A DNA stretch of 64,000 nucleotides from Owenia fusiformis. Lineage: Eukaryota > Annelida > Polychaeta > Sabellida > Oweniidae. Below the pieces are notes generated by a model. It did not search any database and was not told where the DNA came from. It saw nothing but the letters and a program-made list of their open reading frames with translations. The first letter of the stretch is position 1; each line of letters begins with the position of its first letter. Below, in pieces: positions 1 through 64,000 of this stretch. The translations under genes were made by a program, and so were the position numbers. Location of the stretch: the NCBI GenBank assembly GCA_903813345.2, contig CAIIXF020000012.1:14812020-14876019 (forward strand). Reading direction: 5' to 3'.

Positions 1-630
1 TCAAATTGAGTTAATGTTAAAAAATATGCATAAAAACACAGTTGTGGTACACTTCTTTTACCCCGATACTCATAATTGAAATACTAGATCGTATTTATTC
101 TACTCTAATCTAGGGTTATGTTATTCAAGTGAAATTAACTCCACTTGTAACACATTTATATTTTTAGCTTTACAATGATACCAAATCTCTGTTCTACCAA
201 AGGTGAACCCGTTATAAAAATCAGACAATCGTTACTGCACTTAGTTTACATTGTTCTGGTAGTGTTGATTTAATGACTTAATTTAATTACTGTATTTTTC
301 AGAGAGAGAATGTTCACAGGTAGATATGTATATTGCAAGTCATAAATTAAACAAAAATAACTGATAAGGGATTTTTAACTCCATTTAAATACATGAATAC
401 TACCAAATGTGCCACGCCCCCTTTCAGAAATATTACATAATTTTAAAAAGACAATAGAAAAAAACGCTCAACCTTCCACAACTGCATATTTGTGGCTTTT
501 TGACCAGGACATGTCTTACTATCAAAAAATGCAATAAAACATTGTATATACTCCAAAACAAGGTTCAGTAATAAATCCTTTGTTTTCATCTAGACTATAT
601 TATGGTTACAAATTTCAAGAACAAGAAACA
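1..630. other. AT-rich non-coding stretch at left edge
   Basis: No exon with good splice sites, no RNA gene and no clear repeat was recognised on either strand. It is probably intron of the SLF1-like gene, which runs off this edge. Confidence 0.4.
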
Positions 631-1210
631 AGATTTTTCAAAAAACCTTCAAAATGGCCACCAGAAAACAAGATGGCCGCCCAAAAGTTAATCAGCTCTA
701 GTACTTGATATCCTCTATCATTTGTGTAAATTTGAAGGAAATCCGATGAGCGGTTTTCCTGAAATGGCGATGACAAGATTTTTCGAAAAATCTTCAAAAT
801 GGCTGCCAGAAAACAAGATGGCCGCCCAAAAGTTAATCAGCTCTAGTACTTGATATCTTCTATCATTTGTGTAAATTTGAAGGAAATCCGATGAGCAGAT
901 TTTCTGAAATGGCGATGACAAGATTTTTCGAAAAATCTTCAAAATGGCTGCCAGAAAACAAGATGGCCACCCAAAAGTTAATCAGCTCTAGTACTTGATA
1001 TCCTCTATCATTTGTGTAAATTTGAAGGAAATCCAATGAGCGGTTTTCCTAAAATGGCGATGACAAGATTTTTCGAAAAACCTTCAAAATGGCCGCCAGA
1101 AAACAAGATGGCCACCCAAAAGTTAAACAGCTCTAGTACTTCATATGCTTTATCATCTCTGCAAATTTAGAGAAAATCTGATGAGCAGTTTTCCTTAAAC
1201 GGCGATGACA
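631..1210. repeat. 145-bp tandem repeat, four copies
   Basis: Copies begin with AGATTTTTC-type sequence at 631, 776, 921 and 1066, so the period is 145 bp. Each copy contains an 'AAAATGGCxGCCAGAAAACAA' type segment. Copies differ by scattered point changes. The short minus-strand reading frames across it repeat the same peptide and are a by-product of the repeat, not a gene. Confidence 0.9.
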
Positions 1211-1727
1211 AAAAGCGGGACGATCATGATCACGACCACGATCACGACCACGATCACGAACAGTATGACGACTATATCCCACCGATGGTGTGATAAAAAA
1301 GCAGGGATGGAAGGGGTTGAAAATCAGGAAAACATTTCAGAAAAAACATGTGGGTGGGTTGTTTGCATCTACCCTGTCTCAAAGTCGAAATTATTTTATC
1401 ATCTCTAGAAGTGATGGCCAAAATCAAACATATGACTGTAAAAAATCTGTTGCACTAATTTGCCTCCTCCTTTGCCTCTATTTTCAGTTATCTTTCTCAT
1501 CTTCATCTCTTTTCTTCATGATGTTCTACAAGGTGGTTTATAATGATTTGAAATTTAGCAGTTCGTAATGAAGTACAGTAAAATCATGTCATCCTTGCTG
1601 TAAGGGTATTTTACAAGTATATTTAAGCATAAATGAAGTCCTTTGAAGAAGGATGAAATCATGTAAACCCAACCACTCTGAAATGCAAAGAACATATCAT
1701 TAGAATCCACATGGTAAAATCACTCAC
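1211..1727. other. Non-coding stretch with a short GATCAC/GACCAC microsatellite
   Basis: A short imperfect repeat of ATCACGACCACG lies at about 1228-1262. Nothing else is recognisable. Confidence 0.4.
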
Positions 1728-2126
1728 TTGGCTGATCATAAATTGTTTTCATAACATCCTTCTTACTCGATACTGAAGGGAAGTTGGAACGTCTGATATG
1801 CAAGCTATGTTAAGTATTATGTAGATTAACCATATGCATGTCAGTTTTGTGATTTGGTAATCTAAAAACAGAAAATTTGGTGAAATATACATTTTCGTTC
1901 GGCGGGTTTTTGATTTTGCTTCATTTATCAACTCAGTTCAGGTATTTCGGTTGAGCCAATCACTGAATCCTGTCACCAAACGAATCTTGAGTCTCTTATA
2001 CAGCATATGGAATACCATCTGCAGGTAAAATGACATTAAGGTAGTAAAGAGAAGAGAAACAAACATACCTTGGCTTTCCTCCGACATTTCGAATTTTGCG
2101 CATCTTGTCGAGTCTTTGATCACGCA
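1728..2126 (-). CDS. Two tentative further exons of the SLF1-like gene
   Basis: Two short minus-strand candidates, 2126-2069 and 1792-1728, have GT donors (GTATG, GTGAGTG) and AG acceptors. Their phases fit each other and the phase-1 end of the exon at 6397. The peptide would be very basic (RDQRLDKMRKIRNVGGKPR, then RSNFPSVSSKKDVMK). Pyrimidine tracts are weak and I recognise no ankyrin motif, although the previous exon ends in a sequence that usually leads into one. These could be chance matches or belong to another transcript. The final phase is 1, so more exons would lie beyond the left edge. Confidence 0.3.
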
Positions 2127-5100
2127 CTTTTAAAAGTAGGCGATCACTGTACATACAGTGATTATGAACACGTCTTAACTGTTTTGTATCCCATGGGTCT
2201 GTTATGATAGCTAAGATTCAATCAGTAAATGTTTTATAATCACAAAGACAACACAGACACATTTGCAGACAAGATTATATCATGAGAAAGAGAAAAAATT
2301 CAACTCCTATCACTAAAATGTCTCCTAAAAAGGCATACATCTGACATTCTGAATGCCCTTGATATTTTGAAGGATTATACTGTATAATACATCATCTCAA
2401 ATGAACACTCATGAGAAATTCTTTTTACTTGAAGAAGATTTGTATCTAATCAAATATCATCCTGCTATATCAAGCTTCAGACTGTCCTCAACGTAGTGAT
2501 TGAGCGTGGGAACCGACGATGCTCAAACATTGCTAATGCTAAAATTCCCAAGAAACCATGATATGGGATGAGTCATTTGATAAGCATAAGATTTCATATG
2601 ATACTATCATATACTCATATATCATATACAGTGTATTACAAAGTTTTTGCCAAAATATGAGTTATTTTTACTAAAATAATGAAATTGTTCAAAATGTAAT
2701 AAAACATAGCATATAGGCTATAGGCCTATTATAATCTCATCAACAACATGTATTGTTTTCTGACTTAGTATTAAGTGTTCAATATAGTGAACTGAACAAT
2801 GAAAATCCCCCCAACCAACAATATCCTCAAAATTTGAACACTTGCCAATTTGAACGCTTTTTGCCGGTCCTGTGGGTGTTCGGATTAGACAGGTTTTACT
2901 GTAGTCAGATTTGAACTTTTGAGAACTTGTACATGTACATGTGTAGATGATTTTGAAAAAAATTGGTCAATTTGAAGCAAGTTGAGAAAAGACCTTTTTG
3001 ACCTATTTAAACTTTTTTGACCTTGAGAAGGTGAAATCTAAAGTCAGATTTGAACATCTGAAAACTTGTAGATGATTTTGAAAAAAATAGTCAGTCTAAA
3101 CAGTACTCTCGGGCAATACAATATATTAAAGATATAAGCTGATATCCAGACACTACATCAATTTTACATAACATGGCTAGGCTATATTTAGTATATATCA
3201 TTAATAAATTAAGACAAATGAAAAACTATTTAACAAAATGGACTTACAGGCAGTTTGACAAAGCAAACAATAATATTTCAAACAAAACAAACAATAATAT
3301 TTCAAACAAAGCAAACAATAATATTTCAAACAAAGCAAACAATAATATTTCAATCAAAGCAAACAATAATATTTCAAACAAAGCAAACAATAATATTTCA
3401 AACAAAGCAAACAATAATATTTCAAATAATTCAAGATGTATTCATTTAGTTTATATATTTCCCTTCAAGTAATTCTTTGGACTTAAGCATAATGGGGTAA
3501 AGGTAGAGTTGTCAGGGGGATGAGTTAATCAGGGGATGAGTTGTCCAGGGGATAAGTTGATCAGCTACTGAGTTGTCCAGGGATGAGTTTTCTAGGGGAT
3601 ACAGTTATGGCTGTCATCACAAAGAATTGCTATCTTAATTACCCTAACACTATTTGATTAACAACCCTTGAAAAAAGAGGTGATGATTTACTCTCAAAAA
3701 CAAGAAATTTTAATATCAGTAACATTTGTAACAAATAGTATGTTTCTAAATAGTTGAATAAAGCTGACATAATAGATGTCACCCTTGTCATTCTTCGTTT
3801 TGCTTGGGCCAGACTCCCATAGCCATTGTTATGATCTTGCAATAGTCACTTGATTTAATGATTTATAAAAAGGTGTTGGTTGAATCTGTCTGAAACTCAA
3901 ATGGCATACTATGGGATGACCCTGTCAATGTACCTATTGTGATTAATCATGAAATTTTTGGTTTTCAAACTAATTAACCAAGGTTTTAAAGAATCTTGGC
4001 ATTGCATCGATGGAGATTTGGCCCAAGTTTTTTTAAAACGTCTTAGAAAATGATTTAAATTACATAACTGTATAAATCAAAGTTATTATTGTAGAAATTT
4101 TTCACTGAGTTCAAATATGCTATTAAAAGTATAGAAAAGTTAGTTGTTAGAAGTTACAAGTGCAAATATCTTAAAATCTAATGAAAAAACGCAAATGAGA
4201 ATTAGCGAGATTTCAAAGTGATGGAAACTCCTCTATTAGCTTAAACAAACAGTTGCTTTTAATGCTACTGTCATCCTTCAAGATCAGTCCTTCACTGCTT
4301 TCATAGCAGATCATGTAATGCAATGAATTACTCTTGGGCCAAGGATGTGCTACTGTCAGTATATACTGTAACACATTTGATTTCTAGTATCTATCAATCC
4401 ATACAATACTGTCTATTGCACTTGTGAAACGAAACATATGACACATTTCAAAATTAAATTAATTGTTTCTATTGATTTTTCAGTCTGTCCTATGCTTATC
4501 TTTCAATCGAAAATACACCAAGAGAGTGTGTTTAATTGTCCATTCATGCTAATAACCAAGTTATACAGTTCAATTTAATTAGATTGTTTCTTTATCAAGG
4601 ACCCATAGCCCCTATGCCCACACAGTTCAGGCTTTATAGCATACGGTAACTGAACACCTGCCTAATCTGAACACCTTCCAATCTGACAACCTTTTTTCAG
4701 TCCAACTTTTTCCTCATATTTAAATCCCATGTTCAAGAAACCATGAAATGTGGACGAAAATTCTCCCAATTTGAGCAGTGAATAGTCATACATACATATC
4801 TGATGTGTAATCTGAACATTTTTCATTAAATATCACACGTTCACACATTATTGGTCAAATATTTTTCTATTAATTTCTATTATGATATCCAACTTTTGAA
4901 AAAAACATAATGTGTCTTTGTAACATGACTGATAAATGCATTTGAATCAGATTTTCAAATTATTACAATGCAATAAAGCTATATGTGGTCAAAAGAACTA
5001 TAGATATTTATTGAGAATGTGTTCACATTTCTTCAACATCCAAAATGTAAAAAATCTCAAAATGTGAACACCTCCTTATATGAACACTATTAGCCAGGCC

Positions 5101-5701
5101 CGATGGCATTTGGATTAGAAAGAGTTTTAATGCACTTTTCTTTTACCTTTAGTAGAAAAATGAAAACGAATGAATTATAAAAGTCGTTGGAGCCCATAGA
5201 CAATTTTGATGTCATTAGAAAGGCTATCTTTACTGTATTCTTAAAAATATCTTGCAGGACTTAGACATTTTTATCAATTTCACTCTAAACTGAAACGTAT
5301 AAGGTCAAGAGGCGAAGTCTCACAAGTTGTTCAGATATAAATGAGCAAAAGCTTAAATTCACATGCTTTTCCATACAGAAACTCGTAATACAGACTCCAC
5401 CTTTTTGCCCATATAAGGAAAATTTGCGATTGTTGCCAGTAAGCAGGAAAGAGAGGACCTATCAAAGAGCTCTTCTCTGGTGTGAACGCATCCTATGGGT
5501 ACTTTTAGGAACCTTGTTTTTTGTAAACTTTTGGTAGGTAAAAGATTGTTCAGGACGGCACAATGTTTTCAACTGAGTGCAAAACTTCACCTTTAGCACC
5601 AACATGGTGGTCTAAAGGGTTCAACTGGGCACAGTGTCTGGCCAAAAGTGGCTCAGAAGATCACTGAGTCACTGTATATAACTATACATGGCTCACCCAT
5701 C
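2127..5701. other. Intronic DNA without recognised exons
   Basis: Apart from the 24-bp minisatellite at 3260-3427 I see only AT-rich unique sequence and scattered remnants of simple repeats, such as the GGGGATGAGTT-type run near 3515-3600. No ankyrin-repeat exon was found here on the minus strand. Confidence 0.4.
3260..3427. repeat. 24-bp minisatellite, seven copies
   Basis: Seven copies of CAAAGCAAACAATAATATTT plus four bases, with few changes. Because 24 is a multiple of three, reading frames stay open through it. The resulting ANNNISNK repeat peptide has no other coding support. Confidence 0.92.
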
Positions 5702-6345
5702 TACAGGGTGAGCCAAAAATAGGTAACCCAAATAAATCATATTTATTTGGGTTTAATCATATTTGGCATGATTAAACATTGTTCAATGTTCTTTCATTCC
5801 CCCAAGCTTCATTGGTCTATCCCCAATGGTCATGATCTCATGGCCATTTACAAAACATGCTCCAAATGCCGAAATGGGCAACACTCACTGGATATGAAAC
5901 ACCCCGGATTTTTGTATCTGTGGGGCTAATTTCTATACTAACAACCCTTGTCTGTGCTTGCGTAGTGAACAACTACACCGGGTGCATTCACGTTTGCCTC
6001 CAGACTCCATGTCAGAATTTTAGAGCATGTTTTGTAAAATGGCAATAAAATTAGACTTTTGGGGATAGACCCATAAAACCCAGTATGAAAGAACATTGAA
6101 CAAAATTTAATTTTGTCAAATGTGATTTCAACCCATGCTCAATGACTGACTTACTAACATTTGTTTGGCGCAATTTGAAAAAAATATGTTTTTATATGTA
6201 CCAGAACTTAAAAGAATGACTGTTGCAAATGTCTGAATGAATGGAGGTGGTGTGAAAAATATCTGAACTGTTCTAATAATTTTTGAATAGAGAATAAAAA
6301 AAAATAAAACATTTGTTTGGTTACCTCTTTTGGCTCACTCTGTTA
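5702..6345. mobile_element. Short terminal-inverted-repeat element flanked by TA
   Basis: The left end reads TACAGGGTGAGCCAAAAATA and the right end, reversed, reads TAACAGAGTGAGCCAAAAGA. Both continue into GGTAACC, giving inverted ends of about 27 bp. The outer TA and the ~640 bp length suggest a non-autonomous Tc1/mariner-like element. No transposase frame is present. It lies in the SLF1-like gene region, 3' of the exon at 6397. Confidence 0.75.
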
Positions 6346-6396
6346 CTGGTAGCAATAATTGACCATAGATACTAACTATGCATGTAATGCATTTAC

Positions 6397-9300
6397 CTTT
6401 AGCATTTTTCTTGTTGATATTGATGGTTCGTTTATAAGGACTGCCACTGTTAGAGCTCCCAGCTGGGGAGTTAGGGATCAGTTTCTTCTTTATACCAGCT
6501 CCCCTAGTCTTCCTATCTAAGCTTTTACTGTTGGTAAGGTCCCTGGAATAATATGTTTATTCACTGACTTAAACTTTCTAGTTGGATAAAATTGTAATGA
6601 TGTATCCAATTTTTATTATCTTGTTCACAAAAAAAATCTTGTTCACAAGTCATGAGGTTTTTTTATTACCCAACTTACAATGATTCATTATGTTTACAAT
6701 AAAAATCATATTATATTATTTGGTGACACAATTTATCTAGTTTTGTTACCTCATTGTAAACGAGTAGAGACAAGTTTGGTGTTTGTAGTTCTAGTTCACA
6801 GAATTAAGCTAAGTATACCATTTAAAGGCTAGAAAGTATTATACATGTTCTCTAGCACATTAAAAATAGGCTTCATGGAGCAACAAGAAGTTTCAGATCA
6901 CTAGTTTAAGTACAAATGTACATGCACTTTTATGCATAAAAGTTCATACTTTTGAAATGAAGGGGGAGAACATATTTATTTGACACCCTGTAGTTGATCC
7001 CACAAAGGCCCTCATAAATAACGGTAGGTAGAATTGGATGCAGTAATCCAAAATTGTATAAAAGTGGAATTTCGATTATGATTTTATAATAAACATATGA
7101 ACAAACTACAAAGATAAGAACAAGAGCAATAAAAAATGTCCTTGGAAATTTTCTACACTTCAAATGAGCTATTGCTTGTAAAAATTGTAAATTTAGAATA
7201 ACAGGTGGGGCTATTAATTATTGTACATACGGGGTCATGATTTTCTTGGATGGTGTGCTCAATGGTGTGCTTCTTTCTCGTTTTATAGATGTCTCTCCTA
7301 TCCCTTTTAGGTGTGGTAGCAAATAGAAGTACTGAGACACCTAAAATAAAAACATTTAAAACCTCAGGTATAAATGTTCATGAATTCTCAAAATGCCTAA
7401 TATTCTGAATTACTATAATACTACACGTATGATAAATGTACTGTACTTCACGTACAATAAATGTACTGTACTACATGTACAATTAATGTGCTGTGCTACA
7501 TGTAATGTACTGTGCTACATGTACAATTAATGTACAGTAATACATAATTAATGCCCTGTACTGCATGACTATTTCAAAAGGCTTATACATAAACTTAATT
7601 GGACTCAATGTGTATTTTCAGCATTCATTGCTAAATGAAGTCTTACTTTTGATCTTCATAGTATTTCTGGTGGATTGAAAAGTTTTGTTTGAATCTGTTT
7701 TTTCATTGGACACCAAAAACAACTCAAACAGACAACTTCAGAGTTTACAATTATCAAAAAATATTTTTGATCTGTCAATTTTCATATACCAAGTATTTAG
7801 CAATGTCAATGAAAGATGGCGAAAGTCACATGATTCATTCATTTTGATAGAATTGTCAACCATACGCCATCTTTTAAATCAAGAGTTATTTAAAAAACAT
7901 ACACTTTGTGAAAAATGGGCATGTACAACTATGGATCTCTGAACTTCAAATGCAGTGTTCTTTGTGAGTTGTTTTTTCTCATCTCAGTTTTAACCCAAAT
8001 TAAGGTTTATATCAAATCCGATTGAGTGTGTGAGTAACATGTTTCAAAGATAATTCCATCCTTTTTTCTCCAAAAATATACATATTGCGTTTTCTTTATA
8101 TGTACAATATTATAAATGAAAGAATTCTCTATATTCTCTCTGAACTTGTGATGAGATACTACACATAAAGACTACATTTTCCCTCTCAGATTCCAGAGTA
8201 ATGGCTACTCACTATTTTCTTCAGAGATACTTGATCAGTTTGTTCAATACAAGGAGGCAGTAGGCTTTCATCATATCTCTCAAACATATTCAGGAACATA
8301 TCGCACATATGTAAGCTCAGCCAAGCAGGCTCTAGGGTTTGTAGAAACAGTTCTAAGCTGCCAATGTTCTCAGAAAATTCATCTGAAAATAAGCATGTAA
8401 AGTCAATATATGTGAAAAAACATTAAGAATCGCACATATGTAAGCTCAGCCAGGCAGGCTCTAGGGTTTATAGAAACAGTTCTAAGCTGCCAATGTTCTC
8501 AGAAAATTCATCTGAAAATAAGCATGTAAAGTCAATATATGTGAAAAAACATTAAGAATCGCACATATGTAAGCTCAGCCAAGCAGGCTCTAGGGTTTGT
8601 AGAAACAGTTCTAAGCTGCCAATGTTCTCAGAAAATTCATCTGAAAATAAGGATGTAAAGTCATTATATGTGAACAAACATATGGTATCGCACATATGTA
8701 AGCTCAGCCAGGCAGGCTCTAGGGTTTGTAGAAACAACTCTAAACTGCCAATGTTCTCAGAAAATTCATCTGAAAATAAACATATAAAGAGTATATTATA
8801 TTAGGTCAAACATGTTAGGCAACGCACATATGTAAGCTCAGCCAGGCAGGCAGCAGGCTCTAATGTCTATAAAAGCTGTACTTTAGGCGCCTATATCTTA
8901 TAAAGTTCAACTTATGGAGTATGGATTTCTAGACATCGTAACGGTGTTAAAACAAAGCATTAACATGCAAAAGGTCACCACCTGCCATTTGTTACAGACT
9001 CCGAACACTGACCACTGAACAGAGTCCAGAAAAGTTTGGAGACTATAACAATATGTTACCACTTCTGGTGGCGGCATAACATACATGTACTAACTAGTGT
9101 TCTTCTGAGGACAAACTGAAGACAAATATGTTCACACGTGAATTAAGATCAAGTATGCAAGTTATTTAGCCAAGCTGACTATGTACAAAAAGCTCCAAGT
9201 TGCAAAAATATACTTGGTGGTCTCAAAAAAACTAGAAAATTAAAATTGGTGAATATCACTATTTTTAGGACAAGGCATTAACATACAAAATGATTCCAAC

Positions 9301-12300
9301 CACAAAATGCCAAACATAGTCCAAAAAAGTTGGAGACTATAAGTTGGAGACTTTTATTACAGATGCCGAATGCCAACTCCAAGTGCCGAATGCTAAACAC
9401 CAACTGCTGAATGCCAAACACTTGTGGTAGTGACATAAAAACCAGGACTATATTTCTGGTGCGGTTTTAATTATGTAAATGTGTAAGTACACTCACCGAG
9501 AAGCCTGTTCGCAAGCTGTTGTATGAACACCTTCGTCATAATCCCCAATGAATTAAATGAAGAATTCTGATTGGCTGGTTTGTCCACTAGGTGGCAACAT
9601 TGGGCTACCATAGCAACAAGACGCTGAAGAAGTTGTACCAGTGATCTCTGGAAAATGGAAATCATTAAAAGAAAATGTAAAAGTCACAAAGGGCATTTTT
9701 CTGGAATTATCATAATTGTGAATTGCCATCGTAACAGCTTGAAAAACAATTGAAATGTGATCAGCTTTCAATTGAATAATTTAGATTCTCTTGCATACCT
9801 AGTCTAGACCTTAAAGTCCTTTCTCCCATGCCCACCTCAACTCAGAACCTGACCCCTACCCCTTCAAATATTTTTACCGCTACTAGTGCAATGCTTCAAA
9901 TTCACTATTTGTGATAAACACTACATCCATTATCATTTTAAACAAAAAATAATTCAAAAAGAGTAAATGACAAAGTGGAATAAATGAATATACATGAATG
10001 AAATCAGAAACTTGCCTAGCATTGCTCCTTAAATCTTAGCAAACAGCGGCAACCATAAACAGCCGTAGCTTCCCAAAATCGAGAGAAATATGCAGCATAT
10101 AATATAGGGGCATGATGTTGATTTTCTATATTGTTTTTGTGAAGCTACGGCCGCTGTATACCCCGCTGTAGAGCAGAAGTGACGAGACTTTATATTTATA
10201 GCAATTAATGTAATTCTATTGATTATATTGGGATTACCTTAGCTGGGTTATGCTGAACTATTGAGATTGCACTGATCAACTCAATAATCAATTGCTTGAT
10301 GTTTGACCTGAAACTTCCATGTGGTGTGTCACCAGGCCAGAAGACCTGAGCTATGATGCTGCGTCTGTGTGTCTTACGTGGCGTGTCACTGAAAAATCAT
10401 GTTACTTTCATATTTAATCAAGTCACTTTTATTCTTTAAAACATCACTCCATTTCTCAATGATTCATTTTCAATTTTCCATATTTGACTTTTAATTCAAT
10501 ATTGAATTTCTACATGTTCATCACAGATTTTGTGAATATCAAATTTTTCCATTGTTTATAACACATGATTTTACCTCTGTATATAGTGTTGAAAGTCCAC
10601 CTCCAACATGCCGATTATGTATCTCAATATTTGCTCATTATTGTTGGACTTTTGTTCCCCTTTCATAGGACCTTTTTGTTGGGCAATGCAGTTGTCATTC
10701 TCTTCTTTTATAATAACATCATCTTCACTAACTAGGGCTGAACTAAAATGTCATTCAAAGTAAATAATAAATAACAAGTAAAATTACAAGGCATTAACAT
10801 GCAAAATGTCACCACCTACCATTTGTTACAGATGATGAATTGGGCCAATTGTTACAGATGCTGAATGCCGAACCCAAGCAAAAAAATACCGAACAGAGTC
10901 CATAATAAAGTTGGAGACCATAACAATATGTCACCACTTTTTTTTATGTCACTCCTTGTTATAGTGACATAACTAATAGAAAGGACGTTCATGGACCAGA
11001 AAGTTTTTGATAATTATCACTTGTCAATTTCCAATGCATTTCTAGCATGTACATATAGTAAATTAATTGAGGGTTAATAGTGGGCATAATTTGATATCAG
11101 TCTACTTCAATGAAAGCACTCTTTTATAGATGGATAATGGTTGACAGTCACATTGACAAAAACAGTCAGGAATATCATGTTAAAGGCCAAGGGATATAAT
11201 GAGCTAACAGAAGTGGGAATATCCCAGAAATCATTGATGACCCTATCTCTATATGAAGATGAACTTCTAAGAGGTTCATCTTAACATAGAGATGAATTCT
11301 GGGGTATTTTCCTCCCCTTGTGATAGTAGGTAATTAAAGACTTGGGTTCCTCCTATAACTGTGTCCAGGATGTTCATTGGCTTATTTCTGATCACATGAC
11401 ATACTAATTCCTTGTGGGTGAGGATGTTAAAGGAAAAAGCCTATCTATTTTATATCATGTGACCTTAAGTAAGCCAATAAGCATGGGAAAATTCATGAAA
11501 TATGGGGAATAGAATAATACCCTCTAAAGCCCAGTCTCGTACAATGCTGCAAACCTGTGCACTGTCTTTTTTAACACATCTAATTTCTCAAAATAACATA
11601 GCAACACATAATATAACAACAAAAAGCAAAAAAGTATAACTACAACAGTCAAACAATAACAACAGTAAAACATCCATAAAGGAACTCACTAATAGTTAAG
11701 ACTACATTGAAGACATGATCTAAAAGGAGAAATTCAAATTATTGACAATAATTTCATTTATGGCAATGTGAGAGTCGGTTAAGGTTTAGGTATGAACAAG
11801 CCCTAAGAAGACCATTCCCCGGTTATCCCAGGTAAATGTTTCTGGTAAGTTACACTGAACGAAACATCAAGCTTCAGATCTCGAGAGTACGAGATGAGAC
11901 TTCAGACGAGATATCGATAGGATTGTAGTTGGAGGGTTTTCTCCCTAGGTGCGTACAAAATCCATTAACATCAATGTAAGTTATACATTTCGATTCTTTT
12001 TATCGACATTTATCTCTTGTATATACATTTATCTATCGCTGAATCGTTTTGTGAAAGTTTTATCGTAATATTTCACACAAAAAACGCCAGTTTAAAAATG
12101 TTCAAAAAAAAAAAAATTTCAAACACGTTTTATCTTTTGTCTTTATGACTTTGTAGTATTATGTTTGAAGTATTCAATTGATATCTCGTACATATGGTTT
12201 AAAACTTGAATTTATACAAAAGAATTAATTTATTGATGAATATGGACACGTCACATATTACTCGAGTCTCTACCTTACAGCTAGATGTAACTTCATTTAT

Positions 12301-15300
12301 TTCGTATGTACTCGTATTTCGTATGTAAAAATTGCTACACGCACCTAGAAATTATTTTTGATAAATTTTATAAATATTTAAGAATATTAATTATATTTAG
12401 GATGAAGCGTTGCCTGTCTGGATTTAGATATTTCAAAATTTCTTTTCGAAGTTTGACACATGGTTAAATTTTCTCGCTGTAGCTAAAAGTGGCTTCCGGT
12501 TCCAGACGTCAATAATGTAGGAAACTTTGAAATTATTCTCGCTTAAGAAATCAAATATTACAATAGATTCAGACGGAGATGTGTGCTGATGTTTCTCAAA
12601 TCTATACATAAAGGTATATTTCATATTATTATGCCGTATTTCCTGTGCGTGTGACACATTGATTTACAATATTTACAACACCAAGGCAGCTAATCTTTCT
12701 ACTCAAAGCCGGAATATAGAGAAGGTTTGGACCTGAGTAAGTCACATACATGTCCTCAAGTTACGTTCAATAGACTCCATCCAATCTAATAATAGATATT
12801 TCATTTATTTACAAGTGTAAGTAACCTTGTAGGCTATTAATTAAATATATCTATTCTATTTATTATCCCATTCCAGAGATTTCTGGTTGTTATTGGGATT
12901 ATTCATAGTACCATTAGGTACAGATATCATTTTATTACTTGATATATATTTATCTCTTGAGAGAGCTATAATTATTCCTTTTCTTCTATATTTCTGACAC
13001 CTTATTGCACATAATAAACTTTACTCTGAGGATAAGACAGGAGTCAATAATATCCTTACCTTTCTTCTCCCATTATACAAGACAATTAGAGATGCCTAAT
13101 GTTATTAGGGTCAGCATTATAGGCCCAAGTTTTGTTCGAAAAATAGAAGAATCTAACCAATTTGACTTTAAATTAAAGGAAGACATAGTTAACTATAATA
13201 CCACCATTGTATATACAATTAAACAATTTCAAGATGATGTAAAATATAAAAATCCCTATCCAGATATGGCTATATTACAGCTAGGAAAAAATGATCTGGT
13301 TCATAGATCATCTACCTTTGTTCCAAAAATCTCATCACTTTGGCTGAACAATATTTAGATATACATCCTTCATTAAAAGCCTTTTACATTGGATAACTAT
13401 TTCAACGCTCATGGCATCCTTTCAAATCCTCGATCAATACTGCTTCAGAATGCATTCAATATAATTCAATATTTTATCTACCAATTTCAAATTGTTATAT
13501 GATATTCATCATCATAAGGGCAATAGACTTTTGTTCCTACATCACCCACATACCACCCAATATAGAATCAATGGTCAATTTTGATAGATGACTCCTACGA
13601 TCCCATACATCTCAATGAAAAAGGGAAAAGCGTTTCGTCAAGTCCTGGAAAGGCGCAGTCCTGAGATTTCTTGATTACATTTATTAGGTAATAATAATTA
13701 GACTTAACATTAGAAGAGACGGCTACTCTTCTCTAACCAAACATAAGCCAGAGAGTCGTTAACCATTCACAATAGTTTATTCACTTAGTTTTCCTTCATA
13801 AGTACTATACTTATATTAGGAAATTTAGTTTCCTATTTACTTATATTTTATCATATTTATATTATGATAAATATATATTATTTTGTATATCATCTGCATT
13901 TATTCATGCAGTGTATACTATACCTTTAGACATGATATGTTATCATATTTATATTATGATAAAATTCATATTATTTTATATTTTATATGCATTTTTTCAT
14001 GCATTGTATACTTTACCTTTATTCTTAAAGGTTATCATATTTATATTATGATAATTCATATTATTTTATATATCATATGCATTTATTCATGCATTGTATA
14101 CTTTACCTTTATTCTTAAAGGTTATCATATTTATATTATGATAATTTATTTTTATATATCATATGCATTTATTTATGCAGTGTATTCTAAATCATATTTA
14201 TTATGATTAGCCTTATGGGCATTTATTATGATTAGCCTTGTGGGCATCATATTTATATTATGATAATTCATAATCTTTATATATCATATGCATTTATTTA
14301 TGCAGTGTATTCTAAATCATATTTATTATGATTAGCCTTATGGGCATCATATTTATATTATGATAATTCATAATCTTTATATATCATATGCATTTATTTA
14401 TGCAGTGTATTCTAAATCATATTTATTATGATTAGCCTTATGGGCATCATATTTATATACATCTAACATGGAGCATGTGCTTCTATTTATATTTATCTAA
14501 ATGTTTTTATGTCTTGAAGTTGCTTACCCTCTATATAACTACTAATTATTTCACTGCAAATGTCTGAAACTGAAGGACCTAACCCAAGTATTACTATAGA
14601 AGAGTATCACACTTCTAATACCCTGACTGCAGCCAAGTCTATGCCCACTTTAATAATAGGCAACTTTACAACAATTTTTCCCTTATCCCCTTTCCCTTCT
14701 TATTCCACTACATCTTCCATTCCAACCCAACATTTCATTCTCTCTAAATAGACCCACAGCATCTATTACTCGCCCTATTCCATCTTTTGCATCAAGCGCT
14801 AATATCCAACCCTACCCTTTCATCCCTCCAGTCTCTACTAACCTTTCATCTTTTCATAATTCCCAACCCGTCTCTACAGCTTATGGATTAATTCCCAACA
14901 CAAATGCCATGCTACAAGGACAGGTGTCAGTAGCTTCAATGAATCCAATTCCCAGTTTTCAACATATTACATTACATTAATTTGTCCATATTTCAGATTT
15001 TGCGGATTTACTTTAATTCATTTCTATGATGTTCTTATATTTTGGTATTCATGTATTGATTCATGATTGTATTGAAGAAGACATAAACAATGATTATGTC
15101 CTCTGTGAGATGTAATCTGACAATTCTTTTGAATCAAGACATTTGAATTTAAACCCTTCAAAGAAGGGAAAATCCTTTCATTTCCAGAATGGGTCCGAGC
15201 ATTCAGTATATTTATTGCTGTCTATACCCAAAGATTTCATGATCAAACCCCTCACCTCTTGAAATATATATCCCCTTGTCCCTTTAACCACACCTGCCCA

Positions 15301-18300
15301 ACTTGCAAAATGTTACTCCCGCAACAACGGCAGGCAAGCCCAATTCCCCAACAAAAAGCGCTCAGGTACTGGAGACTCCAAAAAACCCTTCGAGTGAACT
15401 TATGTCAACACAAGTTGTTACTCCAGTTAAACCTGAAAGACTCAGATATTGGCTTGAAGGCTATGAACATCAAGAAGAAACAGTTCATGGTTTCTAGTAC
15501 GGATTTAAATTTCCTCACTCTGATTTGCCAGAACATTACAACATTACTCATGATAATTTGTCATCATTTCTAAGAACCCAGAAGCTCTCAAAAAATTTAA
15601 ACAAAGAGCTTTAAGCTGGTAGAATACTTGGACCTTTTGACCAGCCACCATTTGACATATGTTTGATATTATTTTGCCCTTATTTCTCGTTCCTAAAAAT
15701 CTCCAGGTGAATTCTGTGTTATTCACAACTTATCACATCCCAGAGGCCAATCCATAATGATACTATCCCAGACGAAACTTCTACAGTTAAATATGCAACC
15801 GTACAACAAGCCATAGATATTATAAAACATTTAGGAAAAGGTTGCTTCTTGTGTAAGACTATTAGAAGCTTGTTTGCTCATGGAAATGGCAAAACAATCA
15901 TTGACACTTTATGTAACATCATCCCCTTTACCATTAAGCCAAAACCAAAGAAAGTCTCAAAAAGAGAACTTTTATCTGCTATAGGATTCCTTAGCTACTG
16001 TTGTTGTGTGATTCCTTTCGGTAGATCATTTATTTCAATATCTATTCATCTATCTAAAAAATGAAAGAGCTACATTATAAAATCTTAATCAACACTCCAT
16101 CTATGCAGGATTTATTAATGTGGAAATAGTTTCTAATTCCCTTTAATGGGAAATCTATTTTCCTTACAGAAGAACAAGAGACAAGAGAACAATTGCATCT
16201 TTTACCGATGCTTCTACTACGATAGGCTATGGAGCCGTTTGCAATAATATTTGGTTTAAAGGGGAATGTCCATCAGAATGGAAAGAATTGGACATCAATA
16301 TTCTCGAATTATATCCTATTGTTACTGCTATACTTACATAGGCAAAACTTATGTCTGGACACACAGTTATCCTGCATTCTGACAATGAAGCAGTAGTGAA
16401 CATACCGAAATAAATTTTCTACCAGCAATCAAACGTCCATGCAACTCTTACTTCCTATATATTAAAATGTCTCTTAAACAATATCATGTTCAAAGTGAAC
16501 ACATTGCTGGTATTCATAATTCTGCTGCTGACGCTTTATCTAGAAACAATTTATGTTATTTTTTATCTTTTAGAAGCACTTCAAGCTGCCCAAGCCCCAT
16601 CTACCAGAAAGTCATATGATTTATTAGTACAGTTCAACTCCCAGACAGGTATAGGTGAATTTCCTCTAACCCCAGCCTCTGCTAGCCTTTTTGCAGCACA
16701 TCTTCGTTTAAAGAATCATGCCCCTAATTCATTCAAGTCAGTTCTGTCTGGTATATCATATTTATCATATTTTCACAATTAACAATTTCAAGGATCCCAC
16801 TACTTCTTATGTAGTCTCTCAAATAGTTTCCGGTTTTTGTAAACAAAATCCTAGCATAGACACTAGATTGCCAATCAACACAGCCTTGTTAAAACAAATG
16901 GTTTCTAAAACTTCTGAAGTAGATTTTGACCCTTTTGCTCAAGTCTTGTACAGAGCTATGTTATCTACAGCCTTTTTGGCTTACTAAGAAGTAGTGAGTT
17001 GACAAGTACTTCCGCAGGACACAACTTACAGTTAGAAAGTATTAAATTCTCTCCCGATGAAGCCTTTTTCATTATTACTTTTTCACATTTTAAACATAGC
17101 TCATCTCCTGCTACGATATCAATTAATTCTCAATTACCATCTTGTTGTCCAGTATTACATATGAAGTTGTACCTGAACATATGGTCCTTTAAATCAGGTC
17201 CTCTTTTCATTTATAGAGATGCTCCAGTGAAGACTTCTGTATTTAACAATTTTCTTCACAAACTCTTTGTTCAATGTCAGGTAGATCCTACCTTCTATAA
17301 ATGCCACAGTTTGCGGATAGGCGGAGCTACATGGGCCACAAATCTTGGACTTGATGACTATACTATCAAAAGATTGGGAGATGACATACATACATACATT
17401 AAAAAATATATTAGGTAGACATTTATAAACTCATACTGGTGTCTAGTATGCATTTTTCATTAAAGCCCCAAAGCTGCTCAGACAGGTGTCGAGTATTCAT
17501 TTTTCATGTAAACCCCAAAGTCGGCTCAAACAGGTGTCGAGCATGCAAATTTTAAGTAGCTACTGTTTTTTCTTCATGATGTACTAGAAATTTAATTGAG
17601 ATAAACCCGCACTTTCTGAATTCAAAAATTTTCATTCAATTCTAATTCCTTTATCTTACCTGAGATTGACAGCATATTACATTACATTACATTAATTTGT
17701 CCATCCTTATTTCAGAATTTGCGGATTTACTTTAGTTCATTTCTATGATGTTCTTATATTTTGGTATTCATGTATCGATTTGTGTGTATCAATGAATGAT
17801 TTAACTACTTTCTAATTAATCTTCTTTTCTTTTGGGCTCTCGCGAGAGATCGCGCATGGCCTTATTTTCGCCCAAGAAGATGAGTTGGAGATGGTATTAT
17901 AATATATCCAATTGAGCTAATTAACAGTTATGTCAAAGTGTAAACTCTTGTAGCTAATTAACTTAAATTAGCCATTATTTTCCAAGGTATTGTGTTTTGT
18001 GTTAATTGGCTCAATATTTATTTATATTAATTTTATATTAATAATTTTACATGTACGACTCTCACGGCCATATCTATACTCTACATGAACATAAATTCAA
18101 ATTATTGACAATAATTTCATTTATGGCAATGTGAGAGTCGGTTAAGGTTTAGGTATGAACAAGCCCTAAGAAGACCATTCCCCGGTTATCCCAGGTAAAT
18201 GTTTCTGGTAAGTTACACTGAACGAAACATCAAGCTTCAGATCTCGAGAGTACGAGATGAGACTTCAGACGAGATATCGATAGGATTGTAGTTGGAGGGT

Positions 18301-21300
18301 TTTCTCCCTAGGTGCGTACAAAATCCATTAACATCAATGTAAGTTATACATTTCGATTCTTTTCCCTCACCTCCTTCCCCAGCTTACACCACCAGTTGGA
18401 GATTTATTTTCGCCCAAGAAGATGAGTTGGAGATGGTATTATAATATATCCAATTGAGCTAATTAACAGTTATGTCAAAGTGTAAACTCTTGTAGCTAAT
18501 TAACTTAAATTAGCCATTATTTTCCAAGGTATTGTGTTTTGTGTTAATTGGCTCAATATTTATTTATATTAATTTTATATTAATAATTTTACATGTACGA
18601 CTCTCACGGCCATATCTATACTCTACATGAACATAAAAGAAATTAGTTGATTAATTGATTAATTGAAGGTGAAGGTAGTAGGTTTAGGAAGGGTAAAACA
18701 ATGCAAGCAATGATTTGAGATACAATAAAAATGTTCCCAAAACCATGTGTAGTAAGAGTTATGTGACGTCCAAATGTCACCAATTGTTGCTCTCCCCATA
18801 TAAAAGAATTTGGAAATGTTGAGTTTGCTTTATCAAACTTTTACAAAAAACGAACATTATTGGTGCTTTCTCGTCAATATCATACCTGATTGTATCTTTG
18901 ATAAATCCCCAAGCATCAAGCCCCGTGTCTTGGGGTGGTTGAATGGAGGATAGATGGAGCTGTTGCATGACTGGAGTTGCAGGCGGGTGGAGGAACAGAC
19001 AAGTTTGAAGAGCTGCATATGCCTTGTTGACTACAGTCACCGAACTTGACTGCTGTAATGAAATAATGGAGTTTTAGAGGTTTACTGATAGAGTTAATAC
19101 ATAATGAGGTACAAGCACGAACATACAAAATGTCACCATCAGATATTTGTTACAGATGCCAAACGCTGTTACAGACTGCAACACCAACATCTGAATGCGA
19201 AACACTGAACATTGGCCACAAAAGTTGGAGACTATGACAATATGTCACAACTTCTGGTGGTAATATGAAAACTTGTCAATATCAGTCACTTTTCAAATTT
19301 AAGACTGAGTTAAGGCATTGTTTTTGGTCTGTCTGTCATTTTATTGAAAAGGCCAAAATGAAGCACATCAACACTCTTGGTTATTCTCTGACTTGGTATT
19401 ACATCCAATTTATATAGAATTCAATCAATATGTTGTATTAGTCAGATTATTTCTATTACCAATAAAAATTCTGAGTAGTAAAATCATAAACAAGGCATCA
19501 ACACGAAAAATGTCACCAACTGCCATTTGTTACAAACACTGAACCCCAACTGCTTTTACAAGAAAATAGACACCATAACAATGTGAGTTGGAGTTGTGTG
19601 TTATGATTATATAAAATGGTGAAATCTTTCTAATATGTACACGTATGTGCAGTAAAACCTCTTTTACCCTTTCCAAGACTGTTGACTTTCTAGCACTCTT
19701 AGGGACGGGGTCAAAATATCGATGTTCATATGGAGACGAAAGTACTTTCGCGAGGGGGGAGGGGGTTTTTGGGCACTTTCGTTGACCAAAAAAACATCGA
19801 TAATTCGGATCTGATATACAAAAAATAATTGGACTTACCCACTTTTTCTGGCGCTATGATCTGATAAAAAGGCTTGTTTTCAATAGTTCGTGAGCTTTTT
19901 TGTGTGATAGGTCCAAAATATCGGTAGATAAAGACGATAATTCGATCATTTTTCAAATAAATTCCGTACTTTTCCCTCCTCCTTTTGAAGAGTTCAATGC
20001 AGTTAAATTGCGAACGTGTGTTAATTCACCGTAATAATAACCCGGCAAATAGGATTCGATTATGCCTCTCATAAATCAATGTTTTTTTGAAGTGACCTAA
20101 GCTTTCGTCTAGAGGGGGGGTGGGGGGGTTGTTGTCCAAACGAAATTACTTTCGTCTCCATATGAACATTGATATTTTGACCCCGCCCCTTACCATAACA
20201 GATAAACCTCTTAACCCTGCAATCAGAGCCTGTCATCCCTAAACAAGGCGTTAACATGCAAAATATCACCACCTGTCATTTGTTACAGATGCAGAATACC
20301 GAATACCAACCAATGAATGCCAAACACTATACACCAACCGCTGAACACCATCCACAAAAAAGTAGGAAACTACTAACAAAACTTGCGGTGATGACATAAA
20401 AACTCAACCGATTTTAAATAAGTAAACATTTATGTAGACTCCACAGTGTTCTCTGATTTGTTCAATCCCAAGCTGAAACATTATCAGTTCAAGTCAGAGG
20501 GTAATATTCTGGTTCATGACTTCAGGGTACAGCAACTTACCAAAAACAGGGAACACATCTCTGAGTCATGGGAATAATTCAATCAATATTATAGGTGATA
20601 AAAATTCTATTACTGATCAAAATTCCATGAGAAGTATCAAGTGATGAAATATGAACAAAATGCTTTGACGATGCCCCTATTTAGAAGGTTCTATTATTAT
20701 ATGAGACTCAATACAGAACTTACATGGTATTCACATTGGTGATATTAGCTTACATGGTATTCACATTTGTGATATTAGCTTACATGGTATTCACATTTGT
20801 GATATTAACTTACATGGTATTCACATTTGTGATATTAGCTTACATGGTATTCACATTTGTGATATTAGCTTACGTGCTATTCACATTTGTGATATAAGCT
20901 TACATGGTATTCACATTTGTGATATTAGCTTACATGGTATTCACATTTGTGATATTAACTTACATGGTATTCACATTTGTGATATTAGCTTATATGGTAT
21001 TCACATTTGTGATATTAGCTTACATGGTATTCACATTTGTGATATTAGCTTACATGGTATTCACATTTGTGATATTAGCTTACATGGTATTCACATTTGT
21101 GATATTAGCTTACATGGTATTCACATTTGTGATATTAGCTTACATGGTATTCACATTTGTGATATTAACTTACATGGTATTCACATTTGTGATATTAGCT
21201 TATATGGTATTCACATTTGTGATATTAGCTTACATGGTATTCACATTTGTGATATTAGCTTACATGGTATTCACATTTGTGATATTAACTCTATAGAAGT

Positions 21301-24300
21301 GTTCCCATATCATATAATCATGTTTTATTGGTCTTTCTTGAAACCTCTTTTTGGAACACTTTTTGTTAGGACATGTCTATCTTGAAAACAAATACATATG
21401 GTGAACACCTCTCTAGTGAATTCTTCTCTCTGGTCTCTAAGAACACTTTTCTCTATTCTTTTTAGTCTTTAGTGAACATTTCTCTTTGATAAATACTTTT
21501 CTTTAGTAAACACTTCTCTTCAGTTAAAACACTCCTCTTTTGTAAACACTCTGTCTCTTTTGGAAGACTATTCTTTATTTAACACCTTTTTCCAGAACAC
21601 TTCTCTGTAGTAAATACCTTCCTCTTGTAAACACTTCTTTCCAGAGAACACTTCTCTTTTTTGAACACTTATCCCTATTAAACACTTCTGTCAAAACACA
21701 TCACTGTTTTAGTAATTAGGCTTCTCTCTAGAAAAGATTTATCTTGTGTTTGATAAAACATTTAACAAGGGTAAAAAAGACGAGGTTTCCTAGATCAAAT
21801 GATCCAACCCTTAACAATAACATGATGAATTGTTTATACAAAAATCTATTTCCTATTATAATATTGTTGCTATGAAGTAAAAATAAAAGTAAATAAAAGA
21901 AAATTAAGAATATTACCTCATGTATCATTAACTTAAAGTGAGAATCTGTCATAGACTGGAAAATTGCAAGATATATATTTCCATATCATAGTTATAGCAA
22001 CATTATCAATTCAATACCATGTAAAACATTCCAAAAAGATTTAATAATGATATTATATGCATAATTTTCAAAATGAGGAAGAGACCAAGCCAGGGACTGA
22101 GTATGACTTAAATATTAAACCTAGATAACAGCAACGCCAAAGCGTAGCAAATCTCATAGAACAGCCATGGGTGCCATTTTCACAAAATTAATTTTTCAGT
22201 TATGGTAAATATTGTAGAATGACACACATAAAAATGGTCACCATTTTCAAAATGGTTGCTCACTAGCCGAATTGTCATAAGAAAGTGTATTATGCTTCTA
22301 AGTAGGTACATATGCCAGTGATCTCCCCAGGATATTTTCTCAGGTAGGTGCAAAATTAGGACCCCACTTTGGCACTTTTTCTCAATTTAAACATCTCAAA
22401 AGTTTCTTCTACACTACATGGTGTATCAAAAAAAAACGCAACAAGTAGTTATCTTGTAAAATTACAAAACTAGTGATGACTACATCAATTTCATTTAATG
22501 TATCATAAAGCCACATCTCTCCTCTTTCCGATGATATGTCTATCATTCACATGTGATAATGGTTGGGTGAGAAATCCTTCCGTTTACACAGTGGGTCAAA
22601 ATCGGCTCTTGGCCAAGTTTTAGATATTGCAAAAATCAGTGCAAAGGCTAAGTGCCAATGGAAGTTCCTCTGAATTGAATTGTTGTGACTTTTTCTTTTG
22701 GAGCTATCTCAGGAACATCTGTGCTCACAATTCCTCCACCAGATATTGCAAAACCTCGAGAAAGAATTGGCCATGGGCTGCTTTTCTCTGCTTTAACCCA
22801 CAGATGACTCAGGGCTAAACCATGCATGACGTGGGCAGATGAGCGCATCTTTATGTGCAAGGAAGTGGTGGCAATTTGGAGAGGTATAGGATGTATTCTT
22901 GCAAGAATATGAGTATGGACACTTAACTGTCTTTGCCACACCTGTCACACCTTCTTCCAATAGCCCCTATGCCCTTTGTACTGGCTTTTGCAATTTTTAA
23001 AACTTGGGTCCGAGCTGAATTTTGCATGATTATTCGGCCAGTTATGACTCCCTGTGAATGAATGATATTCCATTTCAAAGAGGAGTAATTTGGCTTTTTG
23101 GTACATTGAATGAAAAGAATGCAGTCAGCATTGTTTTTTTGTTTTTTTCCAATATTGCATCAGGCTCTGTACACTGACTTTTGCGATGTTTATAACTTGG
23201 CCAAAAGCTAATTTTGGCCCACTTTACAAATGGAATGATTACTCGCCCAACCATGACCAAATACCAATGAATGATATATCATTGTAAAGAGGAGACACAT
23301 GGCTTTATGGTGCATTGAATGAAATTAATGCTGTTATCATTGGTTTTGTGCTTTTCCGAGATAACAATCTGTTGCGTTTTTTTGATACGCACTGTATATT
23401 AACAACTTCTGAAAGGGGGATGGGTATTGAAATGCGCTAAAGTTAAAACCACATATCCCATTTCATTTTCCCATAGGGAAAATTCATGCTATACCATTCT
23501 ACTTTTGAAGATGTTTTAGACCCCTTGTTGAAAAATCTTTTCATGCAATAAAAATCAGAAAAAGAAGATTCTCTTTTGAGTAAATAGGTTCAACATTTTG
23601 AAAAAATTGTTGACATGGGGTCCTTATTCATAATTTTTCAAATTGTTCAATTGATATTTTTATCACTATGAGGACTTCACTTGAAAGAAACATATTGTTT
23701 TAATAAAAACCACTGTATCTATGGCCAGAAAGTACTCATTGTGTTTTTGAGTTATCACCTGGACACACAAATGAATGGACGAATGGACGGACAAACAAAC
23801 AGACGGACAACTCTCTATATCCCTACAAATTAGTTCTGTGGATAATTAAAACTTTTGTATGACATAATTCCATTCCATTTATACCTAAAAACTCCATCCC
23901 AGTTGATGAATCATGATTGGAAATTATTTTATAACACTACAGGGTATCACACTCTACAGTATAAGTACCCCCCCCCTTAAGGTCATATGCAAGTATAAAG
24001 TTAATATAAAATGGTTAGATGTTAGTAAGTTTAGATGTGTCAGGCTGAAGTGTTGTGTAAGGAATATATTACTAACTCTCTAAGTTGGGTTTCACATTAA
24101 ACAAGAAGCTATTCCCTAAAAGACCACCCCCACCCCAGTGATATTCAGTAAGAAAATATAATTTTTGTCCCACCCTGTATATATCATAATGAAATTCCAA
24201 TTATATGGAAAAATTCCACCTCAGTATACATAAATGTCCCATGCACTGTATATACCCTATGAGTATGACTTAGGAAATTACCAAGCTTCATACAATAGAA

Positions 24301-27300
24301 TGGGAAGCCCCACCCAATGTAGTATAAAAAGACCACACCCAATGACATCTAGCAACCCATCTTGGGCAGCAACATTGAACATCAAAACTGTTACAGAGAA
24401 GCCATCTAATAAGAGAAGTCTCTCAAATACACTTCTTAAAGAAAGGTAAGTTATAAATTTCTCTCATTTTATATAAAACTGTTTTTAATTTACCTAAAAT
24501 TCACTTATTCATTTAAGATGATAGAAAGATTGAATTTATCATTAATGATATGATCCAATTCTTTTTTAAATTCCATTTTTTTTTTAAAACAAAATAAATT
24601 GAATTATCATCTAAAAAATAACTGTTATGAAAAGGCTTACTGTAGACTAAAACATGTTTATTTTGCTTATAAGTTCAATTTCAAATATTGCTGTTACAAT
24701 GTCTTGTGGCTTGATTTATATATATCGTAATTTTAAGTATAATTTACAATGAAATTTTATTTGAATTGAATGTTAATTTATTCATTACAATTCCTCTCTT
24801 TTTCACTGTACAGTATTTTGCTTAATAAACATTCGACAATCTGAACATTTTCTGCATGATTATTTCAAAAATATATCAAAATCTTTTCTAGATGGACCCA
24901 AAGAAAGGAACCCAGGGTAGCCAAGGAGGCCAGGGAACGGTCCAGGGGCCAAAATCTGACCCTAAACTGGAGCCTCCACCAAAGGACCGCAGACCAGAAT
25001 AATTTGGAGTGTTCAACACTTCAAACATTAACAATAGAAGTTTTCATTGTTGTGATAAACTCTCATCTTTTCATGCTGTCTTAACTGCATTCAAATTGGG
25101 CGCAAGTTGGGATGCACATTGAGCCGCCCCATATAGATTGTCAGGAATTTCACCACGAAGGCGACCAAAGGGAGCCAAACGAAGATGATAATCTCTGAGG
25201 AATGGCAGAAACAAACTTATTATACATATAGCATAAGAGTGCTATTCTATCTATTTGCTATAGACTCTTCTGTATTATATTTTCCTTTTTAATTATCTGT
25301 TTACTCGTAACATAAACAAAATTAAACAAAAAAAGTGTAACATATAGGTCAATTTATATTTCTTCTCAAACAAATATTCATCAAAGCTCCAATACCAAAG
25401 GACTGTCAACAGGAACGATTGGCATGGCATTCAAAACTTCTATCAATGACTTCGGAAGCTTTCACCATATTTCTTATTAACTCTTAGGAATTGCAAAAGC
25501 AGAATTGGATAAAAAAGATTCACAAAAGCACTTAAGTAATACTTTATATTTCTAATTTCTCAAAAAAATATTCATCAATATCATTGAATTTTGACCCGAG
25601 TTTAGTGAACTGTGAAATCGATAAATTTAATTTACTCATCAGAAATAAAGTATATATCCTTTGATTGAAATCTACAGTAAAAAGAAAAAAAATCACAGTT
25701 TTTAAAGACATGCTAAAGAGACTTCTCCATGGCATTTTTTCTTTATTCCTTTTTGTTCTGAATTTTTAACACCATAAAATTAACTAATTACATTTATACA
25801 TGAAGTGTTTCCTATGCAATGATTATATACAGGCACTTATTCATAGTGTTACTGCAAATTTCAAAAGCCTCCAAATTGTGTGGAATAGAGCATGCAATGT
25901 TTTTCAGTTTCAAGCAGGTTTTAGTACATTCTTACCAATTGTATTTCAGACTTATTCATTTCATGATTATGTAATACTGACCTACTTATCTGTTTAGCAT
26001 GTCTTTAAGAATCTACAAATATATATTGCTACAATAGTTCGTAAACATTTTCTTCAATTCAATCCAACTTCAGGTATATGTTACTGTATCTCATATTTAT
26101 TGATCATGTATGCCTTCAAAAACATCTCTGAACAATAAATGTCATAATTTATTCATTTATTTATTATGTATTTAATATTCCTATTTAATGTTAGTCTATT
26201 TAATGTTATATGCATAGAATAAAAATGTAGTGTTAGTACAAAGTTATCTTGTGTCAATAAGAAAGCCAAAAGCTATACAAGAAATAATCATTTTAATGAA
26301 TTTCTCATAAGGCCATAAGAAATAGATTCTTTGTTTTGCGTCCTGGTAAAATCCAAATCATGCAAGGGTACAAGGAAAACAAACACAAACTCAGGAAAAA
26401 ACACAAGCTTATTTGCTGAGAAATGTATACATTTCAAGGGCATAAAAAGGGATGACATACCAATTTGTAGTGATTAAAAACATATATCTATACATTTTAT
26501 ACAATACATTTAAACATATAGCTATTATTCAAGGGTAAATAAAATAAAAATTAATACCAGAACAACGGCAACGCTGAAGCGTAGCGAATCCCATCGAACA
26601 GAGATGGCTGGCATTTTTACAAACGAATAGCAAATATCATAAAACAACATACCAGAAAAGCCACCATTTTCAAAATGGTTGCTCACTAGCCAAGTTGTCA
26701 TCAGAAGAAATAATATGCTTTTAAGTAGCCACGTCTAAAATTTTTGAAAAATTGCATAATTACTTGTAAAATAACACATAAAAATGGTGGCCATTTTTCA
26801 AAATGGCCGACTACTCCCCAAAGTTTTATTAGACAATGTGCCATGCTTACATTATTCACATATCAAATATGAACAAAATCGCTCCACTACTTTTCGAGTA
26901 ATAGTAAAATATTTTAAAATGGCAGCCATTTTTCAAAATGGCCACCTTCTACCAAAAGTATCATTAGAAATAGACAGTGTGCCATGCTTATAGTATTCAC
27001 ATACCAAATATGAACAAAATCGCTCCACTACTTTTCGAGTTATAGTAAAATACGTTAAAAGTGTCATAGGACAGTGTGCCATGCTTATAGTATTAACATA
27101 CCAAATATGAACAAAATCGCTCCACTACTTTTCGAGTTATAGTAAAATATGTTAAAATGGCGGCCATTTTTCAAAATGGCCGCCTTCTACCAAAAGTGTC
27201 TTTAGACAGTGTGCAATGCTTATAGTATTCACATACCAAATATGAACAAAATCGCTCCACTATTTTTTGAGTTACAGCAAAAATCGTAAAATGACGAGTA

Positions 27301-30300
27301 AAGGCCGCCATTTTTCAAGATGGCTGCCATGCGCTTCTTTAATACCTACATTTGTAGCATTATTAATGTCCTTTATAATTTTTTTACATTTAAAACATTG
27401 CTATTACAGTTTTACATAATGCACCTAAATTACTGTAAAATCGGCACTAAAATGGCCGCCATTTTGAAATGAGCGGCCATTTTGAAAATCAGTTTTCGAG
27501 CAGAACTTCTACTCCCATAGGGTATATGTGTACAAAATATGAACAAAATCGGGCGAACGGTATTTGAGTTATTGCCCGGACGGACGGACGGACAGACGGA
27601 CGGACGGACGTACGTACGGACGGACAGACGGACGGACGGACGTACGGACGGACGGACGGACGGACGGACGGAGGCGTTCCCTATATCCCTCCGAATTTCG
27701 TTCGATGGGATAAAAATAAGAAAATAAACAATATATGCCAAAGTCATCAATAATACTGTCAATTTTGACACACATCAAATTATCCGCCATTTCCTCTGAT
27801 TCTGATTGAACGAAATGCTATGGTACTTTCAGACCCTTGTGATTGCTATTTGGATGTGTTTGTTTTTTCTGATTTACTCAAAATCGTGCAAGCAAGGGGA
27901 CGCAAAACAAAGAATCTATTTCGTATGGCCTAAGTTGAAAAATCAATTATCCTTAAATGTCATTGTTAATAAAAAAAGTTAAGACGCAATTTACTTTCCA
28001 AATTGACTGGAGCAGGGGAACCCCTAAACCAATGAAAGAAATGATCATCCAACTTTAATGATCGAACAGCAAACACAAATGTATCCAGGTAACAAAAAAC
28101 AATGGAAAAGATATGACATAATTTTGGTAAGTCCAACTCATTCAATAACAAGTGGTACCATCTCTCACCACAAAAGTAAGACGCAATTTACTCTCCAAAC
28201 TGACTGGAGCAGGGGAACCCCTAAACCAATGAAAGGAATGATCTTCCAACTTTAATGACAAAACAGTAAACACAAATGTTTCCAGGTAACAAAAAACAAT
28301 AGAAAATAAATGACATAATTCTGGTAAGTCCAACTCATTCAATAATAATGAGTGGCACCATCTCTCACCACCTTTAATGATCAAACAGTAAAAACAAATG
28401 TGTCCAGGTAACAAAAAACAATAGAAAATAAATGACATAATTCTGGTAAGTCCGACTCATTCAATGATAACTGGTACAATCTCCCACCACAAATGTCTCC
28501 AAGCAGCGATAAACACTTTTCTGTAAATACAACTAAGATACAGTAGTATGATGATATAATCAAATTTCATTTATACCAAAAAAGCCCAGCTCAGACAATG
28601 TATCATATCATTTCCAAGTTGAGTTTCTCATCAAGGGGGAAACCCCTTGCTTTCCTAATGTATGATAAAAGACCATACTGTTACCTGTCTCTTTGGCAGC
28701 AGCACAAGATAGTAACACTGATACAGAAAACAGAGGAAGGGAAAAGCAGAAACATTACTGTTAGCCATCAAAGTAAGTTAGAAACTTAAATTGTCACTTG
28801 GTACAGTCAAGAAAAGAGAAAATAATTTTAAATGAATCATATTTATTGTGATTGTTAGAATTGATGATAATTATGCTGTTATTGATTTTTAAATAAAATA
28901 AATTAAAATTATCAATTGCTCTCTTTGGATGTATTTCAATAATTGAATTATATAATATCTTATGGTATAAATATATTATCCTATCCCATAAATTAAAAAT
29001 CTTACTGGAATATCTGGTGTTTTTCAATCTCAAATATATGCCATAGTCTCTAATATGAAATTCAAAATATAACTAGAATATCTGATGCTCTCGAGTTGCC
29101 ACTGTCTTTTAATCTCAATGATCTCAATAAACTTGTTTATTTTTCAGTTCAGGTTCATTACTACTGCACTTGAGGAGGACACTAGGATGGGGGTATCCTG
29201 CACAAAAGAGGTAAATATGATAGGCAATAATAGTTTACAATAGAGGCCTGCTGCAGGTCTTTTTAATGCAGGGCTTGGGTCTCTAAAGAGTCTTTTAAAA
29301 ATAAATGTGATTTGTCATACTACAGGACTGCATAAGTGTGTAATATACTGATAATACTATCAAACACTTAGAAATTTGCATTCTAAATTTTTGTAGTATC
29401 TTGTAAGCCCATATTGGTTGTTCTATGTCTAATTTTTATCTTCACTCTATATGTACTGATTCCAATGATGAATACTTACCACAAATTATTACGTAACATG
29501 AACAATTCAAAAATATATTAAGAAATATAAAAAATAGTATTTGCCACTTTTATTTTTACTAGTTGGACACAAACAAAACCCAAGGAGGTCAAGTTGGGGT
29601 AGAAAAACAATGGAAAGTACAAGATACAAACGCAAGACCTAAAAGAGAGAATGTACCACAAAAGAAGAACTCTGTAGATAAGTCTGCACCACCTCCTGGA
29701 CGTCGACCAGAATGACGTTCATTCATTTCAATCAGTGACTTGACTTTAAAAAAGTTTATTGTGATAAACTTAAAAATAGCATAGATAATGGACAAGGCAA
29801 AATTGGAACATTATTTATATAGTATTTATATTATATCTATTTGGCATAGACTTTCATATGAAACATGAATGTACCATCGTATATAAAACATAAAAGAACA
29901 TTTTAAAATATAACAGAGATAGAAAAAAACAAGTTTTACAAGAAATACCCAATAAAGGTTTATCTTGATGAAGTTACTTCAGTATTGTGAAATCATCAGA
30001 AATATTGTTAAGAAGCTCAATTTAGAAAAAACAAACAGACTTTTCATGAATCTATTAATACCTCTTGCCAGTATGTAAACAACTACAGATAAACTATGGC
30101 ATGCTATTGTATCTCATATTTAACTCCAACTGTACATATCATCATATATCTATTTATTTGTATTATTTTTTTATGATTCAATGGCATAGAATAAACGAGT
30201 ATTGTTAAAGTAAAATTGTCTTATGTCAATAAGAAAGCAAAGAACTATACAAGAAATAATCCTATATTGACTGTGGATTTCTAAGAAGATTTCTTGAAGA

Positions 30301-33300
30301 AAAGAGAGATTGACACTCCAGTGATTTCCCCAGCATTAGAGCAACTAGGCACCCAGTTGAAAATCGGAAAATCACATACCCCTCATTTGAAAATTCCTGC
30401 ACCCTGGCAAAAGTGTGAAAATTGAGATATTTTACTTAAAAAGATAGAACGAAGATGAGCACCCAAATTCTTTGGAGACCACTTTATCAATTCTCATGTT
30501 GCAGAGATCATGTATTAAGTTAATGAACTTTTCTTCTATCAAACCGAATAAACTGCATGAATTTTATATTTCAATAAAACATCTGTTTACTTATTCCTTC
30601 TTGATCACACTTTTACTCTATTGTGCCTTTCAAAACATGAACACCATGACATATTATTTTCAAGTTAATCCATGTATTAACATATACCAGACAAGACCAG
30701 ACAGTGTAATAGAAATCACAGAAAACATGCGTAAAAAGCTAAGGAATTACCACTTACCAGACCTTATCAGAAAAATCCCATGATGTAATAATTACCTCAT
30801 CAAAACATAACAAATAAAATAGCCAGTCTCAGTGTATTGATTTTTTTATGAAAAAGGTTGGCTCTGACCAGTCCCTTAGGAAAAAAACAACCATTTTTTC
30901 CGAATTTCAACCGTTAAAATCCATTGCGCAACCATTACAAATCATTGCATAACCACTGCTGCAACCAATTGAAATGGTTTCCAACCATTAAAATTTGGTT
31001 GAAAACTTTGGTTGCATATCATTGAAATTATGGAATCATTTGCAACCATTACAAACCATTGATTGTTTAAGTTGCATTTTACCAAATGGTTGCAACTATT
31101 TTCAACCATATTGTAGAAATTATTTAGTTTAAGAATGAGACAATTTGAAACATGAAGAACATACAAGTAAATTGAATGCATTATTATGTTTCAAAATACA
31201 GTAGTTCATGTTTATGGGCATATTATTTCTAATTGAAGAGAATACGATTTATTCATTTTTGGCACTGGATATGACTTCATAGGCATATTATTTCTATAAA
31301 GAATAAGGTTTATTCTTTTTTGGTACTGAATATTACTTCAAGTTCATGTTCATAGAGATAGTATTTCTATTTTATTGAAGAGAATCAAGTGTATTCATTT
31401 TTGGCCCTGGTCATTCTTGTAGTTTATTTGGAAATTCCTTCTTGATTCATTCAGTTTTACTGAACAATACAACAAAACGTTCTGTGGAAATTTTCTGTTA
31501 TTCTCCTGTCTCAACAAAAAATGTTTCTGACTAAAAGTACATACATACATACATATTATGAAACATCAAAGATTGTATTTCCTGCCTCTTATTTATGATT
31601 TGGATTAAGCTAGTGCCAAAATAACTGCTTCTTCAATATCAAAGAAGTCTTATTACAACAATTAAGTAGATTAAACTGAAAATGTTTCCAAAACATGATT
31701 TTGAAACATCAACATCCTTGTATTTATACTTTGGATTAGGCAAGAGCCGGATTGATTGTCTTTTCTTCAATATCATTTACAAATCAAAAAATATTAATTA
31801 CTATTGGATTAAACTTTAATCATAATGACTGAAAGGGAAATATCTTAAACACTTGAATAGATGATATTTCCTTTTACTAGACATGGTTTTATGCCTATGA
31901 GCATGAACTTGAAGTTGTATTATGAACTTAAGTTAACTATCGCTAGAAAAAAGAGAATTCATCAAGACCATAGCTGGCTTCAAAAATCTTAATGTGAATC
32001 TCATCTAATTTACTATGATTGTGTCATTATTATGGTAGGGGGAATTCAAAAATAAATTATTCAGACAAAAATAATTCTTAAAAAAAAGAATTAATTTGTA
32101 ATGATTTTGTTTAACTATCAAAACAGAACTTTATCTAATTGGCTGTTCAAGGGTTATAATTAGCATTTCAATGGTTATAATTAGCTTTTCAATGGTTATA
32201 ATTAGCATTTCAACCGTTGCCGCTCTGTCTGTGCAACTGTTGCTGCTCTGTCTTTGTACCTTATCTGAATTCAATAATGTGAAATCTTAATTTGTATTTC
32301 TACAATTTTCTTAATGAAAATAAGCCAACAAAATTAAACAATATTGAATTGAAACAAAAAAGAATCCTTATTTTCTTACAAGATTTCTGCATTTTTCATT
32401 CTCCTTAAAAACGATACCTGATAAACGATTGCAATAGTCATAGAAATAAGTGTTTAAAATCCTAGGGATTAGATTAAATGATATATACAAATAAGTGTAT
32501 GTTTTTTGTTGTTCTGGAAGTGACGTCAGACTTGTCATTGAGAACAAGATCCGAGACACACAAAGTCCAAAAAAAATTCTTTAATGAGAGAAGAGTGTGA
32601 TAGACTGCAGACTACAGACATGCTTACTTAAAAAAAACATACTAATAATATCAACATAGCCATAGCCAAAAATTATTTCAAATTCATGCAGTTTTTCACC
32701 ATATTGAGGACTTTTCAAGTGATTTTGGCCATAGTTATAAAATATGAATCCCTTTGTAAATTTTTCAAAAGTGCAAAAGCTGGCTACAGGTCTGCCCATG
32801 AGCATTCATTTTGAGGATAAATGGTTGCAATAGTTGCAGTTCTCCATCAATGGTTGCAATCGATTGTAACTGTTAATTTCAATGGGTAATGGTTGTAATG
32901 GTTTTGCAATGGTTTCTCAAAAATGGTTGCGTAACCATTGTAACTTTATGTAAAAAGGGTTGAAAAGATTGGGTGAAGTAATGGTTGCGCAATGGTTTTG
33001 AATGGTTGATATAATGATTTTTCCTTTGATCTTCAAGGTTGATATGATGGTTACATGATATGCAATGAAACCATTGAATTTCGGAAAAAATGGTTGTTTT
33101 TTTTATAAGGGCCTTTAGCTAATAGAAATAATACAAAGAAATCCGATACTAGTATTGTATATAATTCTATTCAATCTTATTTTTTATTGATCACAAACAT
33201 TAAACACACAAATGGAGGACTCCTATTAACCTCACTTTGATGATTTGCCCATTGCAAATAATACCATTTTATTATGCATTTCACTTATTTTTCATGTATG

Positions 33301-36300
33301 AAACCATAATCTATGCTTCTGTCCTCCACATAGATACAATGTAAACATATCTGAGAACATGGCTACCATATCACATTGAACACTTTTTAGAAATACCAAT
33401 GGTGTTCCATCAGGTTTTATTGAACTAACATATACACATATATGTAAAAATTATCAAGTCAACACATTGTAAGATCAAAAAAGGGAATTTTTTTGATGCA
33501 ATTTGAGCTTTTTGAGGAAAGTTGAAAAAATACCTTTTTGTTCTTTGACCTTGAGAAGGTCAAATCTTAAATCTAAAGTTAGATTTGAACTTCTGATAAC
33601 TTGTAGATGATTCTCAAAAAACAATTTAGTCAATTTGAAGCAAGTTGAAAAAAGACCTTTTCGATCTTTTTTAACCTTTTGTTTACCTTGAAAAGGTCAC
33701 TGAAGTTCAAATCTTAAATGCAAAGTCAGATTTGAACTTCTGAACTTGTAGATGATTTGAAAAGAAATTGAAGTCAGTCTAAGCAGTATTGGTTAAATTA
33801 TTGGAAGTTTTAAGAATTTGTTAAAGACGCCAACCGCCGCCCGCAACTCACTGATCGCCAACCACCGCCACAAAAAATGGAGACCATAACAATATGTCAC
33901 CACTTTTTGGTGGTGACATAAAAAATTATACTTGAGAGAGTTTCAAAATCAACAAATATTCCTATTTTCTAAACCCCTCAACATAACCCCTGGGGGTTGG
34001 AATGAAAAACATGGAACATATGTGAAAACAATCTTGAAAAAATATTTTTGCGAAAATTAAACTATTTACCAATATACATCTTTTCACTGAATGTCATGAA
34101 AACCTGTCAACCAGTATTTGAATGATTTTCAAGATGAATGGACAGATGGTTGGATAGAGGGCTACACTCTCGGGGCTACACTATATCCCTACCTAATCCC
34201 TACTGTATGTATCCCTATATACATGGATGGTAAATTTGTATACTCTTCAACTTCCTTATATATCAAAATCTTGAATATCTTACCTTCATGACTTTACTGA
34301 GCATATTATGTATCATTGCAGCGTTAGGGTATTGTGCCCTAGATACAAGGGTGGCAAACGTATCTACAGCATGATGCAAGAATTCGGACTCGACACAACA
34401 ATCCATTAGGTACGCTTGTTGCTCAGTCAGGGGCTGTGTGGTCAGTGATGACTGGTTAAGATGTGGATAGCCAACTACACCAGAGGCCTTCCATTGAGTC
34501 GCTGATAACTAAATATTATGAAAATACAAACATGTTGTTTTTGTCAATGAAATAGCTACAACTGTAACCAACAAAGTTATATCATTGACATACTATTTTT
34601 TGACACACTGAAAACATCAGAAGATATATTTCACATAATAACTTGTATCATGAAACATTTTCCGATTCATTGCTTTTTTCAATTTAAGCCAAACATTGCT
34701 TTATATCTTTTCAGTGAGTTTTGTTTTGAGTTCTCTTCTTACATATTTGATTATATTATCAGACTTGTAAGGAAACAATTCATATTCAGGGAAACTGGCT
34801 ATTTTATTGGGTGAGAATATACCTTTTGCTTCTTTATCATTTCAGCAAATCGTGTGGTTTCTAAGGGGTCTGTTTGCATCAACTGCCTTTTAACACCTCT
34901 TTTTTCTTGAGGTGCCACTGAAAATATAGTTCACATTCTTTTAACTTATGATTGTCTCAATGTTCATTCTGAATATCTCGAAAACAATTACATCAATGAG
35001 ATTTTCTCAATTATTGCCAAATACAGATTGTTTCATATGAATAAAGGAGTGTTGTACTTTTAAAAGATGACCATGAATTTTTTGAAACATACACACCTTG
35101 TTTATTGCCTTGACTTGGCTTTTGGCTCGACAAATTTGGTTGATCGGGTAGTTCATTTTGTGACTTTTGTTGATTGCTTATATCAGATAATGATGCCACA
35201 CTGTTGCCTCTACTTGAGCAGGGTTGCGTCGACATCAGATTTGAAGAACTCGTTTTGCTAGAGCAGGGTTGCGTTGGCAGCATGTTCGAAGAACTCTTTG
35301 GGGAAATTAGTGAGTTTGAAGAGGAATTTTGTGAGGGTTGAGTGGATATTAGCGAATGTTGAGAGGAGATTGGTGTGTTTTGAGTGGGGATTATCCCATT
35401 TTGAGGACCTGTTTGCAGCCCCCCAGCCAAGTATCTTTGAACACCAGGATGTGGGTCCTATTAAAATATATAAACAAGGCATTAACACGCAAAATGTCAC
35501 TACCTGCCATCTGTTACAGACACCAACAACCAAACGCTTACTGCCAAGCACCAACTGCCAAACACCATGCTCAAAAAAGTTGGAGAAAACAATATGAAAA
35601 TTCATCATGAAACATGGATGTATAGGATAAATAGTAATTTTATTCCTATCCTATATATGGGTTCACAATATTCAGAGGTGTATGTGTTTCTTAACTGGAA
35701 CCTTTAAAATATGAAACACATGATTTTAATGTTACCTTGAGTATATAATCGCCTATATATTCTGGACTGAGACATAACACCCCTTCCTGTTGAAGCTTAG
35801 TGATGTTATGAACCTGGGATTCCTCAACAAAGACATGTGACACACTGGCTGCTATGATCTTTGGGTACTGAACAGGTAGAGAGAATTTTTTCTTCTTTGC
35901 ACCCCCTAATTCTAGTAACCTGAAACATTGATGTGTAAGCTACATGTATTGTACTCAAACAATTTTGTATGCAAGACTTTTAAATTGTGTACATGTATGT
36001 GTGCTAAGCTTCTTTGAGTGTATTAGGTCCAAGGGCATAGGCAGGAGGGGGGGGGGGGTCTTTGGGGCTCATGTGAACCCCCTTCAACTCGAACCCACCT
36101 TTCTTTATAAAACGAACCCCTGCCCAGGGACAATCCCCTTTTCTCAATGATCAACGAACCCCAGGCCAGGAATGAAGCCCACTCTCAGAAAGATGACTAT
36201 TTTTGTGCGAACAATGAATCGCACATTTATACTAGCTATTCGATGACGCACGTTCTATATTCCTTAATTTGATTAGTTCCTTGGAACGGTTTCCAACGTG

Positions 36301-37843
36301 CGAAATGTAATTCACTTTATGAAAAAACATGAAATGGGTGTACATGTACATGTATTCATGAAGATACAAAGATTGATTTTACTTTGCTGTCTAACTACCA
36401 TCCTTAAAATGAAAGATGGTTATCTACAATATTTACCTTTCATATACTCGTTTTCTCTGAATGTTCTCAACAAATACTGCCACATTCCAGCCTTGAAATA
36501 ACCTCACATTATATCCTTGTACCAGTTTACGTAGAAACCTTGGGGCATTCAGTAGGTATCGGGATGTCTCATCCAAACGAGGCGCCATCTTGTGCGACCA
36601 TTCATAGCGCTCCTCATTCAACCATTTATTCCAACGTAAACAGTCTAATATATATTCTTTCATCAGTATCCATTTTCCTACAAAGCAAACGTTGTTCTAA
36701 AATAACTATTTATCAGAATTTTATTTTTCTCTGTATTTATTTGTTTACGATTCAAGATTTCATAAAACATACATGTTTATTTCTATCAAGCATGTAGAAC
36801 CACAGAGATCTCTCTGGGATTTTTTCTGAGCAGCAGATAGGTTAATCTGTTACTTTAACTGATTTGGTCAAAAGAATTTAATAACACAGCCAATCTACAA
36901 CAGTGCCATATGGTACAACAGTACAATATGGTACCATTTTGGCTATGTTACTGTAAAATGTGGTACATCTATTCTATGGTAACTAAAACGGTGCTATATG
37001 GTACTGTGAACACTGTACAGCACCAAACTTGAACAGTACCCACCATATGGTATGGTACCATACCCTTAATGAACCATACGGAACTGAGATCAGGCCCGTA
37101 GCCAGGATTTGCCAAGGGGGGGTTTACTTTTGAAAATTTCAAGGGGGGTTCATATTTGACAATTTTGGCCCAAATATGGCTAAAATCACTTGAGAAGTGC
37201 TCAAAATAGTGAAAAACTGCATGATTTTGAAAGAATCTTTGGCCAGGGGGGGGAGGGTTCGCCTGAACCCTGCAAACCCCCCTGGCTATGGGCCTGGTGA
37301 TTTCAGAGTGCAGATTAGGGGTTTACACCCCTTACATACCTGTAATACATGCTGATAGGAATTTCTCACTTCTACTTGGTTTACCACAGATCACATGAGT
37401 GACATCTTTTGTGAATTTCTGAAATATGTGAAGAGGAGCTGTTTAATATGATTTTTAAGTAATTTCATATAGAAAAATGGGTAAAATGTAAACTTTCCTT
37501 TTAGCTAAAGTTACAATGATATTTAAATAAATTTATCTTAAACTAAAGTCATAATAGCGAGAAATAGAGGACGAGGAGTCAGAATTCTGACATTTTACGT
37601 ATTAATGTAAAATTTAAACTTTTTCATACAAAAGGTCACAAACATCTTTTGTATGATATGATATGTCCCAGAACAGAAAATCATGATGCATCAAATACCT
37701 GTTCACCCCCTCCCTTTCCTACGGTCAACACTTACATCATTTTGACAGTACTCGGCTCCAAGCTTTTTAATGAAAGCAATCAGCTCTGTTTTTTCCACAG
37801 GGCTTGTATTTGTAATGATGAAGATTCGTCGCATGTCAGCCAT
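6397..37843 (-). CDS. SLF1: SLF1-like SMC5/6 localisation factor (tandem BRCT protein), 3' end outside window
   Basis: Exons in transcript order: 37843-37736, 37418-37340, 36677-36437, 35919-35736, 35457-35097, 34917-34823, 34508-34284, 19052-18886, 10742-10575, 10388-10238, 9647-9497, 8382-8213, 7340-7231, 6542-6397. All junctions are GT-AG and phases match throughout, giving about 785 codons. Residues ~1-85 form a first BRCT domain (SEKFLSACITGKWILMKEYI, then WLNEERYEW) and ~125-205 a second (VSHVFVEE; LCLSPEYIGDYILK). A Ser/Gln/Thr-rich linker covers ~205-325. The last exon ends INKKNAKG in phase 1, typical of the lead into ankyrin repeats. In vertebrates SLF1 (ANKRD32/BRCTx) binds RAD18 and, with SLF2, brings SMC5/6 to damaged DNA. 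The start ATG follows an acceptor (TCTAAAG), so 5'-UTR exons lie upstream. Introns of 15 kb and 8 kb hold most of the mobile DNA. The family call rests on the BRCT pair and length; the middle region is weakly conserved. Confidence 0.85.
8302..8870 (-). repeat. 129-bp tandem array that has copied an SLF1 exon start and its acceptor
   Basis: Unit starts lie at 8302, 8431, 8560, 8689 and 8823 (the last partial). The first unit on the plus strand contains the 5' part of the real exon 8382-8213 plus its acceptor (TTATTTTCAG). Each further unit repeats acceptor, the first ~80 exon bases (DEFSENIGSLELFLQTLEPA) and intron sequence. After the copied part the decoys read GAT TCT TAA, a stop; one copy also has an earlier TAA. 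Confidence 0.93.
8952..9085 (+). repeat. Dispersed hairpin-ended repeat, copy 1
   Basis: Begins GCATTAACATGCAAAA...CACCACCTGCC and ends with TTGGAGACTATAACAATATG followed by a CACCACTTCTGGTGG hairpin. The middle is a variable run of CCGAACACTGACC-like words. Confidence 0.8.
9268..9445 (+). repeat. Dispersed hairpin-ended repeat, copy 2
   Basis: Diverged copy with the ACAAGGCATTAACATACAAA start, a long GCCGAATGCCAACT-type middle and a GGTAGTGACATAAAAAC end. Confidence 0.7.
10788..10972 (+). repeat. Dispersed hairpin-ended repeat, copy 3
   Basis: Carries AAGGCATTAACATGCAAAAT, CACCACCTACCATTTGTTAC and AATATGTCACCAC; the closing hairpin is degraded. It lies just upstream (in SLF1 direction) of exon 10742-10575. 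Confidence 0.75.
11730..12000 (+). repeat. Split direct repeat A1 of the Ngaro-type element
   Basis: Matches 18093-18363 with no difference seen. Contains AAGCTTCAGATCTCGAGAGT and ends CGATTCTTTT. Confidence 0.95.
13097..13680 (+). pseudogene. SGNH/GDSL-hydrolase-like frame of the Ngaro-type element (broken)
   Basis: The open part runs to about 13358 and includes a glycine-bearing block (VSIIGPSFVRKI) and PDMAILQLGKNDL, resembling the strand with the GxND motif of SGNH hydrolases. Frameshifts and stops follow, but a later frame around 13600 gives a HLNEKGK-like block resembling the catalytic His region. SGNH-like domains are known from some Ngaro elements; their role in the cycle is unclear. 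The catalytic serine block is changed or missing (GPSF), so activity is doubtful. Confidence 0.65.
13840..14470. repeat. AT-rich tandem repeat inside the Ngaro-type element
   Basis: About seven imperfect units of 85-95 bp share ATCATATTTATATTATGATA and CATATGCATTTATTTATGCA, both near-palindromic. The repeated reading frame across it (IYSCIVYFTF and similar) is a by-product. Confidence 0.85.
14560..14751 (+). pseudogene. Possible gag-like N-terminal frame of the Ngaro-type element
   Basis: A short frame starts MSETEGPNPSITIEE and is Ser/Thr/Pro-rich. Its position just before the reverse transcriptase remnant suits a degraded gag, but no motif confirms it. Confidence 0.3.
14962..15066 (+). repeat. 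Internal ~105-bp direct repeat, copy 1
   Basis: Starts TTACATTACATTAATTTGTC and includes GCGGATTTACTTTA; matches 17680-17784 with few changes. Confidence 0.85.
15690..16430 (+). pseudogene. Reverse transcriptase / RNase H remnant of the Ngaro-type element
   Basis: Around 15760-15850 a frame gives VQQAIDIIKHLGKGCFL, typical of the RT fingers. It then jumps to a later RT part (KVSKRELLSAIGFLSYCC at ~15950), so the palm region with the catalytic YxDD block appears deleted. RNase H follows with its acidic residues visible (FTDAST, LELYPI, HSDNEAVV) but contains a TAG near 16340. The enzyme cannot be functional. Confidence 0.8.
16570..17418 (+). pseudogene. Tyrosine recombinase of the Ngaro-type element, frameshifted
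   Basis: The N-terminal part (APSTRKSYDLLVQF) and catalytic part are split by frameshifts. Catalytic residues visible are the first Arg in LRSSELTS (~17000), HSLRIGG (HxxR) and the final KKYIR tyrosine. The segment between RLG and KKYIR is altered compared with the usual spacing. This order and the HSLRIGGATWA signature are typical of DIRS/Ngaro-order recombinases. Confidence 0.85.
17680..17784 (+). repeat. Internal ~105-bp direct repeat, copy 2
   Basis: Second copy of the segment at 14962-15066, located between the recombinase remnant and B1. Confidence 0.85.
17862..18095 (+). repeat. Split direct repeat B1 of the Ngaro-type element
   Basis: Starts TTATTTTCGCCCAAGAAGAT and matches 18404-18637 with no difference seen. 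Its last three bases AAA are shared with the start of A2. Confidence 0.95.
18093..18363 (+). repeat. Split direct repeat A2 of the Ngaro-type element
   Basis: Second copy of A1, placed between B1 and B2 as in PAT/Ngaro elements. Confidence 0.95.
18404..18637 (+). repeat. Split direct repeat B2 of the Ngaro-type element
   Basis: Second copy of B1; its terminal AAA marks the right end of the element. Confidence 0.95.
19115..19270 (+). repeat. Dispersed hairpin-ended repeat, copy 4
   Basis: Carries AACATACAAAATGTCACCAT, a GCCAAACGCTGTTACAGACT-like middle and GTTGGAGACTATGACAATAT before a CAACTTCTGGTGG end. Confidence 0.8.
19492..19590 (+). repeat. Dispersed hairpin-ended repeat, copy 5 (short)
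   Basis: ACAAGGCATCAACACGAAAA then CACCAACTGCCATTTGTTAC; the 3' part is shortened to ACACCATAACAATGTG. Confidence 0.7.
20243..20402 (+). repeat. Dispersed hairpin-ended repeat, copy 6
   Basis: ACAAGGCGTTAACATGCAAA start, GAATACCGAATACCAACC-like middle and TGCGGTGATGACATAAAAAC end. Confidence 0.8.
20721..21289. repeat. 30-bp minisatellite, about 19 copies
   Basis: The unit is GCTTACATGGTATTCACATT followed by TGTGATATTA, with few variants (AACT for AGCT, TATATGG for TACATGG). There are no unique spacers, so it is not a CRISPR array. The 130-residue plus-strand frame MVFTFVILAY repeated 13 times exists because 30 is a multiple of three. Confidence 0.95.
21290..22414. other. Intronic DNA, CTTCTCTxTAGTxAACAC-rich
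   Basis: From about 21330 to 21720 the sequence is a degenerate series of words like AACACTTCTCTTTAGT, perhaps an old minisatellite. The rest is AT-rich with no exon recognised. Confidence 0.4.
22415..23397. mobile_element. Mariner-like foldback element with long inverted repeats
   Basis: The left end reads TACATGGTGTATCAAAAAAA and the right end, reversed, TACAGTGCGTATCAAAAAAA; both continue with ACGCAACA. Similarity between the arms extends inward for about 200 bp (for example the CATAAAGCCA...CTCCTCTTT block). TA at the ends suggests the Tc1/mariner group. No transposase frame remains. Confidence 0.8.
24323..24330 (+). promoter_or_regulatory. TATA box of short nested transcription unit 1
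   Basis: TATAAAAA lies in a block (CCCAATGTAGTATAAAAAGA) that is conserved in duplicate unit 2 (CCTAATGTATGATAAAAGAC at ~28653). A transcript start about 30 bp downstream would give a first exon ending at the GTAAGT donor at 24446. Confidence 0.5.
24355..24445 (+). other. Putative 5'-UTR exon of nested unit 1
   Basis: The segment CTTGGGCAGCAACATTGAAC to the donor GAAAG|GTAAG aligns with 28680-28772 of unit 2 (CTTTGGCAGCAGCACAAGAT to CAAA|GTAAGTT). A longer reading frame through it (MGSPTQCSIKRPHP...) would start upstream of the TATA box and is out of phase with the next exon, so I treat it as non-coding. Confidence 0.4.
24892..25002 (+). CDS. Short Pro/Gln/Lys-rich protein, nested unit 1 (36 aa)
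   Basis: The frame starts ATGGACCC directly after a TTTTCTAG acceptor and ends TAA. The peptide is hydrophilic and repetitive (MDPKKGTQGSQGGQGTVQ, then LEPPPKDRRPE). It aligns with the terminal exon of unit 2 in the same frame at both ends (DxxKxTQG and PPPxxRRPE), which argues for coding. It has no signal peptide, membrane segment or domain I know. It lies inside the 15-kb SLF1 intron on the opposite strand. The long 3' region aligns with that of unit 2 as far as AATAAA at 26218. It may also be a non-coding RNA with a chance frame. Confidence 0.45.
   Translation: MDPKKGTQGSQGGQGTVQGPKSDPKLEPPPKDRRPE
26790..27330. repeat. ~130-bp tandem repeat with GCCATTTTTCAAAATGGC palindromes
   Basis: About four units share ATGAACAAAATCGCTCCACT and a perfect short palindrome around AAAATGGC/GCCATTTT. 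It is part of the 26308-27933 element. Confidence 0.85.
27577..27673. repeat. (GGAC)n minisatellite
   Basis: About 95 bases of GGAC/GTAC/AGAC tetranucleotides. Both strands stay open (SVRPSVRP or GRTDGRTD), which is an artefact of the repeat. A short related run is at 23780-23815, also followed by CTCTATATCCCTAC-like sequence. Confidence 0.95.
27981..28500. repeat. ~196-bp tandem repeat, 2.6 copies
   Basis: Copies begin AAGACGCAATTTACT at 27981 and 28177, with a third partial copy from about 28373. Shared words include AGGGGAACCCCTAAACCAAT and GACATAATTxTGGTAAGTCC. Confidence 0.9.
28659..28772 (+). promoter_or_regulatory. Promoter and first exon region of nested unit 2
   Basis: Duplicate of 24316-24445: a TATGATAAAAG TATA-like block, then a first exon ending CAAA|GTAAGTT at 28772. 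Confidence 0.4.
29187..29715 (+). CDS. Short basic Pro-rich protein, nested unit 2 (58 aa, two coding exons)
   Basis: Exons 29187-29210 (inside spliced exon 29148-29210, acceptor TTTTTCAG, donor GTAAAT) and 29563-29715 (acceptor TTTTTACTAG, stop TGA) join in phase 0. The peptide begins MGVSCTKE, a Gly-2/Cys-5 pattern that would fit N-myristoylation plus palmitoylation, and ends SAPPPGRRPE. The last exon aligns with nested unit 1; unit 1 begins with ATG where this one has TTG, so here the start moves to the middle exon. The 3' region matches that of unit 1 through GTCAATAAGAAAGC, with AATAAA at 30190. No known family was recognised. Confidence 0.45.
30871..33113. mobile_element. 2.2-kb foldback element with TGGTTGCAA sub-repeats
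   Basis: The left arm starts CCCTTAGGAAAAAAACAACC and the right arm, reversed, CCCTTATAAAAAAAACAACC; both continue ATTTTTTCCGAA. The arms (about 30871-31110 and 32815-33113) are made of degenerate AACCATT / AATGGTTGCAA words. The centre is AT-rich with no long frame. Confidence 0.8.
33825..33922 (+). repeat. Dispersed hairpin-ended repeat, copy 7
   Basis: Only the middle and end are present: GCCAACCACCGCCAC-like words, GGAGACCATAACAATATGTC and the hairpin CACCACTTTTTGGTGGTG. Confidence 0.8.
35172..35281 (-). repeat. Coding 45-bp tandem repeat in the SLF1 linker exon
   Basis: Within exon 35457-35097 two adjacent 45-bp units encode SSSNMLPTQPCSSKT and SSSNLMSTQPCSSRG. Shorter related units upstream encode STQPSQN and TQNTPISS. 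This makes the post-BRCT linker a growing Ser/Gln/Thr tract rich in SQ and TQ dipeptides. Confidence 0.8.
35472..35600 (+). repeat. Dispersed hairpin-ended repeat, copy 8, abutting an SLF1 exon
   Basis: ACAAGGCATTAACACGCAAA start and AAAAAGTTGGAGAAAACAAT end. It starts about 15 bp from the acceptor of exon 35457-35097, so the branch point of that intron probably lies inside the repeat. Confidence 0.8.
36895..37085. repeat. Degenerate ATATGGTAC repeat
   Basis: Many scattered copies of CATATGGTACAA-like words, several palindromic (GGTACC). Intronic. Confidence 0.6.
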
Positions 37844-38647
37844 TGTCTTTAGACAGAATTGATTGCTAGTTAATCTGTATGAACTCCATCCTAACGCTAA
37901 GTGATTGATGTTATGGACCTCTGAGGCTAAAAATAATGGAGGTACATGTACATTAGAAGTAAACTGTAGTTGAATTCACTGACCTCTGCCTCAATAATTA
38001 TACTCAATGATCCGACTCGAAATCTTCAGAAATTTTTTTATTTCCTTGATTCTTGAGTCAGTTTATTAATAAATATAACATGTCATACCTCCAATGATGC
38101 ATACTGTTTTTAGCTTTATCTCCAATCACTTAAACCATACATGTACGTAAGCGTCTGTTGATAATAGCACAAAATAGCTCAGCGGAAAGATAATGTCCAT
38201 TTTCATCAATTTCCATTGATCTTAATGTTTATTCCTGAGATCATATGTCTATTCTGAGAATCTTACGCCACTTCAGATGACTTCACAGCAGATATTACCA
38301 AGACACAACATAACGTTTCTTAAAATCCCTTAGAATAACTAGGGTTTGTTTAGGATACATGATAATTTTGCTGTTTCTTGTTATTTGACATAAGAACACT
38401 AGAAAATGATAACAAGGTCACATCTGACAGTGACAGAAAATAGCTGAAATCTGAACATCTTAGTCCAAATTTTGAAGACCTTCATTCAAATTTTTGCATT
38501 AAGTGGGGGACAAAAAAAAATCTCAACCCTCAAAAGTTGTCACAATGAGCTAAATTCTCAGTTTCGTGTCTCAAACTCTCCCAAGTGGTAGAAAAATAAT
38601 TCCCATTCACTCTAAGTAGCACAATAAATGAATCCAAAGCTTCATAC

Positions 38648-38695
38648 CTGCAAATGATGGATAAATCCCTACTGAATCGAACAAATGTTTTCATG
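38648..38695 (-). other. Possible SLF1 5'-UTR exon
   Basis: A good donor (CATTTGCAG|GTATGAAG) at 38648 on the minus strand matches the need for an exon before the acceptor that precedes the start codon. A short upstream frame (ATGAAAACATTTG) is out of phase with the main frame. The 5' limit is not determined. Confidence 0.4.
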
Positions 38696-38728
38696 AATCA
38701 CCATGTTTGAGATCCAAGGAGGATTGAC

Positions 38729-38830
38729 TTCCAGAATGCAACATCATGTAACCTTATTTACTCGTGACAGATTTCAAAATGGTGGAACGGCATTTTGAAA
38801 GCTGACACGTGTCATGTTGCATTCTGGGAG
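38729..38830. promoter_or_regulatory. Palindromic CCAGAATGCAACAT region
   Basis: CTTCCAGAATGCAACATCAT at 38729 and the reverse of CATGTTGCATTCTGGGAG at ~38813-38830 form inverted arms around a 65-bp centre. CCCAGAATGCA resembles the core of the vertebrate Staf/ZNF143 motif. Whether this is promoter or foldback debris is open. Confidence 0.35.
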
Positions 38831-39056
38831 CCAATACACATTGCGGCGCAATCGGGCTCCAAAATCACCTCAACATTTGAAGAGTCGACATAACATGTGA
38901 ATTCAACTTCAAATTTTTATAGACACGAATTCCACTATATCTGGACTTACAACGATGGAGAAAATAGAGCACTGAATACACTGAGGTAAGAATTTATTAC
39001 ATGTACGACAGCATGTAATTTCCATAGCTTTTGTAATTCTTTATGTCCCCAACTGT

Positions 39057-39388
39057 ACATCCAAATTTAGGACACTGCGCACTCACTTCGCTCGCCTCCA
39101 CGAACTCCGTCAATGGGTATGGACAAAAATACTTGAAGCAAATGTGTAACATACACAATATGCATGAAAATTCTGAATAGACAGCATCCGTTTTTTTCAG
39201 CGTTTGTTTTTTAGATGTTTCAGTGTTTGATTCAAATTTTTGCATACATCCAAATGAAGGACATCTCCCACTCGCCTCGCTCGCCTCCACGAACTCCGTT
39301 ATTGGGTGGGACAAAAATATTTGAAGCAACACAATTCACGTGAAAATTCTGAATTGACACCATTAGTTTTTTTCGGCGTTTGTTTTTA
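39057..39388. repeat. Two-copy ~150-bp direct repeat, CpG-containing
   Basis: Copies at 39057-39212 and 39246-39388 share CGCTCGCCTCCACGAACTCC and CAGCGTTTGTTTTT-like ends. Confidence 0.85.
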
Positions 39389-39424
39389 TCAGCAACAATT
39401 TGCATGACCCATTCTGTCAAAAAC

Positions 39425-40718
39425 CACAGGGGCTTGTCTCGAGGCGTCGGGCAAGCCCTCCGATGAATCTACTGCTTATAATAGTATTAAGGGTGGTCAG
39501 TTTTGATGCTACCTGAAATTTGTAGAAAATGATTGTTAGATATATCAAGTAAAAATATATGGAATCCTTTCAATAATCGACATGCTGATTCAAACAACAC
39601 TAAAGAGTAAACTTACCTAAAATGGTAGCAATCCATCCACTAGTTGCTGAGATGTGTGAAGAACATGTAAGGAAGTGATTAAATTTAATTGAAAATGCAA
39701 AACACGACAATTTTCACCCTCAAATTGTTAGCTCCAGAGTCGATTTCTTCCTCAAGACACGTCCACTGTTAAAAATCGGTAGTCCCTAGAGTTCTTTGTT
39801 TACTTAGGTTCATTTCCGTATATTATTTTTAACGAAGGACAGCCTATAACGACTGCTATACGCAAAATAGATGCATGAAATTATGTTTCGAAACTGAAAA
39901 TGTGTTCCATGCGCAGTTGCGTTCAATCCAGCAATTTGATTAGTTCATATTATATAAACGCATGCGCAATGACCACATATTTTTCTAGATAGATGTCACT
40001 TGCGTTCATTATTTCACACCAGTCCATTCCCATGATGCACCTAATATTGCGGGAATATTTTCCTTTAGTGATAAAACAAATTACTCTCATTTTCGAAATA
40101 TGTTTTCCATTCCTTGGCAATAATCTTTCATTTGGTACCGATCCAACCGCCGAAAAGTAATTCGAATCCTTCTGAATTGTGGGAATGAAGTACTTTCATT
40201 TTTGCGCATGCGCTGCGCATGCGCATAGAACACGGGAAAGTCGCCATTTTTCAACTTTCAGTTTCGAAACTTAATTTCATGCATCTTTTTGCGTATAGCA
40301 GTCGTTATAGGCTGTCCTTCGTTAAAAATAACATACGGGAATGAACCTAAGGAAACAAAGAACTCTAGGAACTACCAATTTTTAACAGTGGACGTGTCTT
40401 GGGGAAGAAATCGACTCTGGAGGTAATAATTTGGCTGCAAAAAAATTCGGTACTTGCAGTGTAATCACTTCTTAACAAATTATTCAGATTTCTCAGCAAC
40501 AAGTGGATGGATTGCTACCATTTTAGGTAAGTTTACTCTTTAGTGTTGTTTGAATCAGCATGTCGATTATTGAAAGGATTCCATATATTTTTACTTGATA
40601 TATCTAACAATCATTTTCTACAAATTTCAGGTAGCATCAAAACCGACCACCCTTAATACTATTATAAGCAGTAGATTCATCGGAGGGCTTGCCCGACGCC
40701 TCGAGACAAGCCCCTGTG
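39425..40718. repeat. 1.3-kb palindrome with mirrored mini-exons between SLF1 and TBL2
   Basis: Left arm 39425-39901 and right arm 40255-40718 are reverse complements with few differences; the spacer is about 350 bp. Each arm carries, pointing outward, an acceptor (TCTCAG), a 30-base exon-like block (39646-39617 minus; 40497-40526 plus), a GTAAGT donor and a second acceptor (AAATTTCAG) about 100 bases on. The frame SATSGWIATILGSIKTDHP followed by TAA is kept in both arms with only synonymous changes. Arm ends are sharp at CCCCTGTG. Confidence 0.85.
39959..40224. promoter_or_regulatory. NRF-1-like sites in the palindrome spacer; candidate divergent promoter
   Basis: GCGCATGCGC occurs twice back to back at 40204-40213 and 40215-40224, and CGCATGCGCA at 39959-39968. 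These match the known NRF-1 palindrome. CGGGAAAGTCGCCATTTT follows at ~40233. The nearest genes leave in both directions (SLF1 left, TBL2 right), so a bidirectional promoter is likely but not shown. Confidence 0.55.
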
Positions 40719-41643
40719 TCAAAAACGGGCGCGACATCAATTTGCGTGACAAATATGCAAATTACGGGACAGTTGCCTGAAATGGTGCTGACTTTGTCAT
40801 CATCAATCACTGTCATGATCATGCCATGCCAATTTTTGGAAAAATAAAATTAAAATTACATTTATTTTCATCCGAGAAATCGCTTCAATGTATCTAAACT
40901 ATTTGTAAATTTACCTTTAACAACACGATCTGTGCTGTCCTCTTCGGTTACATATATTACTGAAGCTCTACTCAAAACACCGAACTCCTATGCAGTGTCT
41001 CGGTATAGACACATATCACTGCACGCTCAAAACACTTGAAACTTGGCGGCTTTCCGGAAGTGGGCTAGAATGATGATGACCCACCCAAAATAGTTTTTCA
41101 GCACATTTAAAACTTCCTCAAAAGTCCATATTTTAAATGAAAAAAAGCAATGGGCGTTGTATTTCGAAGTCTAAATACAATGAGTACGCTTCATTGTAAA
41201 CAAATGATTTGAAATAGTTAAATTCTCGATCATTGATTAATATTTTCCCGGGTTTCGAATTTGAATGTAGAGATATTTCGTTCAGTGTAATTTCATATTA
41301 TCGCCCCTGAACCACGTACAAATTTTTGGGAAAGCCGCATACGTTGTAATTCCTGCAGTTTAAGCTCTATTAGTGACATAATAAGATAGGTAACATTTTC
41401 ATTATATATTCTGCAATATATTTCAGCTAATTATTATGTCAACAGTACACGCTGTATCCAGTTGTTCTCGAAAATATTAGATCTATTTTTTTTGAAACAT
41501 TTGAAATTGTTTCACCATCAATCTGCAATCAAGTTTAGGATGTGTATCTTAGGACAGGTACATAGATGTTTCAAGCGTGGGTATTTATTCATACCTGAAA
41601 TATTTAAGCTTATAGGATCTGAACAAAGTCAAAACTCTGATAG

Positions 41644-42043
41644 TCTAGAGTCCATTTCATTGTTTCATTTCGTCAGTAGAACGACAAAAATAAGAAATTG
41701 GGAGACAATTGTGCAATAATATATGGAAAAGTATGTTCATAATGTACATGAATGACATTTGTATATTTCAGATTTTTTAGTTTTTTGTGCAATAAGCCTG
41801 TGCCGTCTTGTAATTTGAAGAATATCAGCCATGTTAATCTTATTGAAAATAATATGGCAGAGAAGCAACCAAATATAAGAGGCCACACACTTTATAAGCC
41901 AAACTAGAAGCAATCCAAGATATACAAATGTCATTCATGTACAATAGAAATATATTTTTCCATATATTATTGCAAAATGATATTTTGATTTCTTATTTTT
42001 TAGCTTTTACTGACGCAATTAAACAGTGAAATGGACTCTAACT
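41644..42043. repeat. ~400-bp inverted repeat (foldback)
   Basis: AGAGTCCATTTCATTGTTTC...AATGACATTTGTATAT at 41644-41768 pairs with ATATACAAATGTCATT...GAAATGGACTCT at 41915-42043. The loop is about 145 bases. No coding frame. Confidence 0.85.
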
Positions 42044-42689
42044 CACCAGACGAAGCAACACCGTCTTCTTCAAGTAATATCTGAGGAGTTATCCAGTGAC
42101 TAAAGTCCTGTCTGAAGCTGTATACTTTGTCTGTATGATTACAATATGGGACAATTTGGCATGTATAACTAACAAAAGTAACACTGTACCTAAATAAATT
42201 CCTCATTATTTTAGGATTCTTTTTATGTAGTTGCATCGCCATATTGTATGGGTTTATCGGCGTGTTGTGTGTTATCATAAATATTATTTCAACCGTCACA
42301 ATTCCTCATTCTATTGGTATATCCGATTCCAAACTCTGCATCAGCAGACCTGGATGTTAGTGTATCATTAGGAGTCCCACGATTTATCTTGAGTAAGAGT
42401 CAAGATACAAGCAACGATATGATGCATTACACTGGCGGATCCAGAAGCTAACAAGGAAGGCCCCACATTTCAAGTCAGTAAATAAATTTGGGCCGCTTAA
42501 ACCAAACATTGGGCCCAAATCTTTAAAATTTAAGGCCCATTTTATGCAACATAGTGTGCTGGTACAGGGGGAGATGGATGAGATACAGCACTGTAGCTGG
42601 TGTCAATTCAGAGTTGAAAGTCTATCATTTACTGTAACATTGATTCAGATGAAGTACAATAAATGTTATGATGATACCACAGCCAACTA

Positions 42690-43015
42690 TATTATAAGTT
42701 ATTGAATAATTTGAAGTGCAATACAGGATATATTCTGCTTGAGAAATTCTGTATTGGAACGAGACAAAGTCACGTGCCAATACAGAATATCGAGACAGAA
42801 TATATCGTGTATTGCACTTCAAATCATTCAATAACATTTTTATCGTGTGATCCTCTGTATTGCTACTGAGATTGTCCCCTCCGTACCAATATTTTCTGTA
42901 TTGAGACAAAGATGATCAATGGGGACAATCTCAGTAGCAATACAGATTGGTACAGCACAAGAACTGACCAATCAGAGGGCTTCATTTTACAGATCATACG
43001 ATAAGTACTTGTCCT
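42690..43015. mobile_element. Foldback element, CAATACAG family, copy A
   Basis: Two nested palindromes lie side by side: one built on ATTGAATxATTTGAAGTGCA and one on GGGACAATCTCAGTAGCAAT. The same element is present in opposite orientation at 53860-54172. Confidence 0.8.
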
Positions 43016-43481
43016 GTGTAGTAATTTCAACTCTGCAGATCTTTTTTTGAAAGTCCATCTGTGTTTTTACTGAGATGTGTCCAAAGTACTATTGTTCTGA
43101 TATCACAACTATCCTGGTACTTACACAACCATAATTGTGTCATTTGTGTTCAAAACTGTCAAAAACTTCCAATCCCCATTCTACTTTAATATTGTCACAA
43201 AACTTTTATTTAAGTTATCAATCAATATAATATAGTATAGAAATGATTTCTTAAAAGTCAAACATTCAGAAGATTTCAGCAAAATATGATGGATTTCAGG
43301 TATGTTAACACTTTTTTGGTGTATCTATATTTGAGACTTTGTATTATAGTCAATGCTCATATTGTCATCAAACTAGCCGAGGGTATTGATATTGCATGTA
43401 ATCGCAGGACTCCTAGTGTCTATATCATTCCAAATCAAAAGTCGCTAGGCCATCCTCCTCAAGCTATTTTCATTACTATTC

Positions 43482-43684
43482 AGTGATCTCCCCAGCATTA
43501 AAGCAAGTGGGCACCGGACCCACCTGAGATTTTAAAAACAGACTTGCACCCACCTGAAAATCTATTCGCACCCACTTGAAAATGAGAGAAATCATGAAAA
43601 TTAGCCATATTTTGACCAAATTCGGTTTAAATTGTGAGATTAAGAATTTTGCACCCACTTGAGATAAAATCCTGGGGAGATCAT
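43482..43684. mobile_element. Small foldback element with TGATCTCCCCAG ends
   Basis: Left end TGATCTCCCCAGCATTAAAG and right end reversed TGATCTCCCCAGGATTTTAT, with AAGTGGGxGC inside both. Related single ends occur near 22317 and 30318. Confidence 0.75.
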
Positions 43685-45190
43685 TGCTATTGGTTATATT
43701 AAACAAGTATCCATAGACATAGACATCCAGAAGTACCACCAGCTCTCTTTTCAGTTATCTTGCCATGTTTATTTTAGAAATGTTTAATTAAACAAATCAC
43801 TATATTAATTGCCAAGATGTTGATTGCAACATAACTGATATCATAACAAACTAAATGGTACTAGATTAACAGCAATAAATCAAAACAATCCAATGTTAAT
43901 GTAACCTTACTTTTTCCAAGCTGAACACAAATAGAAATGATCATCTATAGCACTAACTCAGTAATCACCAGTAATAAAATAATACCATTTTGCAACTTTG
44001 TCACATCATTTCAGGAATTCCACTTCTAAAACCTACCGCCATCTTGACAAGAGGTGCAATCTTACTCAATGAAAAACTTAAAATTTCATCATTCTGCCTA
44101 TAAACCCATGCGATTGGGGATTCAACTACATGAATTTCAAAAAAACTAAATACTCAGAGATTTATTTCAGGTACGCTATTTTTTCAGTTTTATGTGCCAA
44201 ATTCTCCCATATTGTAATCACACAGACAATGTATGGGGTGTTTCATATGTATGCACCCCCCCCCCCCCATAAACTCATACATGTAGTATTGCCACCCTAT
44301 CATGTTATATATCATATTGTTCCTTATGAAGATTTGCATAAAATATCAAAGTTTCAGATAGGGATGCTGGCTGGACCATGGTCATGGTACACCCCCCCCC
44401 CTACTCTGTGTGTACCAAGGAAAGAACATTTTTCCTTGGTACTCAGAAAGTGGAGTAGATTTTCTTTTCAGGACAACTTTATTATCTGTTCCGATGCATG
44501 TGCTTCATAAACTGAAGTCGTTTGCATTACAACTTTTATTGTTATTTGTATAATCTTTCTTTCTGTCTATTTAAGTACTCTAATTGTGCTGAATTGATCT
44601 CTTACTTTTAAATTCTTTAATACTTGTTTCTTATGTGACTTTTTGTGGTTGGCAGGTTATTCAAGACTCTCTTTTTGCTCATTTTATGATAATTACGTGT
44701 GCAAATGAAATAAACAGTGATAAGTGCCATTTTCACGTTTTTCAAAATATCACATTCGCATGATCATATCTGGCATATTATATTGAGAAGTACTGGCATT
44801 TCGACTAATGTTCAAAATCCTCATGGGAATGAAATTACTTCATTTAAATGGTAACATTGTAACAGCCACCATATCTGTGACCAGGGTTCAGCATTTGCAG
44901 GTGACATTTCGTATCCAGGCCCGTAGCCATTTTTCTCCAAGGGGATTCACTTTTCAAAAATATCAGGGGGGTTCACATTTGACAATGTTGGCCCAAAATC
45001 ACTTGACCAAAAAATCAATCATTCACCAAGGATCTAATAGCCTACCAGTAAATCAACAAACAATTTCGGATTAAGAGTTCAAATGGTTTAAATCACCAAT
45101 CAAAAATAAATTATCTTTGATCATTATACAATGAACGTGGATAATACTTATAAAAATATACTTATCTAAATATGTTCTTTTGTAATTCAG
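43685..45190. other. Upstream region or 5' intron of TBL2
   Basis: No coding exon recognised. Poly-C runs occur at 44256-44268 and 44392-44400. A GGCCCGTAGCCATTTTTCTC...GGGGGGTTCACATTTGACAA repeat fragment at ~44920-45000 recurs, more completely, at 37085-37300. Confidence 0.45.
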
Positions 45191-45199
45191 CAAGTGACC

Positions 45200-48100
45200 A
45201 TGGCCGCAACACCAGAAGATTCAGTTCCCGTCATTGCAGTTACAGCTGCTGTAGGTGCCGTCATCCTACTCTTCGTCCTATTATGTAACATTGGGAAGAA
45301 GTCTGATAACCAAGAAGAGGAATCTGGTAAGACTTTATTTTATATCCTGGGTCAAAATCACCCAGTTACACTCCCCTCTGAGCATTACAAATGATTTTAT
45401 ACAGTTTTAGTTACAGCTCTCATTGGTTCTCAAGGTTAGGTAGTTTGAATGTTGAATGAACATGTTATTTACCGTCAGAATATAATTTCAGTATTTCATG
45501 TTACACATTCTGATTGGATATAAGTAGTTCTCTAAATTAGAGGGTGAAGATTAAGTGAAGCTCTTACAAAGGGTATTGTTTTGATACTGCCCATGAAGTA
45601 TGTCAGTGTGGTTTAGATACAATGAATAAATGGACATAATATGCTTATTTCTGTACAGGGGTATAGCCGGGATCTAAAATTAGGTGAGGCAAATAATAGA
45701 CGAGGCAAAAATGAAATGGAGGCAATATAATACTATCAATCAACTTCATTTTCACAGTTTCTATTCACTATTATTTTCTGAAAGATTTTGGTGAGGCAGT
45801 TGACGCACTTGCCTCATTTCTCAAATACATGTACATTGAATTTAAAATATTGCTTGATTGATCTTACAGATAAAAATGAAAAGGTAAAAGAATCTAAACC
45901 AACAAAGGCCCAGCCACAGAAGAAGAAGACTGTTGTCAAAACTCGACCAGAGAAACGCCAAGCCTTCACACATCCCTGGCTGTCATGCACCTTAAAGGGT
46001 CATAGTTCACCGATTCTAGGAATGGATTTTAGTGCAAATGGGAAATACCTGGCTTCCTGTTCTGAAGGTAAAAAATAATTGATTGGTAGATTAGGCCATA
46101 AGAAGTAGATTTTTTGTTTTGCATCCTGGCAAAATCCAAATCATGCAAGGATACAAGGAAAACAAACACAAACTTAAGAAAAAACACAAACTTGTTTGCT
46201 GAGAAATGTATGCAATTACTCAGATGCGAGTAGGTAGTTACCAGTTACACCACCAGGTGGCTGATTCGGGGGAAATAACATGGCAGGGTATTACAAAATC
46301 CCCTTAAACTTGAATATTCATCAGTTTTAGTGGTTCACTTTTCATATTACCCGTATGTATGTGATAGTTATATGAATTAAAATTTGTCCAGCAAAAGAAA
46401 ATATTAACTGCCCAACACAAGAAAAGATATTTCACTTTTTGTGGTTTTACAACATGGGGTCTATAGGGGATCTCCCCGACCTAGAAGTCACATTTTCAAA
46501 GAAAATGAAATTTTCAAAGTTGATAAACCCTTTTCAAAACCACATTTCTAGATGTAAATTTACATGTAGATTCCAAATATGACATCAGATTGACTGAATT
46601 GTGAATTTTTAATGGCGTAAATCAAGATTATTTCTAGTCGCATCTGGGATATTTATGGACATAAAAAGGGACGACATACCAATTTGCATTGATTACAAAC
46701 ACATATCTATACATTTTATACAATATATTTAAACATAGCTATTATTCAAGGGTAAAAAATAAGAAAATACCTATGCGGGAAGTGCATATCTCTTATTCAA
46801 GGCAAAAGGTTATATTTTCAAAATCCATTTTCTTACTTGAATATGTGATGTGTTAAAATCCATGTGCTGTTATTTACATTTTAATTTCAGATCGTACAAT
46901 TTTGATGTGGAGTGTCAAAGAATTCACGCAGAAAGAACACAAGTAAGTGAAATTCAATAAACTATAAAGTAAGGTCTTGTTATTGTTTTTTTATGTAACC
47001 ACCAGAAGTGGTGACATATTGTTATAGTAACTTTTTGTGGATGGTGTTTGGCAGTCGGTGTTTGGTATTGTGGATGGTGTTCGGCAGTCGGTGTTTGGTG
47101 ATTGGTGTTCAGCAGTCACTGTCTGTAACAAATGGCAGGTGGTGACATTATGCATGTTAATGCCTTGTTTGTTATTATTGAGAGTATTTTGTTAAACTTA
47201 TATATTTCCTATACTCAATGCATCTAATATGGAATCTTGGCTCTTGGACAGAAATACCAGTAAATAGTTACAATTTTTGCATCATATTGCTTTGCTATGA
47301 GATTTTTCCTCCTTATAGAAATATTCATTTACTTTTTTATTTTTTATTTTGCAGGTCAGTAAGATCAAATGTTGAGTTGGATCATGCTACAAAAATAAAG
47401 TTTAGTCCAGACACCAAGTAAGTAAAACTGATAATGCAGTAATTGTAATTCGGCAATATTCAGTTCCCTGAATTTTCCCTCCTTCATAACATCGGTGACT
47501 GTTTAATTTCGTGAATTTAGGGAGAAATGTATCAAAATACCATAGGATAACATAGTAAATTGGTCATAGTCAAAGATGAAAATTGGTGATCTTGTCGATA
47601 CTCTACAGGTTGTATGGAAAAAAGCAGTACATTACAAAATCTGTACTTCCAAGGCCTTTGTGATTAACCTATAGCAATGAGAACATTATATAAAGCAGTA
47701 TATTACAAAAACTGTACTTTCAGGGCCTTTGTGATTAACCTATACAATAAGAACATTATATTAAGCAGTATATTACAAAAATTGTACTTTCAGGGCCTTT
47801 TTGATTAACCTTTACAATCATGAGAACCTTATATAAAGCAGTATATTACAAAAACTGTACTTTCAGGGCTTTTGTAATTAACCTTTACAATGAAACATTA
47901 TATAAAGCAGTATCGTACAAAAACTGTACTTTCAGGGCCTTTGTGATTAACCTATACAATAAGAACATTATATTAAGCAGTATATTACAAAAATTGTACT
48001 TTCAGGGCCTTTGTGATTAACCTATACAATGAGAACATTATATAAAGCAGTATATTACAAAAACTGTACTTTCAGGGCTTCTGTGATTAACATTTACAAT

Positions 48101-51100
48101 GAGAACATTATATAAAGCAGTATATTACAAAAACTGTACTTTTAGGGCCTTTGTGATTAACCTATACAATGAGAACATTATATAAAGCAGTATATTACAA
48201 AAACTGTACTTTTAGGGCCTTTGTGATTAACCTATACAATGAGAACATTATATAAAGCAGTATATTACAAAAACTGTACTTTTAGGGCCTTTGTGATTAA
48301 CCTTTACAATGAGAACATTATATAAAGCAGTATATTACAAAAACTGTACTTTCAGGGCCTTTGTGATTAACCTATACAATGAGAACACGCTGAGAGTGAT
48401 GCGGATTGGCAAGAAACCAGATGGTTCTCTTGGGAACATAAATGGAACATTTGATTTCCCTAAGGTAAATTCATATTTGTATTAGTCATAATTAAATGGT
48501 TTTATATTTTCATAGTCTCATTTTGTATTATTTATTAAATGCAATGTTTGTATTGATATGTTTATGAAAACAAAAGAATGTTAAAAAGTGAAAGTTAATT
48601 ACTTGATGTTTTTAAAAGCAGGCAATTTTTTTAGTTGTTTTATTATTTTTTATTTTTACTACAATCTTCCCTTTTTCGGGTATATGTGTATTATATCAAA
48701 GAAATATGGTATATATCATCCTTCATTCAAAGGACTTCATTTATTTCTAAATTCAGCCCTTCATGCAAGGTCAGGTAGTTTCATATACATATCAGGTAGT
48801 ATATATACATAAACAGTACTTATGTTAGTCTAATTCTTTCAGAAATTTACAGCAGAGATCCTCAACATTGGTATAGCCAGCTCAGGAAGATTCATCATGG
48901 CTTGCACTAAGGACACATCCATGTATATTTATGATCTTAAAGGTAACACAAAGTTATTTTGTAATTGTTTATCATTCAGATGTTTTACAAATTGTAAAGA
49001 TAAGTTCAGTTGCTGTTTGTCCAAAATGTGTAAAGAAATATAAGATAAATTTCAGCAAATAAGAAAAGAAACTGTAAAACCTGTCAAGCGACACACCTCT
49101 ATTATTTGCATCTAAAAATTGAACACTTCAAAGTTTTTGGTGACATATTTATCAAACCTCTATTAGTGAAACACCTCCTATATAAGTTGCACACTTTTTT
49201 AGTGAAACCAAGGGTGTTTCACTTACTGAGATTTTACTGTTGTGAAATCCCCAACCGTAAGAGAACAAAATATAATTAATTTTTTCATTTTCCAGGGGAA
49301 GTGTTAGCTACTATTAATACTAACCAGCTGACCAACAGTTATGGTGCAGTTTCTCCATGTGGAAGATTTGTAGCCAGCTCAGGTCAGTATTATGCACATA
49401 GTTGTCAACTTCTGACAAATATTTGAAAATGTATGATTTTCTTTCTTCATGGGTGTTTAGGTTGTTTCTGGTTTGTAGTTCATACATGCCGCAATTTGTG
49501 TGTTTTTTCGTGATATCATCTACATATTTAATGTGATGAATAATACACATGTACATTTAAAACCAAAATAATAAATATTATTCTTTGAAATTTTGGTAGT
49601 ATATTCACGACATCTATCTATTTCACATATATTCCGTGTTTTTCACCCTGACCCACAAGGGCCGTGAATTTGGGGGGTGGGAAAACGGAAATTTTCATTA
49701 ATTTTGAGATCTTTATACTCAAATGAAAGGCAAATTAGAATAGATTGCAAATATTGTATATAGTGTACATATTTGGTCAATCTGCTTGATAATCAATATA
49801 TTTTTCAATAAATATGCTTTTTTCCAGGTTTCACCCCAGATGTTAAGGTCTGGGAAGTGATGTTTGACAAATCAGGAACTTTCAAAGAAGTTAAGAGAGC
49901 ATTTGAATTAAAAGGCCATAGGTCAGGTGTATATTCATTTAGCTTCTCAAGTGACTCAAATAGAATGGCCTCTGTGTCTAAGGATGGCACTTGGAAACTG
50001 TGGAATACATTCAGTAAGTATTAAGTTTACACTGGAGTAAACAGGTCATCTTGAGGGTTACAGCCTTGTGCATAAGGCTGAATAGGTGAAATAAATATAT
50101 AGTTTTGATGCTCATAAGATCTAAATAAGCTAAAGAGTAGCTTTTATTACCCTCAGAGATTCAATATGAAATTAAGGCACTTATGAAAGTATGAAATTTC
50201 AGCTGAATTGAAGAATATTGAAGGAAGTTAGAGCATATAGTGCATTACTTCTGGGACAACCCTCGTATATGATACAATTATTGCTTTTTTGATTGGGTAG
50301 CTTGAATTTGATCAACAGTCACAATTCTGAATTGGTAAAACTAGGTCTAAGCTCTAACACATAGTGTAGATGAAGCTCTCTTTTAAGAAGCACAACCGAA
50401 TTATAAGAGATTGATAGAGATCAATCTAGTACAGAATTGGAGAAGAAAACTTAAAGCACTGCCAAATTCCAACAATTTACAGAATTTCTTTGTTTTCCAG
50501 TTGAATATGCAAAGGGACAAGATGCTCAATGTATACAAACAGGAACATATGAGAATAACTCAGGGCATGCCCTCATTGCCCTCTCTCCAGATGCGAGGGC
50601 TGTTGCCATAGCAACAACATATACAATAAGCGTCTATAACGCAACCAATGCTCAGCAAGCCCAAGTCATAACTGACGTACATGCAAGTAAGTTCAAAAAG
50701 TTTCAGATTGGAATAAGTACAGTTTCGGAATATTATTCTTCAGTTATATCTTTTGCAAATCCAATTTCATACTTACGCAAGACTGTATGTACAAAAAAAT
50801 GTTTTTTCTTTCAGTCCCTATTACAGAGTTAAGTTTTGACAATAACAGTAAATACTTTGTATCCACGGGTGACAAACAAATCCACGTTTTCCACAACATC
50901 GTCGGTTACCAGGCAACCATTGAAGATCTCACAGAAAAGAAGAAGACAGCATCAACCAATGCATTAAGAGAAAGACTTGCTCAGCAGATCGAGGATGCTA
51001 AGTAAGCTTTTAAAAATCACTATTCTAGGTAGAACCTGTGTATTTGAACAATTTCTGTACTGGCCTAAATTGTTATTTGAAGATGGGTGTTCCATGCAGA

Positions 51101-51650
51101 GTGGGTTCATAACGTGTGAGTCCTGGTTCATTTGTAAAGTGTTCCATGTAGAGTGGGTTCATAACATGGGAGTCCTGGTTCATTTGTAAAGTGTTCCATG
51201 CAGAGAGGTGTTCAATCGTACCGGTTTTACTGTAATTTAGTAGAGTAGAACAGACTCTATATACATTATGTAAGCCTGTTAGAAGTCTGTTAAAAATCTT
51301 ATTCAGTAACTCTATTTAGGGTCTATTTATCAGAGTGTGAACTCTTTGAAACCTAAATTAGTTGTGTTAAAATACTTTGAGTACACATGCACAGCCAGGG
51401 TGAGTCCCCTGGCCAAGAATTCTTTCAAAATCATGCAGTTTCTCACCACTCTGAGCACTTTATAAGTGATTTTGGCCATTTTGGGGCCAAAGTTACCAAA
51501 TGTGAACCCCCTTTGAATTTCTAAAAAGTGAACCCCCCACAATATCAATAGGCCTAAAATAGAAGCATGTATGTTTTAAACAAAACTTTGAGTTGTAAAT
51601 TATTTATTTATTTTTTCAGATCCTCACTTAAAGCAATACTGGGTGATTAA
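45200..51650 (+). CDS. TBL2: Transducin beta-like protein 2 (TBL2), ER-anchored WD40 protein
   Basis: Exons 45200-45326, 45870-46067, 46891-46942, 47355-47417, 48356-48464, 48843-48942, 49296-49382, 49828-50013, 50501-50686, 50815-51001 and 51620-51650, all GT-AG and in phase, make 441 residues, close to the vertebrate length. The ATG (GACCATGG) lies nine bases after a TTTTGTAATTCAG acceptor, so a non-coding exon lies upstream. Residues ~11-31 form a membrane anchor (VIAVTAAVGAVILLFVLL), followed by a Lys/Glu-rich stretch and WD40 blades from ~83 (GHSSPILGMDFSANGKYLAS; VSPCGRFVASSGFTPDVKVW; SKDGTWKLWN; TGDKQIHVFHN). In mammals TBL2 sits in the ER membrane and associates with PERK in the stress response. 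Exon 48356-48464 is preceded by an array of decoy copies of its own start. The call is secure. Confidence 0.95.
46092..46770 (+). mobile_element. Left part of the GGCCATAAGAAATAG element, interrupted by a nested insertion
   Basis: 46092-46210 and 46649-46770 match 26308-26434 and 26435-26550 of the complete element. The material between (46211-46648) is absent there. It lies in TBL2 intron 2. Confidence 0.85.
46211..46648. mobile_element. Nested ~435-bp MITE with CAGATGCGA ends
   Basis: The left end has CTCAGATGCGAGTAGG and the right end, reversed, CCCAGATGCGACTAG. The interrupted host repeat at 46092-46770 gives its exact limits by comparison with the empty site at 26434/26435. No coding frame. 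Confidence 0.75.
46995..47172 (-). repeat. Dispersed hairpin-ended repeat, copy 9 (reverse orientation)
   Basis: Reading on the plus strand it begins with CACCAGAAGTGGTGACATAT and ends CATGTTAATGCCTTGTTT. The middle is GTCGGTGTTTGGT repeats. In TBL2 intron 3. Confidence 0.85.
47614..48385 (+). repeat. ~71-bp tandem array copying the TBL2 exon-5 acceptor and start
   Basis: Ten units precede the true exon, with copied acceptors at about 47652, 47721, 47791, 47866, 47934, 48005, 48076, 48147, 48218 and 48289. Each has TACTTTCAG (or TTTAG) then GGGCCTTTGTGATTAACCTA, the same start as the real exon at 48356. In each decoy the frame AFVINLYNEN soon meets TAA (in ATTATATAA). Only the last copy runs into ACGCTGAGAGTG, the true exon body. 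Confidence 0.95.
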
Positions 51651-51802
51651 AAACAGAGGAGGTTACATATACCAAGTGTTCTTAGTGGTACTGTATTGGA
51701 GGAGGACATATCCCAGGATGCCATTCGTTTTAACATTCTATGAACAATTCCTAGTGTTTTTTATTTATATAAATTGACATTGAAGTCTGGAATATATTTT
51801 CA

Positions 51803-51808
51803 AATAAA
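51803..51808 (+). terminator. Candidate TBL2 polyadenylation signal
   Basis: AATAAA about 150 bases after the stop codon. A second AATAAA is at 52188-52193, so a longer 3'-UTR including the 42-bp repeat is possible. Confidence 0.45.
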
Positions 51809-51834
51809 CATGGTCTATTAAGTAATTGGCCGAT

Positions 51835-52080
51835 GTAGAATAGGTCCAATTATTTGGAACTATGTAAAATAGGTTGAATGATTGGGGCTCTGCATCAGAC
51901 TATGTTAAAAATAGGTTCATTTATTGGGGCTCTGCATCAGACTATGTAAAAAATAGGTTCGGTTATTGGGGCTGTGCATAGGACTATGTAAAATAGGTTC
52001 AATTAATGGGGCTCTGCATAGACCTATGTAAAATAGGTTCGATTATTGGGGCCCTGCATCAGACTATATTTCCTTTAGAA
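51835..52080. repeat. ~42-bp tandem repeat downstream of TBL2
   Basis: About five units of ATTGGGGCTCTGCATCAGAC plus TATGTAAAATAGGTTC-like sequence. Confidence 0.85.
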
Positions 52081-53859
52081 TTTGTTCAATTGAAATTCTT
52101 CAATATTCGGGGGTTACATTATTAGCAGGCTCCAGGTGATTTTCTCTGGTTGCTTTTACCAAATTTGCCTTCTGTTTTAAGCTTTGCAATAAAGACCTTT
52201 CCCACCTTTTGTTACATCAAATATATTGCCTAGATTGGTGATGTCATTGGTTGTACTTTCCCAAAATAGCAATAAGTTTATCCTATTTTTGATTGGACAA
52301 ATTGTAACCTACAACCGATGACATCATCAATCTAGATAATATATCATAGCTTCTTTGATTGACCAATAGGTGGCAGGGTTTATTGGAAAGGTCTATTTTT
52401 TCCATGTTAAAATTATAAATTCCAATAATTCTGCGTGCATTCGTTTGACCTGTTGTCAGAAATGTTGATGAAACCCCTGACAATATACATTTCCAAATGT
52501 ATACCAAGCTATATTTATTCAATGTTAAATCCTGAAATCATCTTGTCATAAACATACAGGAAAATGTATCTGAAGTGAACATTGTTTTGGACCACCTTGT
52601 ATAATTTTCAAGTATAAACCCATAAGGCCTTCAGTATGAATACCATTGGGATCAACTAGTAAAGTGCTTGGCAAACAATTGCAGGGTCTGTCAATTCTGA
52701 GAGGGAATGAATTTTTACATCAGATCTTAGTTCAGTGTTAATTCTGAGTTTTAAATAAATAACAACATGTTCTGATAGTAGAGTAAAAATTAGCCTCTCA
52801 TTTGAAGTAGCTGTTCATTTGAGCTCAAAAAAAGTAAAACTTGAATTAATTTCTCCCTCCATTGAGTTTGTTTACCATGTGTAACATCCATGCACTCTGG
52901 GAACTTCAGGAGCATGTTCTAGCCCATTAACAATAGACCTTTCCAATAAATCTTGATGCCTATTTGTGAACTAAGGAAACTAGGGTATATTGGCTAGATT
53001 TATGATGTCATACCTTACAGGCAGCAATGTTTGTAAACAAAGTTGAAAGAAGATTTGAAAATTAACAATATTTTAATCCTATTTCTGCACTGAAATTGTA
53101 GGAATGACATCATAACCAATAGATGGCATGATTTACTGGATTGGTCTATTGAATCAGTGGGACATAAAAAATATAAAATGGGACTCTGTGTTCACAATTC
53201 AGAAGTTTACTTTAGATAGGTGTTCACCAATATGGGATTATTTTACGACCCAGCTCCCAAGACTTAAGCTTTATCATCTATATTTTAACCAGATATCACC
53301 CATTATTCAATTCAATTATTCATTTTCTCAAATGTGTCATTTCTGTGTGGGACAAAAGAATTATAAACACATTGAAATTTTTAAAATGAAATAAATTAAA
53401 TACTATTTTTGTTGTATTAAAATACAAAAATACAAATAACTGTTTGTTTGGTTCATTTGTGAAATTCCCAGTGATTTTTCACTCATCTGAGTTTTTCACT
53501 TTGGTGATTAAGTATGGTGTCTAATTAACAGCTGTTGTGAAATAACGAAAGTTAGTTCCATTAGGGGGTGGGATTACAGGGGCGTATCTGGGAACCAACA
53601 AGGGGGGGGGCCAAATTTGAGGTCAGAGAAAAAAAATATCGCACTTGCGCAGAAAAATTTTTGGGCCCCTAAAACCCAAAAGGTCGCCCTTTTGAAATTT
53701 TGTTAGATGAGGGTTAAACCATGGCAACATTAACTTTAACTTCCACGATTGTTGATAATTGGATACTATCCTTTAACAGAACACAAGAGACTAAAATGCA
53801 GCTGTCATCTAAAAAGCCCCAACTAAACTGAACAATAATCAACAAATTACGTTTTCAAT
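52081..53859. other. Intergenic region between convergent TBL2 and rabaptin
   Basis: Contains two related segments with opposite order (ACCTTTCCCACCTTTTGTTA near 52195 and GACCTTTCCAATAAATCTTG near 52935), parts of a decayed repeat. A CAAGGGGGGGGGCC repeat fragment lies near 53590. No exon recognised. Confidence 0.4.
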
Positions 53860-54172
53860 AAATCCTATTATCGTATGATCTGTAAAATGAAGCTCTCTGA
53901 TTGGTCAGTTCTTGTGCTGTACCGATCTGTATTGCTACTGAGATTGTTCCCGTTGATCATCTCCGTCGCAATACAGAAAATATTGGGACAATCTCAGTAG
54001 CAATACAGAGGATCACACGATAAAAACGTTATTGAATGATTTGAAGTGCAATACAGGATATATTCTGTCTCGATATTCTGTATTGGCACTCAACTTCGTC
54101 TTGTTCCAATACGGAATTTCTTGACCAGAATATATCCTGTATTGCACTTCAGATCATTTAATAACTTATAAT
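53860..54172. mobile_element. Foldback element, CAATACAG family, copy B (inverted relative to copy A)
   Basis: Reverse-oriented counterpart of 42690-43015, sharing GATTGGTCAGTTCTTGTGCT, CAATCTCAGTAGCAATACAG and AAGTGCAATACAGGATATAT. Confidence 0.85.
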
Positions 54173-54455
54173 CCTGATCTGTTTAGGGAAATTAAAGAGA
54201 CCAAGATTATATTGACTAGAATTAATGACGTCATACTTTGGAAGCAGAAATTATTGCTGACATCAAACTTAGAATGGCTCGCTGTTACAAAAGTTTTAAC
54301 CATTTTAAGCTCCTAACCACATTGAAAAGAGTGATACAACTAGCTGCTATAACAATATATCCGCAATTTCTCAAGATGACATAACAAGATAAGACAAGAT
54401 TGTGACTCGTACCCAATCATGACAAAACAACAAATCATTTTTTATAAATTGTATT

Positions 54456-54461
54456 TTTATT
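54456..54461 (-). terminator. Possible distal polyadenylation signal for rabaptin
   Basis: TTTATT on the plus strand (AATAAA on minus) is the clearest I saw downstream of the stop at 57074, but it is 2.6 kb away and would put the minisatellite in the 3'-UTR. Confidence 0.2.
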
Positions 54462-55244
54462 GCACAAGGTTAATTTATTTCAAAGTCCATAAATGTGCAA
54501 TGTACATTGTAACTGTACAGACAACAGTAGCATTTGTGGAGAAAGCATGTTACATATAATACCAAGATTTCTTTAGTCTCTTTGGAAAAGACCACAATGG
54601 TCGTGCTTTCAAATGAAAAATATGGTGGAAAAGAGTGAAATCAGCAAGGAATAAAGTAAACAGGCATGAAGTCAGTTATTTAAATTGTATAGAAATGCAA
54701 TAAAATCCGGACGTTCATTCAAATTTTAGAGAAAATGAGTGGAATCAACATGATCATATTTAGATCATTCTAAACCTCCCATTCGTTTGTCATATTATAG
54801 CAATTACATGACATGTATGAAATGTGTGTCATATTTAATGATATTTTAGGAAACTCAACACAATTTTGAAAAGGTTTGAACAAGTATAAAAAAAACAACG
54901 AGGTTTGTGTGCAATTGGCCATGCAGTTACTCAAAATAGATCTCTATTTTTGGCATTGCCACTCATTATCTGGTAGATCCAGCCATATATAATTTAACAT
55001 ACATGTACAAATACAAGCAGACGTTATGGTACTTAGCAATTTAGCTGTGTCTAATACTGAACATTGCACCACCGACAGTCCTTGCCTTTTCTTTAAACAT
55101 TTAAAACTTCAGTGCAGTAATACCTCATATAACCTGTATGACATGTGCAAATTGAGGGACTTCATGTTGCAAGTTCTAATTTTTTAAAAACTTGCTGTAT
55201 ATTAAGACATGGGTTACTGCAGCGACTTGGCCACTTAGGTTATG

Positions 55245-55381
55245 CCTTGGTCACATTTACTCTGATTTTCACTATGGCGCCTGGCCGATTGAGTATTTTG
55301 TTCAAAATTGAATACAATATTGAACAGAACACTCAATCGGCCAGGCGCCGGCCGATGGATCGGAGCATATGTGACCAAGGT
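55245..55381. mobile_element. 137-bp perfect-ended foldback (MITE-like)
   Basis: Ends CCTTGGTCACAT are inverted, and the inner arms GGCGCCTGGCCGATTGAGT and ACTCAATCGGCCAGGCGCC are exact reverse complements around a short AT-rich loop. Confidence 0.85.
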
Positions 55382-55432
55382 ATTAGGTAGGTTAGAGTGA
55401 GATAACTTATCAGTCAAGAATAGGCTGTTATT

Positions 55433-56108
55433 CAAGTACAATAGAATGTAATTCAAGTACAATAGGATGTAATTCAAGTACAATAAGATGTAATTCAAGG
55501 ACAATAGGATGTAATTCAAAGACTATATGATGCAATTCAAATACAATAGGATGTAATCCAAGTATAATAGAATGTGGTTCAAGGACAATAGGATATAATT
55601 CAACTACAATCAGATGTAATTCAACGGCAGCAGGACTGTAGGATGTAATTCAAAGACAATATGATGTAATTCAAATACAATAGGATGTTATTCAAGTACA
55701 ATCAGATGTAATTCAACAACAGCAGGGTGTAATTCAAGGACAATATGATGTAAATCAAATACAATAGGATGTAATTCAAGTACAATAAGATGTAATTCAA
55801 TGACAATAGGATGTAATTCAAGTATAATAGGATGTAATTCAAATACAATAGGATGTAATCCAAGTATAATCGAATGTAGTTCAAGGACAATAGGATGTAA
55901 TCCAAGTATAATAGAATGTAGTTCAAGGACAATAGGATGTAATTCAAGGACAATAATATGTAATTCAACGACAATATGATGTAATTCAAATACAATATGA
56001 TGCAATTCAAATACGATGGGATGTAATCCAAGTATAATAGAATGTACTTCAAGGGCAATAGGATGTAATTCAAGGACAATAAGATGTAATTCAAGTACAA
56101 TATGAATA
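55433..56108. repeat. ~21-bp minisatellite, over 30 copies
   Basis: The unit is ACAATAGGATGTAATTCAAG with variants. Minus-strand frames of 153 and 183 residues (LHPIVLE or LNYILLY repeats) arise from the period and are not supported as genes. Confidence 0.93.
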
Positions 56109-57073
56109 TGCAATCCAAGAACAGTAGTTTGCTCCCAATGGTATAACAATAACCATGTACATATTTTTCAAATAAATATAGATAAACTGATAATAATTTC
56201 AAACTGTCGTGACAGTTTCTAACAAATTGATATACAGCACTTTTTAAACCCAACTAAGGTTCAACTGCATACAAGTTATATAAAATGCTTTAAATAACTC
56301 ATATTCTATCTATTAGTGATACTAAATATAAATTCTATTTTGTTTGATATTTAATATAATTGATACACAAATCTCAATTCTTAATATAACGTTTAAGATT
56401 TTAATTTTGATTATCACAGAATCGATAACATACAGGATTAGTTATTCAGGAACAGTCTTGTGAGTATAAAGCTCCTAGATATTCAAGATTCTAATTCTAA
56501 CTCGCATCTGGTGAAAGGGGGCAATGAGGGCATGCCCTGACTTGTTCTGTGAAAGGGGGCCTAGCTTCAAAGCTTCATATATGCTACATTTTTCTATCTT
56601 CAATTTTGCTGTAGTTAGATATGAGATGGAGGAAATATCCAGAATTCATTTATGGACCTAGCTCTGTGTAAATATGAACCTCTATAGGTTTATCTATATA
56701 TGGAGATGGGTTCATCTATGAAGTCTGGGATGTTCCCTCTCTTTTAGATATGCATGAGTGTTGAATCAAAGCCCTGAACTTTGATACCCTGGATCTCCAG
56801 CCACAGTACAGTGCTGTGGTGGGTGCAGACTGCAGAGAATGGGAGTCTTGAGTCAAGACTGGTTTGACAATAATAGGTCATATGTACTCCACATCTGTAA
56901 GTATCCACTTCATTTGTATCCGCATCTGTGTGTATCCACGTCTGTGTTTTTCAATGCCACATGTATTGAATAAATAAAAATTCATCACACTCCTGGCAAT
57001 TTTTGAAATTAATTCCAATTTTTGAAATACCATTACTAGGAATATGATATATTACACTAAAGTGCCCAGGATA
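56109..57073. other. Probable 3'-UTR or flank of rabaptin
   Basis: AT-rich, without recognised motifs, apart from a GTATCCACATCTGTGT-type short repeat near 56880-56945. Confidence 0.35.
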
Positions 57074-60000
57074 CTAGTCGGGAGTTTGAGGTGGTTCTGT
57101 GCTAAAATATGGTGTAGCGTCTTTATTCAATATGGTATGACAGACGTCACAAACTTTTGTAGGCCTCCTATTGGGGCCTGCATAGCAAGTCTTTGAACAG
57201 CACTCATTACAGAAGATATGGCCACAGTGGCGGCAATGATGCTGAAACAGAAGCAGACGACATATTAACACCCCTCTATTTTAAGTAGGACAAGTCCATT
57301 ATATCAATTTGAGCGATTCCATTGTCTCCCAAAGGGTTGTAATTTAACAATCACTGAACTGGATTAAGAAAACTAGCATTGTATTTCTAAATAAAATCCA
57401 AGTACACTTCATATTCATCCTACCTTTCGTCTAGAAACACCAAATTCTTTATGGCAATTTTCACAATCGTTTGCGTCTTCCTCATGCTGCCATCTAACCT
57501 CATTCTCACCTTGACGAATCTTCTCTAACTGGATCTGAAGCAATAATAGTTCAAATGGCTTGTGAGCACAATCTCAAGAGGCTATGTTTAATATTAAAAA
57601 TTGAATCAAAAAGAAAATTGGTCAAAATGCCAAGTCAATGGAAACTAGCATTCACCCTTCAACAAAACAAATATAAAACAATATGGTACATGTACAACGC
57701 ATTTCAAACAAATACTGATACTTGGTAGGGTGAAATGTCAATGTTTCATTTTTCGATATGTAAATTACATTTAGGGGGGGGGGGGTAAGACTCAGGTTTC
57801 ATTGAAATAAAATACATCTGGAAATTTGGTGCTCGATAAGCTTTATAAATCAAAAGGAAAATATAAGGGTCGCAGAAGTTGAGAACTCATTAAATTTTTT
57901 GTTTTAAAGGAGACCCTCATACAGGTATAATAATTAATTCTTACTTGTAATGATTGGGATAGTTTGACAAAGTCTCGCTGCACAGCCTCACTGTTGTCCA
58001 GGTCTGCCTGCAGGGATGAGACCTTGTTACGATAAAACTGCACATCGGCTTCTAGTTTGGTCTGGAATGTAGCAAATGAAATATGGAACAAATAACAAAA
58101 CTGCAAGTTTCCTTTTCATGTGGTCTGAAATATTATATGTGGTGTGTCATATCTGCAAGTTTTCTTTTAATGTGGTCTGAAATATTACATGTGGTGTGTC
58201 ACGACAAACTACACTACAAAAATACATATCTTCTACAATAAGTAAGTATTTTTGTTTCAATATTTAGCGCAATATATACCTTTATTTTATCATGTTCTTC
58301 TAGTTTTGCCTGCATAGTTGTCAAAACATTTTTTGATTTATGTTGGTAATTCTTAAATTTCTCATCTGTTTCTTTTAATTTTTCCTCATTTTCTTGTCGG
58401 ACTGTCACCTCACGGTCTAACTCTGATTTGACGCTTTGTAGCATGGCTGGAAACATAAACAATTTTTTTTCAAATATATACTGATTCTTGTGTAAATTAT
58501 TTTGGTTAATGTGGTCACATAGCTTCGAATTTAGAACAACATTTATTTGCATATAACTATTATCCTTTACCATCATGACCTCAACTTGCATATGTTACAT
58601 GGTAGAATGCACATTGTGTTTGTTTTAAGTTAACTTTATATAATGGTTTATGATTAACAGCAGCTGAATTTTACATTGTCCCTTCAAGACAAAATTTGTA
58701 CATGTATTTCATAAAAACAACTCACTGAGTTCCTCTTGGAGAGTGTTGATCTCCTGAGATAATGTCTCCTCCATTGTTTGCCTCTCTTGGCTCTCAGCTT
58801 GCGAGGCATCTGAAACAAATATGTGGTGTCTCATTTATTATTTTTGAGTTGAATGAAGTCATATGAAATATACTCCATTGTCTTAATTTTTTGGCTTTCA
58901 TTTTGGGAGGCTCTGAAACAAAAATCAATTTAATTTGATTTATTTACGCACCGGAATAGCCTGACAACGGTAAAGTCAGATACCATTGTCACAAATGGTG
59001 GACGTAACAAATTTTTTCAACAAATTGAATATAAAATGTAACTTTTGTAACTGAAAGTCTGTTCATTCAGTGAATTCAACACAAAAAATGGAAGCTTGGG
59101 TAGCCCGGGTAAGGTTATTGTATTTAATATTGTCTCTCTTTGAAAAGTTAGAAAATAACAGTACCTTTAAGGAATAGTATTTCACTTTTTAAATTTTCTT
59201 CTATATGTTCTTTAGCCACTTTGGCTTTAATAATCTCTTCTCTGTAGTTTAGCAGCAACAACTGCATCTCCTGCAATGGAAATTCCCTAGTTGTATGTAA
59301 TACTGGTACATTTAAGGTGGTGGGAAATTGTTAAGAAATTGCACTGAACCATATATGCTCAAACACAGTTAAGAGGTAAGAATAACCTCTAAATCAGCCA
59401 ACATTACCTCATGATATAAATGTTGAGATAGTATTAAAGGGAGGTTAGTAATTTAACTTTGTGATGTGATTATGATACATATAAAGGGGGATAGCTACAC
59501 GATTTTAGAGAACTTGTATGTGAACATGTAGGGTAAGAGTCATCTGAAAATTTTGTTCTCCCCTTTCACTGTATTGAATTTACTATTCTAGTATTTGCTT
59601 GACTGAGTATGAAGGTTACGGAAATAAATTGATATGAAGTCCCTGGAATAAACAATTGAAATGGGTACAGTAATCCCCTTGGTCATTATTCTTCACATTA
59701 AGGGAGTGCAAGTTGTGCTCAAACTAATAAATCATATTCTTAGTGGTGACATAAAAATCGAAAATGACTTGCCTCCAAATTATTTGGTAGGTTTATATCT
59801 TCACTCTGCATCTGTTGTGAGTGTTTAGATGTTTTACCAACCAAACTATCATTTTCTTCTTGTAGCCTACTCAACTCTTTCTGAATACTTTCTCTATTCA
59901 CGGTCAATGCCCTCTGAAGATAAAAACAATACACACAGTGTTAAATATCGCACTTTGATGAGCAAAATGGCTGACATGTTATTTACCCAGAATGCTCAAA

Positions 60001-63000
60001 CCAGATTTTGACTCTAGTTTGCTCTTGTATCTTTAAAAATTTCAAATTGAACAAATAAGCAGTTTTCCTTATGACAAGATTTATATGGCGACTTTCTCAA
60101 AGTACACTATTGGCCAAAAATGTCACAGTTGTTATTTTTGAAAATATGACAATTAATTCATAGTAAAAAAGGCATGAATTTCCAAGTGTGAAAGTTTGAA
60201 CTATGGTGGTTTTTATCTTATATTTTACTTGAGCCTAATATCAGTCTGCCATCATGCATGCTGACAAGTATTTAAAATTACTGAAAATAGCACAGTGATA
60301 TGATTCAGACTAATTAGTGTTAAACTTAATTATTTCTTACCAGCTGATGCTGTAGATCTGTACAAGATTGTATATACTGCTGTCGTAGCTCTGTCATGAA
60401 CTTCTCCGACTCATAAACTTTGGTGACTAGAGTTGATATCTGAAAGTTTCAATAAATATTCCACATATTTATTTATCTATTTATTTTATTAAAGTGTCAT
60501 GAGTTATAAAACATATAAACTACAATTAAAACACCCCAGGCCGACAACGACCTATAGGACACTTATAACATTCCTTATATATACATGTATTTTTTCACAT
60601 AAAGAGTTCTATGTCGGTCAATTTTAGGCTATTTTTCTATGTCGGCTTAAGGGTCAATTTTAGCCCATTTTTAGCAGGTAGGGTTCATTTAATAGTCTTA
60701 CTTATACTTCATACACAATGATGATTATATCTATTCATGGGATTTCTTGGTTTATGCTACTTAATAATCTCATTTCTTGCATTCCTACATATCCTAGAGT
60801 GTTGAAAGCAGTTTAAATTTTGAACAATCTAATTTCTTGCATTCCTACAAATCCTAGAATGCTGAAAGCAGTTTAAATTCTGAGCAATCTCATTTCTTGC
60901 ATTCCTACACATCTAGAGTGTTGAAAGCAGTTTAGATTTTTGGCTTTGGCAATCAATTGCATGTCTATGTTAACTTAAGGAATAAATTTATGTATAATAA
61001 AATAAAAAATAAAAAAAAGTTTAAATTTTGAATATTTCACTCACTTGCTAGGTCTTAATATAAAGAGGGTGATTGTAAATAAAGAAGATTCAAGTGCCTA
61101 CTTGTGCTTGCGCATCCTCTGCTACATTTTGCAATGTATTTTCCAGCTCCTCTTGGTATTTCTTCTGGTTTTCCAGTGTGGCTTTCTCCTGTGACAATTG
61201 TTTGTTTAAAGTCTGTGCACTGGACTGAGATTCCTGGGCATTCTCTTGAACACTTTGTAGCTGGGCTTCATAGTTCTTGCACATGTCACATGGTCTTCCT
61301 AATTTCTCTCTTGCAGCCTTCACCTGAATGAATTAGATGTGGAACACAAAATTGTACGTTGTTTATCATTAATAAGGGGTATGTTAGTGCATGGAAAATG
61401 AAATGCCCGGATAAGTAAACAAAATGAAGTTGTAATGCCTAATCTGGATCTAAACTTTTTTCTGTCATTTTTGCCTTCACCTGAACTCAATTAAATTTTA
61501 CAAAATTACATCACTAGCAGAAATAGTTTTGAATATGATGCTTTATTTAGTTTGTGCCTGAACTACCAGAAACAAAGGTGAATTACATACAAATGAGCTT
61601 ACATCTTGTAGAGAAATATAGAATAAACACAAAAACTAGAACGAGGCCGATAGGTGCTCCACCTATCGGCAGAACTCAAAATTACATTTCTGCATTGATT
61701 ACACTGAGGAACACAAAATTGTAGGTTGTTTATTAATAAAATGGATACTTTATAGCTTCAACTCTTTTTTACTCTGATTTTCAATTTTAAACCATGGCTG
61801 ACCACAGCTACAGTGTTATGAACCAATTGGACTATTCTTTTTAAAGGGTTACTGTCCACTTACCTCCTGTTGAAGCATCTCCCATTCTTTATCACTCACC
61901 AGGCGGCGCCCCGTTAGGTGTGGAATGTCATCCATTTTGGATTTGGCACTAGCGAGCAATGACTGACTGACCTCATACTCAGGGCTTGGATCTAAAAACA
62001 TATATGAGAGTAGACATTCACTAAATTTAGGGTCAAACTCCAGCTCTTGCTCCAGTCTTGCTGGAGTATATACGAAAGTAGTATCATTCACTGAATTTAG
62101 GGTTGAGATTTAGTTCTTGCGTCAAAGTTAAGCTTGGGCCATGATTCATATACATATGCTGCAATTATATATACAGCAATGAGCCTGTGTTGTGACAATT
62201 CCTTTGATATATTCAGATTGTATTCTGCTAAGGAGGTGTTCAACTTAAAGAGGTTTATTTCACATTAAGTAACAGGACTTTGAAGTGTCCTACTTTTGGA
62301 AATCTCTTTTTAATGAATGCAGAGACTTGATTAGGAGTAGTATTCTTGAAAAATTAATATTCACAGTATTGATACAGTGTACTGATCGGCACAAGATAAA
62401 AAGCATTCAACTGAATTTATATTTATACAGTTTTTCCATCACCCTTACGATTTAGTATGATTTTTTTATTCAATATTAAGCACTTAAGTGGTGATATTAT
62501 TTTACCAACTCCATATAGCTAAATGCAAACTACTTTATAGGTATGTCACTCCTAAAAGTCTAATATTTTGATCTGATGGGCACATCATGATGAGCATCAG
62601 TGCAATGCCAAATTGATTCTGTTGTCCTTTCTCCCATAAAACAACTCATCCAGAAAATACATGTATAAGAGAATACAATAAGCAGAAACCTTTGAAAATC
62701 TTTCCCAGCCCCATCCATTACATACCAGCTATAGCCCTGTGTTGAGCATCAGTGAGACCAGGCACAGAGATGTATTTATCAGGACTCATTCTCATGCCAT
62801 CTACCTCTGAGAGAGACCGCGTGTCATGAACTCCACTGTCGAGCAGGAAATCATCATGCCGGGAATATTCTGACCCTAGTAATAAGCAAGCAACCAGAAA
62901 CATCAGATGGGTTCGTTTTTATTAAGTAGCATATTAATTTTATAAGTAAGAAATTACACTGAAAAATCATATATATGACCAAACAAAATTTAAATGTTGA

Positions 63001-63567
63001 AATAGTATTAAGGGGGTTAGTATTTTAATTTTGCGATTTGGCGAACATAGATCTTTTGAAATGATCAATAATTTTTTATTATTATCACTTTGATTGGTAG
63101 ATTGTTTAGTAAGTTTTAGTATGTGCTTTTTATATGCAGTATTTTTGAAGCTATTCAATTTGTTAATCTACACGCATGGAGAATGGGTCATTGGGAGTCT
63201 GTAAATCATTTTTCTTCATTTTATACCCCCCTGATGTATGTTATGTTTTGAGGTGTCTTCTGTCTTACTCATCTCAACAAATGTTTGCTGTAAAATCATA
63301 CCAAACTGATAGCTCGCAAAAATAGGGCAGAAAATATAGGCTCTTATTCTAATCCATACCAAGCTTGCTTTTATGAGTAGCCAAAGCTATTATTATTTCT
63401 TGTTGCATTATGGGATACTCACCAGACGAAGATTTCTTCATGATATCTGATGGATCTAGTTCGGTATCACTGAGTTTCATTAGATCTTCTGACTTAGTTG
63501 ATGCAATAGAGGTCTTAGAAGCCACTTTCTTTAGACCCAGCTGGTGTACAGGTTCATTATTGGAATG
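57074..63567 (-). CDS. RABEP1: Rabaptin-5-like Rab5 effector with C-terminal FYVE finger (5' end outside window)
   Basis: Exons in transcript order: 63567-63423, 62875-62726, 61991-61864, 61323-61102, 60439-60341, 59913-59773, 59270-59165, 58809-58726, 58446-58280, 58061-57945, 57534-57424, 57241-57074, about 545 in-frame codons ending TAG. Most is coiled coil. Strong rabaptin signatures are CDMCKNYEAQLQSVQ, LQEENDSLVGK, LLNYREEIIKAKVAKEHIEE and NSEAVQRDFVKLSQSLQ, the last in the C-terminal Rab5-binding region. After IQLEKIRQGENEVRW the protein continues into a FYVE domain: CENC, RRKHHCRHCG, CNECC, KVCDVC, giving four Cys pairs, the basic RxHHCRxCG motif and a Trp before it. Vertebrate rabaptins stop before this domain. 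Rabaptin links Rab5 and Rabex-5 on early endosomes; the FYVE finger would add PI3P binding. The name marks the family, not RABEP1 versus RABEP2. Confidence 0.92.
59271..59772 (-). other. GC-AG intron in rabaptin
   Basis: The donor reads TTGGAG|GCAAGTCA and the acceptor CCATTGCAG. Phases (0/0) and homology on both sides (LPNNLE to EMQLLLLNY) leave no nearby GT donor that would fit. Confidence 0.8.
60770..60940. repeat. ~64-bp tandem repeat, three copies
   Basis: Copies of CATTTCTTGCATTCCTACA then CTAGAGTGTTGAAAGCAGTT in a rabaptin intron. Confidence 0.88.
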
Positions 63568-63761
63568 CTGCAATTGAAATGAAGAGAACATTATCAGGTA
63601 TTGCCGTCTGCAATTTGCAATGCATTTTGGGATATACAAAGTCACTTTCTTTAGACCCAGCTGATGTAAAGGTTCATTATTGGAATGCTGCAATTCAAAT
63701 GAAGAGAACATTATCAGGTATTGCCGTCTGCAATTTGCAATGCATTATGGGATACACAATG
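63523..63761 (-). repeat. 120-bp duplication including a rabaptin acceptor and exon start
   Basis: 63523-63642 and 63643-63761 repeat with few changes. The left copy holds the real acceptor (CAATTGCAG at 63568) and the first ~45 exon bases (HSNNEPVHQLGLKK). The right copy has the same acceptor at 63688 and exon start (HSNNEPLHQLGLKK). Because 120 is a multiple of three and no stop intervenes, use of the outer acceptor would add 40 in-frame residues. Confidence 0.93.
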
Positions 63762-64000
63762 GTTCCTCTTAATAAAGCTATATTATGCTTGTATTGTATT
63801 TTGTTTGTTTACCACCAATGAAGGTGAGCAATACGTCTTGGGTATATCCCGTATATATACGGTTGCAATTCACGTAATTATCCTGGAAGATAGACCCAGA
63901 AACTCCTCCTTGAAGGAGCCCTGTGTTCTTTTATGTGCACTTATACATAGACATACAAGTACACACCACAGCCTTTTGTACGAATTGCGGACCACTCAGT
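63762..64000. other. Right-edge non-coding sequence
   Basis: Presumed rabaptin intron. No exon recognised; earlier rabaptin exons must lie beyond the window. Confidence 0.4.

Follow-up and report, generated by a model that had tools for sequence, protein, structure and literature searches.

Tandem arrays across exon borders in the annelid Owenia fusiformis, probably mirage-type minisatellites found at acceptors as often as random placement would put them there

The window, that is, the whole 64,000-nucleotide stretch of Owenia fusiformis DNA that was analysed (GC content 34%), contains three genes in which a tandem array lies across a 3′ splice site (Table 1). The rabaptin gene matched the Pfam family Rab5-bind, and the gene that we take to be TBL2 (the name also used in the original prediction) matched WD40, the only family that Pfam gives for it; both matches were over the cut-off. 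The SLF1 gene matched BRCT_TopB1_SLF1 with an E-value of 0.0029 and 18 bits, under the curated cut-off of 27.

Table 1. Coordinates of the arrays and of the intact exons that they overlap (positions in the window).
Feature	Position	Strand	Description	Basis
SLF1 tandem array	8300..8851	-	period 129 bp, 4 AG-acceptor copies + degenerate fragment	TRF
SLF1 degenerate partial copy	8808-8851	-		genome search
SLF1 copies, first exonic bases	8769, 8640, 8511, 8382	-		units read
SLF1 intact exon	8213..8382	-	attached to last array copy	gene finder
TBL2 tandem array	47621..48387	+	11 copies, unit 69-73 bp, mostly 70	TRF + units read
TBL2 intact exon AFVINLYNENTLRVMRIGKKPDGSLGNINGTFDFPK	48356..48464	+		gene finder
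Rabaptin tandem array	63519..63759	-	120 bp x 2	TRF
Rabaptin intact exon	63423..63567	-	attached to last array copy	gene finder

All three arrays were confirmed with TRF and by direct reading of the letters, and the units read at SLF1, TBL2 and rabaptin each consist of the local intron tail followed by the exon head, as had been predicted. The predicted periods of 129 and 120 bp were reproduced, while the 71 bp given for TBL2 was replaced by a variable unit. The exonic part had been put at 45-80 bases, a range that holds for rabaptin (49 bp, 63519-63567) but not for SLF1 (83 bp, 8300-8382) or for TBL2, where the first 32 bp of the exon lie inside the array. At TBL2, ten decoy copies precede the intact one and the AG is in register in nine of them. 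The rabaptin decoy exon would start at 63687; its 120 bp equal 40 codons and its frame is open, so that splicing to the decoy would lengthen the protein by 40 residues in frame. Where the SLF1 exon ends downstream is uncertain: either the donor is at 8213 or the open frame runs on to about 8189. A simple, sequence-only gene finder, with a training set made up of other exons from the same genome, placed the acceptor on the last copy in all three genes (8382, 48356 and 63567).

In all three cases the copy furthest downstream is the one that forms part of the intact exon. This has no value as a clue to mechanism, because whenever a tandemly duplicated stretch includes an acceptor, only its last copy can stay attached to the body of the exon; for donors this is the first copy. 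Genome searches in which only the best candidates were scored reported five matches for the SLF1 unit, all at the SLF1 locus, 11 for the TBL2 unit, all at the TBL2 locus, and matches at its own locus only for the rabaptin unit. A transposable-element origin was rejected, since each unit matched its own locus only in these searches, and the three units are local in origin.

Placement was compared with chance by rotating the arrays of the window, which make up 10.2% of its sequence, against the exon positions. Arrays span three of the 32 annotated acceptors where 3.05 are expected (P = 0.62), and under stricter array limits (period at least 30, score at least 150) the three stand against 2.41 (P = 0.46). 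The 32 exons were chosen from 51 predicted ones by dropping 16 short SLF1 exons and two TBL2 exons, joining two rabaptin exons and extending one TBL2 exon; two of the dropped exons (28169-28203 and 27995-28023) lie inside an array. When the full set of 51 is used, arrays are found at five acceptors (4.81 expected, P = 0.54) and two donors (4.83 expected, P = 0.098), and with the 32 exons at no donor (3.07 expected, P = 0.022, or 0.062 at the stricter limits). Other arrays lie in introns away from exons and elsewhere in the window. As tandem arrays, the three far exceed what chance would give; their placement at three acceptors does not, and the observation that three of three assembled genes carried one, read in the original prediction as an excess, has a probability of about 0.10 when calculated from the genome-wide sample described below.

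The sample comprises 276 exons taken from chaperonin, kinesin and myosin genes across the genome; their splice sites were located by score, and the hits may include some terminal exons or stretches of two exons. For Cpn60_TCP1, 58 of 60 matches were used (the two on C3, a long open-frame gene, were excluded), for kinesin 128 of 144 (16 copies in an array of 18 were excluded) and for myosin all 92, and the resulting 278 hits were reduced to 276 by removal of two array copies (L048:3103 and L034:761). After checking by hand, arrays were retained at 16 acceptors and seven donors, that is, at 23 of the 276 exons, with two to eighteen copies in a row, which bears out the prediction that the process is recurrent in this genome. 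The automatic counts had been 17 and nine; the check dropped one acceptor where the array stops about 5 bp short of the site (L079) and two donors, one inside an acceptor array (L048) and one with about 1 bp of exon (L146), while a 30 bp x 2 array with 4-5 bp of exon (L029) fell under the 10 bp limit. Arrays were present in 17 of 70 sampled gene clusters, and clustering in particular genes was not significant.

Acceptors in the sample were hit at the rate that rotation predicts (16 against 15.9 expected, P(≥16) = 0.54). Donors were hit less often (7 against 15.9, P = 0.002), a deficit that may be overstated since hand checking was confined to the observed counts and did not extend to the null: counted automatically, the figures are 9 against 15.8 (P = 0.015), or under stricter limits 9 against 13.8 (P = 0.062). 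At the same stricter limits the automatic count of acceptors is 16 against 13.8 (P = 0.28), and the chaperonin genes alone, with three acceptors and four donors, have no acceptor excess. Across both samples, arrays cover 6.7-8.3% of the 400 bp before acceptors, 5.3% of the first 40 exonic bases, 1.9% of mid-exon positions, 3.0% of the last 40 exonic bases and 4.7-7.1% of the 400 bp after donors. Because coverage is also low in the first 300 bp after donors (4.7-5.1%, against 7.8-8.3% in the last 300 bp before acceptors), the donor deficit extends into the intron and could have a regional cause. Taken together, placement at acceptors is indistinguishable from random, and arrays are fewer at donors and inside exons.

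These counts bear on whether a process directed to acceptors, such as slippage in polypyrimidine tracts or a splice-site repair pathway, makes arrays form at 3′ splice sites, or close to them, in preference to other places. The acceptor-donor difference is consistent with such a process, whether taken directly (16 against 7, binomial p = 0.093; 19 against 7 with the window added, p = 0.029) or against rotation (two-sided P = 0.024), as are the higher array content of introns before acceptors than after donors and the rise of coverage in sample 1 from 6.2% at -400 to 9-10% in the last 120 bp. However, the asymmetry stems from the shortage at donors and acceptors are at the random rate, and arrays also occur away from exons. 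We therefore consider an acceptor-aimed origin unlikely. The 3′-side asymmetry of the original prediction survives in a weaker form, as a scarcity of arrays at donors and in the adjoining part of the intron; counted against random placement in the window and in the 276 exons, the acceptor excess does not.

Tandem repeats are often misassembled, and an amphioxus paper, in its available text, calls one comparable array in a genome draft apparently aberrantly assembled. Nevertheless, 21 of the 23 arrays compared contain copies with at least one difference from the real one (the exceptions are L041 and L104), unit length and copy number vary between loci, the same structure recurs across the sampled gene clusters, and there is no N in the window or in sample 1. 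An origin of the arrays in errors of assembly or sequencing is thus very improbable.

Most decoy acceptors still look competent. Across 26 arrays the AG or GT is kept in 90 of 99 decoy sites (78 of 88 in 23 arrays), including an undercounted 0 of 4 at L081, where the donor was set one base off, and 52 of the 90 that keep it equal or exceed their own authentic site in score. Donors in the stubs are weaker: for 17 of the 19 acceptor arrays, even the strongest donor-like site among the decoys ranks under the 10th percentile of the 227 sampled donors; the exceptions are a chaperonin stub (L034, 35th percentile) and L086 (15th). Use of the nearest decoy acceptor would lead to a stop or frameshift in 15 of the 18 arrays that could be scored, no decoy having been found in the nineteenth (L148), and the frame is open in the other three, which would gain 40 residues at rabaptin, 32 at a chaperonin exon (nearest copy) and 14 at a kinesin exon. 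The period leaves a remainder of 0, 1 or 2 on division by three in 9, 11 and 6 of 26 arrays, indicating no codon constraint.

Where decoys and the real copy differ in exonic sequence, the difference was synonymous in 38 of 81 cases, against 20.9 expected (p = 6e-5); part of this excess can be put down to divergence of the real exon, which is under constraint. In one kinesin array, six of the eight coding variants that differ among its 17 decoys are synonymous, which suggests that the decoys have been copied from the real exon or are under some constraint themselves. Inspected by eye for signs of concerted evolution, TBL2 copies 1 and 4 have variants in common and the kinesin decoys have common variants in patches. 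The junctions of 18 mostly two-copy arrays fell into six with 0-8 bp of shared sequence at the breakpoints, six with a shortfall of 1-12 bp and six with a shortfall of 15-75 bp, as raw counts.

If the decoys were functional alternative acceptors or exons giving regulated or in-frame protein variants, the strength kept by many decoy sites, the synonymous lean, the three open frames and the donor-like site of the chaperonin stub would all find a place. We regard such a function as improbable, even more so than an acceptor-aimed process, given that most decoys would lead to a stop or frameshift, unit lengths ignore the codon frame and the stubs in most acceptor arrays are without a good donor.

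The explanation that we favour, and consider probable, is that the arrays are minisatellites of the type called mirages, produced by genome-wide tandem duplication and turnover that is random with respect to gene structure and is tolerated at splice sites. Ordinary tandem duplications of roughly 30-260 bp would arise throughout the genome, expand and contract like other minisatellites and sometimes fall across a splice site. When an array falls on an acceptor, the most downstream copy would remain attached to the remainder of the exon, and the upstream copies, each a decoy acceptor plus an exon stub without a good donor, would amount to added intron that is spliced away. Such arrays may persist as one intact splice site and exon are left and splicing would still locate the real acceptor. 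Exon definition is the likely reason, the acceptor being paired across the exon with the downstream donor; that stubs mostly have no good donor although their acceptors look competent fits this proposal. Decoys in donor arrays would be direct competitors of the authentic donor, and arrays of this kind are scarcer. What is inferred here from sequence is that the last acceptor is used, that exon definition operates, how the duplications form chemically and what part selection plays.

As many as 17 near-identical decoy acceptors precede a real one. It is possible, and we put this forward tentatively, that the arrays constitute a natural experiment in splice-site choice, present on several per cent of the sampled sites, tolerated at acceptors as if neutral and less so at donors. 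If the last acceptor were always used, choice would be decided by position relative to the downstream donor, as in exon definition, and not by site strength, and mirages would form a plentiful standing source of new introns and isoforms beyond the chordates. If the sampled rate applied genome-wide, there would be thousands of natural constructs with competing near-identical acceptors, opening the rules of acceptor choice and duplication-based intron gain to testing by RNA-seq. The rate of 23 in 276 sampled exons in an annelid would mean that animal genomes rich in minisatellites produce mirages generally.

Arrays of mutually exclusive exons, such as those of muscle myosin heavy chain, also consist of tandem copies of exon sequence within a gene. 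The Owenia units that were read differ in containing one exon end at short, regular spacing; a test for complete exons, with an acceptor and a donor in each copy, found, in the units of the three window arrays and of the kinesin array, exon start and intron tail only. Intron gain by tandem genomic duplication, as in the Rogers model and in cases from Drosophila and potato, likewise involves tandem duplication of splice signals in genes, to judge from the portions of that work available. Here, in contrast, an existing boundary is duplicated, the copies apparently stay intronic and no new intron is shown.

The closest counterpart, contrary to the expectation that no named phenomenon would apply, is the mirage minisatellite of amphioxus, described, in the available parts of the reports, for Adh3, the globins BflGb6 and BflGb9, troponin C and PGBD5. 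Those accounts give units of tens to about 160 bp, copies 81-100% identical in BflGb6, haplotype length differences and RT-PCR. Undisturbed mRNA splicing, length variation between haplotypes or somatic cells and concerted evolution within a cluster also count among the characters of mirages. As far as the accounts go, the two systems are alike in that the unit contains an intron end and an exon end, that 5′ and 3′ exon borders, and so donors and acceptors, are both affected (seven donors and 16 acceptors in Owenia), and that many but not all copies keep AG or GT. A limited literature search found no report of mirage-type arrays in annelids. The Owenia arrays differ in that the host is an annelid and not a lancelet, and in that the sample provides a rate, where the amphioxus accounts, in the text available, concern single genes and give none. 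The Owenia genome, with 12 large contigs, contains matches to annelid haemoglobin linkers; a COX1 match, looked for in G000 so that mitochondrial gene order could serve as a lineage marker, was not found. The phenomenon is already known as mirages, and what is new is the annelid host, the sampled rate and the donor deficit.

Each of the three window genes had been predicted to carry a tandem array whose unit takes in an acceptor together with the first part of the exon behind it, the intact exon standing farthest downstream. All three arrays were confirmed by TRF and by reading on the gene strand. In SLF1 an intact ...TTTTCAG acceptor is present in four copies, and a degenerate fragment lies farther upstream; TBL2 contains 11 copies of 69-73 bp, 10 of which precede the intact copy (9/10 with an AG in register); rabaptin contains two. 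The exonic part of the unit measured 83 bp in SLF1, 49 bp in rabaptin and 32 bp in TBL2, so that the 45-80 exonic bases originally predicted did not hold for TBL2. A simple gene finder whose training set was other exons of the same genome placed the acceptor on the last copy in each case, although its SLF1 chain includes many short exons that are doubtful. Pfam searches identified WD40 in the gene that we take to be TBL2, Rab5-bind in the rabaptin gene and BRCT_TopB1_SLF1 in the SLF1 gene (E 0.0029, below the curated cut-off). When searched against the genome, each array unit gave reported matches at its own locus only, and the arrays therefore look like home-grown duplications rather than dispersed elements.

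Arrays and other features of the window and of sampled genome regions (bare positions refer to the window; C numbers are contigs of the same genome, L numbers sampled regions around exons)
Feature	Position	Strand	Period (bp)	Predicted acceptor
SLF1 array	8300-8851	-	129 (TRF)	8382
TBL2 array	47621-48387	+	70 (TRF)	48356
Rabaptin array	63519-63759	-	120 (TRF)	63567
Rabaptin exon, donor side	63402-63422	-		
Open frame	16930-17415	+		
32-copy repeat	55419-56102		21	
L048, kinesin	G000:C2:23265959-23270205		159	
L085-L087, one gene	C6:40.70-40.71 Mb			
L110-L112, one gene	C8:26.50-26.54 Mb			
L034-L036, one gene	C11:0.12-0.14 Mb			
L167-L169, myosin	G000:C9:37986009-37994334			

Separately, a short motif is common to both ends of the rabaptin exon, whose donor side (GTGAGTATCCCATAATGCAAC) is similar to the start of the array unit (GTGTATCCCATAATGCATTGC). 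Elsewhere in the window, an open frame containing HSLRIGGATWATNLGLDDYTIKRLGD, which looks like part of a mobile-element tyrosine recombinase, had no Pfam match at E <= 1. A 21 bp repeat (x 32, 78% matches) has long open frames on both strands because its unit is a multiple of three.

Placement was compared with chance by rotation, in which arrays are shifted along the sequence against fixed exon positions. Window arrays with period >= 20 and score >= 60 were counted (10.2% of the window), and a splice site was scored as inside an array if at least 10 bp of array lay on each side. For 32 exons hand-picked from the gene finder's 51, three acceptors were inside arrays versus 3.05 expected (P(>=3) = 0.62), indicating that the three matches are expected by chance, and no donors versus 3.07 expected (P(0 donors) = 0.022). 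All 51 predicted exons gave 5 acceptors versus 4.81 (P 0.54) and 2 donors versus 4.83 (P 0.098).

The same TRF test was then applied to a sample of the genome (498 Mb, of which 12 contigs of 32-62 Mb make up ~477 Mb; PMC9977687 reports 505.8 Mb in 12 chromosome-scale scaffolds for Owenia fusiformis). Exons of three conserved families, chaperonin, kinesin and myosin, were located by Pfam search and cut with 400 bp per side (167 regions, 230,164 bases); splice sites were predicted and array counts hand-checked. Arrays spanned 16 acceptors and 7 donors in 276 exons and were found in 17/70 gene clusters: 3 acceptors and 4 donors in 57 chaperonin exons, 10 and 3 in 127 kinesin exons, and 3 and 0 in 92 myosin exons. 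Rotation within regions predicted 15.9 of each. Arrays therefore span as many acceptors as random placement would give (P(>=16) 0.54) and fewer than half as many donors (P(<=7) 0.002; 9 by unedited automatic counts, P 0.015; 9 versus 13.8 expected at stricter array limits, P 0.062). The recurrent process proposed earlier is upheld as to recurrence (23/276 exons); acceptors show no excess, and the cause of the deficit at donors is uncertain. Clustering of arrays by gene was non-significant over all genes sampled; three single genes (L085-L087, L110-L112, L034-L036) each have three sampled exons with arrays, at acceptors and donors.

Over the two sets of sampled regions taken together, arrays covered 6.7-8.3% of the 400 bp upstream of acceptors, 5.3% of the first 40 exonic bases, 1.9% of mid-exon, 3.0% of the last 40 exonic bases and 4.7-7.1% of the 400 bp downstream of donors (overall, 8.6% outside exons versus 2.8% inside). 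Read most simply, duplication would be random, and selection would then act little at acceptors, more at donors and strongly inside exons. However, the intron after donors is also array-poorer than the intron before acceptors, and the donor deficit may thus be partly regional or mutational. The downstream place of the intact copy, previously taken as a clue to the process, is uninformative: tandem duplication across an acceptor necessarily leaves the farthest-downstream copy joined to the remaining exon, and across a donor the first, a matter of geometry, not biology.

Junctions were read in 18 mostly two-copy arrays, both boundary and intronic. Six have 0-8 bp of common sequence at their breakpoints, although a region edge truncates one of these. 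Another six are 1-12 bp short, which we take for short filler or for divergence, and the last six are 15-75 bp short, with divergence too high to interpret. These junctions fit a putative origin by microhomology-mediated or slippage duplication, which would have been followed by unequal exchange.

Decoys, the array copies of a splice site other than the intact one, retain AG or GT at 90/99 sites in 26 arrays, a lower bound, because the scoring of donor array L081 was displaced by one base. Of those retained, 52/90 score at least as high as their own authentic site, indicating that local sequence cannot always specify the acceptor to the cell. Ranked against 227 sampled donors, the strongest donor-like site within the decoy copies did not reach the 10th percentile in 17/19 acceptor arrays; exon fragments behind decoy acceptors would thus seldom have a donor, the condition that exon definition would need to ignore decoys. 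Splicing to the nearest decoy would introduce a stop or shift the frame in 15/18 acceptor arrays scored, while the other three, in rabaptin, a chaperonin exon and a kinesin exon, read open. Unit lengths disregard codon frame (period mod 3 = 0, 1, 2 in 9, 11, 6 of 26 arrays).

At the kinesin acceptor of L048, 18 units stand in a row, each with 127 exonic bp, and the last continues into the remaining exon. All 17 decoys would hit a stop, and 6 of 8 coding variants differing among them are synonymous. Across 23 arrays, exonic differences between decoy and real copy comprised 38 synonymous (20.9 expected, p 6e-5), 41 replacement and 2 nonsense changes; part of this excess can come from changes on the real exon, which is under constraint. 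A bias is seen as well in variants carried by only some of the decoys (11/18 synonymous), driven by the kinesin array (6/7), which suggests that its decoys descend repeatedly from the coding copy. There may also be some constraint on decoys.

Two further observations came from the genome. Twelve myosin-motor exon copies (HMM ~18-84, spacing ~330-1940 bp) lie in one myosin gene and have the look of a large cluster of mutually exclusive exons rather than an array of the present kind. Eryth_link_C, the linker family of annelid extracellular haemoglobin, has three matches over cut-off inside 15 kb on C6, in keeping with an annelid genome.

The original prediction knew of no named phenomenon, but the arrays match the mirages of amphioxus, minisatellites whose unit spans an exon-intron border. 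The amphioxus literature cites mirages in Adh3 and describes them at an acceptor of BflGb6 and at a donor of BflGb9; RT-PCR suggests normal splicing, haplotypes differ in length, the mechanism is called unclear and a role in intron gain is proposed. PMC3902484 adds PGBD5 and troponin C. Among the matches listed from open-licence papers, none was evident as a report of mirages outside lancelets. The structural features tested agree between the amphioxus mirages and the present arrays, which represent a familiar type of structure in a lineage that is probably new for mirages.
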